NCBI RefSeq assembly: GCF_001294535.1 | Contig: NZ_LGIC01000020.1 | Location: 1 to 64,000, forward strand | Length of the DNA: 64,000 nucleotides | Reading direction: 5' to 3' | DNA from: Cypionkella psychrotolerans | GTDB taxonomy: Bacteria > Pseudomonadota > Alphaproteobacteria > Rhodobacterales > Rhodobacteraceae | In this document: in pieces, positions 1 through 64,000 of the stretch | Position numbering within the stretch: the stretch's first letter is position 1 | How the letters are laid out: each line of letters begins with the position of its first letter | Translations under genes and position numbers: made by a program | Notes under the pieces: model-generated | Seen by the model: only the letters and a program-made list of their open reading frames with translations | Told to the model about the DNA's origin: nothing | Database searches by the model: none

Positions 1-314
1 ATGCCATGGCCAGCCTTGACACGAATGCCGACGGCACCCTCAGCCCTGAAGAAATGACCGCTGGCATCCAAGCCGAGTTGAAGACCTATGACACCGATGC
101 AAACGGCACGATGTCACTGGACGAGTTTGCCATCCTGCACGCGGCCCACATGCGGCCGATGATGGTCCGGGCGTTTCAGATGCACGATACCGATGGCGAC
201 GGAAAGGTGACCGAGGCCGAAATGGCCGCCATGGCCGCGATGATGCAAAGCCAGATGGCGGGCGATGCGGGTGGAATGCCGGGCATGGGGCAAGGAATGA
301 CGGACGATAACTGA
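1..314 (+). CDS. EF-hand calcium-binding protein, 5' end outside window
   Basis: The reading frame is open from the window edge, so the ATG at 6 is probably internal and the gene partial. Two classic EF-hand loops are visible: DTNADGTLSPEE at the start and DTDANGTMSLDE about 25 residues later. A third, DTDGDGKVTEAE, follows. Loop positions 1, 3, 5 and 12 carry the expected acidic or polar ligands. The tail is Met/Gly-rich (MAAMMQSQMAGDAGGMPGMGQGM), a composition that recurs in copper-associated periplasmic proteins in this window. The role is probably Ca2+ binding in the envelope. A signal peptide, if present, lies upstream of the window. Confidence 0.8.
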   Translation, partial: AMASLDTNADGTLSPEEMTAGIQAELKTYDTDANGTMSLDEFAILHAAHMRPMMVRAFQMHDTDGDGKVTEAEMAAMAAMMQSQMAGDAGGMPGMGQGMTDDN

Positions 315-389
315 CATCGTCTGCGCCCCGCTGCGTCTGTGGCGGGGCAAAGCTACCATAAAAAGGAAAGGTTCCAATGATGACCGGGT

Positions 390-476
390 ATGGGGTTCGG
401 CGGGCTTTGGATGATTGTTATGCTGGTTGTCGTGGTATTGGCCATCGCAGCCTTGCTGAAATATCTGCGCACATGA
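390..476 (+). CDS. 28-residue single-span membrane micro-ORF
   Basis: ATG 390 opens a 28-codon frame encoding MGFGGLWMIVMLVVVVLAIA and eight further residues (ALLKYLRT). This is essentially one transmembrane helix with a basic end. Its stop (TGA 474-476) overlaps the ATG at 473 that I take as the DUF302 start, an ATGA coupling. A stronger ribosome site (aaggaaagg) precedes an ATGATG at 377 in a different frame, so the original start may have been 377 with a small indel near 392-396. Too short to assign by family; the hydrophobic span and the coupling are the only evidence. Confidence 0.45.
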   Translation: MGFGGLWMIVMLVVVVLAIAALLKYLRT

Positions 477-883
477 CCCAACAGAGCGAAAATGCGAAAG
501 ACTATACCATCAACCGCTTGATCACCGGGGCCAGCTTTGACGCGGTTGATGTGAGCACGCGAAAGGCGATGGCTGACATCGGCTTTGGTATTCTGACAGT
601 AATCGATGTGGCGGCCACGATGCAGAAAAAGCTGAGTGTCGAGATGTCAACATATCTCATACTGGGAGCCTGCAATCCGAAAATGGCGCATCAAGCGATC
701 GGGCTGGAACCGCGCGTGGGCGCGATGCTGCCCTGCAACGTGATCCTGCGGGCGGTTGACGGTGGGGTAGAGGGCAGCGCCATTGATCCGACAGCCTCAA
801 AGGCGGCTAACGACAATCCGGCGCTGCATGCGGTGGCCGGGCAGGTGCGCGATCTGCTGGCTGGCGCCGTTGCAGCGGTCTGA
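473..883 (+). CDS. DUF302 domain protein
   Basis: About 136 residues from ATG 473. The core matches DUF302: a GFGILTVIDVAATMQKKL strand-helix, then LILGACNP and EPRVGAMLPCNVILR, the usual motifs of this alpha/beta family. The in-frame ORF can be extended to ATG 377, but those extra residues look like an out-of-frame reading of the preceding micro-ORF, so 473 is preferred. DUF302 proteins are common beside metal-resistance and sulfur genes, but their reaction is unknown. The MFS gene starts 11 bp after the stop, implying co-transcription. Confidence 0.75.
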   Translation: MTQQSENAKDYTINRLITGASFDAVDVSTRKAMADIGFGILTVIDVAATMQKKLSVEMSTYLILGACNPKMAHQAIGLEPRVGAMLPCNVILRAVDGGVEGSAIDPTASKAANDNPALHAVAGQVRDLLAGAVAAV

Positions 884-893
884 TCGTAAGCGC

Positions 894-2090
894 ATGACTG
901 GCCACAGCCCTAAACTTGTCAAAGCCGCGTCCACGCTGCCGTTGCTGGTTGCTTTGATGGTGGCGGTGTTCAGTATCTCGGTCGGTTTCGGGATCTTGCT
1001 GCCGCAACTGCCCGCCCTGATCGAGCGGCTGCTGGGCGCCGGTGGCACAGCGGCGCAGGTGTCGCGCGCCACCGGGCTGATGACCGCGCTTTATATGTTC
1101 GCCCTTTTTCTGTGTGCGCCGGTGTGGGGGCGGCTGTCGGATCAGTGGGGGCGGCGGCCAGTCCTGTTGATCGGGCTGGCGGGCTTTGCCGCGACGATGA
1201 TTGCATTTGCATTTTTCGAAACGCTGGCGGCTGTTTACGTTGAGCGGGCATTAAGCGGTCTGTTTGCCGCCGCAGTGACCCCAGTTGCCCTCGCAGCGGT
1301 GACAGATGTGTCGGCAGCTAAGGCGGAACTCGGCCGTCGGTTGACATTCGTTTCACTGGCCGGGATTTCGGGGTTTCTGCTCGGGCCAACTTTGGGCGTA
1401 GCGCTGACGCGAGGATTGGACGCGGAGATTGATGCTTTGGCGCTGCCACTGGTGGCGACGGGCGGTCTGGCGCTGATCGCGGCGCTGGCCGTGGCGGTGA
1501 CCGTTCGCCCGGTCCCAGCAGCCTCCGTCACGCATCCACAACAGGCGATCGCCACGGCGCCGAACGTCGCGCGGTGGCTTCTGACCTTGGGCTTTGTGGT
1601 GTCCGCCGGGGTCGCGGTGTTCGAAGTGGGACTGGCCCTACGCGGCAAACAAGAGCTGGGCCTGACAGCGGGACAGATTGCGGCGATGTTCACTATGTGC
1701 TCGGGCGTGATGATCGCCGTGCAAGCGCTGGTATTTTCGCCGTTTATCAAGCCGGAATTCACCCGCTGGCTGATCGCGCCTGCTTTTGCTGTGATGGGGT
1801 TAGGGTTATTTGTCGCGCCAATCGCCACGGATTTTCGGGCTATGCTGGTGGTGATTGGGGCGGTGGCGGCCAGTGCGGGCATACTCTCGCCAATCCTGAC
1901 ATATTGGATCGCCAGCCATGCCGGGCATAAATCCGGCGCGGAGCTTGGCAGGCAGACAGCAGCTGCCAGTCTGGGAGCCGCGTTGGGGTCGGCGGCAGGC
2001 GGGCTCCTATATGACGTGGCTTGGCTGCCCAACGCTGCTTTCGTGCTTACGGCAATCGTGGTATTGTCGGCTGTCTGGCCAAGTTTGTGA
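894..2090 (+). CDS. MFS transporter
   Basis: About 398 residues with roughly 12 hydrophobic segments and the major-facilitator signature between TM2 and TM3 (GRLSDQWGRRPVLLIG). An upstream in-frame start (783) would run through the DUF302 gene; ATG 894 (MTGHSPKLVK...) directly precedes the first membrane span and is the sensible start. The N-terminal half resembles drug/H+ antiporters of the DHA1 type (GFGILLPQLPALIERL in TM1). The substrate cannot be read from sequence; the neighbourhood suggests export of a toxic compound. A strong hairpin follows the stop. Confidence 0.85.
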   Translation: MTGHSPKLVKAASTLPLLVALMVAVFSISVGFGILLPQLPALIERLLGAGGTAAQVSRATGLMTALYMFALFLCAPVWGRLSDQWGRRPVLLIGLAGFAATMIAFAFFETLAAVYVERALSGLFAAAVTPVALAAVTDVSAAKAELGRRLTFVSLAGISGFLLGPTLGVALTRGLDAEIDALALPLVATGGLALIAALAVAVTVRPVPAASVTHPQQAIATAPNVARWLLTLGFVVSAGVAVFEVGLALRGKQELGLTAGQIAAMFTMCSGVMIAVQALVFSPFIKPEFTRWLIAPAFAVMGLGLFVAPIATDFRAMLVVIGAVAASAGILSPILTYWIASHAGHKSGAELGRQTAAASLGAALGSAAGGLLYDVAWLPNAAFVLTAIVVLSAVWPSL

Positions 2091-2136
2091 CTGCCGGAGT
2101 GGTTGGTACCGCGTCGGGCGACAGGCAAGTAACGGC

Positions 2137-2164
2137 GGGTTCGGGCAACTGATTGCCCGAACCC
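2137..2164. terminator. Bidirectional hairpin between convergent genes
   Basis: A perfect 12-bp inverted repeat: GGGTTCGGGCAA, a CTGA loop, then TTGCCCGAACCC. It sits between the end of the MFS gene (+) and the end of a small minus-strand gene at 2170. The U tract is weak on both sides, so the call rests on stem strength and position. Confidence 0.65.
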
Positions 2165-2169
2165 ACAGA

Positions 2170-2358
2170 CTACATCTTTGGGCTGCTTTGTGCAGCAACC
2201 GAGGCTTTATGTGCCATTTCCGAATGTTTCACGCCTTCGGCACAATGCTTTTGCTCACCTGCTGTGTCGGAATTGTTGCAACAGGACGCCGCCGCACGGT
2301 GCGATTTCGCGCTCATTTCGTGATGTTCGGCTGCGGTGGTATTGGCTGCATGGGACAT
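2170..2358 (-). CDS. Small His/Cys-rich soluble protein
   Basis: 62 residues starting at MSHAANTTAAEHHEMSAKSH. A strong ribosome site (ctggaggag) lies about 10 bp upstream of ATG 2358, which is why this start is chosen over the longer frame. The protein repeats a helical pattern of H, E, K, S and A (AEHHEMSAKSHRAAA, then EGVKHSEMAHKASVAA) around a CCNNSD segment. It resembles small proteins annotated only as hypothetical that carry repeated AEHHExAAKHHxxAA units. His and Cys could bind metal, but no function is established. Confidence 0.65.
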   Translation of the reverse strand: MSHAANTTAAEHHEMSAKSHRAAASCCNNSDTAGEQKHCAEGVKHSEMAHKASVAAQSSPKM

Positions 2359-2456
2359 GGGATCTATCTCCTCCAGTCGCGAAAATCCGCGACACAATAA
2401 CAACGCTTGGAACCCGGTTTCGTTCCACCAACGGCCTCGCGCTAAGGCCCTTGCCT

Positions 2457-3162
2457 CTATAATTTGAACGCCTTGACCAGCGCCTTGAACTCCACCTGCA
2501 ATGACTTGTCATGCGCGTGATGGCCGGAACCGCACGGGCAATTCCCAACAACTGATAAACCGCCATTTGCGCTGCCCCGACCGAGTATTCGACCGTGAGT
2601 ACCACGGCGTCGTCGATTTCGACGAAGTTGCTGACAAAGGGAAAGTTGCGACTGTTGGGTGGCACCGGCAGCGGGCGGTCGGTCTGGCTGCGCGGCATGA
2701 ACAACGATGTGATATATGGCATCCGGCAGGGGATGCAGTTCGCGCTTGCCAATGTTGCGGGATCCAGCCGCAAATGACCCGCTAGTTCGTGCAAAGTCTC
2801 AGGCACCGTGCAGTCGTCCATCGCTTTGGTGACAAAAACGCCGATCCGGTATGTCAGAAACGCATAGCCCCAGAACACCGCACATCGGCCGATTGGCCCG
2901 CGAAATGCGGCTGATGCGCCCACACGATAGACATCAGCCAGTTGGAATCCTTAAAGGTGACAAGACCGCCTGTGCCCGCCTCGTTGTCGCTGAAGCTCTG
3001 CATCGCGTCAAAGAATACGGAGCTTCTCAGTTTAACGGTAAAGGATTGCCAGGTTGGTTGCGCAATTGTGCTGTTGAATGGGAAGTTGCCAAACTCTGGC
3101 CGGTCGATGAAGGGTGGCATATTTGCACAAGTCTGCGAACCATCTGAACCTACGGACGTCAC
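2457..3162 (-). pseudogene. Oleate hydratase C-terminal fossil (two frameshifts, 5' truncated)
   Basis: Three minus-strand frames join into the last ~220 residues of an oleate hydratase (FAD-dependent fatty acid double-bond hydratase, normally about 600 residues). Frame one has QSFTVKLRSSVFFDAMQSFS and AGTGGLVTFKDSNWLMSIVW. After a shift near 2885 comes VFWGYAFLTYRIGVFV, then CIPCRMPYITSLFMPR and NFVEIDDAVVLTVEYSVGAA. After a second shift near 2510 the end reads HDKSLQVEFKALVKAFKL to a TAG at 2457-2459. The FAD-binding N-terminal two thirds are missing; the truncation lies just before the ATP-grasp gene. Non-functional. Confidence 0.8.
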
Positions 3163-3221
3163 ACTCGTCTAAGATTACCTGGTCGGGGTCAAATGCGCCA
3201 ACTTGTGGCAGGGCCACTCGC

Positions 3222-4511
3222 TCACAGGATCAAAACCGGCGCAAATCCGCCGCCAGGGGTTCTGAAATTCGTGGTCTGGCCCTGATAGATACGCGCGGCC
3301 ACCAGCAGCGTTTTGGCTTCATAGGTGTAAAGCCGGACATCGACCTTGCGGGCGGTCGGCACCCCGTCAAGCTTGATCATCCGCTGGCTGGGTGCTGCCA
3401 ACGCCTGAGCCACATAATCAGCACGGGCGATGTCAGCCCAAACCGATTTCGTCAGCTTGTCCCCCCGGTAAACTGCCTTGCCGCCATGCCCTGAAACCGG
3501 TTTAAAAAATAACTGACGCCGGGCCTGCCATAACGCATCGGCGTTTTCCGGCGTAACCATCCGCGTCTGCGGGATCGACCGCAACCGCGCGACTAGTGCC
3601 GCCGACACGTTCATTGCGGCAAGGGCAGTTGAGTCTGACAGCAAGGTCAGATTGCGTTTATGCGCCAGAAGCGCATGATTGTGGGGATTGGGTGTCACGA
3701 CAACGGCACCGGACTGATACGCATCCTGCAAAGCGGCGTGTTCGGGTTCAGACAGCGCAAAATCTACAAGCCGATTATAGACCAGATCAACCGGCAGATC
3801 CCCAAAGTATAGCCCGCCATCATTCAAGATCAGCGCCTTGGGATCGCAGATCACCGCATCAATTCCCTGCCGCACCAGCATCTTTTTGGCCAGTACGAAT
3901 TCGGGATACAAATACTGATTCTGCGGCGCATCGTCCACTATGGCGATCCGGCGAAGCGGGGCCGCACCGCGCTGTCGCTGCCATTCGCGGCGAAACATCG
4001 CAATCACCGCAGCTTCGAACCTGGCAACAAGGCTATCACTTGCGACAGGCATCCGTCCGATACAGCACAGTGTCTGTGCCTGGGCCAGCAAGGCATTCAG
4101 AAACGCTCCGCCCGCGTTGGTGTTCACCTCGATCAGTTTCGGGCTGTCGTCGGACAAATGAAAATCATAGCCCATCAGGGCACCCTGCGGCCCATGATCC
4201 ATTTGCGCTATTGCGGGTGCCCAACTCAGAACCTCGGCACGATAGGCGGGGATTTGCGCCACCTGTTCGATGGCCACGACAATATCTTGCATGGCAAGCA
4301 GTGTGCTTGCGGGCAAAAACACTGGCACATTGGAAAACAAATGCGGTTGATTCACTGCAATGCGAGCCTGAAACCCAGGCTCGCCCGAAGCCGCATCCAG
4401 CGCCAGCGCCAATTCACTTTGATCAAGCGTGATGCAATAACAGGTCTGGTTGAGGTGCTCCGGGGCAAACTCGGACGGGGCACAGGCCTCGGTTTGAACG
4501 GCGTCAGTCAA
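3222..4511 (-). CDS. ATP-grasp fold protein of unknown substrate
   Basis: 429 residues. The N-terminal half contains KLIEVNTNAGGAFLNALLAQ, an ATP-grasp-like acidic/Asn motif. The C-terminal half contains FFKPVSGHGGKAVYRG, a lysine/glycine loop typical of ATP-binding in this fold, followed by KVDVRLYTYEAKTLLVAARIY. The order is unusual for classical ATP-grasp ligases, and the substrate cannot be inferred. PPK2 ends 153 bp upstream on the same strand, so co-transcription is possible. No signal peptide; cytoplasmic. Confidence 0.65.
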   Translation of the reverse strand: MTDAVQTEACAPSEFAPEHLNQTCYCITLDQSELALALDAASGEPGFQARIAVNQPHLFSNVPVFLPASTLLAMQDIVVAIEQVAQIPAYRAEVLSWAPAIAQMDHGPQGALMGYDFHLSDDSPKLIEVNTNAGGAFLNALLAQAQTLCCIGRMPVASDSLVARFEAAVIAMFRREWQRQRGAAPLRRIAIVDDAPQNQYLYPEFVLAKKMLVRQGIDAVICDPKALILNDGGLYFGDLPVDLVYNRLVDFALSEPEHAALQDAYQSGAVVVTPNPHNHALLAHKRNLTLLSDSTALAAMNVSAALVARLRSIPQTRMVTPENADALWQARRQLFFKPVSGHGGKAVYRGDKLTKSVWADIARADYVAQALAAPSQRMIKLDGVPTARKVDVRLYTYEAKTLLVAARIYQGQTTNFRTPGGGFAPVLIL

Positions 4512-4664
4512 CTGCTGTCCTTCTCGGCCCGGGCGTCAGGCATCTTGCCCGGCCGCGCGATTAATCCCAGCCCAGTGTTACGACAGACAGCCATTGAGAG
4601 CCAGTGTAATGAAGCCCACGGTCCCGGCAGTTTCTCACCGGTCACCACTGCGGCGGTTGCCCGA

Positions 4665-5471
4665 TCACGGTGCAATGGCACCGCTTTGCAAGTGCTCTTC
4701 GGCATAGTTGAACACGATTTCGGGGTCGGGCAGCGCCAGATGCTTGTCGCTATTCGGGCAATCAACGCGCGACATCAAATGGCGGATCACGTTCAGCCGG
4801 GCGCATTTTTTGTCGTCGGCCCGCACCACATGCCACGGCAGATCGTCACTATGGGTGCGTGCGAACATTTCGTTGCGCGCCGCCGAATATTCATCCCAAT
4901 GCCGCAGCGCCGTCTTGTCGATCGGGCTGACCTTCCATTGCTTCAGCGGATCAACGCGGCGGTTTTCCAGACGGCGTTTCTGTTCGGGTTTCGAGATGTC
5001 GAGGTAGTATTTGAAGACCTGCGTGCCCGACCTGACCAGCAACCGCTCGAACGGCAGGACGGATTGCATGAACTCTTCATGCTCAGGCTTTGTGCAGAAC
5101 CCCATCACCTTTTCCACCCCGGCGCGGTTGTACCAGCTGCGGTTCATCAGAACCAATTCGCCGGTTGCCGGCAGTTCGGCAACATAGCGCTGAAAATACC
5201 AGGAATGCCTTTCGCGGTCAGAGGGTTTGCCAAGTGCGACAACGCGGGTGTCGCGCGGGCTTAAATATTCCGTTATGCGCTTGATCACCCCATCCTTGCC
5301 CGAGCCATCACGGCCCTCGAAAAGGATCAATATCCGCAGATTGTTCTTGATCAAATGCCTCTGGAACTTGACCAGCTCGATCTGCAATCCGTGCAAGGCT
5401 GGTTTGTAGTCTTCTGGTTCGACAGCGGCGGTCTTAGTATGGTTCGCTTTTTTTGATTTCTTGCTCACCAT
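4665..5471 (-). CDS. ppk2: Polyphosphate kinase 2
   Basis: 268 residues, the usual length of a single-domain PPK2. Walker A is GRDGSGKDG (residues 53-61), Walker B-like LVLMNRSWYNRAGVEKVMGF, and the lid arginine segment RRVDPLKQWKVSPID. The enzyme transfers phosphate between polyphosphate and nucleoside diphosphates or monophosphates in the cytoplasm. The Lys-rich N terminus (MVSKKSKKANHTK) is normal for the family. Subclass (NDP or NMP preference) cannot be fixed from sequence alone. Its presence fits the ATP/acetyl-phosphate theme further downstream. Confidence 0.93.
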   Translation of the reverse strand: MVSKKSKKANHTKTAAVEPEDYKPALHGLQIELVKFQRHLIKNNLRILILFEGRDGSGKDGVIKRITEYLSPRDTRVVALGKPSDRERHSWYFQRYVAELPATGELVLMNRSWYNRAGVEKVMGFCTKPEHEEFMQSVLPFERLLVRSGTQVFKYYLDISKPEQKRRLENRRVDPLKQWKVSPIDKTALRHWDEYSAARNEMFARTHSDDLPWHVVRADDKKCARLNVIRHLMSRVDCPNSDKHLALPDPEIVFNYAEEHLQSGAIAP

Positions 5472-5520
5472 CTGATTCCTTTGAATATCTGACGCGGCAT
5501 TCTCTCTTTACGGATGTTCG

Positions 5521-5570
5521 GAAGTTTGCACGCCGCGCGTGCCGATGGTTGCGGCGTGCGAAAAAACTTC
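5521..5570. terminator. Long hairpin at the 3' end of the beta-propeller gene
   Basis: GCACGCCGC (5528-5536) pairs perfectly with GCGGCGTGC (5551-5559), and the flanks GAAGTTT and AAACTTC extend the stem after a small bulge. It lies between the propeller gene stop and the PPK2 start on the minus strand. An A-run follows on plus; there is no clear U tract on minus, so attenuation or mRNA protection is also possible. Confidence 0.5.
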
Positions 5571-6686
5571 AGGGCAGGAAAGTGATTCCGTTCGGACCCC
5601 TGCCGACTGGAATCGTCGCGATTACGGTCTGCGTTTCCACCTCAATTGCGGAAACGGTTGCATCAAGGATGTTCGTCACGAAGACCGTCGCGCCATCAGG
5701 GCCGACCACCACGCCATGAGCGCCGCGTCCGGTTTCTATCGTTGCCACCACGGTGTTTGTGGCCACCGCGATCACCGAAACCCTGTTGTCAGGGTCGGTT
5801 TCGGTGCCCTGATTTGCTACATAGACAAAACGACCGTCCGGGGTTGCGAAAACCTGAATGGGATTGCGACCGACATCGACGGTCCCAATCAGCTCTTTGG
5901 TTTTCACGTCAACCACTGCCACCTGATTGGCATCACGCAGCGAGACATACAGACGGCTTTCGTCCGGCGTAAAGGCCACCTGCACAGGCGTCAGACCAAC
6001 TGAAATGCTGCCGACTTTTTTCAGCGTTTCGGTGTCGATCACTGAAACCGTGCCGCTTTGCACGTTGGCAACCATGATCTGACGCCCGTCCGGGCTCAAC
6101 CGTTGGCCGTGCGGATAGTCATCGGTGCCTACCGTCGCAATCACCTCCCGCGAGGCGAGGTCGATGACGCTCAGCGTATCATCCTCGGCATTGGTCACGA
6201 ACGCGCGCTTTCCGGCAAGGTCGGTGATGACATGGGCGGGATGCTTTCCCACGGCAATTCGCGCGACCGGGCCTGCTGCTATATTATGTGGATCGAACAA
6301 GACAAGTTCGCCCGGCACGTCCATGCCCTCCATGTTCGCCATGGCACCACCCGAAGACTGATCGGCGGGTTTTTCGGCTGGGTCCGACTTCAGGCCGACG
6401 GCAAGCAACAGTGAGCCATCGGGGGAAATCTGAATATTGTGCGGCTCAATTGTCGCCGGAACGTGGTGACTTTGCCACTGCTCAGGTCGATCTGGCTGAT
6501 GGTAGAGCCGTATTCATCAGCCGTAAACACCACGCCGGTTGTCAAACCTGGCACTGGCGTCTGGGCGCTTGCCGGGCTGCCCAAGCTTAGAGCAACAGTG
6601 CTCATCGCCATGAAAAGGCCATACAAACGCCGCCGAACGGTTCGGCAAGCTTTCACGTTCTTGATTGGTTGGCTTTCGAAGTCCAT
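5569..6686 (-). pseudogene. Secreted YVTN-type beta-propeller protein, one frameshift
   Basis: Two overlapping minus frames form one gene. The N-terminal part (from ATG 6686) has a signal peptide (LFMAMSTVALSLGSPASAQT) and VFTADEYGSTISQIDLSSGK. Near 6460 a one-base shift moves the reading to PATIEPHNIQISPDGSLLLA and the rest. At least five repeats of the form V-x-V-I-D-x-x-T-x-x-V-x-T-I-x-V-G with SPDGR or TPDG turns follow. This is the YVTN/cytochrome-d1-like propeller family, periplasmic, often in electron-transfer or metal loci. The remainder is well preserved, so the lesion is recent or a sequence error. Confidence 0.8.
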
Positions 6687-6733
6687 GATGATCTTTCTTT
6701 CTCATTGTGCTTTCGGGATTTAGCCAGACCTTT

Positions 6734-7945
6734 TCAGGTTGCTGGTCTTTGATTGGGTCGATCAAAGGGAAGTCGGCACCTATACCAAAGCCGGTGTCGG
6801 CTGTTTTCTTTTGAAATTTCTTCAAGCCAGGTGCGTTTCAGGAGCAGTGCGTTGACAGCGGCCATTGCCGAACTGCCCGACATTGCCAGTGCCGCAACCT
6901 CGGGGCCTACGACATAGCGGTAAAACACGCCTGCGGTGGCGGGGAAGGCGATGATGTTGTAGGCCATCGCCCAGAACAGGTTCTGATGCATTTTGCGCGG
7001 GGTGGCGCGCAATAGAACGATGGCCCCAACCACGTCATAGGGGTCGCTTTCCATCGCCACACCGGTGCCAGCCCCAATCGTAAGCCGACGTCGGCTTGAG
7101 TCAGCGCGGATCCGTCGTGCACGCCGTCGCCGATCATGGCGACCTTTTTGCCTTGGGCTTGCAAATTCCTTATTCTTGTTCGTCTGCTGGTCCGGCAACA
7201 CGTCAGCCAGCACTATGTCGATGCCCAGTTCCTCGGCTATATGTTGGGTGGTGTTCGCATTGTCGACCGTCAGCATTGCCACCTGCACACGACCCTCGCG
7301 CAATTTGGCCACAGTTGCCTTGGCACTTGGGCGCACCGCATCGGCAATTGCGATCAGGCCAAGGATCTTGCCGCCCTGTCCGACATGCACGACGGTCCGC
7401 CCGTCACCTCTCAGCAGGTCAGCCTGCTGGCCAAGCAGGCCGAGGTCGATCTTTTGCTCGTGCATCAGGCGGCGGTTGGCGAGGTAAATCAGGGCTTCGC
7501 CAATTTCGGCCTGCGCGTCGCAATTGACAAGACCAACCGACAGCGGATGATCTGACCCGCGCTCCAGCGTCGCCGCAGCCCGCAACACATCATCCACCGC
7601 ATGGTCTTGGGCGGGCTTTATCTCCGTGGCCATCTCTGCCTTGTCATGCCCCGCGTGAGGTTCTCTTTTGACGGGGGCAGGCATCGCCCCGTCGGGCAGA
7701 TCCTCAGGTGTGCAAACATGGCGCGGGGTCGCTTCGGCCCGGCAATGCTGGCCGCAAGCCGCGATAACCTTGCGCCGTTTCGCCACGCTGGTGACGGTTT
7801 CGTCAAACCGCACGATGACAGAAGTCGAGCCGGGGTTAGGCGTTAACGCCTGCACCCCTGCCTCGGCAAGAAGTTGCTTTGTGACCCCAAGATGGTCCAG
7901 CCCTCCGAAGCAGGCACTGACATCAAGCGTTATGGTTTTGGTCAT
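6734..7945 (-). pseudogene. Gutted P1B-type metal ATPase (core deleted, frameshifted)
   Basis: From ATG 7945 there is an HMA-like domain without CxxC (ITLDVSACFGGLDHLGV, VIVRFDETVTSVAKRRKV). The sequence then jumps to the nucleotide-binding domain (LRAAATLERGSDHPLSVGLV). All N-terminal membrane helices, the actuator domain, the CPx helix and the DKTGT phosphorylation site are missing. The P-domain is split: [20 protein letters not shown] reads in another frame, and the stretch after [10 protein letters not shown] has lost about a dozen residues. The last helices (ALAMSGSSAMAAVNALLLKR) survive. It is clearly related to the ATPase at 39775-42336. It cannot pump metal. Confidence 0.85.
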
Positions 7946-7997
7946 GTCTTGTTCTTGATGGCGGGGCTGAAATGGGTTGTTTGGGCAGGTCGCACAA

Positions 7998-8195
7998 TCA
8001 GCCGCAGCCGCAGCCGCAGCCAGGTGAGCCTGCCGGTTTGATCTTGGTGTCGCTTGCTTGGGCATCGGTGGCCTTGTCAACGGGGACTGCCTGCGGTCTG
8101 GTCATGGTTTTGGCGCTGCCGCCACCGCAGCACGAGCCGCCCTTCGTATGGCCATGTTCACTGTGGGGTTTCACCGATTTTGAAATCTCGTTCAT
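7998..8195 (-). CDS. Small Cys/Gly-rich metal-binding-like peptide
   Basis: 65 residues from MNEISKSVKPHSEHGHTKGG. The ribosome site (aggagaaaag) sits just before ATG 8195. It contains HSEHGHTKGGSCCGGGS near the N terminus and ends GSPGCGCGCG, so His and paired or alternating Cys frame a spacer of about 30 polar residues. This looks like a soluble soft-metal binder. It lies between the sigma factor genes and the ATPase remnant on the same strand, which supports a role in metal homeostasis. No named family recognised. Confidence 0.7.
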   Translation of the reverse strand: MNEISKSVKPHSEHGHTKGGSCCGGGSAKTMTRPQAVPVDKATDAQASDTKIKPAGSPGCGCGCG

Positions 8196-8293
8196 GGCTT
8201 TTCTCCTGATCAACCTCATTGCGAAGATGCAGGGATGCGATCGTCTCGCCTGTCATCATCCTATAGACGCTCAAGCCTTGTCAGCATTACACC

Positions 8294-8944
8294 TCAACCT
8301 CTTGCCGAGGCGGCGGCGCGCAACAATTCTGACTGCCGGGCCGTATCGCAGCCACAATCCATAAAGCCATGCTCCGGGCACGTCAGACACATCTCGACCA
8401 GTCGCTTTTTCAGGGCGCTGCGGGCACGGTGCAGCCGAACGGTAAGGGTTGCCAGCGACAGGCCAAAATCAGCTGCCACGGTCGCACGCGGTTCTTCGTT
8501 CAGGTCGATCCGCTGAATGATTTCGGCATAGTCGGGCTTCACGGTGGCAAGCAACTGATGCAGACAGGCGCAGACGGCGACCTCAAGTTCAGCGCCAGAT
8601 GCGGAACCTGTATCGAAAAATTCCGGACCCATCACCGTCTCCCGTTGTCTGCGCCGCGCTGCACTGCGTTGGTGGTCGACGATGGTTGTAGCCAACAGCC
8701 GGCTGAGCCAGCCCCGCACGGTGTTGACGTCGCGCAACGCGTCTGCCCGATCAATCGCCCGCAACATGAAGCTTTGCATCACGTCGCGGGCATCATCGAC
8801 GTTGCCCAGCCGCCGCCGCAGATAGGACAGACAGCGCTGGTGGCTTTCGGTCAGCGCCTGACGAACCGCATCGGCGTTCGGACCGCCTGCAAGGTCAGGT
8901 GAATGGCCCTCGATGGTATCTTTGGTTGCAAGTTCTGGGTTCAT
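8294..8944 (-). CDS. ECF sigma factor with C-terminal Cys motif (copy 1)
   Basis: 216 residues from ATG 8944 (preceded by gaaggg). Region 2 is LSYLRRRLGNVDDARDVMQS and TVRGWLSRLLATTIVDHQR. Region 4 is EEPRATVAADFGLSLATLTVRLHRARSAL (written here as one helix-turn-helix span). After region 4 comes CLTCPEHGFMDCGCD, a CxxC...CxC cluster also found in the neighbouring sigma factor. Cysteine tails of this kind are known in CorE-type metal-sensing ECF factors, so direct metal sensing is plausible but not shown. No anti-sigma gene is adjacent. Confidence 0.85.
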   Translation of the reverse strand: MNPELATKDTIEGHSPDLAGGPNADAVRQALTESHQRCLSYLRRRLGNVDDARDVMQSFMLRAIDRADALRDVNTVRGWLSRLLATTIVDHQRSAARRRQRETVMGPEFFDTGSASGAELEVAVCACLHQLLATVKPDYAEIIQRIDLNEEPRATVAADFGLSLATLTVRLHRARSALKKRLVEMCLTCPEHGFMDCGCDTARQSELLRAAASARG

Positions 8945-9018
8945 CTTTTTGCCCTTCAAGATAGCAGGTGGAATGACGGTTGGTGCAATGGCGTAAACGA
9001 ATGAGGTGTTCGACATGG

Positions 9019-9597
9019 TCAGCTACAGGCGCAGTCCAGAAAGCTGCCATCCCGGCAGGCCGGGCAAGTTGCCTCCAGCTCTTGGCGCAGCGCCTGGCGG
9101 GCCCGGTGCAGGCGCACATTAAAGGCGTTGGGAGTGAGCCCGAGGTTGGTCGCGATGGTGGCGCGAGGTTCCTCTTCGAGGTCGGCGCGGCGCAGAATCG
9201 CGGCGTGGTCAGGCCGGAGTCGCAGGAGCGCCTTGTGCAGGCACCGGCACTGGCCGGTAATTTCAATGTCATCGGGGGCAGTCACAGTAATACTCAGTTC
9301 GTACGCATAGGCGTTTTCGGCCCGCTGCCGCACTGCCCGGCGCCGATAATGATCGATCAACGTGTGGCGCAAAATCTGTCCCATCCAAGCGTTGATCTTT
9401 TCCTCAGGGCCCGAAGATTGCGCTGCGCGGATCACCTTGAAGCTGAAATTCTGCAACGCGTCTTCGGCTTCGTCCAGGCTGCCAAGCCTGCGCCGAAGGT
9501 AACCGAGAAATTTCTGTTGGCCTGCAAGCAAGCGTTGATTAACCGCCAGACCACGCGTAAGCGGTGCGTCCAGCTGTGGTTGGATAAGAATATGCAT
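9019..9597 (-). CDS. ECF sigma factor with C-terminal Cys motif (copy 2)
   Basis: 192 residues from ATG 9597 with a ggaga ribosome site 6 bp upstream; the much longer in-frame ORF (to 9960) runs into unrelated sequence. Region 2: FLGYLRRRLGSLDEAEDALQ and INAWMGQILRHTLIDHYRRR. Region 4: EEPRATIATNLGLTPNAFNV followed by RLHRARQALRQEL. The tail TCPACRDGSFLDCACS repeats the CxxC...CxC cluster of copy 1. The next sigma gene starts 74 bp after this stop, so the two are in one transcript and look like an ancient tandem duplication. Confidence 0.87.
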   Translation of the reverse strand: MHILIQPQLDAPLTRGLAVNQRLLAGQQKFLGYLRRRLGSLDEAEDALQNFSFKVIRAAQSSGPEEKINAWMGQILRHTLIDHYRRRAVRQRAENAYAYELSITVTAPDDIEITGQCRCLHKALLRLRPDHAAILRRADLEEEPRATIATNLGLTPNAFNVRLHRARQALRQELEATCPACRDGSFLDCACS

Positions 9598-9665
9598 TGG
9601 ATTCTCCGGGCACGGAAAAATGGTTTGGGCGTGCGACGCACAAGCGTTCAGCTGCCCCGCATCAG

Positions 9666-10034
9666 TTAGACAAGCGCAACGCCAAGGCGTGGCGGGCGAA
9701 GCAACCGCTGATTTAAAGGGGCAGGATTGCACGTCACCGCCGCATAGCACCAGACGCCAAAGCCCACGATAGTCGGCAGGGGCACCGCAAATCGTGATCC
9801 CGTCAAAGTGCCGTAGACTGCATTTTGGCAATGTGCACGGCTCGACACTGTTGAAGCAGCGGTGCAATCCAACGAAGCGGTTGTGCGCGGGCTTTGTGCT
9901 GTGAAGTGGTCGGAAGTAGATTGAATCGTGGGGTTTGCACTGGGCAAGAGGAAAAAGCACAGCATCAGAAGCGTTAAAGCCAGCCGCAGGGCGGATCTTT
10001 TCTTCGGCGCTCTTGATTGCAGGTACATCCGCAT
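9666..10034 (-). CDS. Small secreted protein with RPPR tail, heading the sigma operon
   Basis: 122 residues from ATG 10034 (a TTG start at 10064 is also possible). A basic N terminus (RAPKKRSALRLALTLLMLCF) leads into a hydrophobic signal ending near SANP. The mature part has a few Cys and ends APLNQRLLRPPRLGVALV. Two other short secreted proteins in the window (13073-13444 and 23111-23434) have the same layout and a C-terminal RPP/PPPR motif. CopL-type copper-responsive peptides also end in a RPP-like motif, so a copper-related role is an inference. It lies 68 bp upstream of the ECF pair. Confidence 0.5.
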   Translation of the reverse strand: MRMYLQSRAPKKRSALRLALTLLMLCFFLLPSANPTIQSTSDHFTAQSPRTTASLDCTAASTVSSRAHCQNAVYGTLTGSRFAVPLPTIVGFGVWCYAAVTCNPAPLNQRLLRPPRLGVALV

Positions 10035-10096
10035 ATGGCCACCAAAAATGAATCTTTTCCTCAAACCTATCTGATCACAGACAGCCCAACCTCAAC

Positions 10097-10110
10097 TTGA
10101 TCTCGATCAA
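10097..10110. promoter_or_regulatory. Perfect FnrL-type box
   Basis: TTGATCTCGATCAA is an exact match to TTGAT-N4-ATCAA, the Fnr/FnrL consensus in Rhodobacterales. It is 62 bp upstream of the minus-strand gene starting at 10034 and about 200 bp before the plus-strand SRPBCC gene, so it best fits control of the minus-strand sigma operon. Confidence 0.6.
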
Positions 10111-10308
10111 CTCCGGGGCTCGGGAATTGCTTAAATGATAGCGCCGGAAAAAAAGCAGAGTTTCTGAGCGCGGACTATCTTGCATTTAGCAGTCGACGAG
10201 ACGGCGGCGAAAATACTCGGTGTAATAAATCGGCATGACCCGCGTCTTAACTGGTCACGACGCCATCAATAGCGGCATTTCCATGCTGCGAGTCCTCAGG
10301 ACCAGACC

Positions 10309-10917
10309 ATGCAGCCAAACATGTATCACGATCATGCAGAAGCGATCATCACGGCTTCGCAGGCAACGGTTTTCGGCTATCTCGACGACCAGATCCATCT
10401 TGAGGTCCATATGGAAAAGCCGTCGATGTCGCTGCTGGGCGGTCGCTTGACCTATGAATTCGATGTGGCCCAATGCCGTGCCGTCGGTTCGGTCCTCCGG
10501 ATGGGCGGGAGCCTTCTGGGAATTTTGCAGTTCGTCGAGGAAGTGGTGACGGATCGGATATCCCCCATCTGCAAGCGTTGGCAACCCACGGGGCCTCAAC
10601 GAATGTTGGTGATCGACAGCTCTGTCATGGCGTTTGAAACACGCGTGATCGGCGAGGCCACTGCAGTGAGAGTCTTCATCGACTACCAACTGCCACATAG
10701 CCTATCTGGGCGCTGGCTCGGACTTCTATTTGCGCCGTTCTACTCCAGGTGGTGCGTTTCGCGCATGGTCAAGATGCCTGCCGACACTTTGGCAGCTTCG
10801 CCGAACCCGGGTTGGAAGCATGAAGCCATCCTATCCACCAGTGCCTTTTTGCAAGCCCCCAGTGAACCCTGCGTCGCCCAGAGCGACAAAACGCAAGGCC
10901 GCGACATCGAAATGTAA
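10309..10917 (+). CDS. SRPBCC (START-like) family protein
   Basis: 202 residues. Typical START-like features: a first strand and helix (ASQATVFGYLDDQIHLEVHM), MSLLGGRLTYEFD, SVLRMGGSLLGILQFVEEVV, a central strand ending RMLVIDSSVMAFETRV, RVFIDYQLP, and the long C-terminal helix (RWLGLLFAPFYSRWCVSRMV). These proteins bind hydrophobic ligands in a helix-grip cavity; the ligand here is unknown. An aggacc site precedes the ATG. It begins a plus-strand run ending at the multicopper oxidase. The last 40 residues are low in similarity to the family and may be a local frameshifted tail. Confidence 0.75.
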   Translation: MQPNMYHDHAEAIITASQATVFGYLDDQIHLEVHMEKPSMSLLGGRLTYEFDVAQCRAVGSVLRMGGSLLGILQFVEEVVTDRISPICKRWQPTGPQRMLVIDSSVMAFETRVIGEATAVRVFIDYQLPHSLSGRWLGLLFAPFYSRWCVSRMVKMPADTLAASPNPGWKHEAILSTSAFLQAPSEPCVAQSDKTQGRDIEM

Positions 10918-10973
10918 AGCAATCAGTTTCCTGAAGGCGGCCGCGCTGCCTTGGTATTCACGGAGAGAATGAA

Positions 10974-11324
10974 ATGGACGAGCATGACCATGCGACCCAC
11001 GAGCCAGCGCCCGGTCTCAGTTTCTGGCAGTCACGGACCGGAATCACTCTGATCGCCTTTCTTGTCATTGCAGCGATCCTGCTTGGCTACGAACACCGCG
11101 TTCATATCTTCGGCAGCAACTCGGCGTCGTTTCTGTTTCTATTTGCCTGGATTGGCATGCATTTTTTCATGCATCGTAGCCACGGCGGCCACGGCGGCCA
11201 CGGCGGTCATGGTGGCCACGGCGGTCATGGTGGTCACGGGGGTCATTCCGGGCATAGCCGCCCAAGCGAGCTTCAGGCCAACACAAGCCGCGAACCAATC
11301 AAAAACGACGGAGACGAGCGATGA
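10974..11324 (+). CDS. DUF2933 membrane protein with Gly-Gly-His repeat
   Basis: 116 residues. The N terminus is His-rich (MDEHDHATHEPAPG), followed by two membrane helices (TGITLIAFLVIAAILLGYEH and SASFLFLFAWIGMHFFMHRS), the DUF2933 core. A run of about seven GGH units then follows, and a polar tail. The stop overlaps the methyltransferase start (ATGA). DUF2933 genes commonly sit next to an ICMT-like methyltransferase and copper oxidase genes; the His repeat suggests metal binding at the membrane face. Confidence 0.8.
   Translation: MDEHDHATHEPAPGLSFWQSRTGITLIAFLVIAAILLGYEHRVHIFGSNSASFLFLFAWIGMHFFMHRSHGGHGGHGGHGGHGGHGGHGGHSGHSRPSELQANTSREPIKNDGDER
11178..11252 (+). repeat. In-frame Gly-Gly-His coding tandem repeat
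   Basis: Alternating copies of ggccacggc and ggtcatggt encode consecutive GGH triplets within the DUF2933 protein, ending GGHSGHSRPS. Codon choice varies between copies, which argues that the peptide repeat is selected rather than a fresh slippage product. Confidence 0.8.
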
Positions 11325-11974
11325 TCACGCCATCCTCCGGCTATGGACTTTGGTTTTTTGCCTTTATCAACGCGGCGATCTTCATCCTGTTCGCGTTCAG
11401 CTTCTTCAAACCGCAAACGTCTCGCGACTGGCGCAGCTTTGGCGCGTTCAGCGCGTTTTTGGTAGCCCTCTTTTCTGAGATGTATGGCTTTCCGCTGACC
11501 ATTTACCTGATGTCGGGCTGGTTGCAGACCCGTTATCCCGGCATCGACTGGTTTGGCCATGACGCCGGGCATTTGCCCGAGATGATGTTCGGCTGGCAGG
11601 CAAATCCGCATTTCGGGCTGTTCCACATTCTCAGCTTTGTGTTGATTGGTGGCGGTTTCTGGCTGATTTCGGCTGCATGGCCAGTGCTTTACGCAGCGCA
11701 GCGCAGCGGGAAACTGGCCATGGCCGGGCTATATGCACGCTTGCGCCATCCGCAATATGCGGGCTTTGTGCTGGTGTTGACCGGGTTTCTGGTCCAGTGG
11801 CCGACACTGCTCACGCTGGTAATGTATCCGTTCCTCATCTGGATGTATGCCCGTCTTGCCCGCAGCGAGGAGCGCGAAACCCGCGACCGGTTTGGCATTG
11901 TCTACGACGATTACGCCCGGCGCGTCCCGGCGTTCTTCCCGAGACTTAAATCTGCGCCCCAGCATGCAAATTGA
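11321..11974 (+). CDS. Isoprenylcysteine methyltransferase-like membrane protein
   Basis: 217 residues with about five membrane spans. The C-terminal part carries the ICMT/PEMT signature: GLYARLRHPQYAGFVLVLTG, then RLARSEERETRDRFGIVYDD and YARRVPAFFP. These enzymes use S-adenosylmethionine to methylate lipid or thiol substrates at the membrane. The bacterial substrate in copper loci is unknown. It is translationally coupled to DUF2933. Confidence 0.8.
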   Translation: MITPSSGYGLWFFAFINAAIFILFAFSFFKPQTSRDWRSFGAFSAFLVALFSEMYGFPLTIYLMSGWLQTRYPGIDWFGHDAGHLPEMMFGWQANPHFGLFHILSFVLIGGGFWLISAAWPVLYAAQRSGKLAMAGLYARLRHPQYAGFVLVLTGFLVQWPTLLTLVMYPFLIWMYARLARSEERETRDRFGIVYDDYARRVPAFFPRLKSAPQHAN

Positions 11975-12195
11975 CCAGAAAGGCGATTGTCATGGCCCTC
12001 CCTCCCGCAGCAAAATCCTCTGCCGAACCTGACAACCTTACCTCGCGCCTCCCCACCGCCTACATGATTCCGTTCGGGTTTATAATCGTGGTGGCAGAAC
12101 TGGTGGCAAGCTGGCCGCGATCGGACAGTTGGAAGATGCGGGATCAATCCTGAACGGTACGTCGGGCACGCTGGTGACGACGCAAGTCATCTGAA
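11975..12195 (+). other. Short degraded coding trace between methyltransferase and DUF6629
   Basis: About 220 bp. A 60-codon frame from TTG 11971 includes one hydrophobic stretch (TAYMIPFGFIIVVAELVA). A different frame downstream reads TGGKLAAIGQLEDAGSILNG and TSGTLVTTQVI to a TGA. The two pieces look like one small frameshifted gene, but I cannot name a family. Confidence 0.3.
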
Positions 12196-12216
12196 CTCCG
12201 CAATGAGGGGCAAAAA

Positions 12217-12906
12217 ATGTGCATGTCAGCCGCTGTCAGTTTTGCCGCAAGCGTTTTCCTCGGGGTCGGGGGGGCTGCGATCACGGGCACCGCATGGTCG
12301 CGCAACCTGCGCTATCTGCCACTTGCCCTAATGCCGCTGTTTGCCGGGATTCAACAGTTTTCCGAGGGCTATGTCTGGCTAGGTATGACCGGGGATAGCC
12401 CGGTTGAGGTTGTACGGGGCGCGATGGGGTTCATGTTTTTTACTTGGTTCATGTGGCCGGTCTGGATCCCGTTCTGCGTCTATGTTCTGGAACCTGACAT
12501 CAGCCCCCGCAAGCCGTGGTTTCTGGCGATGGCGCTGACCGGACTGCTGTTCGGCCTACTGCTTTATGTGCCGCACGGGTTCACCTCTGACATGGTGGTG
12601 GTCGAGATCAACAACCAATCGCTGGCCTATGAAAAATCGATGTGGCTTGATTTCATTATGCCGCGTTGGCTTACCAACACGATATATGTCGCACTGATTA
12701 TCATACCTCCAAGCCTGTCTCACTATCGGCATATGCGCCATTTCGCGCTGACATTGGTTGCTGTTGTCCTGGTGGATTTTGCGCTGCTACAATTTGCCTA
12801 TATCTCGTTCTTCTGCCTGTTGGCGGGGCTGGCGACGTTGCATTTAGTCTACATCATCCTGACCAATAAATGCGCGCAGGAATGCCCGGAACTGTTCCAT
12901 GGATGA
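12217..12906 (+). CDS. DUF6629 family membrane protein
   Basis: 229 residues with seven predicted membrane helices. The start MCMSAAVSFAASVFLGVGGA and the following LPLALMPLFAGIQQFSEGYV match the conserved opening of this family (MCFSAxxS..., then a Q-x-x-E-G-x-V-W element). Gln and Glu within TM2-3 are the family hallmark; function unknown. It sits within the plus-strand copper run. Confidence 0.75.
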   Translation: MCMSAAVSFAASVFLGVGGAAITGTAWSRNLRYLPLALMPLFAGIQQFSEGYVWLGMTGDSPVEVVRGAMGFMFFTWFMWPVWIPFCVYVLEPDISPRKPWFLAMALTGLLFGLLLYVPHGFTSDMVVVEINNQSLAYEKSMWLDFIMPRWLTNTIYVALIIIPPSLSHYRHMRHFALTLVAVVLVDFALLQFAYISFFCLLAGLATLHLVYIILTNKCAQECPELFHG

Positions 12907-13072
12907 GCAAGCAGTGTCGCGAAAATGGAGGTTGGGCAGAAAAGGTTGCGTTGTGATGTTACAGGATAAGCGTAAACTGTTTGAAGCAATGTTTCGCCCA
13001 AATTTCAACGCTCAACGCTCTGCGGCAAGACGCGACTTGCAGTCCGCTCGGGCGACGCCTATTCGCGAATTT

Positions 13073-13444
13073 ATGAAGCTCGATAGCCGCACCTCTGTCA
13101 CGATTCGGACGGCGTTTCGTATTGGCTTTGTGCTGCTGCTGCTTTTTGTGCTGAATCTTCCCCATTTCAGTATTGCGCAGGCTCAACCAACCCCGACGAT
13201 GGTTATGTCGCATAACAGCAAAGCTTATGCTGCAATGGACCACATGAGTGGGATTCATGAAAAGATGAATGGATCCTTGTGCGCCACGATATGTTCCGGG
13301 ACCGCAGAATTAGAACCCATCGCTTTCTCACTGCGTTTCATAGCTTTTGTTTCTGTCCGTTGGCGCAGCGAAACTTCTCTTATACGGGCCCAACCCACGC
13401 CTGATCCAGGTTTTCGTCCCCCCGACCTGTTTCGTCACGCTTGA
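13073..13444 (+). CDS. Small secreted protein with RPPD tail, before the multicopper oxidase
   Basis: 123 residues from ATG 13073; the frame is open upstream to 12899 but those residues look non-coding. Signal/anchor: TAFRIGFVLLLLFVLNLPHF ending near AQAQ. The mature part has MVMSHNSKAYAAMDHMSGIH (Met/His-rich), two Cys (LCATICSG) and ends PTPDPGFRPPDLFRHA. The layout matches the secreted proteins at 9666-10034 and 23111-23434. Being directly upstream of the copper oxidase suggests a CopL-like or periplasmic copper role. The start is uncertain. Confidence 0.5.
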   Translation: MKLDSRTSVTIRTAFRIGFVLLLLFVLNLPHFSIAQAQPTPTMVMSHNSKAYAAMDHMSGIHEKMNGSLCATICSGTAELEPIAFSLRFIAFVSVRWRSETSLIRAQPTPDPGFRPPDLFRHA

Positions 13445-13513
13445 CCCGATCAGCAGTCCGCCATGCGGACGCATCTATCGTTGGCTTTCAAAAGCCGCTT
13501 GGAGCTTCGAAAA

Positions 13514-14989
13514 ATGGCATACACGACAACACGGCGCGGCTTTCTTGCCGCATCCGCAGCGATTGCTGCATCTACGGCGCTTCCACGTCTGGCCTTCGGG
13601 CAATCCGCGCCGCTTACCTTACTGGTCAGCACCCGCGTGTTGGAAATTGATGGCCGGGCCGCGAGGGTTTACGGGCTGACGAACGGGGCAGGTGGGCAAG
13701 GTTTGATCCTTGATCCGGCTCAGCAGTTCCGTGTCGATCTGACCAACAGCCTTGATGTGGAGACCATCATTCACTGGCACGGGCAGCTGCCACCAAACGC
13801 GCAGGACGGGGTGCCCGACCTGCCGATGCCGCTGCTGAAAACCGGTGAGACGCGCAGTTTTGACTACGCGCCCAATCCCGGCACGCATTGGATGCACAGC
13901 CATGTGCCGGTACAGGAGATGAACCTGCTGGCAGCACCCCTGATCGTGCGCTCGGCTGATGATGTGGCGGCCGACCGGCAAGAGGTTGTGATGTTCCTGC
14001 ATGATTTTTCGTTCCGTCCGGCAGAAGAAGTCTTGGCCGAAATTACCGGCGGGACGGCGGGGCACGACATGGCCGCTATGGGCGATGATGCGATGGCTGG
14101 TATGGATATGGGCGGCGATATGGCTGGCATGGATCATTCGGGCATGGATATGTCGGGCGGCGATATGTCCGGCATGGCGATGGACCTGAACGACTTTAAT
14201 TTCGACGCTTATCTTGCCAATGACCGCACCCTTGCCGACCCGGAAATCATCTCGGTAGAAAAAGGCGGGCGGGTCCGGTTGCGGATCGTCAATGCTGCGG
14301 CGGCGACCACATTCTGGATTGACACTGGCGTGCCTGCGCGGCTGGTGGCGGTCGACGGCCATGCCATCGTGCCAATTGCCGGCACGCGGTTCGGCATGAC
14401 GATGGCGCAGCGGCTGGATATCGAGATTGATCTGCCGGGAGCGGGCGCTTTCCCTGTGCTGGCGCTGCGCGAAGGGGCGCGTGAACGCACTGGGTTGATT
14501 TTGGCCACCACGGGCGCACAGATTAGCAAGATCAGTGGCATGGCCGAGGTTGACGCCCCCGCTTTCGATATCGACATGGCGCAGGAAATGCTGCTGCAAG
14601 CGGCAAACCCGCTGGCCGACCGCGCGGTGGACCGGTCACATATGATCATGCTGGCAGGGTCGATGAAGCCGTATCTGTGGACCATCGGCGGACAGACCTG
14701 GGACACGCATAAACCGCTTGTTGCCACCAGCGGTGAGAGGGTGGAGTTGATGTTCCACAACATGTCGATGATGGGGCACCCGATGCACCTGCATGGCCAT
14801 GTTTTCCAAGTGGTCAACATCAACGGTCGCGCCATCAACGGCGCGATGCGCGACACGGTTTATGTGCCACCGATGGCACGCGTGACCGTGTTGCTGGACG
14901 CGGGCGAGGCGGCGCGCTGGATGCTGCATTGCCACCACATGCCGCATCTTTCGTCTGGGATGATGACAGAGTTCGCCGTTTCGGCCTGA
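13514..14989 (+). CDS. Multicopper oxidase, Tat-exported
   Basis: 491 residues from ATG 13514 (MAYTTTRRGFLAASAAIAAS, a twin-arginine signal). Copper ligands are visible in order: HWHG, HWMHSHV, HPMHLHGHVF and MLHCHHMPHLSSGMM, giving type 1, 2 and 3 sites. A Met/Asp/His-rich insert in the middle (DMAAMGDDAMAGMDMGGDMA and on) is typical of cuprous oxidases such as CueO/CopA-like proteins. Expected role: periplasmic oxidation of Cu(I) to Cu(II). A strong terminator follows. Confidence 0.92.
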   Translation: MAYTTTRRGFLAASAAIAASTALPRLAFGQSAPLTLLVSTRVLEIDGRAARVYGLTNGAGGQGLILDPAQQFRVDLTNSLDVETIIHWHGQLPPNAQDGVPDLPMPLLKTGETRSFDYAPNPGTHWMHSHVPVQEMNLLAAPLIVRSADDVAADRQEVVMFLHDFSFRPAEEVLAEITGGTAGHDMAAMGDDAMAGMDMGGDMAGMDHSGMDMSGGDMSGMAMDLNDFNFDAYLANDRTLADPEIISVEKGGRVRLRIVNAAAATTFWIDTGVPARLVAVDGHAIVPIAGTRFGMTMAQRLDIEIDLPGAGAFPVLALREGARERTGLILATTGAQISKISGMAEVDAPAFDIDMAQEMLLQAANPLADRAVDRSHMIMLAGSMKPYLWTIGGQTWDTHKPLVATSGERVELMFHNMSMMGHPMHLHGHVFQVVNINGRAINGAMRDTVYVPPMARVTVLLDAGEAARWMLHCHHMPHLSSGMMTEFAVSA

Positions 14990-15007
14990 TCGCTGCGCAA
15001 TCGGCGT

Positions 15008-15034
15008 GCCCGGTATCACCGGGCAGGCTTTTTT
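15008..15034 (+). terminator. Rho-independent terminator after the multicopper oxidase
   Basis: GCCCGGT, loop ATC, ACCGGGC, then aggcTTTTTT: a perfect 7-bp stem with a tight loop and a six-T tail, 19 bp after the oxidase stop. Confidence 0.85.
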
Positions 15035-15051
15035 GGCGACAGGAGGCTGCC

Positions 15052-15573
15052 ATGAACAGACGCACCGCTCTGCTTTCGACTTTGGCGCTGACCCTGATGC
15101 CAAAGGCGGCTTTTGCCCGCCCACCGTTCAGGCTGGGGGGTGCTCCCGTGCCTCTGCTGTCGCCACCGTTCACTGATGGCGCGGGTCGCAAGCTAGAGCT
15201 TGCCGATTTTTCGGGCCGCGTCGTCCTGCTGAATATCTGGGCGACGTGGTGCCCACCTTGCCGTGAAGAAATGCCTGCGCTTGATGCCTTGCAACGCGCA
15301 CTCGGTGGCGCCGATTTCGCAGTTGTGCCACTCTCTATTGATAGGAACGGGCTAGACGCCGCGCGCAGGTTTTATGATGAGATCGGGATCCTAGACCTTG
15401 GCCTCTACTGGGGCGAAGATGTGCGGGTTCAATTGGCTTTTGCCGCATTCGGCCTGCCCACGACGCTGCTGATCGATCGCACGGGGCGGGAACTTGCCCG
15501 TATCTATGGTCCTGCAAGATGGGATAAGCCTGCGGCAATTGCACAGATCGCGAGCGTCATTGATGCGGGATGA
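15052..15573 (+). CDS. TlpA-like thiol:disulfide oxidoreductase
   Basis: 173 residues from ATG 15052 with an aggagg ribosome site. A signal peptide (MNRRTALLSTLALTLMPKAA) is followed by a thioredoxin fold with WATWCPPCREEMPAL and the cis-Pro loop FGLPTTLLIDRTGRE. WCPPC is the TlpA/ResA active site, usually reducing periplasmic disulfides for cytochrome or copper-site assembly. It sits after the oxidase terminator, so it may have its own promoter or rely on read-through. Confidence 0.9.
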   Translation: MNRRTALLSTLALTLMPKAAFARPPFRLGGAPVPLLSPPFTDGAGRKLELADFSGRVVLLNIWATWCPPCREEMPALDALQRALGGADFAVVPLSIDRNGLDAARRFYDEIGILDLGLYWGEDVRVQLAFAAFGLPTTLLIDRTGRELARIYGPARWDKPAAIAQIASVIDAG

Positions 15574-15598
15574 TGGCACTGTCTGACGGTTGGTTCAT

Positions 15599-16038
15599 AT
15601 GACCGACCTTGCGGCCTGTTGGCTTTTGTTCGCGTCGGCATTCCTGTCGGCGACACTTCTGCCCGGCTCGTCTGAGGCGGTGCTGCTGGGTCTTCTGGCC
15701 AATGGCACGGGTCAGCGGTGCTACTGGTCACCATAGCATCGCTTGGCAATATCGCCGGTGCGCTGGTGAATTGGGTCATGGGGCGGTATTTTCTGCTTTA
15801 GAAGGACAGGTCCTGGTTTCCATTGAAGGAGGCGACTAATACGCGCGCGCAGGCTTGGTTTGCCCGCTTTAGCATTTGGTCACTGTTGTCGTCCTGGGTG
15901 CCGATCGTCGGTGATCCGCTGACGCTTTTCGCGGGCGTCATGCGGGTGCCCATCGGCAAGTTCGTGCTGTTTGTGACGATTGGAAAGATGTTGCGATATG
16001 CACTTATCGTGATGGCATGGCAGTACTGGCCAGCGTGA
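15599..16038 (+). pseudogene. YqaA/DedA-like membrane protein, two frameshifts
   Basis: From ATG 15599: FASAFLSATLLPGSSEAVLL (the YqaA opening), then a stop after GQRCYWSP. A shift restores SAVLLVTIASLGNIAGALVN and WVMGRYFLL to a second stop. A third frame continues RAQAWFARFSIWSLLSSWVP, VGDPLTLFAGVMRVPIGKF and ends WQYWPA at 16038. The whole family sequence is present but split into three frames, so it is recently inactivated. Confidence 0.8.
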
Positions 16039-16055
16039 GAAGGGCGTCGTGGCGC

Positions 16056-16841
16056 TTAAGCCTTGTTGCAGTTCAAGGGCAGAGCCGCCAATTCAGCCGT
16101 CATGATCTGTGCAACATCGGCGGCAGAAATGGCTCCCATAAACACCGTGCGGCCAATCACTGTGGACGGGGTTCCGTAAAAGCCGAATACCGCAGCAATC
16201 GCTTTTGCCGTGCCTAGGGCAGTGGCAATCTCGGGAATTTGCATATCTCTCACAAGGCGTTGCCCGTCGAGACCGACCGAGTCTGCGATCGAGGTCACAA
16301 GATTGAGGTCGGTAACCAACCGCGTCCGCATCAACCTATCATGCATCGCTGTATAGCCGCCTTGCAGATCGGCGGCCAGAACGGCCTGGCTGGCGATGGT
16401 GGACGCGGCACCCAGCAACGGCAGTTCGTGTCGAATGATCCGGATGGTGCCGGGGTTGGCGGAGTCATACGCCACCAAGATCGCCTCCAACACCCGGCAG
16501 TTCGGGCAATTGAAATCGGAAAAGAATGCGATCGGCAGGCGTTCGTCAAGTTCTGGGCCAAACAGCGCTGTGCAGGGATCGGCGCGCACTGCTGCCTTAA
16601 GCGCTGTCTGCGCGACGTCAGGGGCTTCATTGTCGATCCCCACCAGCAAACCAGCGCCTGCGGACAGCGCACCCGCTGTGTTTAAAGTGCGAAAGGGTGC
16701 CAGACCGGGCAGATCGCGGTATGTCAGTCGCGCGGGCCTTAGGCTGGCAAGATGGGGGGCACCAATGACCCAGCCCGCGATGGCAAGCAGGCTGCCTGCA
16801 ATCACCGCGCGCCGCCGCCATGGTTGATCGGCTCCGGTCAC
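16056..16841 (-). CDS. DsbA-like thioredoxin-fold protein
   Basis: 261 residues. A positively charged N terminus and one membrane span ([20 protein letters not shown]) anchor it in the inner membrane. The thioredoxin active site is [15 protein letters not shown], and the cis-Pro loop is [11 protein letters not shown]. The family catalyses or isomerises periplasmic disulfides. The start codon overlaps the stop of the copper ATPase (ATGA), so it is translated from the ATPase transcript; this pairing suggests thiol repair under copper stress. Confidence 0.85.
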
Positions 16842-19209
16842 AAATCCACGCGCCGCAGTCGCAGGGCGTTGGTTATGACCGACACGGACGACAGGCTCAT
16901 CGCCGCGGCCGCAATCATCGGCGACAGCAAGGTGCCAGTCAGCGGATACAGCACACCTGCCGCAATCGGAATGCCTGCCGCGTTGTAGGCAAAGGCAAAG
17001 AACAGGTTCTGCTTGATGTTGCGCAGCGTTGCCTTTGCCAGTTTACGCGCCCGCACGATGCCCATCAGATCACCGCCGAGCAGCGTGATCCCGGCGCTCT
17101 CCATGGCCACGTCGGCGCCGGTTCCCATGGCGATCCCGACATCGGCTGCGGCAAGGGCAGGGGCATCATTCACCCCATCGCCCGCCATGGCGATCTTGCG
17201 CCCTTGCGCGCGCAGCTCGTCTATCAGCGCCTTCTTGTCCTCGGGCAACACACCGGCACGCACCTCGTCAATGCCCAACTTGGCCGCGACGGCCTTTGCG
17301 GTACGTTCGTTGTCGCCCGTCGCCATGATTACCGCAGGCCAAGCGCATGCAGGGCGGCAATTGCCGGAATGGTGCTGTCCTTGATCGGGTCAGCGACCGC
17401 AATTATGCCTGCCAAGGCGCCGTCAATGGCTACGAACATCGCGGTCTTGCCAGCGGCGCGCAGGGCGTCGGCTTGCGCCTCGGCCCCGGCGGTGTCCAGC
17501 CCAAGGTCCTGCATCATCGCAGCATTGCCAAGGGCGGCAGCGCGACCGTCAACCATGCCTTTGACGCCCTTGCCAGTCACCGCCTGAAATTCTGTAGCGT
17601 CCAGCTTGCGCACGGTTTTCGCGGCGGCGCCCTCCACAACGGCCTCGGCCAGCGGGTGTTCAGACCCGCGCTCCAACGCGGCGGCAAAAGCCAGAATGTC
17701 CGCCTCGCTCACCGGGCCAAGCGCCACCGTATCGGTCAGCGTGGGTTTGCCCCGCGTCAAGGTTCCGGTCTTGTCGACAATTAGCGTGTCCACCCCTGCC
17801 ATCCGCTCCAACGCCTCGGCGTCCTTGATCAGCACACCGGCTTGCGCCCCGCGCCCGGCTGCGGTGGTGATGGAAATCGGTGTCGCCAGCCCAAGCGCGC
17901 AGGGGCAGGCGATGATCAGCACCGACACGGCAGAAGCAAAGGCGAAAACCAATGCAGGCGCAGGCCCGAAAATCATCCATGCCGCAAAAGCCGAGATGGC
18001 AACGGCCACGACCGTCGGCACGAAGATGGCCGATACCCGGTCTGCCAACCCTTGTATGGGCGCCCGCGACCGGCGCGCACCAGAGACCATCGCTACAATC
18101 TGCGCGAGCACGGTATCGGCACCGACCTTTCCCGCCTCGATGACCAAAGACCCGTTCTTGTTGATCGTGGCCCCCGTGACTTTGTCGCCGGGGGTTTTTT
18201 CGACCGGCATGGACTCGCCGGTCAACATGCTTTCGTCCAAGGATGAAGCGCCAGACACCACAACGCCGTCCACCGGCACAGCATCTCCTGGGCGCACCCG
18301 CAACTCGTCACCCGCCATGATGTTTTCCAGCGGCGCATCGTATTCCGTGCCATCCGGCAAAATGCGCCGCGCGGTTTTCGGGGCCAGATCCAGCAGGGCG
18401 CGGATCGCATCCCCCGTGCGTTCCCGCGCCCGCAGTTCCAGCACCTGGCCGACAAAGACCAGTGTGACGATCACCACAGCCGCCTCGAAATAGGTGCCGA
18501 CCATGCCGCCCATGCGGTACTCATCCGGGAAAACGCCGGGCAGGAATGTCGCCAGAAGCGAATAGCCATAGGCGGCGAGCACCCCCAGCGAAATCAGCGT
18601 CCACATGTTGGGCGAGCGGTTTATGAAAGAGTTCCACCCGCGTTTGAAAAACGGGAGGGCGGCCCAAACGATGATCGGTGTGGCGAGTAAAAACTCCAGA
18701 TACATCGCATTTTGATGCCCGACCCAATCGCGCACCGGCAAACCGACCAGCGGTCCCATTGTCAGCAAGACCAGCGGAAGCGCGGCTGCCGCGCTGATCC
18801 ACATGCGTCGGGTAAAGTCGGTCAGCTCTTCACTGGGCGCGTCAGATGGCACCATGGGCTCCAGTGCCATGCCGCAAATCGGGCAAGACCCCGGCGCGTC
18901 ACGAACAATCTGCGGGTGCATCGGGCAGGTGTATTGCACGTTCGCAGTGGCGACCTTGCCGCGCTTGGTGGCATTGCCCGAGGCATAGAACCACGGGTCG
19001 CCTTTGAATTTGGTTTGGCACTTGTCAGAACAGAAATGAAACGGTTTGCCGTCGAAACTATCGGTCCGGGTGTCGGCTTTCACCGTGACCGTCATGCCGC
19101 AGACCGGATCGATGGCCGTGAGGGCTCCGGTCGGAGGGTGGTCAGGTGCGGGCATTGGTTCCATTCCCGCATGATTGTGGCCTGCGTGGCTGTCGGGCAA
19201 TTTAGGCAT
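16838..19209 (-). pseudogene. Cu(I)-type P1B ATPase interrupted by one frameshift
   Basis: Starts [20 protein letters not shown] (ATG 19209). Domains: a His-rich N terminus; a YHS/TRASH-like metal domain ([11 protein letters not shown] ... [12 protein letters not shown]); a second Cys domain ([20 protein letters not shown]); then the ATPase core with [15 protein letters not shown] and DKTGTLT. At 17329 the frame stops after HALGLR. The next ATG, 2 bp downstream, continues [20 protein letters not shown] to the normal C terminus (16838). One missing G in CGG(G)TAATC explains it. As read, the product is two polypeptides split inside the P-domain. All other motifs are intact. Confidence 0.88.
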
Positions 19210-19257
19210 AAAAGACACCTTTCGTTCATCTAGAGCATCGACGGGTAAAGTTTTGGT

Positions 19258-19271
19258 CTGATCTCGATCAA
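19258..19271. promoter_or_regulatory. Crp/Fnr-type box upstream of the frameshifted copper ATPase
   Basis: CTGATCTCGATCAA is one mismatch from both the FnrL consensus and the CTGAT-N4-ATCAG palindrome found repeatedly at 39-63 kb. It lies 49 bp before ATG 19209, suitable for control of the ATPase-DsbA transcript. Confidence 0.5.
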
Positions 19272-19422
19272 TTGTCCCTCTACCTGCATGGTTCTGGCAT
19301 GGAAAGGTAAGCAGTTTAACCAGTGGCATCGAAGGGTGCGGGGATTATTTGTCTGAACAGTGCGCCAGCGAGGCGAGAAGACTGTCAGATCAGCGTCCGT
19401 GACTGTGCATGGATCGCTTTCA

Positions 19423-19765
19423 TACCAACCCCTGACCGAGCAACCGAAGCGCGATCTTCGCAAAATTCTCTGTCGGGAATGTAGCGAACATTCAATGCCC
19501 GATACTTCCAACGGCCGGGCGGAGCAGCTGGGTCCGTACTTGGCCTTCCCGACCATACGCGGCTACCAAAAACTGCTCTTCGGGCAGAGTTTCGCTGCTG
19601 CCCATCGCCAGTTCAAGCATCCGCAAGATACCGGATTAGAGTGACGTGCTATGCTCCAACTCGAAAGCTGAGACGGCCTGACCGCAAATCTTAACAATCC
19701 ACATGATGTCAATCAGTCTCACCGCGTCGACGCTACGGGCGGCAGCCATGGCGTGGGGAAAGGTG
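19423..19765 (-). pseudogene. Fossil of a restriction-endonuclease-like (E-x-E-H-S-T) protein
   Basis: The minus strand reads VRLIDIMWIV, then GQAVSAFELEHSTSL, a TAA (19636-19638) where an aromatic residue normally stands, then SGILRMLELAMGSSETLPEE, QFLVAAYGREGQVRTQLLRP and a stop. A shifted frame continues MFATFPTENFAKIALRLLGQ. The order AFExEHSTSxYSGxLRMxxL ... fLVAPxxRexxVRxQLxRPA matches a nuclease-like C-terminal domain from restriction-type proteins as I recall it. No intact start or N-terminal domain is visible. Family assignment is from memory of the motif and is tentative. Confidence 0.45.
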
Positions 19766-20148
19766 CATGGTCGGTCATCTCCCAGCTTTCCACTTTGCTA
19801 TAACCGATCCTGATCATCCCTTTGGCAGTTTACCAGAGATCAAATGTGGGGAGTGGAATGGACAGCCGTGTGGGCGATGGCGAGAAGTTCTACGACACGC
19901 CAACCGTTAGGGTCGACGTTTTCCGCACTATGCTTGGCGTGAAGCAGACTTGTGCTCGTCCGTGGTCAATTCGTCACTTATCCAAAACGAACACGACTTC
20001 TTGTGACAAAACTCGACGCCGAAATTGGTCAATCATCATCGCACACCTAACCGTGCGAAAAGAACGCTCGTGGGGCTGGATTTATCAATAGCCAAGATGG
20101 GAAACAGTCGTCAATCCTGCAAACTTACCCGAAGGAGAGCCTGCCACG
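19766..20148. other. Gene-free stretch
   Basis: No frame with a plausible start, ribosome site or recognisable motif on either strand. It may hold further debris of the nuclease-like fossil on the minus strand. A purine-rich aaggagag at about 20130 precedes the sialidase-like fossil. Confidence 0.4.
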
Positions 20149-21352
20149 TTGATCTGCCTTTCCTGTGTGGCAGTAATTACTGTCATTTCGTCACTTCCTT
20201 CGCTCGTGTCCGCACAGGGTCAGGCGTTTGCCGAATTGATTGAACTGGCACCACCCACGGGGACCGGGGCGCGGGAGCCTGCGTTGGCGACACTGCCCGA
20301 TGGATTGTGTGGGGGGTCACCGGCGACAGCAGCGATTGGGATACACCACATACTGTTGCACAGGGTGTTGATTTCTTTGTCAACTAGGCAGATTTCCCCA
20401 CTATCACTGCCTTGCCCGACGGGACACTCGCCGTAAACTGGCTCAGGATCAATGGCGATACCGATTATGCGTATGACGTTAATACCGCGCTTTCCGCCGA
20501 TGGGGGCAAACATGGGGCGAGCCAGCAGTGCCGCGCAGCGACAAAAGCCAGCGGCAGCACGGGTTTGTGACTCCTGCCTGTGGCATCCGACCAGTTGCGG
20601 GCGATCTGGCAGGATGGCGCCGAGTATGGCGCATCCGACACCTTCGCGGCTGATGACGACGGGTCCGACGCAATGCAACTATGGACATCAACGATCACCT
20701 CCGCGGGCGTGCTGTTTGACAAAACCAGTTGGATTCTCGGACGTGCTCCTGCTGCCACACCTCAGCCGTTGTGGCTGAGAGTGGCACACTTCTTGTCGCC
20801 AATCGCGACCGCACCGAAGCAGAGATAAGCGACATTTCCATACTTCGACAGGTTGACGGGGTCTGCTCCGACCCGGCGGCTGTCAGCGCAGACGGTTGGG
20901 AAATTTCCGATTGTCCGGTGAACGGCCCCGCGATTGACAGCAACGGCGGGTGAACGGCGGTGGCGTGGTTTACAGCCGCCGACAAAGTGCCCAAGGTGTC
21001 GGTTGCATTCGCCGATGATGATGGGGCCAGTTTCGGCCCGGCGATCCGGATGGATCAGGTTGCGCCTACCGGTCAGGTGGATGTTATTCAGCGGGATGAT
21101 GGTTCAGCACTGGTCAGTGGGCTGGAACACACGTCCATCGGCGAGTCGCTGATGCTGTGCAGCGTTACACCGAATACGGGTTGCGAACAGGCAGAGATAT
21201 TGGCGATCGCCCGGTCAGGACGCACAATGGGGTTTCCTCGGATGACCTAAGCGGCAAAAGGCGTTTATGTGGCTTAGACCGAGTCCGTTGCACCGTCCCG
21301 GACGCCCGAAAACGACATGAAGATCAGGCTGATCTTGATCCCGACGTCTGAC
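20149..21352 (+). pseudogene. Sialidase-like (BNR/Asp-box) secreted protein, heavily decayed
   Basis: Starts with a signal-like VAVITVISSLPSLVSAQGQA and REPALATLPDG, then breaks frame. Pieces in several frames continue: ADFPTITALPDGTLAVNWLR with NGDTDYAYDVNTALSADGGK, then TCSCCHTSAVVAESGTLLVA, DRTEAEISDISILRQVDGV, ADGWEISDCPVNGPAIDSNG, VPKVSVAFADDDGASFGPAI and ALVSGLEHTSIGESLMLCS. Asp-box-like turns (SADGG, DDDGASF) point to a six-bladed sialidase-type propeller. At least four frameshifts and three stops are present (e.g. TAG at 20385). Confidence 0.7.
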
Positions 21353-21747
21353 CTACCCGATGGCAATCGGCGATGTCGGGCATGACTTACGCGCGCTAAA
21401 AACGCAGCCATTGATCAGAGGCGTTATCGCGCGGTTCCGCTTTGTCTGGGTACAGTTGCCATCCGGCTGGATATCTGGCTTGGCGAAGATATACCCTTCC
21501 GCAAAGATATCGATGGTAAGACTTTGCCGCCGAGATGCATACCATGCGTGGAGCCTTATTCCGTGAGCAAGCGAGGTGAGGGTGGCTGGCAATTCGACTC
21601 AACCCTTCTTGGCACTGACTTTTTTGATACATGCCACTTGGCCGATCTCATTCTCGCGTGGAGTTGACTTGCAAGATCCGCCGTGGCCAGCAATTCCAAT
21701 TGATAATACAACAACAATCTGCGTGGCTTCAGGGGTAAGACGGCGAC
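21353..21747. other. Gene-free stretch before the L,D-transpeptidase
   Basis: About 395 bp. One plus frame is open for ~77 codons up to a TGA near 21668 (including RLDIWLGEDIPFRKDIDGK) but has no start or recognisable domain; it may be the tail of another decayed gene. Confidence 0.35.
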
Positions 21748-22341
21748 ATGACAGACAGTTCAAGCAATCGGCGGGCGTTTCTTGGGTCTCTGGCGGCAAT
21801 GACCACGTTGTTTGCGGGTTCTGCTTTTGCGCATGAAGAGGCACCGTTCGATTTGCCCGTCGAATACCTGCCCACTTTGATTGACATGCAGGTCACGCTA
21901 TTGCCGGGCATGATTCATGTCTTTCCCAACCAGTTTCGGCTTTACCTGACCTTGCCGGACAATCAGGCCCTTCGCTTTACGGTTGGGGTGGGGCGTCCCG
22001 GCCTTTATCATGCAGGGCAGTTCTCAGTCGGGGCAAAGCGTGAATGGCCCAGTTGGAAGCCCACGCCGCAGATGATCGCCCGAAATCCCGACGCTTATGC
22101 CCGCTTTGCGGACGGGATGCCGGGCGGCGTTAATAATCCGCTGGGCGCGAGGGCGCTGTATCTGTTTAATGATGCAGGGTACGACACGGCCTTACGCATC
22201 CATGGCACCAACAAACCCAGAACGATCGGAACTGCAGTATCGAACGGTTGCGCCCGCCTGACAAACGACCACATCACGGACCTTTATGATCGCGTGGCTG
22301 TGGGCGCGCGGGTTTTCCTGTACGAACAAACTGAGGTCTAG
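21748..22341 (+). CDS. L,D-transpeptidase (YkuD)
   Basis: 197 residues. A Tat-like leader (SSNRRAFLGSLAAMTTLFAG) ends near FAHEEA. The YkuD catalytic signature is present: IHGTNKPRTIGTAVSNGCAR with His152 and catalytic Cys168. GVGRPGLYHAGQFSVG is the usual first part of the fold. These enzymes make 3-3 peptidoglycan cross-links or attach lipoprotein to the wall, and in copper loci can be targets of copper through their Cys. It opens a plus-strand set of envelope genes ending with a PBP2. Confidence 0.88.
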   Translation: MTDSSSNRRAFLGSLAAMTTLFAGSAFAHEEAPFDLPVEYLPTLIDMQVTLLPGMIHVFPNQFRLYLTLPDNQALRFTVGVGRPGLYHAGQFSVGAKREWPSWKPTPQMIARNPDAYARFADGMPGGVNNPLGARALYLFNDAGYDTALRIHGTNKPRTIGTAVSNGCARLTNDHITDLYDRVAVGARVFLYEQTEV

Positions 22342-22655
22342 CTGCCGCTGCCACGCGACACTCACGAAAAATTCAGATGTTTTCTCTTGTGGTTTCAGCG
22401 CGGAAAGTGGAACCAAGTAAAAAAGAAAGGGTTTGTCAGGCTAGCAAATGGCATCAAAGCAAACTCGGTGACGTTTTCTTGTGTGTGTGTGCTAGCGACC
22501 GGGTCCGGCTCGTTGATATTGACCACTTTCGCGCAATAAGTGGGCCAGGGCGTCGTGCACAACAATATTTCAGAACTGTTTGGCTTTGCAAAGCTCGGCA
22601 TGCAAGTGAGGCAGATCTGAGCAGGCAAAATGACCCTGAACGGGCGAAGGCAAGC

Positions 22656-23111
22656 ATGAAGATCACAAGAACCTCGTCATTCGTTTTGGTCACCATCATT
22701 ATCGGGGTGTTGGCTTGGGGCTTCACCCGACCATCATCTGCCCCGGTTTTAGTGCAAGCATCTGAAACTGTGTCTGCCACGACGGGAGCAGCGCTTGTCG
22801 ATGTTAAGCTGCCTGCAGCACTTTCGGCAGAGGCCGCCACTGGCAAGACATATTATGAGGCCGTCTGCGCGTCATGCCACGGCGCGAATGCGGCAGGGCA
22901 GGACGGAATAGCTCCACCGCTGATCCACCCGCTTTACGTCTCGTCGCATCATGGCGATGCAGCCTTTGTGGTCGCAGCGCGCAATGGTGTACGTCAGCAT
23001 CACTGGTCGTTCGGAAGCATGCCGCAGATACAGCAGCGGTTGACGGACGGCGAATTAAACGCGATCATCTTGTATATCCGGGAACTTCAACGCGAGAACG
23101 GCATTCTTTGA
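22656..23111 (+). CDS. Monoheme cytochrome c
   Basis: 151 residues from ATG 22656. N-terminal anchor or signal: TSSFVLVTIIIGVLAWGFTR. Heme motif CASCHG, followed by GIAPPLIHPLY and a Met in GSMPQIQQRLTDGE, a class I cytochrome c layout with His/Met ligation. A shorter start is preferred over the open frame from 22377 because the hydrophobic leader begins here. Stop and next start overlap (TGATG). Confidence 0.82.
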   Translation: MKITRTSSFVLVTIIIGVLAWGFTRPSSAPVLVQASETVSATTGAALVDVKLPAALSAEAATGKTYYEAVCASCHGANAAGQDGIAPPLIHPLYVSSHHGDAAFVVAARNGVRQHHWSFGSMPQIQQRLTDGELNAIILYIRELQRENGIL

Positions 23112-23434
23112 TGGCTCTGGCATTAAATATCAGCTGCATTTTACGGCGATTTGGGTGCGCGATCTCGATTTGCCTGTTGATGCTGGCCGTTCTTACGCAG
23201 CAAGAGGTGGTGTCGGCGGCCCATGCCAATATTGGCCCTGCGGTGGTGATGATGACCGCAGCGCAAACACAGTATGGCTGTCATGCGACACCTGCCTGTG
23301 CCGCATTCGTGGCACCCGCCGAAACGTCTCTGAATGACCACAAGCAGCTTCAATCCCTGCGTTTTTTTAATACAGACACAACCCGACTGATCCAGTCTGG
23401 ACCGTCATCGGATACCCCCCCACCCCGAGTCTGA
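23111..23434 (+). CDS. Small secreted protein with PPPRV tail
   Basis: 107 residues coupled to the cytochrome (TGATG). Signal: FGCAISICLLMLAVLTQQEV, cleavage near VSAAHA. The mature part holds YGCHATPACAAFVAPAE (two Cys and a His) and ends RLIQSGPSSDTPPPRV. It has the same overall design as the proteins at 9666-10034 and 13073-13444: leader, a short Cys-bearing section, then a C-terminal Pro-Pro-Arg/Asp motif. Possible copper-binding or copper-responsive leader protein; inference only. Confidence 0.5.
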   Translation: MALALNISCILRRFGCAISICLLMLAVLTQQEVVSAAHANIGPAVVMMTAAQTQYGCHATPACAAFVAPAETSLNDHKQLQSLRFFNTDTTRLIQSGPSSDTPPPRV

Positions 23435-23487
23435 CGCTGACAGCAATGGGCAGAAAGCCCGCAGAGCAGCAATCAGACAGGTGAAGA

Positions 23488-24144
23488 ATGTTCAAAAATA
23501 CGGTTTTGGGCGCGGTGGTATTGTCCGCGTTGGGTGCAGTTGCGGCCGCACATAATGGTGCCACCGGCCTCGTGATGGAACGCATGATGGGGATGTCAGC
23601 GATGAAAACGCTCATGGCCGATCTTGCCCCGATGATGCAGGGCAATGTGCCCTATGACGGAATAGCTGTGCAGGAAGCGGCTTTTGCATTGCAGGGACAC
23701 GCGGGTGAAACGCTGACCGGGCTATTCCCGCAGGACGATATCCCGAAAGCCTCTTATGCCAAGCGGGAAATCTGGACGGATTGGGAGCGGTTTGCCGCCC
23801 TGTCTGAGGAGCTGCGGCTGTATTCCGAAGGGCTCTCCATTGCGGCGGCTAACGGCCTGGATGCGCCTGTACCCGCTCCGGTGGTGGCAACTAACAATGC
23901 CACAGCGATGCCCGGCATGGATCACACCGCCATGCAGATGCCTGCTGAACCAGAAGGGTTCACGGTTTCCGAATTGATGGGCATCACATCACGTGCTGCG
24001 GTATCGCCTGGGACGATCGCAGGTGCAGCCACAGAAACCCGGCCACCTGGTGTAGACTTTGCTGCGATGGCAGCCGACGACGTGTTCGAGCGGATCAGCC
24101 AGACTTGCGCGTCCTGTCACGCTCAATTCCGCCGCGGTAACTGA
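23488..24144 (+). CDS. Cytochrome c' family protein
   Basis: 218 residues with a signal peptide (MFKNTVLGAVVLSALGAVAA). It is a helical protein with RMMGMSAMKTLMADLAPMMQ, and the heme motif CASCHAQFRRGN at the very C terminus, as in cytochromes c' and c-556. Between helices lies a Met/His insert (AMPGMDHTAMQMPAEPEG) absent from classical members, resembling copper-binding Met motifs. It may bind NO/CO or take part in copper-linked electron flow. Next gene follows after 1 bp. Confidence 0.82.
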   Translation: MFKNTVLGAVVLSALGAVAAAHNGATGLVMERMMGMSAMKTLMADLAPMMQGNVPYDGIAVQEAAFALQGHAGETLTGLFPQDDIPKASYAKREIWTDWERFAALSEELRLYSEGLSIAAANGLDAPVPAPVVATNNATAMPGMDHTAMQMPAEPEGFTVSELMGITSRAAVSPGTIAGAATETRPPGVDFAAMAADDVFERISQTCASCHAQFRRGN

Positions 24145-24145
24145 C

Positions 24146-25123
24146 ATGAGGGGTCTGATCCGAACCAACTTCGCTATCCTCGCCACAAGTCTTGCGGTGA
24201 TTGGTGTAATCGCAATATGGCCGATAGCGGAGCCGACGCATATCGGCATGCTGGCGGGCGACGCCTATCGCGGGGCCTATCTTGCGCGGTCGTCGGGCTG
24301 CATCGCCTGCCATACCAACTCGGCTGCGGCGGGTGCTGCACTTGCCGGAGGGGCACCTCTTGATACGCCCTTTGGCAGCTTCGTGCCGCCCAACATCACC
24401 CCCGACCTTGCGGGTGGCATAGGCTACTGGACGCTGGATCAGTTCGCGGTGGCCCTGCGCCAAGGGGTGCGCCCGGATGGCAAGGCCTACTACCCGGCGT
24501 TCCCGTATGAGTTTTATGCCGATATGTCCGATCAGGACGTGGCGGATCTGTGGGCGGCCTTGCAGACCGTGCCGCCGATTGCCGAGCCTGCCGCCGCGCA
24601 TGACGTATCCTTTCCGTTCAACATGCGGTGGGGACTGAAGATATGGCGTGCAGCCCTTATGACGCCTGCCGCTATTTCGCCGGTGCTGGGCCAATCCGTG
24701 GCCTGGAACCGGGGGCAGCAACTGGTCACCGGTGCCGCGCATTGTGCTGCCTGTCATACGGGCCGCAATATCGTGGGTGGGCTGAAAGCAAGTGAAATGC
24801 TGGCTGGAAATGACAAATTGCCGGGTGGCAGTGTAGCCCCGCCGATCCTGGCAGTAGCGCTTGTTGCCAAAGGCTGGACGGTGGCGAACATGGCCTATGC
24901 CCTGCGCACTGGGGTGATGCCGGACGGCGATGTGCTTGGCGGCAGCATGGCTGAAGTGGTGCAGTACAGCACGTCCTACATGGACGATGCCGACCGTGAA
25001 GCCATCGCGACCTTTCTTCTGACAATCGACGGACAGGTGCCCAAAGATGTTGCGCGCGAAACACCCATAGCAGACGCCGGGATGACTGGAATGGCCCACT
25101 CTTCGGGGATGGTCATGGAATGA
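24146..25123 (+). CDS. Diheme cytochrome c
   Basis: 325 residues from ATG 24146 (MRGLIRTNFAILATSLAVIG, membrane anchor). Two heme sites: GCIACHTNSAAAGAALAGG and HCAACHTGRNIVGGLKASE, each followed by a PxIxP-type loop (PPNITPDLAGGIGYWT; APPILAVAL). This matches the cytochrome subunit family of membrane alcohol/aldehyde/gluconate dehydrogenases and related electron carriers. No catalytic subunit is adjacent, so its donor is unknown. It ends with a Met/His tail (MTGMAHSSGMVME) and overlaps the next start. Confidence 0.85.
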   Translation: MRGLIRTNFAILATSLAVIGVIAIWPIAEPTHIGMLAGDAYRGAYLARSSGCIACHTNSAAAGAALAGGAPLDTPFGSFVPPNITPDLAGGIGYWTLDQFAVALRQGVRPDGKAYYPAFPYEFYADMSDQDVADLWAALQTVPPIAEPAAAHDVSFPFNMRWGLKIWRAALMTPAAISPVLGQSVAWNRGQQLVTGAAHCAACHTGRNIVGGLKASEMLAGNDKLPGGSVAPPILAVALVAKGWTVANMAYALRTGVMPDGDVLGGSMAEVVQYSTSYMDDADREAIATFLLTIDGQVPKDVARETPIADAGMTGMAHSSGMVME

Positions 25124-25548
25124 TTGCCAAAATCACATCAGCCCTTATCGGCATCCCACTGCTTGCACTTTTGGCCGTGCTGGCCTGGGGCGGATTGCGC
25201 AGCCCCACCAGCCAAACTGCGCCCGGCAATCAAAGTCAGCCAGCGGCAACATTGTCAGAACAACTGTCCGAGGGCCTGATCGAAGCGCAAGTCTATGTCT
25301 TGGGTGATCTGAGCTACCGGATAGACATCCAGTTTTCGCCTGAAGCAACGTCGACCATTCCGGCCAGTATGCCACCCGATGTCATCATGGCAATGGTCTC
25401 GATGCACATGGATGGATTCGATCCCCCGCTCGAACTGTTGGGCGCAGGCATGTGGCGCACGCAAGGAAAGTTACCAATGGCAGGGGACTGGATCCTAAAT
25501 GTTGGATACGGCGATGACTTTGCCGAAGCTACTTTCAATGTTGAATGA
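25120..25548 (+). CDS. FixH/YtkA-like membrane-anchored protein
   Basis: 142 residues, ATGA-coupled to the diheme cytochrome. One N-terminal span (ITSALIGIPLLALLAVLAWG), then a beta-sandwich-like domain ending MHMDGFDPPLELLGAGMWRT, QGKLPMAGDWILNVGYGDDF. The pattern (a Met near the Pro-rich strand, then G-x-W ... LPMAGxW) resembles FixH/YtkA-like domains that handle copper for oxidase assembly. Assignment is by pattern only. Confidence 0.55.
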   Translation: MIAKITSALIGIPLLALLAVLAWGGLRSPTSQTAPGNQSQPAATLSEQLSEGLIEAQVYVLGDLSYRIDIQFSPEATSTIPASMPPDVIMAMVSMHMDGFDPPLELLGAGMWRTQGKLPMAGDWILNVGYGDDFAEATFNVE

Positions 25549-25558
25549 GGTTGCAACC

Positions 25559-26014
25559 ATGCACAAAAAACACCTCCCCCACGACCTTCTGTCAAACTTC
25601 AGGCTGAGCACCGGCTTTCTGGTGGGTCTGCTGACCTTTATTGCGACAGGCACGATTACAGCTGTCTGGGCCAACCCGCTTTTCACCAGGATGACTGCCA
25701 TCGGCTGGTGGGAATTGCCTGCCCTTGTCATCGTGGCCTTATTGGCCGGGATTTTTGCAGCAATTCGTACGCCTGCCTGTAGTACAAAAGAAGTGAGCCT
25801 CGGCGGTCTTGCCTCTTTTCTGGGCATTGCTTGCCCGACTTGCAACAAGATCTTGATGCTGATTTTCGGCGGCGAGGCGTTGTTGCGCTGGTTTGACCCG
25901 GTGCGACCTGCGGTAACTGTCATCGGAATGGGGTTGTTGGTCGTTGCAATCTGGTCGGAATGGCAAAAGCGTCATCTGTCTGTCCCGACCGCATACCTAG
26001 CGGGAGATATGTGA
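25559..26014 (+). CDS. Small membrane protein with CPTC motif, coupled to PBP2
   Basis: 151 residues from ATG 25559. About four membrane spans (LVGLLTFIATGTITAVWANP; WWELPALVIVALLAGIFAAI; the region around IACPTCNKILMLIFGG; VTVIGMGLLVVAIWSEW). CPTC lies at a membrane boundary, with another Cys at RTPACSTKE. Could act in thiol or metal transfer. Its stop overlaps the PBP2 start (TGATG). No family name recognised. Confidence 0.65.
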   Translation: MHKKHLPHDLLSNFRLSTGFLVGLLTFIATGTITAVWANPLFTRMTAIGWWELPALVIVALLAGIFAAIRTPACSTKEVSLGGLASFLGIACPTCNKILMLIFGGEALLRWFDPVRPAVTVIGMGLLVVAIWSEWQKRHLSVPTAYLAGDM

Positions 26015-27954
26015 TGCGGCGTTCTGGAAAAGACCTTGAGGAAAGCCACAAAAAATTGACCCGTCGCGGACTGATGCTGGGCGGAGCACAGGCGGCTTTC
26101 GTCGCGGTTCTGGCGTTGCGGATGCGTCAGCTACAGATGCGCGACGCCGAAAAATATCGAATGTTGGCCGAAGAAAATAGGATTAATTTGCAGCTCATTT
26201 CGCCAGCAAGGGGCCGGATCCTTGATCGGTTTGGCACCGTTCTGGCCGACAATGAACCAACCTATCAGATCACCATCACCCGTGAACGTGCGGGCGATAT
26301 GTCGCTTGTCCTCAAACGTCTGCAATTCATCTTGCCGATCACCGATGAAAAGGTCGCGGATATACTGGCGCAGGCAGAGAAAACCAGTGCGTTCGTACCG
26401 ATCACCGTGGCGGAACGGGTCTCTTGGGAAAACCTGTCGCGCGTCGCTCTCAACACGCCAAATCTGCCGGGCGTCACCCCAGAAACCATCTTGCGGCGCA
26501 GCTATCCGTTCGGGCCGGATTTTGCGCATGTGATCGGCTATGTCGGCAGGGTCAGTGAAGCTGACCTGACCGAGGCGGGCGACCGCGCATCCTTGCTGAC
26601 TATGCCGGGGTTCAAGATCGGCAAGCTGAGCATCGAACGCGCCTATGAGCCAGAACTGAGGGGGGTTGAGGGCACTTTGGCGGTCGAAGTGAATGCGACA
26701 GGCCGTGTCATGCGCACCCTTGAGCGGACCGATCCTTTGCAAGGCGGTGATCTTAATCTCACGCTTGACCATCATTTGCAAAACTTTGCCCTTGCCAGAC
26801 TGGGTGATCAGAGTGCTGCTGCAGTCGTGATGGATGTGCGCAACGGCGATATTCTGGCCTCGGTCTCCGCACCTTCGTTTGATCCGAACCTGTTTGTCGG
26901 GGGCATATTGTCGCGGGACTATGCGGGTTTGCGCGACTCTGAATATCGCCCACTAGCGGACAAAACTGTTCAAGGTGCGTATCCGCCCGGCTCAACCGTG
27001 AAAATGTCACTTGCGTTGGCGGCACTGGAAGGTGGCTTCGCAACCGCAGACGATACCGTGTCCTGTCCTGGCTTTGTGACAATTTCCGGCCGCAAGTTTC
27101 ATTGTTGGAAACGCGGCGGGCATGGCCGGGTGAACCTGCAAGGGGCGCTCCGCGAGTCCTGTGATGTGTTCTTTTATGAAATGGCGCAACGTGTCGGCAT
27201 AGACGGGCTGAATGCGATGAACGCCCGTTTGGGGCTTGGGATCAAACCTGACTTGCCATTATCGGGTATTTCGGCCGGGCTTAATCCGTCACGCGCCTGG
27301 AAGCAGGAGAAACAAAAGGCCGATTGGCTGATCGGCGATACGATCAATGCCTCAATTGGCCAGGGTTTCGTGCTGGCATCCCCGATGCAGCTTGCAGTGA
27401 TGGTGGCGCGCATTGCCTCGGGGCGTTCTGTGGTGCCGCGATTGGTGCGGCCCACGATCAACACCGATGACACGGTACCCGACAGTCTGGGCCTTTCGCC
27501 CGCAGCGCTTGCCTTGGTGCAGCAGGGCATGTTCGACGTGGTGAATTCCGACAAAGGCACTGCGAAAGCCTCACGCATCGTGACCCAAGGTCAGTTGATG
27601 GCGGGCAAAACCGGATCCAGTCAAGTGTTCAGTATTTCTGCCGCCGAACGGGCGTCGGGCGTCCGCAGCCAAGCAGAATTGGCGTGGAACCGGCGTGACC
27701 ATGCGTGGTTCACTGCATTTGCGCCGTTTGATGCGCCCGAAATCGCGGTATCGGTTCTGGTCGAACATGGTGGTGGCGGATCGACAGCGGCCGCCCCCAT
27801 CGCGCGTGATCTGGTACTGTTCTATCTGAACAAGGGCTTGCCATCGACCGACGCCTACCCGCCCGATCAGCGTGGTCGCATCGGCACCGATCTGGATCGG
27901 CTGAGCGCTGTGATCCTGCCACCTGACAGTAGGGATGCCCGTGGCCATGTATAG
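26014..27954 (+). CDS. mrdA: Penicillin-binding protein 2 (transpeptidase)
   Basis: 646 residues from ATG 26014. N-terminal anchor (RRGLMLGGAQAAFVAVLALR), dimerisation domain with PARGRILDRFGTVLADNEPT, then the transpeptidase domain: PGSTVKM with catalytic Ser327, RESCDVFFYE (SxN-like motif) and GKTGSSQ (Lys532). Length and motif order match PBP2, the elongation-specific D,D-transpeptidase. Placement behind cytochromes and an L,D-transpeptidase instead of next to rodA suggests a second, condition-specific copy. Confidence 0.9.
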   Translation: MRRSGKDLEESHKKLTRRGLMLGGAQAAFVAVLALRMRQLQMRDAEKYRMLAEENRINLQLISPARGRILDRFGTVLADNEPTYQITITRERAGDMSLVLKRLQFILPITDEKVADILAQAEKTSAFVPITVAERVSWENLSRVALNTPNLPGVTPETILRRSYPFGPDFAHVIGYVGRVSEADLTEAGDRASLLTMPGFKIGKLSIERAYEPELRGVEGTLAVEVNATGRVMRTLERTDPLQGGDLNLTLDHHLQNFALARLGDQSAAAVVMDVRNGDILASVSAPSFDPNLFVGGILSRDYAGLRDSEYRPLADKTVQGAYPPGSTVKMSLALAALEGGFATADDTVSCPGFVTISGRKFHCWKRGGHGRVNLQGALRESCDVFFYEMAQRVGIDGLNAMNARLGLGIKPDLPLSGISAGLNPSRAWKQEKQKADWLIGDTINASIGQGFVLASPMQLAVMVARIASGRSVVPRLVRPTINTDDTVPDSLGLSPAALALVQQGMFDVVNSDKGTAKASRIVTQGQLMAGKTGSSQVFSISAAERASGVRSQAELAWNRRDHAWFTAFAPFDAPEIAVSVLVEHGGGGSTAAAPIARDLVLFYLNKGLPSTDAYPPDQRGRIGTDLDRLSAVILPPDSRDARGHV

Positions 27955-28101
27955 TCTGCGCAGTGCCGGATTTGCGCATGAAAACAAGCGCTTCGGCATA
28001 AAACTGTCAAACCGGGCGCTTAAAATAATTCCCTTCATGGCATAGCCGACAAAGGGGTATGACCCGTTTCAATGTGATGCGGGGTTTAACGAAGGAACGA
28101 T

Positions 28102-28389
28102 ATGATAAAATCTACCATAGCAATCCTGGCGGCCACCTTGGCAGTCACAGTTTTGGCAACGCCACTTATGGCGCAGGATGCTGGCGATCCGGCCATGATG
28201 GCGTGCAAGGATTATCTGACACTGGATGCCGAGGCGATGATGGCAGCCACGGTAGCCTTCAGGGCCGATCCGATGGCTGGATCAATGCTCGGCAATATCA
28301 CGGATGAAGAGGCAATGAGGAAAATCATGTCTGATTGTAATGCGATGCCCGACATGACCCTGATGGATAGCATGCACATGAACATGTAA
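28102..28389 (+). CDS. Small periplasmic Met/Asp-rich protein
   Basis: 95 residues with an aaggaac site before ATG 28102. Signal peptide: MIKSTIAILAATLAVTVLAT, cleavage near LMAQDA. The mature ~70 residues are acidic and Met-rich, with two Cys (MMACKDYLTLDAEAM; IMSDCNAMPD) and a Met/His end (SMHMNM). It resembles HdeA-like small periplasmic proteins (two Cys spaced ~40 apart), but the similarity is not decisive. Likely Cu(I) ligands are the C-terminal Met/His residues. Confidence 0.65.
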   Translation: MIKSTIAILAATLAVTVLATPLMAQDAGDPAMMACKDYLTLDAEAMMAATVAFRADPMAGSMLGNITDEEAMRKIMSDCNAMPDMTLMDSMHMNM

Positions 28390-28392
28390 CCC

Positions 28393-29090
28393 GTGGTCAT
28401 TGCTGCGCGGTGTTTGCCGCCGTCAGAGGTGCGGGCAACCACCCAAGCCTTCAACCGAATGCAAAACCGACTGACCCGCTTTGTGACCGAGCGGACCAAT
28501 ATGCTGGCAGCGCCAAGCCGTGATCTGCGATCGTCACTGACCGCGACGTGGCTTCGGATCGAGATGCTGGACGAAACGAAGGACAGTGTCCGACTGAAGG
28601 CTTTTGTCGAATCCACGCTGGCGTCTGCCCGTAACGTGGCCAAGACGGAACCTGCATCCAGCGTAGATCTTGCAGCCTTGTTGGGTGATTTGATGGCTGA
28701 CGTGGGGGGCGACCGCGCGACCCTTACGCCTTCACCGCCCGTGCCAGCCACGGTCCGGTCCCATGCGCTGAACCGCGCCCTACGCAACCTGATCTCGACA
28801 ACGCGGTGCGCTATGGGGGCGTGGCCCATGTTACCGTGCTTTAAGGACCGAGATGCGCCGTAATAACCGTGTCGGACAAGGGACCGGGATTGCCCGAGGA
28901 CCAGTTGGAGGCGGTGTTTGAACCCTTTGTGCGGTTGGATTCGTCACAGAACTGCGATACCGGGGGTGCGGGCTTGGCGTTGGCCGTCACCCGCACCATC
29001 ATTCAGGCGCATGGCGGAACGGTCCAGTTGCGCAACCCAAGCGGCGGAAGGGTTTATCGCCATCGTTCAACTGCCCACCGGCGAGGTCTG
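28393..29090 (+). pseudogene. Sensor histidine kinase remnant, catalytic His lost
   Basis: The frame begins with a HAMP-like end (EVRATTQAFNRMQNRLTRFV) followed by the dimerisation helix reading NMLAAPSRDLRSSLTATWLR. The usual ISHDLRSPLTAL has become PSRDLRSSLTAT, so the phosphoacceptor His is Arg. A short internal deletion follows (FVESTLASARNVAKTEP), then ALNRALRNLI (N box decayed). A stop at 28861 and another frame give SDKGPGLPEDQLEAVFEPFV and GGAGLALAVTRTIIQAHGGT. The sensor half is missing. No response regulator remains beside it. Confidence 0.85.
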
Positions 29091-29091
29091 A

Positions 29092-29541
29092 TCACGCGGT
29101 TCTTGCTGAAAGGCGACGCAGATACCACAGCACCAGCATGGGGACGATGATCCATTGGAGCAGCGGCGAAAGGCCGGTTCCGATTACCGGCAGGCGCGGC
29201 ATGGACGCATCATAGGCCCAGCGTCCTGCGACTTCAGTGCTGTAAAACTCAAGGGCGACGGTAATGGCGAGACCCGTCGAAAGCCAAGCCGCCGTGGCCC
29301 AACGATTTGGCAGGGCAGCCCAATGACGCGTTCCGGTGAAGAAAGACGCTACCCAAAATGCGATCAGCGCGATGACCATATCGCCCAAAGTCGCCTGCAG
29401 GCATATCTTGATGCCATCCATATGCGTGGCATCCCGCATGTTGCGAAACAGTGGGGCCTGAAGAAATTCCCATGTGAAATGCATCGGGAAAGACAAGATC
29501 AGCAGGTCAAGTTCTGGTGCAACACGCGACTTGGATAGCAT
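29092..29541 (-). CDS. Integral membrane protein, unknown family
   Basis: 149 residues from ATG 29541 (gggagagg upstream). Four or five membrane spans: LDLLILSFPMHFTWEFLQAP, LGDMVIALIAFWVASFF, WLSTGLAITVALEFYSTEVA and PLLQWIIVPMLVLWYLRR. Conserved-looking polar residues in or near helices (HFTWE, LEFYST) hint at a catalytic or heme/quinone site. It follows the sterol desaturase-like gene on the same strand at 170 bp. No function assigned. Confidence 0.6.
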   Translation of the reverse strand: MLSKSRVAPELDLLILSFPMHFTWEFLQAPLFRNMRDATHMDGIKICLQATLGDMVIALIAFWVASFFTGTRHWAALPNRWATAAWLSTGLAITVALEFYSTEVAGRWAYDASMPRLPVIGTGLSPLLQWIIVPMLVLWYLRRLSARTA

Positions 29542-29710
29542 CTGCTGTGACCTCTCCCAGATGAAGCTACCGGACAGCATAAGGCGTGGGGGCCGGACCG
29601 CAACGGTGTAGCCATTTTTGGAAATGCGCGTCACTCGCCACCGCAAGACAGTGTCAGACGTTCAAAGTCGCGACTGTTGCGCCAGTGTCCAAAGTCTTCT
29701 CCTACTTTAT

Positions 29711-30553
29711 CTATTTTGGAACACTCGGCCCCCTTTTCGCTTTTCCCACCGCAATCCCCCGCACGGGCTGAACCAGCATGCGGTCCAGCCAAAGGTCGCG
29801 AGGCGTTCGGAACTGTTCGATCCCGATCTCCATCCCCAAATGACCCTGGGCCGGTTGTGCCAGATATGTGCCAAACATCCGGTCCCACCAAGGGACGGAA
29901 AACCCGAAATTCGCGTTCGTTTCACGCGGCTCGACCGAGTGGTGGACCCGGTGCATATCGGGGGTGACGAGGAACAGGCGCATCACCCGGTCGACGGTCG
30001 GAGGCAGCGCGATGTTGGAATGGTTGAAGATCGAGGCTGCGTTCAAGATCACCTCGAACGCCAGAACCGCAACGGCAGGTGCGCCAATCACCACCACCAG
30101 CGCCAGTTTGACCGCCATGGACAAGACAATCTCGACCGGGTGAAAACGCAACCCGGTCGTCGCATCAAACTCCAGATCGGCATGGTGCACCCGGTGCAAA
30201 AGCCACAGGCCAGGCACAGCGTGGAAAACGATATGCTGAAGATAGATCGCGAGGTCCAGCATAAGGATCGAGGCGATCACCGCCACCCACAGGGGCAGAT
30301 CGATCATGTTGAACAATCCCCAGCCATTTGCATCGGCGATGCCCGCCAGACCCACCGCAAGAACCGGCAAGGTCAGCCGCAAGATCGCCGTATCGATCAC
30401 GACCAAGCTGAGGTTATTCATCCAGCGCAGCACCTTGGGAATTTCCTGACGCCTGCGGGGCGTCGCCACCTCCCACAGCATCATACCGATCAGCACCGCC
30501 GGGAAGGCGGTCATACGGATTGTCGGCTCGTGGTTCAGCAGAAAATCAGCCAT
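29711..30553 (-). CDS. Sterol desaturase / fatty acid hydroxylase family protein
   Basis: 280 residues with several membrane helices and the di-iron histidine motifs: QHIVFHAVPGLWLLHRVHHA (HxxxH and HxxHH) and MHRVHHSVEPRETNANFGFS (HxxHH). PWWDRMFGTY is the family's closing motif. These membrane enzymes hydroxylate or desaturate lipids with O2. The gene starts 85 bp after cueR on the same strand, so it may be read with copA-cueR. Substrate unknown. Confidence 0.88.
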   Translation of the reverse strand: MADFLLNHEPTIRMTAFPAVLIGMMLWEVATPRRRQEIPKVLRWMNNLSLVVIDTAILRLTLPVLAVGLAGIADANGWGLFNMIDLPLWVAVIASILMLDLAIYLQHIVFHAVPGLWLLHRVHHADLEFDATTGLRFHPVEIVLSMAVKLALVVVIGAPAVAVLAFEVILNAASIFNHSNIALPPTVDRVMRLFLVTPDMHRVHHSVEPRETNANFGFSVPWWDRMFGTYLAQPAQGHLGMEIGIEQFRTPRDLWLDRMLVQPVRGIAVGKAKRGPSVPK

Positions 30554-30638
30554 CTTGGGGATCCGATCCTGAATTTTGGAGGACAGTTTTCACAGTCAAG
30601 CAGCGGCTCAGCGTGCGGGTCAAGGCAGAGCGCGTTTC

Positions 30639-31070
30639 CTATTGCCCAAAGCGGGTCAGCGCGTGGTCCTTGATGCTGTTCGGGCCGCTGCCAAGGTCAA
30701 CGAGAATGGGGCAATCTGGACGCATGTCGCCACAGCAGGCATCCGCAAGGTGCTGAAGCGTTTCCTTCATCGCCTGCATCTCAATGATTTTTCGCTGAAG
30801 CCCCTCGATCTGCTCTTGAGCCAGACGCTTTACATCAGCGCTGTGCCGCGAGCGATCCCGCCACAGCGCCAGCAGTTCCTCGATCTTTTCAACCGGAAAG
30901 CCCAGATCGCGCGACCGGCGGATAAAACGCAGCATCTGCACCTCGGTGTCCGAATAGACGCGGTAGCCCACGCCGGTCCGCCCTGCCGTAGGGATCAGGC
31001 CGGTCGACTCGTAATAGCGGATCATCTTTGCCGACACGCCGGAGGCTTTGGCCGCTTCACCGATGTTCAT
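30639..31070 (-). CDS. cueR: CueR-type copper-responsive MerR regulator
   Basis: 143 residues. Winged helix: MNIGEAAKASGVSAKMIRYY with GYRVYSDTEVQMLRFIRRSR, then a long dimerisation helix and the metal loop ACCGDMRPDCPIL. Cys112 and Cys120 fall at the positions used by E. coli CueR for linear Cu(I). It starts 12 bp after the copA stop, so copA and cueR form an operon. Two candidate operators lie in the copA-copZ intergenic region. Confidence 0.92.
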   Translation of the reverse strand: MNIGEAAKASGVSAKMIRYYESTGLIPTAGRTGVGYRVYSDTEVQMLRFIRRSRDLGFPVEKIEELLALWRDRSRHSADVKRLAQEQIEGLQRKIIEMQAMKETLQHLADACCGDMRPDCPILVDLGSGPNSIKDHALTRFGQ

Positions 31071-31082
31071 GGGTTTAGTCCT

Positions 31083-33557
31083 TCAGGCTTTTGTGGGGAT
31101 GTAGCGGCGCAGTCGTAGCGCGTTGCCAAGAACGAACACCGACGACAGCGCCATGGCCCCGGCGGCAAAGACCGGTGACAGCAGGATGCCGAAAGCGGGC
31201 CAAAGCGCGCCCGCGGCCACCGGGATCAGGGCTGCGTTATAGGCAAAGGCCCAGAACAGGTTCTGCCGGATGTTGCGCATCGTGGCCTTGGATAGCGCGA
31301 TAGCGTCTGACACCGCCGTCAGCCGCCCCGACATCAGCACGACATCCGCTGCCTCAATGGCAATATCGGTGCCGGTGCCGACGGCAAGGCCAACATCGGC
31401 CGCAGCCAGTGCCGGGGCGTCGTTGATGCCATCGCCGACATAGGCGAGCGCGCCTAGCGCCTGAAGGCGCTTGATCGCCGCGACCTTGCCATCGGGCAGC
31501 ACCTCGGCCACCACCTCGTCAATGCCAAGCTGGCGGGCGATAGCCTGCGCGGTGCGGGCATTGTCGCCGGTGATCATCGCAGTCTTGAGGTCAAGTGCGT
31601 GCAGCGCGCGGATGGCTTGTGGGGTGGTTTCCTTGATCGGGTCCGCCACCGCCAGGATCGCGGCCAATGTGCCGTCGATAGCGGCGTAAAGCGGCGACTT
31701 GCCCTCATCTGCCATTCGCACAGCCGCATCGGCAAAGGGTGCCACGTCCATACCCAGCTTTGTCATGTAACGGTCCGCGCCAATCTCGACCCGGCTACCA
31801 CCTGCCTGCGCCACGACGCCATAGCCGGTCAGCGACGCAAACTCTGTCACCTCGGGCAGCTTCAATCCCTCCTCCTGCGCAGCCGCAACGATGGCGCGGG
31901 CAATCGGGTGTTCGGACTTCGCCTCGACCGCCGCAACGGCGGCCAGCACTGGGGCGCGGTCAAAGCCAGGGGCAACGATCAGGTCCGTGAGGCGTGGCTT
32001 GCCCTCGGTCAGCGTGCCCGTCTTGTCGAAGGCCACGACGCTTACACTCTGCAAGGCCTGCAGCGCCTCGCCCTTGCGAAACAGCACGCCCAGTTCGGCC
32101 CCGCGCCCGGTGCCGACCATTATCGAGGTCGGCGTAGCAAGTCCCATCGCACAGGGGCAGGCGATGATCAGCACGGCCACGGCATTCACCAGACCGAAGG
32201 TCAGCGCCGGATCAGGGCCAAAGGTCAGCCAGACGGCGAAGGTCAGCGCAGCCAGCGCCATCACGGCGGGCACGAACCACATCGTCACGCGGTCAACCAA
32301 CGTCTGGATCGGCAGTTTGCCGCCTTGCGCCGCCTCAACCATGCGGATGATCTGCGCCAGCATCGTGGCCTCGCCCACCGCCGTGGCACGCAAAGTAAAG
32401 GCACCCGTCTGATTGACCGTGCCGCCGGTGACGGCGCTGCCTGCTGACTTTTCAACTGGCAGGGGTTCACCCGAGATCATGCTTTCGTCGATCCAGCTTA
32501 TGCCCGTCGTCACCTCGCCATCGACCGGCACCCGCTCGCCGGGGCGCACCTCGACAAGATCTCGGGGGCGAACATCGGCAATCGGCACCTCAAGGGCTGT
32601 GCCGTCGCGGATCACGCGCGCGGTCTTGGCTTGCAGTTTCACCAACCGCTTGATCGCCTCGGACGTGCGGCCCTTGGCGCGCGCCTCCAGAAACCGGCCC
32701 AGCAGGATAAGGGTCACGATGACCGCTGCCGCCTCGTAATAGACGTTCACTGTGCCTGCGGGTAGCAGTTCGGGCAAAAAGGTTGCGACCACCGAATAAC
32801 CATAGGCGGCCAGCGTGCCCACAGCGACCAGGCTGTTCATATCGGGGGCAAGACGGGTCAAAGCTGGAAAACCCTTGGTGTAAAACCGCCGACCGGGGCC
32901 GATCAGCGCTGCCGTGGTCAGCGCGAATTGCAGATACCAGCTGTTCTGCATGCCGATGGTGTTCATCACCGCCATATGGATCCATGTGAACAGATGCGAC
33001 CCCATTTCCAGCAAGAACACCGGCAGCGACAGGGCTGCGGCAATGCACAGATCGCGTTTCAGCGCACCATCCTCGGCGGCCTTGCGGGCGGTCTTTTCGT
33101 CAGACACCGCACTGGCCGGGGTTGCCAGCCGGGCATCGTATCCCACGTAGGATATAGCGCGGATCAGAGCCGCTGGATCAGCCGGCCCGATCACATGCGC
33201 CCGCTCGGTCGCCAGATTGACGGTTGCACCGGTCACGCCCGGCACCGATTGCAATGCCCGCTCGACGCGCGCCACGCAAGAGGCGCAGGTCATCCCCTCG
33301 ATCTCCAGATCAACCGGAGGCGAGGCGACATCATAGCCGGTATCTTCGACCGCCTTGACCAACGCGGCTCGGTCGAGCGCCGGCCCGATGATCTCGGCCC
33401 GTTCGGTGGCAAGGTTCACGGCGGCCGAGGTCACGCCGGGTACTGCTTTCAGCGCCCGTTCAACCCGCACGACGCAGGAGGCGCAGGTCATGCCCGCGAC
33501 ATCGAGTGTGATGGTCATCACCGGACTTGCGTCGATGTTTTTTAGGGGGGCATTCAT
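31083..33557 (-). CDS. copA: Cu(I)-exporting P1B-1 ATPase, two HMA domains
   Basis: 824 residues. Two N-terminal heavy-metal domains, each with GMTCASC (Cys25/28 and Cys91/94). Eight membrane helices, the TGE actuator loop as [12 protein letters not shown], the CPC helix ([15 protein letters not shown]), [11 protein letters not shown], and the hinge [16 protein letters not shown]. All catalytic motifs are intact, unlike the two other copper-type ATPases nearby. It pumps Cu(I) from cytoplasm to periplasm. A MerR-type promoter with a 19-bp spacer lies about 35-65 bp upstream. Confidence 0.95.
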
Positions 33558-33592
33558 CTCGGGTCACCTTGTTCTCGTCCTGTCCTCTTTCC

Positions 33593-33623
33593 CAGATAGG
33601 CCTTCCAATGATGGCAAGGTCAA
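33593..33623 (-). promoter_or_regulatory. CueR-type promoter/operator for copA
   Basis: On the minus strand: TTGACC (-35), exactly 19 bp, then TATCTG (-10). Inside the long spacer lies the dyad CCTTGCCATCATTGGAAGG, matching the CCTTCC-N7-GGAAGG CueR pattern. An overlong spacer holding a dyad is the hallmark of MerR-family activation. Confidence 0.8.
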
Positions 33624-33660
33624 GAGGTATAATGAAATTCTCCATCACAGCCTTGTGCCC

Positions 33661-33691
33661 TTGACCTTACAACGGTGGAAAGCCCCATATA
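33661..33691 (+). promoter_or_regulatory. CueR-type promoter/operator for copZ-DUF305
   Basis: TTGACC, 19 bp, CATATA on the plus strand, with the dyad ACCTTACAACGGTGGAAAGC in the spacer. It is a weaker version of the copA site (same -35, same spacing, one imperfect half) and lies 35 bp before the copZ ATG. Confidence 0.65.
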
Positions 33692-33725
33692 CCGGAACAT
33701 GAAGAGGAGCGCGAAGGAGAAACTC

Positions 33726-33914
33726 ATGCAATTCCATATTGAAAACATGACCTGCGGTGGCTGCGTGCGCGGAGTCACAAAGGCCGTCCTGTCGGTCGAT
33801 CCGACCGCAAAGGTCAAAGCTGATCCTGCGACACACAAGGTTGATGTGACCTCAACTGCCCCGCGCGAACGCCTAGTCGTGGCACTGACAAACGCGGGCT
33901 TCACGCCCGCCTGA
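33726..33914 (+). CDS. copZ: CopZ-like copper chaperone (HMA domain)
   Basis: 62 residues from ATG 33726 ([20 protein letters not shown]), preceded by aaggag. A single HMA domain with MTCGGC and no extra domains, typical of cytoplasmic Cu(I) chaperones. The longer in-frame start at 33675 would overlap the -10 region and is rejected. It diverges from copA and is followed by a DUF305 gene after 23 bp. Confidence 0.88.
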
Positions 33915-33937
33915 TTGAAAAAAACCCAAGGAGAATA

Positions 33938-34345
33938 ATGATGAAAAAGAAAAACTTGGCGCTTGTTGCGGGTGTATTTGCAATTCTGGGCAGCTTTGCC
34001 TATGCGCAAGAGGCGATGAAAGGCATGGCCGGGATGGAGGGCATGGGCATGATGAACCACGCCTCGATGATCCCGCCCGAACTGGCCGACAATCCGGCCG
34101 TGGTGGCCTATGCGGCGGCCATGGACAAGATGATGGCCGACATGATGGTGCCCTATACCGGTGATGCCGATGTCGACTTCGTCAAGGGCATGATCCCGCA
34201 CCACGAAGCAGCAGTTGCGATGGCCAAAGTGCAGCTGGAGTACGGCAAGGATCCCGAGATGCGCAAACTCGCCGAAGCCGTGATCGCTGCACAGGAAACC
34301 GAAATCGGACAGATGAACGCTTGGCTCGCCGCTAAGGGCCAGTAG
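33938..34345 (+). CDS. DUF305 periplasmic copper-binding protein
   Basis: 135 residues; aaggagaa precedes ATGATG. Signal peptide [21 protein letters not shown] Met-rich stretch ([17 protein letters not shown]) precedes the DUF305 core: [20 protein letters not shown], a helical Met/His site, and [13 protein letters not shown]305 members such as CopM bind copper through these Met and His residues. Co-transcribed with copZ. Confidence 0.88.
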
Positions 34346-34354
34346 AGCTGATGG

Positions 34355-34393
34355 CGCGGGCAAGCATTGCTTCGGCCTGCCCGCGTTGTTTTA
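34355..34393. terminator. Terminator between DUF305 and the convergent aldolase gene
   Basis: CGCGGGC (34355-34361) pairs with GCCCGCG (34379-34385), with a smaller inner stem, followed by TTGTTTTAT on the plus strand. Confidence 0.6.
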
Positions 34394-34411
34394 TCCTGCC
34401 GGCAGAGCTCA

Positions 34412-35461
34412 TCACGCAAGGGACAACTGTGCCTCGGCGCTGTTACGTTCCATGTTTGCATCGTATTCACCGCGACGCGCAGCTTGATTGCAGATGGCGC
34501 GACGATAGAGAGCTTGTTGTGCGGCTTTTATATGGCTGTCTTGACCTTGCCAAATCGCCAAGGCCGGATTCTGAATGGCACGGGCAAACGAAAATGTCAG
34601 TTGCCAAGGCAGGCGCGACCTGAATCTGACATTCATTTCATTCAGTCGAGACGACGCCAGTTCGCCAGTTTGCCCGCCCGATAAGAATGCGATTCCCGGA
34701 ACGGCAGCTGGCACCGAGCGCAAGAGACACCGCACAGTGGCGTCGGCGACCTTTTCTAATGGTTCCTGCGATAGGGCACTTGATCCCGGCAACACCATAC
34801 TGGGCTTCAGAATCATCCCCTCAAACGAAACTCCTTGGGCGTGGAGGTGATCGAAAACTGTTCGAAGGACGTGGTCGGTTATCTCGAAAGAGCGCTCGAT
34901 AGAGTGGTTGCCCTGCATCAATACTTCTGGCTCGACGACAGGAACCATCCCTGCCTCCTGGCACAGCGCGGCATATCGGGCCAGGGCATGAGCGTTCGCT
35001 TCGATACAGGCGCTGCTCGGCAGGCCCGCGCCGATTGCAAACACTGCGCGCCATTTTGCAAAACGCGCGCCCATGTCCGCATAGTCCGCAAGACGGCTCC
35101 GCAACCCGTCCAGCCCTTCAGTGACTTTTTCGCCCGGGTGGCCCGCCAGGTTCATAGCTCCGGTATCAACTTTGATGCCTAAAACTAAGCCCCTTGCGAT
35201 GATCGCCTCGGCCATGGGAGTGCCGTCAGAGTTGGTCTGGCGGATCGTCTCGTCATAAAGGATCACTCCGCTGATCGCGTCGCCAAGACAGGGCGTGGTC
35301 ACCAGCAATTCGCGATAGGCGCGCCTAGACTCAATGGTCTGGGGGATTCCCAATTTTGCGAACATTTTGTTGCAGGTCGCGTTGCTTTCATCCATCGCCA
35401 AAAGCCCTTTGTCGTCGGCCAAAAGCAGCGCTGCGGTATCAGACAAACCTTGTGTATTCAT
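34412..35461 (-). CDS. Fructose-bisphosphate aldolase, class I
   Basis: 349 residues from ATG 35461 (MNTQGLSDTAALLLADDKGL). The Schiff-base lysine motif is GMILKPSMVLPG. Other class I signatures: LLAMDESNATCNKMFAKLGI, VVEPEVLMQGNHSIERSFE and IAFLSGGQTGELA. It cleaves or forms fructose 1,6-bisphosphate. The start is fixed by an ATGA overlap with the frame-corrected phosphoketolase stop (35458-35460). Last gene of the HAD-ackA-xfp-fba operon; it could return glyceraldehyde 3-phosphate from phosphoketolase to hexose. Confidence 0.93.
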   Translation of the reverse strand: MNTQGLSDTAALLLADDKGLLAMDESNATCNKMFAKLGIPQTIESRRAYRELLVTTPCLGDAISGVILYDETIRQTNSDGTPMAEAIIARGLVLGIKVDTGAMNLAGHPGEKVTEGLDGLRSRLADYADMGARFAKWRAVFAIGAGLPSSACIEANAHALARYAALCQEAGMVPVVEPEVLMQGNHSIERSFEITDHVLRTVFDHLHAQGVSFEGMILKPSMVLPGSSALSQEPLEKVADATVRCLLRSVPAAVPGIAFLSGGQTGELASSRLNEMNVRFRSRLPWQLTFSFARAIQNPALAIWQGQDSHIKAAQQALYRRAICNQAARRGEYDANMERNSAEAQLSLA

Positions 35462-37826
35462 TGCGAACTGCTCCATTGCCAGTTGCGGATTTCGGGCATG
35501 TCTTGGCCATTTCGCTCGATATATGCCTTATGCTCGACCAGCTTGTCGCCCAAGCGCCGTTTCAGATCGGCCCCCTTTTCGCGGTCTGCGGCAAGCGGTC
35601 GATCACATCCATCACCAGATGGAAACGATCCAGATCATTCAACACGGTCATGTTGAACGCGGTAGTAATGGTGCCCTCTTCCTTGTAGCCCCTCACGTGA
35701 ATGTTGCGGTGGTTCGAGCGTCGATAAGTCAACCGGTGAATCAGCCATGGGTAGCCGTGGAAGGCAAAGATCACTGGTTTGTCGGTGGTGAAAAGGTCGT
35801 CGAAATCAGCGTCGTTCAGCCCGTGCGGATGCTCTTCGCTGGGTTGCAACCGCATCAGGTCGACCACGTTGACCACTCTGATCCTGATGTCCGGTAGGTG
35901 TTCGCGCAGGATAGAAACGGCGGCGAGCGTCTCCAGCGTTGGCACGTCGCCGCAGCATGCCATCACGACGTCTGGGGCCATATCCTGATCGGTGCTGGCC
36001 CAGTCCCATCTGCCGATTCCGGCGGAACAGTGCTTATCTGCGGCGTCCATCGTCAGCCATTGCGGCGACGGATGTTTGCCCGCGATCACCACATTGACGT
36101 AGTGCCGGCTGCGCAGGCAGTGATCCATGATCGACAGCAGACAGTTGGCATCGGGTGGCAGGTAAATCCGCACAATCTCTGCCTTTTTGTTCATCACAAC
36201 GTCGATGAATCCGGGATCCTGATGGGTATAGCCGTTATGATCCTGCCGCCAGACATGCGAGGCCAACAGGTAGTTGAGCGAGGCAATCTTGCGCCGCCAC
36301 GGCAGGTCGGATGTGACTTTTAGCCATTTGGCATGCTGGTTGAACATCGAATCGACGATGTGGACGAACGCCTCATAGCAGTTGAACAAACCGTGCCGGC
36401 CGGTCAGCAGATAGCCTTCAAGCCAGCCTTCGCATTGGTGTTCACTGAGCATTTCCATCACCTGTCCGCTGGGTGCTAGAAATTCGTCGTTCGGTTCGAT
36501 CGAGGTATTCCATTGCCGGTCGGTCACCTCGAACAGGGCTCCGAGGCCATTGGACAGCGTCTCGTCTGGTCCGAACACCCGGAAATTCCGCTGTTCGGTG
36601 TTAAGCTTTATAACATCTCGCAAGAACGGCCCCAGCACGCGCGTGTCACCAATGCCGCGCACACCCGGTTCGGGAACATCGACGGCATAGTCGCGGAAAT
36701 CCGGCATGTGCAGGTCGCGCAATAATTTCCCGCCATTCGCGTGGGGATTGGACCCCATGCGCCGCGTCCCTTTGGGCGCAAGGGCTGCCAGCTCGGGCAT
36801 CAGGCGGCCCTGTTCATCGAAAAGTTCCTCAGGCCGATAACTCCGTAGCCAGTCTTCCAGCAGCCTCAGGTGCTCGGGCTGCTTGGAAGGATCGGAAAGC
36901 GGCACCTGATGCGACCGAAAGGTGCCTTCGATCTGCTTTCCGTCCACCATCTTTGGACCGGTCCAGCCTTTGGGTGAATTGAGCACGATCATCGGCCAGC
37001 GCGGACGCTCGGCGATACCGTTGGTCCGGGCGTCCGCCTGGATTTTCCGGATCTGTTCCACGACTGTGTCAAGCGTCATCGCCATCGCCTCGTGCATCAG
37101 CGCCGGGTCGTGACCTTCGACGAAATAAGGGGTCCAGCCATAACCGCGCAGCAACTGGTCCAACTCTTCCCGGCTGATGCGGGCAAGGATCGTCGGGTTG
37201 GCAATCTTGTATCCGTTCAGATGCAGGATGGGCAGCACAGCGCCATCGGTCACGGGATTGAGGAATTTGTTGGAATGCCACGCAGTGGCCAGCGGGCCTG
37301 TCTCGGCCTCGCCGTCGCCGACAACGCAGGCGACGACAAGATCGGGGTTGTCGAACACAGCGCCGAAGGAATGGCTGAGCGAATAACCGAGCTCGCCGCC
37401 TTCGTGGATCGATCCGGGGGTTTCAGGCGAAGCATGGCTCGGAATGCCGCCGGGAAATGAAAATTGCAGGAACAGTTTGCGAAGCCCGGCCTCGTCCTGA
37501 CTGATCTTGGGGTAGATCTCACTGTAAGTGCCCTCGAGATAAGTGCTGCCGACGACAGCCGGGCCGCCGTGGCCGGGGCCTGAAACATAGATCATGTCGA
37601 GGTCGTATTTCCCGATGACCCGGTTGAGATGCGTGTAGATGAAATTTTGCCCCGGCGTGGTGCCCCAATGACCTAGCAGCATGTGTTTGATGTCACTGAT
37701 AACGAGCGGCCGACGCAGCAGCGGGTTGTCGAACAAATAGATCTGGCCGACAGACAGATAATTGGCGGCGCGCCAATAGGCATCCATTCTGTCGAGAAGG
37801 TTGGGGGAAAGCGTAGCGGGGTTCAT
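35458..37826 (-). pseudogene. xfp: Phosphoketolase with a C-terminal frameshift
   Basis: Catalytic domains are complete from [20 protein letters not shown]: thiamine-diphosphate motif [40 protein letters not shown], and the C-terminal domain. After [14 protein letters not shown] the frame ends at 35562. The adjacent frame supplies [33 protein letters not shown] and a stop overlapping the aldolase ATG. The shift lies at a run of five C and four T (plus strand, about 35570-35579). The enzyme splits xylulose 5-phosphate (or fructose 6-phosphate) into acetyl phosphate plus glyceraldehyde 3-phosphate (or erythrose 4-phosphate). As read it lacks ~35 residues. Confidence 0.9.
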
Positions 37827-39034
37827 AAGTTGATCCTCCTTTTTTTATCGGGGCCAAGGACAACGCTGACCATCTCGGAGATCATGCGTTCTTCATCGGT
37901 GGGAATGACGCGGACCGTGACCGGACTGACCGCTGACGAAATCACGCCTTCATTCGCCGCGTTGCGCTGCTCATCAATCGTCAGGCCAAGAAAGCCCAGC
38001 CCGTCGCAAATGCGTCCCCTGATCACGGGAGCGTTGGACCCGACACCGCCCGAAAATACGAGTGTGTCGAGCCCACCAAGTGCCGCCGCGAAACCGCCGA
38101 TCCATTTCTTGACCTGATAGCAGAAAAGCGCGATGGCCTCGGCGCTGCGGACATCATCGGTCTCGCGGTCCAGCAGATCGCGCATGTCGGAACTGGTTTC
38201 GGAAATACCGAGCAGACCGGATTCGAAATTAACCATCCTGGTGAACCGCGCAGCGTCGAACCCCTCGGTGCGAGCCAAATAGCCGAACAATCCGGGATCG
38301 AGATCGCCGGAACGTGTGCCCATCGGCACCCCGGCGGTGGGGGTAAAGCTCATGCTGGTGTCCACCGATTTACCGTCCAGAACGGCCGCGAGGCTTGCGC
38401 CATTGCCAAGATGCGCCAGGACAACCCGGCCTCTGGCCGCCTTTGTGCCAACCAGTCGGGTCAGTTCACCCATGAGAAACGCGTATGACAGCCCATGAAA
38501 CCCATAGCGCCGGACACCCTGCGCCTCGAACCGTCTCGGGATCGGCAGGATGCGGGCCACACGGGGTAGCTCATGGTGGAATGCCGTGTCGAAACATGCC
38601 ACTTGCGGAAGATCTGGAAACTGCCGGGACACCGCCTCGCTCAGGCGTATCTCAAGCGGCAGATGTTCGGGATCGAACGGGCTCAATCGGCGCAGGTCGG
38701 CGATCAGATCAGGCGTGATCGTTTCCGGCGCGGAATAAGTCGGGCCACCATGAACGAAACGGTGGCCAACGCCGATCAATCCGTCGCCAGCGCGCAGTTT
38801 GATCCACTCAACCGCCACATCTGCGGCTGCCGCGTGGTCCGAAGCAGCGACGGCCCGCGAGATATTGTCTGCCGGGGCAGCCCCGGTCACGCGCAAGGTG
38901 GCGTCCGGCAGGCCGATCCGCGCGATCTCGCCCGCCAGAATCCGTTTGCGCGGATCGCGGGCCTCAAACAGCGCGAACTTGATGCTCGAGGATCCGCCAT
39001 TGAGTGCCAGGACGCAGGGGTCAACGCGAGGCAT
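37823..39034 (-). CDS. ackA: Acetate kinase
   Basis: 403 residues from ATG 39034 ([20 protein letters not shown], the ASKHA phosphate-1 loop). Further motifs: [69 protein letters not shown] and [14 protein letters not shown]. It converts acetyl phosphate and ADP to acetate and ATP. It overlaps both the HAD gene upstream and the phosphoketolase start (ATGA), so stoichiometric co-expression is likely. Confidence 0.95.
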
Positions 39035-39665
39035 GAACTGGCCCGTCCTTATGCAACCCAAGCGCGCCAAGTTTTTCGCGGGTCGACGCGGTGTCGGTGT
39101 GCAGAATGCCGCGGACCCCCAAACGGTCGGCAATCTCGACAAACATCGCGGTGTTTTCGATAAAGGCGACCTGTGAAGCCGGCGTCTGGGCGATATCCAG
39201 GGCCAGCCGGAAAATGTCGACGTCGGGTTTCAGCAGCCGAACGTAGCATGAGGACACGAAGAAATCGACAAACCGTCCCAGCTTGAATTTCCGGATCCGG
39301 TAAGAGTTGAGTTCGCGCCCCTCGTTGCTGAGCACACCGACTTTCAGGCCGTAGCGGGCCTTGAGTTGGGTAACCAGATTGATCATATCGGTATAGGGCT
39401 TTGAGCGGTCAAACATGAAACGCTGAAATTCGGCCTTGGTGAACGACTGCTTTTTATAGAACACCACCAAATCCAGATATTCCGCCAGCGTCATCTTGCC
39501 CAGTTGGTGGGTGTCCCACGTCTTGCCGTGCCGATCCTCCATCTCGGCAAGATCCAGGCCAAAATGCACGGCACCGCTTTGGCGGGAATGACGGTCCCAG
39601 CCATCGGTCAGCAGCACCCCGCCGATATCGACAAGCAGGCAGGCGATCACCGGTGTTTTTTGCAT
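39021..39665 (-). CDS. HAD-like hydrolase, first gene of the phosphoketolase operon
   Basis: 214 residues from ATG 39665 (MQKTPVIACLLVDIGGVLLT). Motif I reads D-I-G-G-V, so the second Asp of DxD is replaced by Gly, as in the DxGxV branch of the family. Motif III is LLKPDVDIFRLAL, and motif IV is AFIENTAMFVEIADRLG where most members have DD or DN. It may be a weak phosphatase or a regulatory HAD protein; substrate unknown. A candidate regulator site lies 34 bp upstream. Confidence 0.8.
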   Translation of the reverse strand: MQKTPVIACLLVDIGGVLLTDGWDRHSRQSGAVHFGLDLAEMEDRHGKTWDTHQLGKMTLAEYLDLVVFYKKQSFTKAEFQRFMFDRSKPYTDMINLVTQLKARYGLKVGVLSNEGRELNSYRIRKFKLGRFVDFFVSSCYVRLLKPDVDIFRLALDIAQTPASQVAFIENTAMFVEIADRLGVRGILHTDTASTREKLGALGLHKDGPVHASR

Positions 39666-39698
39666 CGTCTTCTCATTTCTACAGGCCGTCCCAACCAC

Positions 39699-39712
39699 CT
39701 TGCGCAGATCAG
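39699..39712. promoter_or_regulatory. CTNRCGCARATCAG box before the phosphoketolase operon
   Basis: CTTGCGCAGATCAG, followed by CG as in three related sites (44908, 49496, 62639). It ends 34 bp before ATG 39665. The ATCAG half is perfect and the left half degenerate. Confidence 0.5.
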
Positions 39713-39774
39713 CGATCGCGTCGCGCTGATGTCGATCATCCCGGTTGTAAGTAACAGCGCGGCTGGGCTGAGCA

Positions 39775-42336
39775 TCATGTGGCAACCGCGCTGGTGGAGG
39801 CGGCGGGTGAGGGCGGCTTGGCGCCCTGGCCAATCCCTGCGAGCTTGGTGCGCTTCAACAAAAGGGCGTTGATGGCCACAATCAATGTGCTGCCGGACAT
39901 CGACAGTGCTGCAACCTCGGGGCTGAGCACAAACGGATAGAGCACACCCGCCGCGAGCGGGAAAGCGACGACGTTGTAGCCTACGGCCCACCAAAGGTTC
40001 TGGTGCATCTTGCGCACCGTCGCACGCGACAGTTCTATCGCGCCGACGATGTCATAGGGGTCGCTTTTCATCAGCACGACATCGGCGCTTTCCATCGCGA
40101 CATCGGTGCCCGCACCGATCGCAAAGCCAACGTCCGCCTGGGTCAGGGCCGGGGCATCATTGACACCGTCACCCACCATCCCGACCTTCTTACCTGCCGC
40201 CTGCAACGCCTTTACCTTTTCGGCCTTCTGGCTCGGCAAAACGTCGGCCAGCACGGTGTCGATGCCAAGGTCGGCCGCGATGCGTTTGGCCGTCATAGCG
40301 TTGTCGCCGGTCAGCATCACCACTTCGATCTTGCGCTCGCGCAGCTTGGCGATGGCGGCCTTTGAGGTCGGCCGGATCGCATCGGCGATGGCAATCAGTC
40401 CTATGACCACACCAGCCTGCGACACATGGACCACGGTGCGACCGTCGCCTTGCAGGCGTGTGGCTTCGGCCTCTAGGCGACCCAGCACAAGATTTTGCGT
40501 ATCCATTAGCAGCCGGTTGCCAAGGTAGACCGTTCCAGCGGCTGTCTCGGCCCGTGCGCCCCTGCCATCAAGGCTTTCAAATTCCGTGGATGGCGCAACC
40601 GTAAGGTGGGCTGACCGGCGCAGGATCGCCTGAGCGAGCGGATGGTCGGACCCCTGCTCGACGGCTGCGGCGGCGGTCAGCAGCACGTCTTCGGTCACAC
40701 CGTCAGCCGGCACGATCTCTACCACTTCCGGCTGACCGACGGTCAGAGTTCCAGTCTTGTCAAATACGATGGTATCAAGCTTGGTCGCGTCTTCCAACGC
40801 CGACGCATTCTTGAACAGAATGCCGTTCGTGGCGCCAAGTCCTGTGCTGATCATCACAGCCATCGGCGTGGCAAGGCCAAGGGCGTCGGGGCAAGCGATC
40901 ACAAAGACGGTGATCGTAAACGTGACAGCCAGCAACAGCGACTCGCCCACCACCCAGAACCACACGCCGAACGTGACCAACCCGATCACGATCGCGGCGA
41001 TCACCAACCATTGCGCAGCCCGGTCAGCCAAAAGCTGCGCCGGGGCCTTGGAATTTTGCGCCTCCTGCACCAACTTCACGATCTGAGCGAGGGCTGAGTC
41101 GGCACCGACCTTAGTGGCCTTATAGCGGAAACTGCCGCTTTTGTTGATCGTCGCGCCGATAACGGTGGCACCTGGACCCTTCTGCACCGGCATAGACTCG
41201 CCGGTCAGCATGGATTCGTCGACCAGTGAGTCGCCGTCCTCGATGACGCCGTCGACCGGTATTTTGCCGCCGGGTCGCATCACCACAATCTCGCCCTCCA
41301 GCACCTCGGCGGTCGGAATTTCGACCTCGGTGCCGTTGCGGATGACCTTGGCCGTTGTTGGCGTGAGGTTCATCAACGCCTTGATCGCAGAGGAAGCGCC
41401 TGCCCGGGCCCGCATTTCCAGCCAATGACCCAGCAGAATGAACACCAGCAGGACGGCGACAGCTTCGTAAAACTGCCCACCGCCTTTGAAAAAGAATGTG
41501 CTGCCAACACTGAACAGATAGCCGGTGCCGACGCTGAGAACGATCAGCACTGCCATGCCAAGCTTGCCCACTTTCAACGCACGCCAGGCAGAGACGACGA
41601 ATGGCCAGCTAGGGTAAAGGATCGCGGCACTGGCAAAAAAGAACAGCCAAAAATTGAGGTCTAACCCGAACGGCGGGGCTGGCGGCGTGAAAAAGTTCCC
41701 CATCGGAGCGTAGACGAAGATCGGAATTGTGAAGATCAGGCAGATCCAGAACCGGTTGCGCATATCGCGCACCATGGCCGACATATCATCGCTGCCGTGA
41801 CCCATCTCGAAGGCCATATCAGCAGATTTGCCTGACGTCCCGTGGACAGCGTGCGCTGGTGCGTCCGGCGGAGCAGGTGCTGCAGTTTCGGGATCATCAG
41901 CGGGCGGTGCCGAAGGCATTGCGCCCGCTGGGTTGGCAGCCTTTTCGCCGACCGGTGGCGGCACGACATCAGGTGCCCCGGCAGCCGTGGACGGATCAGG
42001 GGGGCCAGTTGGTACCGTGATTGCTTCCCGCGTAACATCTTGAGCTTCAGTCGGTGCAACCGTTCCTGCATCGGGCTGTTCCGACCCATTGCCATCTTCT
42101 TGGCCTTCGCCCGGCGCGGCGCCATCAGGCGTGCTGGCTTCATATTCGTTTTGGCGCACGTTGGATTTGATGTCAGCAACATGGAGACGGGTTTCATCAA
42201 AGCGGACCGTGGCGCTTCCGGCGGCAAAATTCACCGTCACGCTTTCCACACCGGGAACAGCCCCAATCCGCTTTTCCAGGCCCGCAACACTCAGCACCGA
42301 CAGCATATCGTGCACATCAATAACGCTGGTTTTCAT
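39775..42336 (-). CDS. P1B-type ATPase with CPD membrane motif and Cys-less HMA domain
   Basis: 853 residues. Residues 1-70 form an HMA-like fold ([20 protein letters not shown] ... [18 protein letters not shown]) that has no CxxC. A Pro/Ala/Glu-rich linker of about 110 residues follows, then a short His/Met section ([23 protein letters not shown]). The core is complete: [17 protein letters not shown] and [20 protein letters not shown]. The transport helix reads [13 protein letters not shown], so the metal site is CPD (482-484), not CPC, CPH, SPC or TPC. Otherwise it is closest to CopB-like pumps. Substrate unknown. Confidence 0.88.
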
Positions 42337-42479
42337 TGTGTGCTTACCATGTCATCCGCCGATCTGAAAAAGTCTGATTGAACACGCGTTTTCGCGTATC
42401 ACGTGTTCGCCGAATTTTATTTCGCCCCGACGCCCATGTCGCAACTCAGAGCCCCCAAGCTGCTCTTGCCAAGACGTTT

Positions 42480-42863
42480 TCACGCAGTCATCTTGTGCTT
42501 GATGGCAGTTTCGGCGCCGTCATTTTCGTCGTCTCGGGTCATTTCGCACGCTGCGACCGCGTTCGCTGCGCCTGCGCGCCAGCACCAGCCGGTCGGAAGA
42601 AATTGGTCAGTCTGTGCCGCGATATCCCGCGATGGCCGGAACGACACGTCCAGCCCGGACTCCACCTGCATCATATCATCGGGCAGCGGCTGGAAGTCAC
42701 CGGTTAGCGCGTCGTGCATATGCGGCATGAAAATGCCAAGCTCATATGCAGACAATCGGCGTAGCATATCCTGCACCTCGGGTAGATGGATTGCAGCCTG
42801 CGCTCTTCTGAGCGCCTCCGGAAATCTGCGGGCATCTTGTTGTGAAACATTTTGCGCTATCAT
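42480..42863 (-). CDS. Conserved hypothetical protein
   Basis: 127 residues; aggagatctcc directly precedes ATG 42863. Soluble, no signal. Segments such as LPEVQDMLRRLSAYELGIFM, PHMHDALTGDFQPLPDDMMQ and ESGLDVSFRP look well conserved (His-Met-His and acidic residues could bind a metal), but no domain name is known to me. It lies between the CPD ATPase and its stand-alone HMA-like relative on the same strand, suggesting shared regulation. Confidence 0.7.
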   Translation of the reverse strand: MIAQNVSQQDARRFPEALRRAQAAIHLPEVQDMLRRLSAYELGIFMPHMHDALTGDFQPLPDDMMQVESGLDVSFRPSRDIAAQTDQFLPTGWCWRAGAANAVAACEMTRDDENDGAETAIKHKMTA

Positions 42864-42926
42864 GGAGATCTCCTGTTGAGTTTGTCTGACCCGAGTTGAA
42901 CCATCGGGCCCGGTGAAAGGCGAATT

Positions 42927-43412
42927 TCAGGGCTTGCCCTTGCTCATTCCCGACTTGTCCACGTCCTTTTTCTCCGCAGCATCGTCAGCGGCAGAGGGGA
43001 CCGGCTTGTCTGAAGCGGATGCATCCCCTGCGACCGGCGACGGTTTTGCAGCACTGGGTGCTGGCGCAGGTTTGGCCGGGGCGACCGGCTCTAGTTTGCC
43101 CGATTGCCCTACGCTTGCAGGCGAGGTGACGGGTGTCGGGCGTTCAGGCGATTTATCCGCGGCTGCGTGGTCTTCATGGTGGCCAGCCGACGAATTGGCA
43201 CCACCCATGGCAGGTTCATACTCACCTTGCCGCACGGCTGACTTGATATCGGTGACGTTCAACCGGGTCTCGTCGTAGCGCACCGTGGCAAGACCAGCAG
43301 CATAGTTCACGGTCACACTTTCGACACCCGGCACCTCGCCGATCCGGTTTTCGACTCCAACCACGCTCAGCACCGAAAGCATATCCCGGACTTCAATATC
43401 ACTCGTTTTCAT
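42927..43412 (-). CDS. Stand-alone Cys-less HMA-like protein with Pro/Ala-rich tail
   Basis: 161 residues from ATG 43412 (a GTG one codon upstream is equally possible; gggag lies 8 bp before). Residues 1-66 ([20 protein letters not shown] ... ATVRYDETRLNVTDIKSAVR) are near identical to the N-terminal domain of the CPD ATPase and also lack CxxC. The rest is low-complexity P, A, S, K, D with HHEDHAAAD. It looks like a duplicated N-terminal domain released as a separate protein, perhaps a partner or regulator of the pump. Confidence 0.75.
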   Translation of the reverse strand: MKTSDIEVRDMLSVLSVVGVENRIGEVPGVESVTVNYAAGLATVRYDETRLNVTDIKSAVRQGEYEPAMGGANSSAGHHEDHAAADKSPERPTPVTSPASVGQSGKLEPVAPAKPAPAPSAAKPSPVAGDASASDKPVPSAADDAAEKKDVDKSGMSKGKP

Positions 43413-43564
43413 CACAACGCTCCCTGATGGATTTGATTGTCAAACTGATCGGCTTGTGACGCAGGTTGCTCTGCGGGGTGTTGCCGCATGACCGGCCGAA
43501 TTCACCGACGGTTGAGTCGGCCCGGCTTACAGCGGTGGTGACGATGCCCGGGACGGTGCGTGGG

Positions 43565-43852
43565 TCACACAGGCCGCCGCACCGAGTTTCCGCCCGAGAT
43601 GATCTTGTTTATCAGGCCTGCAACGGCCTGATGCATGGCCCGGTCAACGTTCGGACCGACCGCGTTTTCGTGCGCAGTGGCGGCGTCGCGCAGGATCCCG
43701 ACGATCTCGTGTTCGGGAAGAAGATCACGGTCGTTCATTGCCAACAGCAAAGCCTCGACGATCGACAGCGCCGCGATTCCGCTGTGATCCGTCAGGTCGG
43801 GTTTTGCCGCGTGGTTGTTGGAGTCGGGCATTGCAGAGTGGTCGTTTTTCAA
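43565..43852 (-). CDS. Small GGNSVRRP-tailed protein, paralogue 1
   Basis: 95 residues from TTG 43852, chosen because gggag sits 8 bp upstream; an ATG 7 codons later is possible. Largely helical: IAALSIVEALLLAMNDRDLL, PEHEIVGILRDAATAHENAV and MHQAVAGLINKIISGGNSV, then RRPV. A second gene (61950-62231) encodes the same protein with about half its residues conserved and the same GGNSVRRP ending. Both are divergent to a Crp/Fnr gene. No family name known. Confidence 0.75.
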   Translation of the reverse strand: MKNDHSAMPDSNNHAAKPDLTDHSGIAALSIVEALLLAMNDRDLLPEHEIVGILRDAATAHENAVGPNVDRAMHQAVAGLINKIISGGNSVRRPV

Positions 43853-43923
43853 GATTTCAACTCCCAGAAGGTGAAAGAATCTGATTTATTTTCAGAGTCT
43901 GTAGGAAAGCATGCTATGCTGCA

Positions 43924-43937
43924 CTGATCTAAAGCAG
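43924..43937. promoter_or_regulatory. CTGAT-N4-ATCAG-type box between paralogue 1 and Crp/Fnr 1
   Basis: CTGATCTAAAGCAG, about 70 bp from both divergent starts (43852 and 44006). The second divergent pair has CTGATCTAAAGTAG in the same place, a 13 of 14 match. Confidence 0.7.
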
Positions 43938-44005
43938 TCCGTGGCACGGGCCGGTGGCCTAATTCCTTCCAATATCTGTCGGCCGCTGCTAATCGAAAGA
44001 GACTT

Positions 44006-44740
44006 ATGCTTGCTCTAGAAACATGCCCTCTCGTCCGCAAACTTGGGGCTTTCATGGCTCTGACTGACGACGAGTCTGTGGTTCTGGACCGTCTGCATCA
44101 ACTCCGACGCCGCTTCGTTGCCGGGAAGGATCTGGTGTATCAGGGGCAGGCCGAACAATCCGCCTATATCCTGTGTGCGGGGTGGGTCTGTTCCTACAAG
44201 CTTCAGCCCAACGGGTCGCGCCAGATCGCGGATTTTCAGATTCCGGGGGATTTTCTGGGCTTGCGCAGTATCCTGTTGCGCACTTCGGACCACAGCTTTG
44301 AACCCATTGTCGACATCATGGCGGCCGAGGTCCACCAGAGCGACCTTCTCGACGCGTTTGCGCGAACCCCGCGACTTGCCGCAGCCGTGCTCTGGGCGGC
44401 GTCGCGCGACGAGGCGATGGTGGTCGAGCATCTGGTCGGGGTCGGACGCCGCGACGCCGAAGTCCGCGTGGCGCATTTCTTGCTGGAACTCAGTGCTAGG
44501 CTGGCGCTGGTCGGGCTGGGGACCAAGGCGGGCTATGCCTGTCCCCTGTCGCAATACCACCTTGCCGATGCGCTTGGGCTAAGTTCAGTACACGTCAACC
44601 GCGTCCTGCGGAAACTGCGCGAACAGGGGTTGGCGACGTTCCAGAACGGTTACGTCACGTTCGACGACCATGAGGGTTTGGTGGCGCTAGCCGAGTTCGA
44701 TCCGGCCTATCTGGATCAGACCGGGCCGCTGCTGGCCTGA
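44006..44740 (+). CDS. Crp/Fnr family regulator 1
   Basis: 244 residues. Cyclic-nucleotide-like beta roll (GKDLVYQGQAEQSAYILCAG, SRQIADFQIPGDFLGLRSIL), long dimer helix, and C-terminal helix-turn-helix LADALGLSSVHVNRVLRKLR. The recognition helix reads V-H-V-N-R where Fnr has E-T-I-S-R, so target bases should differ. There is no N-terminal Cys cluster (only Cys7), so an Fnr-like 4Fe-4S sensor is unlikely. Length and alignment with regulator 2 support ATG 44006. Confidence 0.9.
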   Translation: MLALETCPLVRKLGAFMALTDDESVVLDRLHQLRRRFVAGKDLVYQGQAEQSAYILCAGWVCSYKLQPNGSRQIADFQIPGDFLGLRSILLRTSDHSFEPIVDIMAAEVHQSDLLDAFARTPRLAAAVLWAASRDEAMVVEHLVGVGRRDAEVRVAHFLLELSARLALVGLGTKAGYACPLSQYHLADALGLSSVHVNRVLRKLREQGLATFQNGYVTFDDHEGLVALAEFDPAYLDQTGPLLA

Positions 44741-44833
44741 GTGGGCCTGATGCGGTCAACCACTGCGTCGGTTTTGCGTGTCGCCAACAATCATCAGCAC
44801 GAAAACAAAGATCAGCATCGCGCCAGGCAAGAC

Positions 44834-44857
44834 GCCCGGCGCTTACGGGCTCTTTTT
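44834..44857 (+). terminator. Terminator downstream of Crp/Fnr 1
   Basis: GCCCG, loop gcgctta, CGGGC, then TCTTTTT. The 5-bp stem is short, but the T tail is good. Confidence 0.55.
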
Positions 44858-44907
44858 GACCGTCCGTCTTCCTACCGGAACGGATCCCCCGAATTTTACG
44901 CACCGGG

Positions 44908-44921
44908 CTGACGCAGATCAG
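44908..44921. promoter_or_regulatory. CTGAC-GCAG-ATCAG box upstream of the PRC-barrel gene
   Basis: CTGACGCAGATCAG followed by CG, 142 bp before ATG 45064, in a 323-bp region with no gene. One mismatch from the ideal palindrome. Confidence 0.6.
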
Positions 44922-45063
44922 CGCGTCACAGGCCGCGAAGGCGCATGATGGCTTCTTTGGCGCATGTGCGCAGCCGCCCGTTCGGGCCCAGCAGACCCAC
45001 CAAAGCCACCATGTTGGCGACGGACCTGCCGGTTGAGGCTTACCAACCAAAAGGAGTTTCGAT

Positions 45064-45864
45064 ATGCGGCTCAACCTGTCGTCGATCCGGGAGTATGACA
45101 TCGCGGCCAGCGACGGCACCATCGGCGCTGTCAGCGATGTCCTTTTCGATGACACCAGCTGGATGATCCGCTGGTTGGTAGTGGATACCGGAACATGGCT
45201 GTCAGGCCGCAAGGTGCTGTTGCCACCTGCAGCATTGGGTCATGCCGATGCCAATACCCAGACATTTTCGGTGCGCCTGACCAGGGCAGAGGTCGAGGCC
45301 AGCCCCGCATTGGACAGCCACCGGCCGGTGTCGCGCCAATTCGAAGCGTCCACTTATGACCATTATGCGTGGAATCCGTATTGGGGCGCGGGCTTTGATC
45401 TTGGCGGAACGGGCATGACGAGCGGTGCCCTGTCGATGACCGGAGATCCCGAGGCGCCCAGCCGCACTGATGAACGCGACCGGCTTCAGAAGGATATGGA
45501 CGAGCCGCATTTGCGCAGCGTTGAAGAAGTTACCGGCTATCATATCCACGCCACCGATGGAGAGATCGGACATCTGTCCGACCTGATCGTTCAGGATACC
45601 GACTGGAGCATCCGTTTTCTGATCGTGGATACCAGTAACTGGTGGATGGGCCAAAAGGTGCTGATCTCGCCCCGTTCGGCCAGAGAGATCCGCTGGGCCG
45701 AACGGTTGATCGATCTCGACGTTGACCGCCAAAAGATCATGGGCAGCCCGCCTTACGATCCGGACCACCCGATTGACCGTGCCTACGCGGACCGGATGGC
45801 CGCGCACTTTGCCACGCCCCGATCCGAACCGGACGGAACCGCCGCAGACAGCTCGACAAAGTGA
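45064..45864 (+). CDS. Double PRC-barrel domain protein
   Basis: 266 residues. Two PRC-barrel units: residues ~1-60 (SSIREYDIAASDGTIGAVSD, RWLVVDTGTWLSGRKVLLPP) and ~155-215 (EEVTGYHIHATDGEIGHLSD, RFLIVDTSNWWMGQKVLISP). The linker is acidic and aromatic. PRC barrels occur in photosynthetic reaction centre H and RimM and mediate protein or RNA contacts. Stand-alone double copies are found in stress loci. Its stop overlaps the next gene's GTG start (GTGA). Confidence 0.88.
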   Translation: MRLNLSSIREYDIAASDGTIGAVSDVLFDDTSWMIRWLVVDTGTWLSGRKVLLPPAALGHADANTQTFSVRLTRAEVEASPALDSHRPVSRQFEASTYDHYAWNPYWGAGFDLGGTGMTSGALSMTGDPEAPSRTDERDRLQKDMDEPHLRSVEEVTGYHIHATDGEIGHLSDLIVQDTDWSIRFLIVDTSNWWMGQKVLISPRSAREIRWAERLIDLDVDRQKIMGSPPYDPDHPIDRAYADRMAAHFATPRSEPDGTAADSSTK

Positions 45865-46344
45865 CCCTCTCGGCAGCCTTTGGTGGGCAAAGCCCGCAGT
45901 TCGACGCCTTCCTGTTCGCGCCGGTGGGCGAGGACCGCAATGGCATTATGATCAGCGTATTGTCAACAATGGCGATTTGGCGTCGATCCCTGGACAGAGG
46001 TTGAAACGCTTGCCGGTCTGCCGCAGACGGCGGCAGCCGACCGGCTGGACGCGCTGATCCTGACACTCGGGGATGTGCCATCCGCGCTTGCGGACCATCA
46101 CGATATCGCTTCACGGCTGATCGCGCTGCTGCCGCAGAAAGGCAGGATCCAGACCACCCTGCACAACGCGACCGGCGGTGCGGCGCCGGACGAGCGTGCG
46201 CAGGTCATCCTGTAGAGCGTGGCCGTCTTGGCCATTCTGTTCGGGCAGGCGATGGCACTACGACCTAACGCTGGCGCATCAGACGATACCGCACTAGGCG
46301 CAGCCTCTGCATCCGTGGCAGGACCGGACACCTTTTCACGCTGA
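45861..46344 (+). pseudogene. Conserved hypothetical gene, frameshift plus premature stop
   Basis: Starts GTG 45861, coupled to the PRC-barrel gene. Frame one: FLFAPVGEDRNGIMISVLST, breaking near 45972. Frame two: FGVDPWTEVETLAGLPQTAA, RLDALILTLGDVPSALADHH, IASRLIALLPQKG and a TAG at 46213. After the TAG the same frame continues with a membrane-like VAVLAILFGQAMAL and stops at 46342. I recognise the pattern (SVLSxxARxxxDPW ... L) from small alphaproteobacterial proteins with no known function. Confidence 0.6.
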
Positions 46345-46438
46345 ACCCTTGGCAGATTCTGTGCCGGTCGCGCCAGGGCCCAAAGACTGAACAACGCGCC
46401 GTGCAGACGATAAAGCAAGCCCGCGAACTTCGGGATGG

Positions 46439-46452
46439 CTGATCTGTATCAG
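46439..46452. promoter_or_regulatory. Perfect CTGAT-N4-ATCAG palindrome upstream of the alcohol dehydrogenase
   Basis: CTGATCTGTATCAG, a flawless inverted repeat, 193 bp before ATG 46646, in a region without an intact gene. Confidence 0.65.
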
Positions 46453-46645
46453 GGCGGAGGGGCAGAACCGCAGGTATTACCATAGCAGTGGGTCCGAAAA
46501 TCTGAACTGCCGGGATACGTTGATCTTGCGCGCCAGGACGGCATGATGCCGCGGCTTATCCAGTCTGCCAGCCGGGCGCTGCGATCCAACGCATACTGGG
46601 CGAGGTGGCTTTCGCAAAGTACATCCAACAAATGAGGATACCGCA

Positions 46646-47686
46646 ATGAAAGCGCTCGTTTATTCCAAATCCGGCAAAATCGCTCTGGAAGACCGCCCCA
46701 AGCCAGAGATCACCGCCCCGGGCGATGCCATCGTGCGCATCGTCCATACCACGATCTGCGGCACCGATCTGCATATCCTGAAGGGCGACGTGCCCACCGC
46801 CACGCCGGGCCGTGTCCTTGGGCACGAAGGCGTCGGCGTGATCGACAGCGTCGGTGCGGCAGTAACGTCGTTCAAGAAAGGCGATCATGTGCTGATCTCC
46901 TGCGTCAGCGCTTGCGGCACCTGTTCGTTCTGCCGCAAGCAGATGTATTCGCATTGCATCCACGGCGGCTGGATCCTTGGCAATGCGATCGACGGCACCC
47001 AGGCCGAGTTCGTGCGCACGCCCTTTGCCGATATGAGCCTTTACCACATCCCCAAAGGCGCCGACGAAGAGGCACTGGTGATGCTCAGCGACATCCTACC
47101 CACCGGGTTCGAATGCGGTGTGCTGAATGGCAAGGTGGAACCGGGATCGACGGTGGCCATCGTCGGGGCGGGGCCTGTGGGTCTTGCTGCCTTGTTGACA
47201 GCGCAGTTCTATTCACCAAGCGCGATCATCATGATCGACATCGACGATAACCGTCTGAAGATCGCCAAGACATTCGGCGCGACGGATGTGATCAACAGCG
47301 CCGATGGCAAGGCCACCGCAGCGGTGATGAAACTGACCGACAAGGCCGGCGTCGATACCGTGATCGAGGCGGTGGGCATCCCGGCCACTTTCGAGCTGTG
47401 CCAGCAGATCGTCGCGGCGGGCGGCACCATCGCCAACATCGGTGTGCATGGCAAACCGGCCGATCTGCATCTGGAAAAGCTGTGGGACCGCAACATCGCG
47501 ATCACCACGCGGCTGGTCGATACCGCGACGATCCCGATGCTGTTCAAGACGACGGCCGCAAAGACAATCGACCCGGCGCTTTTGATCTCGCACCGCTTTA
47601 CGCTGGCCGAAGGCGAAAAGGCTTACGAGACATTCGGCAATGCCGCCAAGACCAAGGCGCTGAAAGTGATCATCAGCCCGGCCTGA
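46646..47686 (+). CDS. Zinc-dependent alcohol dehydrogenase (MDR family)
   Basis: 346 residues. Catalytic zinc ligands: TICGTDLHI and GHEGVGVI; structural zinc loop CGTCSFCRKQMYSHC. Rossmann fold: VAIVGAGPVGLAALLTAQFY and IMIDIDDNRLKIAKTFGATD. Sequence pattern is that of the zinc ADH/threonine-dehydrogenase-like group acting on small alcohols or formaldehyde-related substrates; exact substrate open. It could reoxidise NADH by reducing acetaldehyde, which would suit a fermentative module, but that is inference. Confidence 0.93.
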   Translation: MKALVYSKSGKIALEDRPKPEITAPGDAIVRIVHTTICGTDLHILKGDVPTATPGRVLGHEGVGVIDSVGAAVTSFKKGDHVLISCVSACGTCSFCRKQMYSHCIHGGWILGNAIDGTQAEFVRTPFADMSLYHIPKGADEEALVMLSDILPTGFECGVLNGKVEPGSTVAIVGAGPVGLAALLTAQFYSPSAIIMIDIDDNRLKIAKTFGATDVINSADGKATAAVMKLTDKAGVDTVIEAVGIPATFELCQQIVAAGGTIANIGVHGKPADLHLEKLWDRNIAITTRLVDTATIPMLFKTTAAKTIDPALLISHRFTLAEGEKAYETFGNAAKTKALKVIISPA

Positions 47687-47821
47687 CGGCTGGTTGATAT
47701 GAAACAAGGCGGGGGTGTCGTGGCATAGTAGTCTAAACCCGCAAACAGCAAAGTGTCAGGGCCGCCCGCCAGCGGCCCGGCGCCTGTCATATCAGTGCAA
47801 TCCAGATCAGGAGTTTCCAAC

Positions 47822-48124
47822 ATGGACCCTAAATCATCATTCCTTCGCATGTATCCAGTGGGCATGGCGCTCGGCATTCTGCTTGCTTTCAGCTTTGCCT
47901 TTTGCGTCGTCTTCGGGCTGCTGTTCCCGACTGCCAAGATGTATCAGGCTTGGCTGCCGTTGTTGCCTGGCGTGACTTGGATAACCTGGCCCACCGCCTT
48001 GCTCGGGCTGGTGGAGGCATTTGCCTACGGCTGGTACATCGCGGTCATTTTCGTTCCGATCTTCAACCTCTTTGCGAGGAAGGCAAGCGAGGAAAAAGTC
48101 TCAGCCCGCTCGCCGGCCGAATGA
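47822..48124 (+). CDS. DUF5676 family membrane protein
   Basis: 100 residues from ATG 47822 (caggag upstream). Two membrane spans: GMALGILLAFSFAFCVVFGL and GLVEAFAYGWYIAVIFVPIF, with AKMYQAWLPLLPGVTWITWP between. This matches the small DUF5676 family; function unknown, frequently near metal or stress genes. Confidence 0.78.
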   Translation: MDPKSSFLRMYPVGMALGILLAFSFAFCVVFGLLFPTAKMYQAWLPLLPGVTWITWPTALLGLVEAFAYGWYIAVIFVPIFNLFARKASEEKVSARSPAE

Positions 48125-48219
48125 CAGACCAGTACAATCATGTGATCACGCCGACAGCCCGCCTCGTTTTGCCTTTCGATCCGGTCAACTCATCCGATCC
48201 AATCCAGGAATTTCCAACA

Positions 48220-48309
48220 TGAACGACACGTCAGGCCTTATTCTCGTCACCGGCTCGAACGGGCGGATCGGGAGCGCGATCATGCCGCGCCTGACCGGCA
48301 AGTACGTCA
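48220..48309 (+). pseudogene. N-terminal stub of an NAD-dependent epimerase/dehydratase
   Basis: MNDTSGLILVTGSNGRIGSA and IMPRLTGKY match the start of the epimerase at 63985 (-) almost exactly, including the preceding leader (caggaatttccaac versus caggagttaccaat). Homology stops at about 48309, where the 3' end of the galU remnant begins on the other strand; the downstream open frame is antisense galU. This is a deletion junction. Confidence 0.75.
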
Positions 48310-49227
48310 AAGTGCGTGCAGGGCAGGTTCAAGAAACAATCCGACGGTATCCAGACTTTGGATTTTGCTGTTTCTCTCGGGCCCCTCTGAGCGTGCGATG
48401 GACGGCTGGGCGTTCATCCGACCTAACTTGATCGCCACCTGACGCGCGATCGAGGCCGCAAGCAAACCATCATGGGACCCGCAGTCGTATCGAGTGCCGG
48501 AAAACCGGAACGCGTTCAGCGGCACGGATCGGGTCGCAACTGCAATGGCGTCGGTCAACTGTAAGCTCGCCCCCGGGGCCTTTCGGCGTGTGGTCCAGAA
48601 CGTCGAAGATCATCGGCTGCAGAATATAGCGTCCGACGGCGGCGAGCGACGAAGGTGCGGTGCCCAAAGGCGGTTTTTCCACCATGCCGCCGACCGGAAT
48701 ACACATTTCTGTCGCGGAACCGCCGGGGGCGAATATCCCGTATCGGCTTGTTTCATGATCCGGCACCGTCATCGCTGCAATCATATGCCCGTAACGATAA
48801 TGTTCCGCCATCTCGGCCAGAGCGCCACGGTCCATGATGATATCGTCCGGCAGAATGACCCCGAACGGTCCCGGCAGGTCAGTCCCCTGCAGAGCAGAAT
48901 TGCATGGCTAAGGCCCATCGGCGCAGCTTGGTTTACATACACGATCTCGGGGCCTGCCTGTGCAGCCCCTAGCCGACTCGCCGCCTCCTCGATCGATGGG
49001 TAGGCCACGTGGCCAAGAAATTCGCAGATTGCAGGCTTCTTGTCACTGACGACGACGATGATCCGTTCGGCTCCCGCCTCGATGGCCTCGTCGATGGCGA
49101 ACTGGATGACCGAACTGTCATAGATCGGCAAAAGCTCTTTCGCCGTTACCTGCGTTGCGGGCAGCATGCGCTTACCCTTGCCAGCAGCAGGAATGATGAC
49201 TGTTCTGATGGTTTTGATTGGCTGCAT
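48307..49227 (-). pseudogene. galU: UTP-glucose-1-phosphate uridylyltransferase, frameshifted
   Basis: Start MQPIKTIRTVIIPAAGKGKR (ATG 49227), with TxxxxKELLPIYDSSVIQFA and VSDKKPAICEFLGH. A shift near 48870 after ILLCRG moves to MDRGALAEMAEHYRYGHMIA, FAPGGSATEMCIPVGGMVEK and IFDVLDHTPKGPGGE. A second shift near 48555 gives TDAIAVATRSVPLNAFRFSG, TRYDCGSHDGLLAAS. Normal galU makes UDP-glucose from glucose 1-phosphate, the first step of glucan synthesis. All catalytic elements are recognisable but in three frames. Confidence 0.85.
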
Positions 49228-49311
49228 CACCCTCACGGTGGACAGTTCCGATAAGATGCCGCAGTCCTTCGGAATGAATTCAGCCGGTCGGCGCGCCACC
49301 TTCGTGAACAA

Positions 49312-49831
49312 TTGTATTTGAAGGTCATATCAACGAGGTAGTTTTTGACGGGCGAAGCGATGAAGCGTTTGACGACGCTACGAAGACGGCTTTTCGCTTG
49401 CCCTCCGTGATGCGGCGGCGTACTTATTCGACTCCGCGCCGATCAGTTGCTGCACAAACTTGGGCAAACACTAGGCCGCATACGATCCCTGTCAGCTAAC
49501 GCAAATCAGCGACATCGACTTTTATCTTGTGACAGACTTCGGCGGCAGATCTCGTGGTCCAACAGCCGATAACCGTGCGTTGCTGCACGAGGTGGGTCGA
49601 ATTGGTAGCCACTGTTGCGTTGGTGGCGAACCAGAATGCTTTGAGCCCCAGCCATGGGGGATCGGGATCAACGTCCTGGCTTGCCCACAGCGTCCGGTGG
49701 AGGACCGCCCTAATTTATCTTTCCAGAAGCTAACATCGGGCAGTCACCGACCGCGACACAAGTCGTATGGCGGTGTCATCTGCGAAAGAGAGCGCAAGCG
49801 ACTGCGCCCAACCGATTAGAAGGAGGCTGTC
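49312..49831. other. Intergenic region before gnd
   Basis: 520 bp between the galU remnant and gnd. The open frames here lack starts, ribosome sites or motifs. The only clear element is a Crp/Fnr-like box at 49496. The gnd ribosome site (agaaggaggctgtc) is at the right end. Confidence 0.5.
49496..49509. promoter_or_regulatory. CTAAC-GCAA-ATCAG box upstream of the gnd operon
   Basis: CTAACGCAAATCAG followed by CG, matching 12 of 14 positions of the site at 44908. It is 322 bp before gnd and 268 bp before the galU remnant, so a long leader or a distal promoter would be needed. Confidence 0.5.
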
Positions 49832-51304
49832 ATGGCATCTCAAAGTGCGGTGCCGTCGAGGGCGGACATCGGCGTGATCGGTCTGGGCGTGATGGGCAGC
49901 AACTTGGCGCTCAACATCGAGGATCACGGATTCCGGGTGGCACTGTGGAATCTTACCCATGCGTCGGTTACCCGGCTTATCGAGGACTCTGACGCAAACA
50001 GGCAATTTGTCGGCACCAGAACGCTTGAGGAGTTCGCCGCCGTCCTCGATCGACCGCGCCGCATCTTGTTGATGATCAAGGCCGGTGCTCCGGTCAACGA
50101 AATGCTTGAGAAACTTGCGCCGCTTCTTGCGCCGGACGACGTTATCGTGGACGGCGGCAACTCCCTGTTCACCGATACGCAGCGGCGTGAGGTATTTCTG
50201 CGTGCTAGCGGCGTACGCTTTATCGGCATGGGCGTGTCGGGCGGCGAAGAGGGCGCGCGCAATGGACCATCGCTGATGCCCGGCGGTGACCGAACAGCCT
50301 ACAATCACCTGCGGCCGATCCTCGAGTCCATCGCCGCAAAGACCGACTCGGGGCCATGTGTCACCTATGTTGGGCCCGATGGGGCCGGCCATTTCGTCAA
50401 GACGGTTCACAACGGCATCGAATACGGCGTCATGCAACTGATCGCCGAGGCTTACGATCTGTTGCGTCGCGGGCTGGGTCTTTCGGCGGCGCAGACGTCG
50501 GCGATCTTTGCCAATTGGAACGGCGGCCCGCTGGCGTCCTACCTGATCGAGATCGCGGCACAGGTGCTGTCAGTGCGCGACCCCGAGACCGGCAATCCAC
50601 TAGTCGAGATGATCCTTGATCAGGCGGGACAAAAAGGCACCGGCAAGTGGACCGCGCAGGCCGCTCTGGATCTTGGCGTGCCGGTCCCGACCATCGCCGC
50701 CGCCATCGATGCGCGGGTGCTGTCCAGTATGAAGGCCGAACGCGTCCACGCGAGCCAACTGCTGGTGAGCGACGCCACGGCCCGCATGGCGGGCGACACT
50801 GATGAGCTCGCCCGTTCCATTCGCGATGCGCTTGGCGCGGCTATCGCCTGCACCTATGCTCAGGGTTTTGCCCTGCTGCGCGCGGCCTCGGCCGAATATG
50901 ACTGGGACGTTGACATGCGCGAGATCGCGCGCATCTGGAAGGGCGGCTGTATTATCCGCGCGCGCCTGCTGGACCCCATCATACAGGCGTTCGGGCGTGC
51001 CCCGGACCTGGCGAACCTGCTGCTCGACGCCGATTTCCGGCCCGAGGTGCTGGCGGGAGAGGCCGCTTTGCGACTTACCATAGGAACCGCGGTTGAACAT
51101 GGCATCCCGGTGCCTGGACTGTCAGCCACGCTCGGCTATTTCGACAGTTATCGCAGTGCCGTCCTGCCGCAGAATCTGACCCAGGCCCAGCGTGATCTTT
51201 TCGGTGCCCACACCTATCAGCGCATTGATCGGCCCGACGCGGGTTTCGTGCACACGGACTGGCCGGGGCTGATCGCATCGGCCGCGACTGGGGGCAAGTC
51301 GTGA
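49832..51304 (+). CDS. gnd: 6-phosphogluconate dehydrogenase, decarboxylating
   Basis: 490 residues, a full-length enzyme. NADP site: IGVIGLGVMGSNLALNIEDH. Substrate motifs: VDGGNSLFTDTQRREVFL, GMGVSGGEEGARNGPSLMPG and GHFVKTVHNGIEYGVMQLIA (catalytic Lys). RLTIGTAVEHGIPVPGLSAT is close to the usual C-terminal half. It oxidises 6-phosphogluconate to ribulose 5-phosphate and CO2. Strong aaggagg ribosome site. First gene of a six-gene carbon operon. Confidence 0.95.
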   Translation: MASQSAVPSRADIGVIGLGVMGSNLALNIEDHGFRVALWNLTHASVTRLIEDSDANRQFVGTRTLEEFAAVLDRPRRILLMIKAGAPVNEMLEKLAPLLAPDDVIVDGGNSLFTDTQRREVFLRASGVRFIGMGVSGGEEGARNGPSLMPGGDRTAYNHLRPILESIAAKTDSGPCVTYVGPDGAGHFVKTVHNGIEYGVMQLIAEAYDLLRRGLGLSAAQTSAIFANWNGGPLASYLIEIAAQVLSVRDPETGNPLVEMILDQAGQKGTGKWTAQAALDLGVPVPTIAAAIDARVLSSMKAERVHASQLLVSDATARMAGDTDELARSIRDALGAAIACTYAQGFALLRAASAEYDWDVDMREIARIWKGGCIIRARLLDPIIQAFGRAPDLANLLLDADFRPEVLAGEAALRLTIGTAVEHGIPVPGLSATLGYFDSYRSAVLPQNLTQAQRDLFGAHTYQRIDRPDAGFVHTDWPGLIASAATGGKS

Positions 51305-51382
51305 CCGCCCGCGGTGTTCACACCGCGGACACCCGGCACTACCGGGGGCTTCCGCGTCAAGAATGGCGCGACGGAGAATACT

Positions 51383-52792
51383 ATGGTCGGTAACAACGGT
51401 TCCGAACCGCAGTCTGACGCCTTGGTCCTGTTTGGCGTAACCGGGGACCTCGCCCGCAAGAAGATCTTCCCGGCGCTCTACGCCATGGCAAAGCACGGTG
51501 CCCTCGACATCCCCGTCATAGGTGTCGCGGGGTCGAACTGGAGTCCGGCGCAGCTGCGCCAGCGGGCCACGGAGGCGATCAAGGAATCCGGTGGGATCGA
51601 CAACAAGACAGCCTTTGATCATCTGCTTTCCATGCTTGGTTATGTGAGTGGCGACTATAAAGAAGCCGACACTTTTGCGGCGTTAAAAAAGGCACTGGGG
51701 GACGCGCGGCGTCCCGTCCACTATCTGGCCATCCCGCCTGTCTTGTTCGAGCCTGTCATCAACGGACTGGACGTTGCAGGTCTGGCCAAACAGGGACGCA
51801 TCATTGTCGAAAAGCCATTCGGCCGCGATCTGGCCTCGGCGCGTGACCTCAACCGCGTGCTGCGGTCGGTTTTCGCGGACGAGGCGATCTTTGGGATTGA
51901 TCACTTTCTCGGCAAGGAGGCGATCATGAACATCCTCTACTTCCGCTTTGCCAATTCCTTTCTTGAGCCGATCTGGAACCGCGCGCATGTGGCCAGCGTA
52001 CAGATCACGCTGGCTGAGGAGTTCGGTGTCGTGGGGCGCGGCACGTTTTACGAGAGCGCCGGGACCCTGCGCGATGTGGTCCAGAATCATCTGTTCCAGA
52101 TCGTCGCTTTACTGGCGATGGAGCCACCGGCATGTCAGGGGTTCGAGGTCGTGCATGCCGAAAAGCTCAAGGTGTTCCGGGCGATGCGCCCGCTGCAACC
52201 CAATGATCTGGTGCGGGGCCAGTATCGCGGCTACCGCCAAGAGGCCGGGGTGGCGAAAAACTCTGACGTCGAGACGTTTTGCGCCCTGCGACTGTTCATC
52301 GATTCAGGGCGCTGGGACGGCGTGCCGTGGTATCTGCGCTCGGGTAAATGTCTGGCAGACACGGTGGCAGAGGTGCTGGTGGAATTGCAGCCGCCGCCAC
52401 AGCGACTTTTCGACGATGCGAAGGCGGCGAAGGGCCGCGCCAATTATCTGCGCTTCCGGCTCTCACCCCAACCCGCCATCGCGCTGGCTGCGCGCGTCAA
52501 GCTTGCAGGCAAGGCATTCACCGGAGAGCAGCGCGAGCTTTACCTGCTGGACGAGGAGCTCGAGCAACAATCGCCATATGAGCGCCTGTTGGGTGATGCC
52601 ATCGCCGGTCAAGGCGCCCTGTTCGCCCGCGCAGACTGTATCGAAGCCGCTTGGGCGGTGGTGGGTCTCGTGCTGACAAAGCATCAGCGTGTTACGCCAT
52701 ACGAACCCGGAAGTTGGGGGCCGAAACAGGCAGATGCGCTTATTGCTGCGAGCGGAAGCTGGTACAACCCCAAGCCAGAGGAGATGGAATGA
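51383..52792 (+). CDS. zwf: Glucose-6-phosphate 1-dehydrogenase
   Basis: 469 residues from ATG 51383 (ggagaat upstream; the earlier ATG 51314 lacks a site). NADP loop: [20 protein letters not shown]. Active site [20 protein letters not shown], with [13 protein letters not shown] before it. Ends normally. It feeds glucose 6-phosphate into the pentose phosphate route. No 6-phosphogluconolactonase gene is found in the operon. Its stop overlaps the HAD start (ATGA). Confidence 0.95.
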
Positions 52793-53493
52793 TGCCGCTG
52801 GATGAGGTCGTATTCCTGTTGGATGTGGATAATACCCTGCTTGATAACGATCGAATTGTGGCGGATCTTGACGAACATCTGGGCCGCGAGTTTGGCCGCG
52901 AAAGCCGGGACCGGTACTGGAAAATCTTCGAAGCGTTGCGCGATGAGGTCGGCTATTCCGATTACCTCGGTGCCTTGCAGCGCTATCGGATCGAGGATCT
53001 GACCGATCCAAGACTGCTGATGATGTCCTGCTTTCTGGTGGACTACCCGTTTGCGAAACGACTTTATCCCGGCGCGCAGGACGTCATTCAGCATCTTGGC
53101 AAATGGGGTCCGACGGTCATCCTGTCGGATGGCGACGTGGTGTTTCAGCCGCGCAAGGCAAAGCGATCGGGATTATGGGATGCTGTCGAGGGTCGGGTGC
53201 TGATTTACCTGAACAAAGAGCAGATGCTGACGGAAGTCGAAAGCCGCTATCCGGCGCGCCATTACGTCATGGTGGACGACAAACTGCGCATTCTGGCGGC
53301 GATGAAAAGCATCTGGGGCGACCGCTTGACTACCGTCTTTCCGCGTCAGGGACACTACGCCTTCGATGCAGACATCATCGCCAAGTTTCCGCCGGCGGAT
53401 CTGACCATCGAACACATCAGCGATCTGCTCAATGCTGACTTACCGACCTTGCTGGGCTTTTCCGAGGTGGGACGTCACGGCGCGAAGCAATGA
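52789..53493 (+). CDS. HAD-superfamily hydrolase
   Basis: 234 residues, coupled to zwf by ATGA. Motif I is complete here: [13 protein letters not shown] (DxDxT). Motif [18 protein letters not shown], motif III around [13 protein letters not shown], motif [16 protein letters not shown] cap-1 type helical insert lies between motifs I and II. Probably a sugar phosphate phosphatase in the pathway; substrate not predictable. Unlike the HAD at 39021, all catalytic Asp residues are present. Confidence 0.85.
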
Positions 53494-53529
53494 GCCGGGT
53501 GGACACGGACCCAACGATGGAGGCGCAGC

Positions 53530-55206
53530 ATGAGTAACGCAAAAGAGCCGATACCGAAAACAGTCCCTCGGGCAGGTCTACTTGCCGCGCCTTCGATGCT
53601 GGTCAATATACCAACGTTGATCACGGCGTATTTCTGCGAACGGCCCGATCTTTTGGTAGCGGCGCAGCAGGTTGCATTTGGCACCTCGGGGCATCGCGGT
53701 TCGGCATTCGATAAAACCTTCAACGAATGGCACGTGCTGGCGATCAGCCAGGCCATTTGCGACTATCGCAAGCAACGGGGCATCGACGGCCCGCTGTATC
53801 TCGGCATCGACACGCACGCGCTGTCCGCACCGGCCTGCGCCAGTGCGCTTGAAATCCTCGCGGCCAACGGCGTGAACGTCATGATTGCCGAAAACGACGA
53901 ATATACACCGACGCCTGCGATTTCGCACGCGATCCTGAGCTACAACCGCAGGCGAAAGAATGGACTGGCCGACGGCATCGTGATCACGCCGTCGCACAAT
54001 CCGCCCGAAAGCGGCGGCTTCAAATACAACCCACCGAACGGCGGGCCCGCCGACAAGGACATCACCGACTGGATCGAAATCAGGGCGAACGCGCTTCTTG
54101 CCAACGACCTGAAGGACATCAAACGCATTGGATACGACCGGGCGCTGCGTGCGGGTACGACCCACCGCCACGATTATGTCACCGCTTATGTGAACGACCT
54201 TGCCAACGTGATTGACTTGGAGGCCATTCGCGGCGCGGACATTCAGATGGGCGTCGATCCCCTTGGGGGTGCGGGGGTGCATTATTGGCCCCGGATTGCC
54301 GACCGTTACCGGCTGAACCTGACCGTCGTCAACGACACCGTCGATGCGACGTTTCGGTTCATGACACTTGATTGGGATGGCCGCATCCGCATGGACCCAT
54401 CATCGCCCTATGCGATGCAAAGCCTGATCGGGCTGAAAGATCGTTTCGACATCGCCTTCGCCTGCGACACCGATCACGACCGCCACGGCATCGTGACGCA
54501 AAGTAGCGGTCTGATGCCGCCCAATCATTTTCTTGCCGTGGCGATCGACTACCTGTTTCAAAACCGGCCGCAATGGCGCAAGGACGCCGCCATCGGCAAG
54601 ACCATCGTCAGCAGCACCATGATCGACCGTGTGGCCGCGAGGCTGGGCCGCAGGCTTTATGAAGTGCCGGTCGGGTTCAAGTGGTTCGTGGACGGATTTT
54701 TCGACGGATCCCTCGGGTTTGGCGGCGAAGAAAGCGCCGGCGCGTCATTCCTGCGCAGAGATGGCAGCGTCTGGACGACCGACAAGGACGGCATGATTGC
54801 AGCGCTGCTCGCCGCGGAAATCACGGCGCGGATGGAACGCGATCCCGGCGAGATCTATGGTGATCTGGCATGCGAATTTGGCGAGCCGAGATTCGAACGG
54901 GTCGATGCGCCCGCGACAGCGACGGAAAAGTCGCGATTGTCCAAGCTCACACCAGCGCAAATAAAGTCGAAAGAATTGGCCGGTGAAAAGATTAAAAACA
55001 TTCAGACCCAGGCACCGGGCAACGGTGCTGCAATGGGCGGAGTGAAAGTGATTACTGAACACGGCTGGTTTGCCGCGCGGCCCTCGGGCACCGAAGACCT
55101 CTACAAGATTTATGCTGAAAGCTTTCGGGGCGCGGATCATCTGCGCCAGATCCTGGAGGAAGCGCAGGCAATCGTCAGCGACACGCTGGCGGCGGAGCGC
55201 CTTTGA
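53530..55206 (+). CDS. pgm: Phosphoglucomutase (alpha-D-glucose-specific)
   Basis: 558 residues. Catalytic phosphoserine loop [20 protein letters not shown]; metal loop [11 protein letters not shown]; sugar loop [20 protein letters not shown]; phosphate-binding end [16 protein letters not shown]. The bacterial alpha-PGM group has this length and motif set. It converts glucose 1-phosphate, the expected product of the next gene, to glucose 6-phosphate, the substrate of zwf. Confidence 0.95.
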
Positions 55207-55266
55207 AAGAGGTGTGCAACGCAGCGGCGTCGCGCATTCAGTCGAAGCCATCACCGGAGGAACACC

Positions 55267-58200
55267 ATGAGCGACCAAACACCGGCCAGCGACGTGAAGG
55301 CGGCCAATGTCTCTACGGACGCAAACGGAATTGATGCCCTGACCGGACCCATCCATTCCTCTGCCGACGCGTCGCGCCAACACTGCCTGCTGTCAAACGG
55401 GACGTATAGTGTGATGCTGTCGAACAGCGGTTCCGGTTTCAGCCGCTGGCGCGATCTGTCTGTGACGCGCTGGCGCGAGGATGCCACCCGCGATTGCTGG
55501 GGCAGTTATCTGCTGCTGCGCGATGAGGACAGCGGCGCGGTGTGGTCGGCCACCCGGCAACCAATGGGTGCCGCGACGCCGGATATCGTGGTGAATTTCA
55601 GCCCCGGTCTGGCCCGATTTGTACGCCGCGACGACACGCTTGACAGCACGCTGGAAATCGCCGTGGCGGGCGACGCCGATATCGAATTGCGCCGCCTTAC
55701 TTTACGCAATCATGGCGACAAGCAGCGCACCCTGTCAGTGACTTCTTACAGCGAATTGGTGGTCGGTCCGGCTGGTCCCGACAACGCCCATCCGGCGTTC
55801 TCTAAGATGTTCGTGCAAACGGAATGGGATGCACGTCTTGGCGTGTTGCTGGCCACCCGGCGGCAGCGCGCGGACGACGAGCCGGCCATCTGGGCCGCTC
55901 AGGCGATGCAAATCGAAGGCCAGCCGACCGACCGTGCGCATGAATACGAAACTGATCGTGCGCGTTTTCTTGGCCGCTGCCACACGTTGCGTGATGCGCA
56001 GGCGATGCAGCCGGGTGCCGCCTTGTCCAACACCACGGGCTACGTGCTCGATCCGATCTTCAGCTTGCGCAAAAGTATCACGCTCACATCCGGTGCCAGC
56101 ATAAGGCTGTTGCTGTGGACGCAACTGGCCGACACGCGAGAGGGCGCACTGGCGTTGACCGCCCAGTTGGACAACGCGAACGCCGCTGGGAAATTATTCG
56201 CCGGTGCCGCAGGTTTCGCCATGGCAGAACAGGCACGTCTTGACATCGACGCGCAGCAGGCCGCAGGTTTTGCGCAATGGCTGAGCGCGGTGCTGATCAG
56301 CGATCCGCGCCAACGCGCACCCGCCGACGTGTTGGCACGTGGTCGCGGCGGGCCGCCGACGCTTTGGGCCGCTGGCATTTCCGGGGATCGCCCGATTGTG
56401 CTGCTGCGCCTTGACAACCCGGCCGAACTGTCGCGCGTGCAGGACCTGCTGTTGGCGCAGAGCGACTGGCGCAGCAAACGGCTGGGCGTCGATGTGGTGC
56501 TGTTGAACACCGCAACCGGCACCGCTGGCGACGTCCTGCACAGCACGCTGGAGTCGCTGGTGAAGGCCCAAGAGGCGCTGCTGAACGCCGATACCACGGC
56601 GGTCAAGGCCGAACTGATCGTATTGCGCGACGACGCGATCAGCGACGATTTGCGCGACGGCTTGCTAACGCAGGCCCGCGTCGTGCTGGGCAACAATGAC
56701 CATTCGGATACCGGCCCCGTTGCCGCGCCGATCACGGGCGAGGCCATGTGCGCCAGTACGCCCGCACAGGCCGCCAGCGCTTCGGATGGCCCGCTGGAAT
56801 TTTCCAACGGCAGCGGTGGGTTCAGCGATGCGGGTCGCGCGTATCACATTCATCTCGACGACGATTCCTGCACACCGGCACCGTGGATCAATGTGATCGC
56901 CAATCCTGCGTTCGGCTTTATCGTATCGGCAGAGGGCGGCGGTTACACGTGGTCGATTAACAGTCAGCAAAATCCAATCACGCCTTGGCCGAACGATCCG
57001 ATCAGCGACATGCCGCATGAGACGCTATATCTACGCGACGAAGACAGTGGCGAAGTGTGGAGCGCAACCGCCCTGCCGATCCGCGTCCCCGGCGCGACCT
57101 ACCAGATCACACATGGCAAGGGTTTCAGCAGGTTCATCAACGATGCTCACGGCATCGCGCTGGAGCTGACGATGTGCGTGCCGACCGCAGATCCGGTCAA
57201 GCTGTCACGGCTGCGTCTGTGCAACCGTTCGACGGATACACGGCACCTGTCGATCACCGGATATGTTGAATGGGCGCTTGGGGCTAACGGCACCACGCCG
57301 GGGCCGTTCGTAATCACCTCAAGCGATGAGCAGACGGGTGCACTGTTCGCACGCAATCCGTGGCGCAGCGATTTTGGCAGACGGGTCGCGTTCGCCGATC
57401 TTGCGGGCCAGCAACAATCGATGACCGGCAATCGCGGTGAATTTTTGGGACCGTTCGGCGCGATCGACCGGCCTGCCGCGCTGCAAGACAACACGCCGCT
57501 GTCGGGTCGCCTTGGCGCAGGTCTTGATCCGTGCGGTGCCCTGCAGACGCGGATCGAACTGCCGCCCAATACGCAGATCGACCTCGTCTTCCTGCTTGGC
57601 GATGCCGCTACCGAAGCCGAGGCGCAGAAATTGGTCGTGAAATACCGCGCGGCCGATATGGAGTGGGTCCTCGGCGACGTCGCAGCCCAGTGGAACGGTC
57701 TGCTTGATGTCGTGCAGGTCCGCACGCCGGATCGGGCGATGGACATCATGCTCAACGACTGGCTGCTGTATCAGGTGCTGAGCAGCCGCGTCTGGGCGCG
57801 GACCGCCTATTATCAGGCAAGTGGGGCATACGGTTTTCGCGATCAGTTGCAGGACGTGATGGCGCTGTGTATCAGTCGGCCCGATCTTGCCCGCGAACAT
57901 CTGCTGCGCGCAGCCGGTCGCCAGTTTGCCGAAGGCGACGTGCAGCACTGGTGGTTGCCGCCAGCCGGTCAGGGCATCCGAACCAGGATTGCCGACGACC
58001 GCGTCTGGCTTGCCTACGTTGCCATGCATTATGTCGACGTGACGGGCGATGCTGCGGTGCTGGACGCAGCACTGCCGTTCCTGACCGGCCAGACCATTCC
58101 CGACGGTGCCACCGATGCATTCTTCCAGCCGGGCGAGTCTGACCAGACCGTCAGCGTTTATGAACACTGCGCCCGGGCGCTCGACTCCAGCCTGACCAGC

Positions 58201-59217
58201 GGCACGCACGGCCTGCCGCTAATCCAGACCGGCGACTGGAACGATGGCATGAACAGCGTCGGCGAAAAGGGTCGCGGCGAAAGCAGTTGGCTGGCGTGGC
58301 ATTTGTTGGCCGCCATTGCGGCGTTCGCGCCCTGTGCCGACCAGCGCGGCGATACCGAACGCAGCCGACGCTGGCGCGACTACGCCGCCGACATGCGCTT
58401 GGCCCTAGAACAGGCGTGGGACGGTGAATGGTATCGCCGGGGCTATTACGACAACGGCGCCCCACTGGGCTCGCACGAAAGCGACGAATGCCAGATCGAC
58501 AGCATCGCCCAATCGTGGAGCGTGCTTGCAGGTGCTGCAAACCCGCAACATGGCGCACAGGCGATGGGATCGGTTGATCGCCTGCTGGTCGACCATCGGC
58601 ACAAGGTCGCCAAACTATTCACCCCGCCGTTTGACGGCGGCGCGCAAAACCCAGGCTACATCAAAGGCTATCCGCCGGGCATCCGCGAAAATGGCGGCCA
58701 ATACACGCATGGCGCGACCTGGTCGGTCTTTGCCTGGGCCAAACTCGGTGACGGCGATCGTGCAGGTGCGATGTTCGATCTGCTCAACCCGATCCACCAC
58801 AGCGACAGTGCCGACGCCGTGGCACGCTACAAGGTGGAACCCTACGCCGCCTGCGCCGATGTCTATTCAGTCGCGCCGCACGTCGGTCGCGGTGGCTGGA
58901 CCTGGTACACAGGTTCCGCCGCGTGGTTGTATCGCGCCGGGCTCGAAGCGGTGCTTGGCTTTCAGTTGCTCGGCGATCGGCTGCTCATCGATCCGTGCAT
59001 CCCGAAATCCTGGCCCGGCTTTCAGATCACCTATCAGCGGCGCGGGCTTCAGCATGCCGTCACCCGATACGTCATAACGGTGGAAAACCCGGACCATGTC
59101 TGCCACGGTGTCACTCGCTTGGAACTCGACGGTAAGGTCATCGCCGCCACAGGCGGGATTGCTCTGGCGGATGATGGCAAGACCCATGCCCTACGCGTCG
59201 TACTTGGCGAAACCTGA
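55267..59217 (+). CDS. NdvB-like GH94 phosphorylase (beta-1,2-glucan type), no synthase domain
   Basis: 1316 residues. Two related beta-sandwich halves: LLLRDEDSGAVWSATRQPMG near residue 85 and LYLRDEDSGEVWSATALPIR near 590. The (alpha/alpha)6 catalytic barrel follows: YGFRDQLQDVMALCISRPDL, HWWLPPAGQGIRTRIADDRV, LIQTGDWNDGMNSVGEKGRG (general acid Asp, about residue 989), ESDECQIDSIAQSWSV and YKVEPYAACADVYS. This equals the C-terminal half of cyclic beta-1,2-glucan synthases, but the GT84 synthase and membrane domains are absent, so phosphorolysis to glucose 1-phosphate is likely. Cytoplasmic (no signal). Confidence 0.9.
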   Translation: MSDQTPASDVKAANVSTDANGIDALTGPIHSSADASRQHCLLSNGTYSVMLSNSGSGFSRWRDLSVTRWREDATRDCWGSYLLLRDEDSGAVWSATRQPMGAATPDIVVNFSPGLARFVRRDDTLDSTLEIAVAGDADIELRRLTLRNHGDKQRTLSVTSYSELVVGPAGPDNAHPAFSKMFVQTEWDARLGVLLATRRQRADDEPAIWAAQAMQIEGQPTDRAHEYETDRARFLGRCHTLRDAQAMQPGAALSNTTGYVLDPIFSLRKSITLTSGASIRLLLWTQLADTREGALALTAQLDNANAAGKLFAGAAGFAMAEQARLDIDAQQAAGFAQWLSAVLISDPRQRAPADVLARGRGGPPTLWAAGISGDRPIVLLRLDNPAELSRVQDLLLAQSDWRSKRLGVDVVLLNTATGTAGDVLHSTLESLVKAQEALLNADTTAVKAELIVLRDDAISDDLRDGLLTQARVVLGNNDHSDTGPVAAPITGEAMCASTPAQAASASDGPLEFSNGSGGFSDAGRAYHIHLDDDSCTPAPWINVIANPAFGFIVSAEGGGYTWSINSQQNPITPWPNDPISDMPHETLYLRDEDSGEVWSATALPIRVPGATYQITHGKGFSRFINDAHGIALELTMCVPTADPVKLSRLRLCNRSTDTRHLSITGYVEWALGANGTTPGPFVITSSDEQTGALFARNPWRSDFGRRVAFADLAGQQQSMTGNRGEFLGPFGAIDRPAALQDNTPLSGRLGAGLDPCGALQTRIELPPNTQIDLVFLLGDAATEAEAQKLVVKYRAADMEWVLGDVAAQWNGLLDVVQVRTPDRAMDIMLNDWLLYQVLSSRVWARTAYYQASGAYGFRDQLQDVMALCISRPDLAREHLLRAAGRQFAEGDVQHWWLPPAGQGIRTRIADDRVWLAYVAMHYVDVTGDAAVLDAALPFLTGQTIPDGATDAFFQPGESDQTVSVYEHCARALDSSLTSGTHGLPLIQTGDWNDGMNSVGEKGRGESSWLAWHLLAAIAAFAPCADQRGDTERSRRWRDYAADMRLALEQAWDGEWYRRGYYDNGAPLGSHESDECQIDSIAQSWSVLAGAANPQHGAQAMGSVDRLLVDHRHKVAKLFTPPFDGGAQNPGYIKGYPPGIRENGGQYTHGATWSVFAWAKLGDGDRAGAMFDLLNPIHHSDSADAVARYKVEPYAACADVYSVAPHVGRGGWTWYTGSAAWLYRAGLEAVLGFQLLGDRLLIDPCIPKSWPGFQITYQRRGLQHAVTRYVITVENPDHVCHGVTRLELDGKVIAATGGIALADDGKTHALRVVLGET

Positions 59218-59374
59218 AAAGGCGCAGTTCAGCGTGAGCTACGCGGTTGCACCGGTGACGCTGAGAGCTAATTATTTAAGGCGAGAACATGATCGAACCG
59301 AAAGACACGCTTAGTGACCCGCTGTCAGCACACACCTTCACGGAGAGATTCGCGTCGATGTCGGCAGAGGAAGA

Positions 59375-60676
59375 ATGAGTCGCATGATCCGGCCATCTCT
59401 GGATGATGACCTGCTGGAGGGGATCCAGCGGGATACGTTTGCATACCTCATGGACCAGGTGAACCCCAGCAACGGACTGGTACGGGACCGGACCGGAGAA
59501 GGCGCACCGTCCAGCATTGCGGTCGTGGGCTTCGCGCTGGCGGCGTACCCGGTAGGGGTCGAACGTGGATTCTGGTCGCGTGCCGACGCCGTCGCACTGA
59601 CGCTGACGACACTGCGATTTTTCTGGAACAGCCCGCAGGGAACCGAACCGGACGCGACTGGCTACAAAGGGTTCTACTACCACTTTCTGGATATGCAGAC
59701 CGGGCGGCGGGTGTGGGAGTGCGAATTGTCGACCGTCGACACGACGTTTCTGATCGCTGGGATGCTCACCGCCGCGGCTTATTTTGACCAAGAGTTTGTG
59801 GAAGAGATCGAGATCAGAACGCTCGCCGATGCACTTTACCGGCGGGTCGACTGGCGGTGGGCACAGAACGGCAAGGCCACCGTCACTCATGGGTGGAAGC
59901 CAAAAAGCGGTTTTCTGAAATACCGTTGGGAAGGCTATGACGAGGCGCTGCTTCTCTATGTGCTGGGCCTCGGCTCACCCACATTTCCGTTGCCCGAAGA
60001 AAGCTACGCCGCATGGACGTCGACCTATGACTGGACGACGATCTATGACCGCGAATTCCTCTACGCTGGCCCTTTGTTCATCCATCAATTCTCGCATCTG
60101 TGGATCGACTTTCGCGGTATTCAGGACGCGTACATGCGCGACAAGGGGATCGACTATTTCGAGAACAGCAGGCGGGCGACCTACGTGCAGCAGGAATACG
60201 CGGTGCGCAACCCGCATGGTTTCAAGGGGTATGGCAAACTGGCCTGGGGCCTGACTGCCAGCGACGGCCCCGGACCGGGATCGCGCCGGACCGACGGCAA
60301 AAAGCGCAGCTTTTTCGGATACAAGGCGCGCGGCGTGCCCTACGGGCCTGATGATGGGACACTCGCCCCGTGGGGGATTATCGCCTCGTTGCCATTCGCA
60401 CCCGAAATCGCCCTCCCAGCGATCCGGCATTGTCAGGACGTATATCCGCAGACCCGAACCTCCTACGGCTTCGTCGGCAGCTTCAATCCGACCTACCCGT
60501 CTCGAACTGGGGATGCAGTGGGTTGGGTCTGCGAGGAGCATTTTGCGCTCAATCAGGGGCCCAATATCTCGATGATCGAAAACTACCGTTCGGGTTTAGT
60601 CTGGCGGCTGATGCGGGATTGCCCTTATATCGTTGCGGGACTGCGGCGGGCCGGGTTCACGAATGGCTGGCTTTGA
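59375..60676 (+). CDS. GH144-like glucoamylase-domain protein (probable endo-beta-1,2-glucanase)
   Basis: 433 residues, all within the glucoamylase-like (PF10091-type) fold. Signatures: FAYLMDQVNPSNGLVRDRTG, SSIAVVGFALAAYPVGVERG, GFYYHFLDMQTGRRVWECEL, STVDTTFLIAGML, YDEALLLYVLGLGSPTFP and NQGPNISMIENYRSGLVWRL. Characterised members (GH144) are endo-beta-1,2-glucanases, mostly periplasmic; this one has no signal peptide, so it should act in the cytoplasm. Next to an NdvB-like phosphorylase, a beta-1,2-glucan substrate is the best guess. Confidence 0.87.
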   Translation: MSRMIRPSLDDDLLEGIQRDTFAYLMDQVNPSNGLVRDRTGEGAPSSIAVVGFALAAYPVGVERGFWSRADAVALTLTTLRFFWNSPQGTEPDATGYKGFYYHFLDMQTGRRVWECELSTVDTTFLIAGMLTAAAYFDQEFVEEIEIRTLADALYRRVDWRWAQNGKATVTHGWKPKSGFLKYRWEGYDEALLLYVLGLGSPTFPLPEESYAAWTSTYDWTTIYDREFLYAGPLFIHQFSHLWIDFRGIQDAYMRDKGIDYFENSRRATYVQQEYAVRNPHGFKGYGKLAWGLTASDGPGPGSRRTDGKKRSFFGYKARGVPYGPDDGTLAPWGIIASLPFAPEIALPAIRHCQDVYPQTRTSYGFVGSFNPTYPSRTGDAVGWVCEEHFALNQGPNISMIENYRSGLVWRLMRDCPYIVAGLRRAGFTNGWL

Positions 60677-61034
60677 GCGGCCTTTCGAGACTGAGGAGCC
60701 GCAGCTGGAGCGAGTTTGGCGTGTTTGGGCGCATCTGCGTGGAACCCGCCAAGGGTGGCGGTGCGAGCGGAGTTCTGACCAAAGTTTCAGTCAACTTTGT
60801 AACCCACATACGAAGCCCAGCCGATGCTTCGGCCCTATCGGCGAAAACTAAAGCGCCAATTTTCTAACTACCTGACAAGGGGCGTCATTTCGACTGTCCA
60901 ACTCCACCGTCCGTCTCTGCCAAAAGTGACGTAGAATGGATGCAGCCAAGAAACTCTGATCCATATAGCAAGCCAAATTCCGCAGCCGAAACTGGCGAGC
61001 AACGCCAAACCACATACCGCTCGGCAGCCGTCAA
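60677..61034. other. Gene-free stretch between convergent GH144 and Crp/Fnr 2
   Basis: 358 bp with only short overlapping frames. No clear terminator or regulator box; one half-site (CTGAT at 60956) has no matching partner. Confidence 0.5.
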
Positions 61035-61766
61035 CTACCGCAGTAACGGGCCGTAGTCATCCAGATAGGTGCGGTCGAAGTCGGCTACATCCACCAACTT
61101 TTCGAAGTCGTGAATCGTCACCTTGCCTTTCTGAAATGTCAGCAAGCCCTCCTCACGCAACTCACGCAGCACTCGGTTCACATGCACAGCACTAAGGCCA
61201 AGAGCGTCGGCCAGCATGTATTGCGACAACGGGCAGGCGTAACCTTCGACCGTGCCAAGACCAACCAGCTTCAACCGTGCACTGAGTTCAAGGAAGAAAT
61301 GTGCCGTTCGCTCCAGCGCGCTGCGCCGCCCGATGCTGACCAGATGCTCAACCACCATCGCCTCATCGCGCGATGCCGCCCAAAGAACTGCCGTTGCCAA
61401 GCGGGGGGACGAGGCAAAAGCATCAATCAGGTCGCTCGCCAAGACCTCTGACGCCGTAACCGGGGTAATCGGCTCTATATTGTGGTCAGCGGTGTGGAAC
61501 AGAACCGATCGCAAACCCAGAAAGTCGCCCGGAATCTGGAAGTCCACGATCTGGCGTTTGCCATCCCGCATCAGTTTGTAAGAACACACCCAACCGTCCG
61601 AGAGGATATAAGCCGCCTGATCAGTCTGACCTTGGTGCATCAAGTCGCGGCCAGCAACAAAGTTGCGTCGTCGTCGGTGCAAATCGTCAAGCGTTTTCAA
61701 CTCTGCGCTCGACAAGACAACAAAGCTGCCCAATTTGCGGGTCAACGGGCTTTGGACACTTTGCAT
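61035..61766 (-). CDS. Crp/Fnr family regulator 2
   Basis: 243 residues, alignable end to end with regulator 1 (e.g. RQIVDFQIPGDFLGLRSVLF; TAVLWAASRDEAMVVEHLVS; YACPLSQYMLADALGLSAVH). The recognition helix SAVHVNRVLRELREEGL has the same V-H-V-N-R contacts, so both should read the same DNA site. It has no N-terminal Cys cluster. Divergent from paralogue 2 of the GGNSVRRP protein, as regulator 1 is from paralogue 1. Confidence 0.9.
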   Translation of the reverse strand: MQSVQSPLTRKLGSFVVLSSAELKTLDDLHRRRRNFVAGRDLMHQGQTDQAAYILSDGWVCSYKLMRDGKRQIVDFQIPGDFLGLRSVLFHTADHNIEPITPVTASEVLASDLIDAFASSPRLATAVLWAASRDEAMVVEHLVSIGRRSALERTAHFFLELSARLKLVGLGTVEGYACPLSQYMLADALGLSAVHVNRVLRELREEGLLTFQKGKVTIHDFEKLVDVADFDRTYLDDYGPLLR

Positions 61767-61840
61767 TTGACCGCCTTTCGCCGCGTTGCCTGACCTCAGG
61801 GTCTTGAATCAACGTTTGTCAGGCTTTGCAGACAGCAACG

Positions 61841-61854
61841 CTACTTTAGATCAG
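61841..61854. promoter_or_regulatory. CTGAT-type box between Crp/Fnr 2 and paralogue 2
   Basis: On minus: CTGATCTAAAGTAG, differing from the 43924 site by one base. It is 75 bp before the regulator start (61766) and 96 bp before the paralogue start (61950). Confidence 0.7.
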
Positions 61855-61949
61855 TTTTTAGTACCACAAACCTGCGACAGTAGCGATGATTGCTGAAACA
61901 AGGTGGGCGGGCATACTGCGCGTAGCCACGTCATCGCGAGGTTCCCACC

Positions 61950-62231
61950 ATGTCCGGTCCAGAGCACCTGCCAAAGTCAAAGGCTCCCATTGTCGCACCG
62001 CCCCCGGCAGATGTTGCAGCCGCAGCTGCGCTTGCCATCTGCGAATCGCTGCTGCTGGCGCTGAATGATCACAAGATCCTGCCAGAGCGCGAGATCTTAG
62101 GCGTTCTGCGCGACGCGGCTGCCGCCCACAATTACGACCCTGGAGACGATGGGCAGACCGAATTGCACGAAGCGGTCGCAACTTTGATCCACAAGATCAT
62201 CGAAGGCGGTAATTCGGTGCGACGACCTTAA
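61950..62231 (+). CDS. Small GGNSVRRP-tailed protein, paralogue 2
   Basis: 93 residues; gaggttcccacc precedes ATG 61950. A Pro-rich start (HLPKSKAPIVAPPPADVAAA) leads into the same helical core as paralogue 1: CESLLLALNDHKILPEREIL, GVLRDAAAAHNYDPG, LHEAVATLIHKIIEGGNSV, then RRP. No signal or metal motif. Function unknown; the conserved partnership with a Crp/Fnr regulator suggests a regulatory or sensing role. Confidence 0.78.
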   Translation: MSGPEHLPKSKAPIVAPPPADVAAAAALAICESLLLALNDHKILPEREILGVLRDAAAAHNYDPGDDGQTELHEAVATLIHKIIEGGNSVRRP

Positions 62232-62886
62232 CTTGTTCGAGGTGATCTCTGCCATTTGCGACACGGAACGTGCTGCCGGGAAGGGCCTGAGTCCAAACCA
62301 GTTCAATGCCCCGTCAGCCGCCCGCAGTTGAGGCTGCTCCTCCTCCGCTTGCTCGTCGCTGACCCGAGATAAGTCGGCCTGATAAAGATGAAGCTGCGCA
62401 GAAGTGCACGCAAAACACGGAAATCATCCCGGAAGAGTTTGGACATTCTCTTCTGGCCGGCTGAATGTCGCTTGACGCTAGTGCCGGTGCGCCGATATCA
62501 CAGCAGCGTCGATCGGCTAGAGCTTTTCAGACTGCCGAAACTAGATTTCAAGCCAAATGCGGCGCTGATTTTCTTGAGTCAATTCTAGCGGCTGGCCCTG
62601 CGCCGTATCGAAAAAAATCACCGCGCCGAACGGCCCCGCTGATCTGCGTTAGCGACGCAGCGGAGAGCTACCGCTAGGGTAATGTATCTGCTGAAAGATC
62701 TTTGGCGAACAACCTTTATTCGGACAGCGCCGACACGCAGTGCCAGCAAACGACAGTCAGCTTCAGGGCACTTTCGTTACAGACAGTGCGTTGGCAGTCC
62801 TGTGAACATGTCGTACAGCTCACTGGCACTGGGCGTCTCTTCTATCATCGGGTTCTGCCAAAATCCGAGCTTTGGGGGCAACGACC
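62232..62886. other. Largely gene-free stretch
   Basis: 655 bp. Several overlapping short frames on plus, none with a ribosome site or motif. A Crp/Fnr-like box sits at 62639. Confidence 0.5.
62639..62652. promoter_or_regulatory. CTGAT-CTGC-GTTAG box
   Basis: CTGATCTGCGTTAG; on minus this is CTAACGCAGATCAG followed by CG, 13 of 14 identical to 44908. It lies 235 bp before the small ORF at 62887. Confidence 0.55.
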
Positions 62887-63060
62887 ATGGACTGGAACCA
62901 GATCGCACGGAAATGGGACGAGATGTCTCGCCGCCTGCAACCGGCGTCGTCGCTGGCATCCGCCATCCAAGCCAAGCCACTACTGCCTGAACTGGTCAGG
63001 GACGTGGAAGCGCTGTCCAACCCAATCACCCAGACAATCGCTACCGCGCCGGTCGCGTGA
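62887..63060 (+). CDS. Small soluble hypothetical protein
   Basis: 57 residues from ATG 62887 (MDWNQIARKWDEMSRRLQPA), preceded by gggggcaacgacc. Charged, helix-forming N-terminal half, no signal. The MDW...KWDxMxxRLQP opening looks like a conserved small-protein start rather than random sequence, but no family is known. It follows a Crp/Fnr-type box. Confidence 0.45.
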   Translation: MDWNQIARKWDEMSRRLQPASSLASAIQAKPLLPELVRDVEALSNPITQTIATAPVA

Positions 63061-63268
63061 ATCTGCGCCTCGCCGCTTTTCTGAGGATTTAGCTAGATTG
63101 TTGGTTTCGACTCACGCCGGGCCAACCGACGTCATCTTGGCGCGGTGCGTCGCCGATCCGCGAAGAGATGATTGGTTCCGAGCGGCGGGTCCTTCATGTA
63201 ATAAGCTTTGGCCCACCTCAATCCATCGCCCTGCGGCCGCGAAGGGTGCCGAACCTGCCGGTGTCGCT

Positions 63269-63985
63269 TCAGCAAAATGCGGGTGTATCGCTGGTGGAGC
63301 AAGCTTGGCGCAATAGCGCGGCAACCAGATCATCCATGTGCAGGAAGGATTGACGGTGCGAGGTTTCGCCGGAGTAAAGGTGGCTCGCCAGTTGCCGCTC
63401 GAAAATCCGCTGCATCTGATCGGCTAGCGGCGACGAGTGGCACACGTCGTCATAGACTCCGGCCAGCCGCATGATCGCGTCTGGGATCTTGCCATGTTCG
63501 GCACGGGTCAGCGCCTCGGTCCGCACTTTCGATTCAGGATAAGCCCAAGTTGCAACAATCGGCGATTCTTCAGTCAGCACCGCGCCCGGCTGATTGGGTG
63601 CATGCACCAGCATGGTGCTGGAGAAAATGAACTGCTCGACCTCAAAGCCGTCCTGCAACGCACGCAGTAGTCGCTGGGTACCTTTGAAAGTAATTTCCTC
63701 ATATTTCGGATTTGGTTCACCCAGAAAATCGTAGTAGGCAGCCAAATGGATCACCGACGCGATCTTCGAGCCGTGATGCGCCCGCAACATCTTGAGACTC
63801 TCATTCAGGCTGTCGTCAGAGCTGGTATAAACGGCGATACGTACACAATCCGGCGGCGGCGGGGTCGGAGCTTTCTGGTCAAATCCGATCACCTGACCGT
63901 ATTTTCCGGTCAGCCGTTTCATGACTGCGCTGCCGATCCGTCCATTCGAGCGGGTGACGAGGATAAGACCTGATGTGTCGCTCAT
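63269..63985 (-). CDS. NAD-dependent epimerase/dehydratase, C-terminally truncated
   Basis: 238 residues; aggagttaccaat precedes ATG 63985. Extended SDR features: LILVTRSNGRIGSAVMKRLT, VIHLAAYYDFLGEPNPKYEE, FIFSSTMLVHAPN, catalytic YPESK (Tyr-x3-Lys) and MRLAGVYDD. The first Gly of the Rossmann GxxGxxG is Arg (TRSNGRIG), and the protein stops after DDLVAALLRQA, lacking roughly 80 residues of the usual C terminus. The stub at 48220 keeps the Gly. Function of this copy is doubtful. Confidence 0.78.
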   Translation of the reverse strand: MSDTSGLILVTRSNGRIGSAVMKRLTGKYGQVIGFDQKAPTPPPPDCVRIAVYTSSDDSLNESLKMLRAHHGSKIASVIHLAAYYDFLGEPNPKYEEITFKGTQRLLRALQDGFEVEQFIFSSTMLVHAPNQPGAVLTEESPIVATWAYPESKVRTEALTRAEHGKIPDAIMRLAGVYDDVCHSSPLADQMQRIFERQLASHLYSGETSHRQSFLHMDDLVAALLRQACSTSDTPAFC

Positions 63986-64000
63986 ATTGGTAACTCCTGA

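Follow-up and report, generated by a model that had tools for sequence, protein, structure and literature searches.

Operator geometry suggests that a Crp/Fnr-type regulator represses itself and activates neighbouring stress and energy genes

The window, a stretch of 64,000 nucleotides from Cypionkella psychrotolerans, carries two Crp/Fnr regulator genes, REG1 and REG2, together with a PRC-barrel gene, an alcohol dehydrogenase gene, a galU-like fragment, and a set of short dyads of the type CTGAT-N4-ATCAG (Table 1). All seven dyads listed in the initial annotation are found in the sequence at the positions given there.

Table 1. Regulator genes, putative operators, and candidate target genes in the window. 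Distances of 22 bases run from the end of the 16-mer operator to the start of the hexamer.
Feature	Position	Strand	Description
REG1, Crp/Fnr regulator 1, 244 aa	44006..44740	+	helix S-S-V-H-V-N-R; Pfam HTH_Crp_2 (8e-15) and cNMP_binding
REG2, Crp/Fnr regulator 2, 243 aa	61035..61766	-	helix S-A-V-H-V-N-R; Pfam match; 69% identical to REG1
Autoregulatory operator ACTGATCTAAAGCAGT	43923..43938	+	before REG1; 2 bp after TATGCT hexamer
Autoregulatory operator ACTGATCTAAAGTAGC	61840..61855	-	before REG2; 2 mismatches; score 17.4; no TAnnnT 2 bp upstream
Predicted target operator GCTGACGCAGATCAGC	44907..44922	+	PRC-barrel gene; CATGAT (one off TAnnnT) at 22 bases; composite score 17.5
Predicted target operator GCTGATCTGTATCAGG	46438..46453	+	192 bp before alcohol dehydrogenase; TATTAC (one off TAnnnT) at 22 bases; composite score 21.9
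Predicted target operator GCTGATTTGCGTTAGC	49495..49510	-	TAGTGT at 22 bases; composite score 18.6 (minus strand), 8.5 (plus strand)
Predicted target operator GCTGATCTGCGTTAGC	62638..62653	+	TAGGGT at 22 bases; composite score 22.4, the best of the contig
Weak site (39699 in the initial annotation)	39698..39713	-	before the HAD-ackA-xfp genes; score 2.5; -10 hexamer missing at 22 bases
Second site before HAD, GATGATCGACATCAGC (given as CTGATGTCGATCAT at 39726)	39725..39740	-	score 12.0; likewise no -10 hexamer at 22 bases
PRC-barrel protein, 266 aa, probable target	45064..45864	+	Pfam PRC (1e-10)
Zinc alcohol dehydrogenase, 346 aa, candidate target	46646..47686	+	Pfam ADH_N, ADH_zinc_N
galU-like nucleotidyltransferase fragment, 176 aa ORF	48781..49311	-	downstream of the 49495 site; NTP_transferase (2e-9), covering no more than profile positions 3-90 of 245
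Small protein, 93 aa	61950..62231	+	divergent gene, conserved next to the regulator among relatives; cluster 4 (47 loci including the window); no Pfam family

With up to two mismatches, CTGAT-N4-ATCAG has 54 matches in the window compared with 22.9 in shuffles. Most of these 54 matches lie far from the seven listed sites. The extended core ascribed to four of the sites, CTNRCGCARATCAGCG, does recur exactly four times in the 5.08 Mb genome, each time inside this 23 kb region, and is found with one mismatch at 14 further places. Likewise, of the 29 genome-wide matches to CTNNYNYARATCAG, a pattern derived from the seven sites, seven lie here. As both patterns were built from the sites themselves, independent tests were used. 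One of these employed a matrix whose training set consisted solely of autoregulatory sites from other genomes; applied with a score threshold of 10, this matrix leaves the sites at 39699, 49496, and 62639 below that threshold (2.5, 7.6, and 8.1), and the latter two are recovered solely by a composite matrix that includes the -10 box. The predicted site consensus is ACTGATCTNNATCAGT, one half of which may also read CTGAC or CTAAC.

REG1 and REG2 belong to the Crp/Fnr superfamily, each matching PF00027 and PF13545 above the gathering score, and both contain the V-H-V-N-R recognition helix that the initial annotation had read in them. The H, N, and R of this helix (H-x-N-R) are invariant in 89/89 aligned regulators. 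Among 80 relatives, the helix reads VHVNR in 62, IHVNR in 16, and VHINR in one, with one unparsed, and the E-x-x-S-R helix of FNR/FnrL, FixK, and DNR is absent from the 79 parsed sequences. The four Fe-S cysteines of FNR/FnrL were not found: REG2 has Cys 61 and 178 only, while REG1 has Cys 7, 57, 62, and 179, of which position 62 is cysteine in 84/89 and position 179 in 89/89 aligned regulators. Moreover, the NCBIfam FNR, FixK, and FnrL models give scores between 42.8 and 68.2 bits, where the cut-offs are 228 (Fnr) and 300 (FixK, FnrL); for FixK, the regulators reach 55.8 and 66.4 of 300 bits, far under the cut-off, and for the CRP model 19.7 and 21.7 of 266 bits. The genome carries five copies of the regulator. 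REG1 and REG2, previously described as duplicated, are old paralogues and not the product of a recent duplication, since their identity is 69% compared with 73-77% between REG1 and proteins of other genera.

The comparison with related genomes that had been proposed places the motif, with at most one mismatch, within 250 bp before the regulator gene in 77/80 relatives. All five regulator copies of the own genome are preceded by a site within two mismatches, and the autoregulatory score is at least 12 in 77 of the 79 loci having at least 120 bases upstream. The outer C...G is retained in 77 of the 80 own-promoter regions, in place of the T...A of the FNR/FixK operator. In 56 of 62 unique autoregulatory promoters, a TAnnnT hexamer ends 2 bp upstream of the operator (REG2, C86, and C88 lack it), and an operator starting 2 bp after a -10-like hexamer points to self-repression. 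The REG1 operator also has TAATTC at 22 bases, so that REG1 may additionally be subject to positive autoregulation. More distant regulators (37-44% identity; Azospirillum, Methylobacterium, Loktanella, Sinorhizobium) show no own-gene site with at most one mismatch in 4/4 examined, a sample of four of the eight matches below 60% identity.

A second spacing emerges at sites away from the regulator genes. Of 181 dissimilar oriented target sites, with each site counted in both directions, 19 have a TAnnnT whose first base is at precisely 22 bases beyond the 16-mer, compared with a mean of 1.42 and a maximum of 5 at other distances (outside 21-23); this test was unplanned, the pattern having been noticed before it was counted. 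The islands of the own genome alone yield 5/39 oriented sites at 22 bases and never more than two at other distances. Most oriented sites carry no TAnnnT at 22. A spacing of 22 bases would place the operator centre at -41.5 from the predicted start site, the class II activator position, for which the -10 spacing speaks strongly in the set as a whole.

The sites are concentrated around the regulators. In the intergenic-versus-coding comparison suggested earlier, the autoregulatory matrix finds 12.7 intergenic versus 0.78 coding matches per 10 kb at score 10 in contig C20:29001-74706; in 800 kb elsewhere (16% of the genome sampled) the densities are nearly equal, with 1.90 and 1.67 per 10 kb. 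After removal of the two autoregulatory sites, seven matches remain versus 1.18 expected, a number reached by 0/200 Markov shuffles. A reversed-pattern control was set aside as unsuitable for a GATC-rich palindrome. The composite matrix, for which operator and -10 training words were taken from other genomes and not paired one to one, finds 15 intergenic matches in the islands (15.0 kb), which reduce to 12 distinct sites, and three in the 89.5 kb background; counted as distinct sites, the difference has p 2e-8, or 1e-7 when REG1's own site is left out. With wrong gaps, 4-7 intergenic island matches are obtained versus 15 at the true gap; the operator half alone thus contributes. Further, in four plasmid stretches whose annotation gives true gene borders, 12 intergenic sites scoring at least 12 were counted in 30.7 kb, seven of which are not a regulator's own (2.3 per 10 kb); the coding DNA, 112 kb, contains four (0.36 per 10 kb). 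As the composite sites are concentrated in regulator islands, the regulon looks local rather than genome-wide, and a scattered global regulon was not seen in the sampled 16% of the genome. Of the dedicated regulon envisaged in the initial annotation, the C...G Crp/Fnr operator tied to and concentrated around the regulators is supported. Across 248 family genomes, the pattern CTNRCGCARATCAG has at least one match in 134 and is therefore mostly background; the composite pattern has 11 matches, counted with no spacing control, one of them being the C56 DcuC promoter.

Within the window, the PRC-barrel gene is a probable target. Its PRC paralogue beyond the window also has a site (64125), again with CATGAT at 22 bases. 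PRC-barrel relatives occur in 5/248 genomes, the own included; in G155, a one-mismatch intergenic site, CTGTTCTGGATCAG, lies ~580 bp before the PRC gene with two small ORFs in between, and in the stretches examined of the other three there is no site upstream of PRC. Sulfitobacter plasmid L269, with two PRC genes, encodes a Crp/Fnr protein without the HVNR helix and has no CTGAT-type site with at most one mismatch. For the alcohol dehydrogenase, no site with at most one mismatch precedes four family relatives or the own-genome paralogue, the latter having a weak site of score 10.8. The site at 49496, formerly assigned to the gnd side, instead faces the broken minus-strand galU-like gene, as its composite scores on the two strands indicate. 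There is little to support the proposed role of 39699 as operator of the HAD-ackA-xfp genes: it is the weakest site, it is outscored by the adjoining 39726 site, and neither has a -10 hexamer at the right distance. The HAD protein has no relatives in 247 other family genomes at E 1e-25, and with the patterns used, no intergenic site was found before the zwf, pgm, or GH94 gene. The divergent small gene was considered as a target of the 61840 operator and rejected, having no -10 at 22 bases on its side.

In relatives, sites are in excess before three conserved neighbour families, clusters 3 (5/47), 5 (5/47), and 40 (5/5), with shuffle expectations of 0.55, 0.4, and 0.05. Clusters 1, 2, 6-12, and 14-19, which make up the majority of the regulator's conserved neighbours, show no such excess. 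DcuC/YfcC genes have a site with at most one mismatch in 4/30 examined (C56, C88, L239, L240), three of them with a TTGAT half; the 30 comprise 28/30 loci plus the C56 and C88 copies, out of 35 matches. The Roseicitreum YfcC site is perfect but has no -10 at 22. The target set varies between genomes and is not rigidly conserved.

Could these sites be degenerate FnrL boxes, bound by the oxygen sensor FnrL rather than by the local regulators? Fnr would give the same class II spacing, C88, L239, and L240 have hybrid sites in which one end is T or A, and FnrL ChIP peaks of R. sphaeroides include CTGATgcagATCAA at nuo, TTGACgcagATCAA, and TTGCGcaggATCAA (PMC2908626). We nevertheless consider this unlikely, as the sites cluster at copies of the local regulator and its promoters keep the outer C and G against the T...A of the FNR/FixK consensus (PMC4999443, PMC2908626). 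Less probable still is that only the autorepression is real and the island sites are shuffled remnants of regulator promoters or bystanders. Broken genes in the islands (the galU-like gene, the gene after PRC, and a regulator copy with two stops) mean that promoter pieces could have been scattered; however, an exact 22-base spacing to -10 hexamers within unrelated downstream sequences is unexpected of remnants, and regulator promoters carry their hexamer upstream instead.

That the motif arises by chance from the GATC-rich codons of a genome with 59% GC is the most improbable account. The 272 genome-wide matches to CTGAT-N4-ATCAG with one mismatch, a count uninformative on its own, and the near-equal coding and intergenic densities away from the islands speak in its favour, but it is contradicted by the local intergenic enrichment, the conservation in 77/80 orthologous promoters, and the fixed spacings. 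Chance is thus refuted for the whole set, while single sites, 39699 above all, may be due to it.

We regard it as probable that the sites are operators of a distinct, uncharacterised Crp/Fnr subfamily, found mainly in Rhodobacterales, that represses itself and activates from class II positions. Binding by the regulators, repression, and activation are what we infer from the presence, conservation, local enrichment, and two spacings of the sites. A dimer would act in two modes, as repressor at its own promoter and as activator at its targets. The operator of the regulator's own promoter, beginning 2 bp downstream of the -10 hexamer, would cover the start site, so that the regulator would repress its own gene; at target promoters, the operator would be centred at -41.5, from which class II Crp/Fnr activation would follow. 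Operator geometry hence suggests that the own gene is shut off and nearby stress and energy genes are turned on. The targets would reside mostly in gene islands holding regulator copies. Predicted here are the PRC-barrel gene, the alcohol dehydrogenase, the galU-like remnant, and, at 62.7 kb, a transcript running rightward. The targets predicted for sister islands are a DcuC-type carrier with arginine deiminase and an ATP-synthase beta-type gene, and those for other genera are a HisKA_2 kinase and conserved genes of small size. A broader proposal, which we see as evenly balanced, is that the subfamily has its own C...G code read by the H-x-N-R helix, apart from FnrL, and that one operator in two geometries forms a self-limiting switch, carried on plasmids and islands, that controls genes for an energy emergency, among them those for arginine deiminase, ATPase, alcohol dehydrogenase, PRC-barrel proteins, and small proteins.

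Among known systems, the FNR/FnrL/Anr box (TTGAT-N4-ATCAA) shares the 10-base dyad, the 4-base spacer, and the class II position predicted from the spacing, and some low-oxygen energy genes are among the predicted targets. It differs in its outer T...A versus C...G and in the E-x-x-S-R versus V-H-V-N-R helix, and the set of four cysteines of FNR has no counterpart here, REG2 having two cysteines in all. FixK2 (PDB 4i2o), also a Crp/Fnr protein without Fe-S ligands, is the nearest solved structure by sequence (E 3e-19); in contrast to the regulators described here, FixK retains Glu and Arg in the helix and an FNR-like box (PMC2908626). The uncharacterised alphaproteobacterial Crp/Fnr groups A, B, C, and G (Dufour et al. 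2010, PMC2908626) share superfamily and host class with the regulators. From upstream sequences, autoregulatory motifs were predicted for the other groups that are related to one another without being identical (PMC2908626), and the own-promoter motif may already be drawn in the Figure 2B logos of that study; its sections 7 and 8 and further passages describe no target regulon for groups A, B, C, and G. Titles and abstract openings searched yielded no description of the operator. The Burkholderia cenocepacia lxa locus is comparable as a low-oxygen-induced stress island, with six universal stress proteins (PMC9104464), and PRC-barrel relatives are present on replicons of this host genus. Unlike here, Anr paralogues are named for lxa and an TTGATCTCGATCAA box is proposed at the cytochrome bd cluster (PMC9104464).

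Many alphaproteobacterial Crp/Fnr proteins are uncharacterised (PMC2908626). One widespread subfamily now gains a precise predicted operator, a two-geometry promoter rule, and a short target list. This rule sets the subfamily apart from FnrL, which might otherwise perhaps be credited with these promoters, and points to small proteins that move with the regulator. The subfamily would also provide a natural test case for the part that the recognition helix plays in setting the outer half-site base.

The best 80 of 465 places with relatives of REG1, one of the two Crp/Fnr regulators in the window (the other being REG2), were used for comparison. Among these 80, those nearest to REG1 are in Seohaeicola, Defluviimonas, Paracoccus, Roseovarius, and genera like them; Paracoccus and Roseicitreum are recorded as Rhodobacterales, to which we take Seohaeicola, Defluviimonas, Roseovarius, and most other relative genera to belong. 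Within 250 bp upstream of the regulator, CTGAT-N4-ATCAG occurs with at most one mismatch in 77 and at most two in 78 of the best 80 loci, usually as ACTGATC[CGT][AG][AG]AGCAGT about 60–95 bases before the start. The three loci outside the 77 comprise one with only 87 upstream bases, one with a two-mismatch form, and one without a site. Each of the five regulator copies in the genome is preceded by a site, in five spellings with 0 to 2 mismatches (CTGATCTAAAGCAG, CTGATCTAAAGTAG, CTGATCTGTCTCAG on the opposite strand, CTAATCTGCATCAG, and, at the copy interrupted by two stops, CTGATCAACATCAG), and sites 43924 and 61841 are, as judged from sequence, autoregulatory operators. TAnnnT ends exactly 2 bp before the operator in 56 of 62 unique upstream sequences and in at most eight at any other gap, although the loci are related and their independence is overstated. 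The same spacing is found at the REG1 and C56 copies, at C56 (a further contig) in a different sequence, while no hexamer lies 2 bp before the operator at the REG2, C86, and C88 copies. An operator 2 bp past the hexamer would overlie the transcription start, the position of a repressor. A block, ACTTCTCGCAGGAA, is strongly conserved upstream of TATGCT, about 16–30 bases before the operator, in relatives (56/79 loci aligned); it does not resemble a usual −35 element, and another activator or a sigma factor may bind there.

Sites other than the autoregulatory ones were compiled as 195 oriented intergenic sites, each taken in both directions, from our own islands (the stretches around regulator copies), four plasmid stretches, and the 80 loci. 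TAnnnT starts exactly 22 bases past the 16-mer in 21 of the 195, while distances other than 21–23 average 1.6; after grouping sites at least 55% alike downstream, it does so in 19 of 181 groups, with a mean of 1.42 and a maximum of 5 elsewhere. This spacing was noticed first and counted afterwards, unplanned, with the grouping of similar sites and the separate own-genome tally as safeguards; in the own-genome islands, 5 of 39 oriented sites carry the hexamer at 22 and no other distance exceeds 2. Coding sites and background also have their highest value at 22 (11/730), 8 of the 11 stemming from relatives' loci, where the crude gene caller may label promoters coding. Crp and Fnr act as class II activators from an operator centered at −41.5, and the 22-base spacing would set target sites there.

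All seven sites of the initial annotation (39699, 43924, 44908, 46439, 49496, 61841, and 62639) were recovered with their sequences. Of 44908, 46439, 49496, and 62639, only 49496 and 62639 have the full TAnnnT at 22, the other two being one base off. Site 49496, previously assigned to the gnd side, points instead along the minus strand to a galU-like gene; this gene looks broken, yet the promoter facing it keeps operator and −10 spacing. Rightward of 62639, no gene could be named with confidence. The site proposed to precede HAD-ackA-xfp, 39699, is present but scores 2.5; because neither it nor its neighbor 39726 (score 12.0) has a −10 at 22, putative operator control of these genes has the weakest support of all parts of the finding. 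Roseicitreum (L213:14964, TATAAC at 22) and Rhodobacter sp. NTK016B (L130:2270) also carry the spelling GCTGACGCAGATCAG, in both cases ahead of a small conserved gene. In the window, what comes after the PRC gene is a broken relative of this small gene; the version after the second PRC copy is intact, and relatives occur in 47 of 80 regulator loci. A second epimerase–PRC–small gene block lies at and past the window end, and a fragment resembling the epimerase start was seen by eye near 48220. Towards the small gene beside REG2, the operator has no −10 at the class II distance. Separately, a perfect FNR-type box, TTGATCTCGATCAA, lies upstream of two adjacent sigma-70-like genes.

Features associated with the operator sites (window coordinates unless a contig or locus is named)
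Feature	Position	Hexamer at 22	Remarks
Sigma-70-like genes (Sigma70_r2/r4)	9019–9960; 8294–9016		minus strand
FNR-type box	10097–10110		
Site	44908	CATGAT	precedes PRC-barrel gene
Small gene remnant	45864–46440		frameshifted; after PRC gene; no Pfam family
Site	46439	TATTAC	faces alcohol dehydrogenase
galU-like ORF	48781–49311		Pfam NTP_transferase, partial: profile positions 3–90 of 245 only
Small protein	61950–62231		divergent beside regulator; no Pfam match; relatives in 46/80 regulator loci
Site	62639	TAGGGT	faces right
Second epimerase–PRC–small gene block	L183:3269–5616 (C20:63269–65616)		
Second PRC copy	C20:64323, beyond window	CATGAT	72% identical; site ACTGACACAGATCAAT
Intact small gene	L183:5131–5616		
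Fifth regulator copy, broken	L188:8673–9398 (C88)		two in-frame TGA codons; perfect operator CTGATGTTGATCAG kept upstream

With 272 matches at one mismatch or fewer in the 5.08 Mb genome, simple motif counts cannot settle an excess over chance. The extended core CTNRCGCARATCAGCG, noted in four sites, says more, having exactly four exact genome matches, all inside this 23 kb; as it was derived from those very sites it is no independent test, and the test was therefore moved to loci not used for motif building. A composite matrix of operator plus −10 at 22, trained solely on words from other genomes, gave 10 matches at 7 places on the whole of contig C20 (the window being C20:1–64000), all intergenic: 62638(+), 46438(+), 49495(−), 64125, 44907, and 43923 on both strands (starts written one lower), and 10096, a plain FNR-like box. 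In 800 kb from 40 places of the genome it gave 3 intergenic and 13 coding matches. In the islands (C20:29001–74706, C56, C88:122–140 kb, and C86:430–448 kb), it found 15 intergenic matches in 15.0 kb, or 12 distinct sites (P = 2e-8; 11 sites and P = 1e-7 without REG1's own site), none of them in C86:430–448 kb. Wrong gaps of 17, 19, 24, and 26 gave 4, 4, 5, and 7 intergenic matches in the same islands; thus, the operator alone supplies part of the composite signal. By the refuting condition set in the initial annotation, equal frequency in coding DNA across the genome, the motif does not mark a genome-wide regulon: the plain operator matrix occurs about equally in intergenic and coding background (1.90 vs 1.67 per 10 kb). 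In the C20 island, however, the intergenic rate is 16-fold above coding. We read the predicted regulon as local.

Both regulators contain Crp/Fnr domains, and their nearest solved structure by sequence is FixK2. They score far below the cut-offs of the FNR, FnrL, and FixK models and lack the FNR cysteine set. REG1 Cys62 and Cys179 are conserved in the family (84/89 and 89/89) and, with that set missing, might serve as a redox handle. Recognition-helix residues H196, N198, and R199 are invariant across 89 aligned relatives, and V or I precedes the histidine in all 79 loci parsed of 80. In E. coli FNR, according to Dufour et al. (PMC2908626), residues E209, S212, and R213 are implicated in DNA recognition; the paper predicts related yet different sites for Crp/Fnr groups besides FNR, FixK, and DNR and describes groups A, B, C, and G as uncharacterized. 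The present operator keeps the FNR core and differs in its C and G ends, which the V-H-V-N-R helix may plausibly read. Since FnrL can bind some sites with C at one end, such as CTGATgcagATCAA at nuo (PMC2908626), cross-talk with FnrL is likely. No description of the operator turned up in the literature searched, although one of the groups in Figure 2B of PMC2908626 may have an own-promoter logo much like it. For the known Crp/Fnr superfamily, this operator and its promoter rule are new.

Beyond the window, the operator on C56, beside the regulator copy, stands ahead of a DcuC-type carrier gene with arginine deiminase after it, an ATP-synthase beta-type gene, a gene of unassigned function, and a calcium-type P-ATPase gene; the hexamers at 22 for the first three are TAGCCT, TAGGTT, and TATAAT, respectively. 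On C88, a further DcuC-type gene and a P-ATPase gene have the operator before them, and arginine deiminase lies nearby, as does an alcohol dehydrogenase of 81% identity. Plasmid pRA02 of Roseicitreum antarcticum has a perfect site, with no −10 at 22, before YfcC, arginine deiminase, argF, arcC, and HdeD, and ATP synthase genes lie farther along on the same strand as the YfcC–arginine deiminase genes. In Roseibium, the operator precedes a HisKA_2 kinase (domain checked in L141) and a small conserved gene. Most regulator neighbors in the relatives' loci from other genera are without the operator, as are 26 of 30 DcuC/YfcC genes examined at up to one mismatch; the predicted target list thus varies by genome, while the own-promoter operator hardly does.
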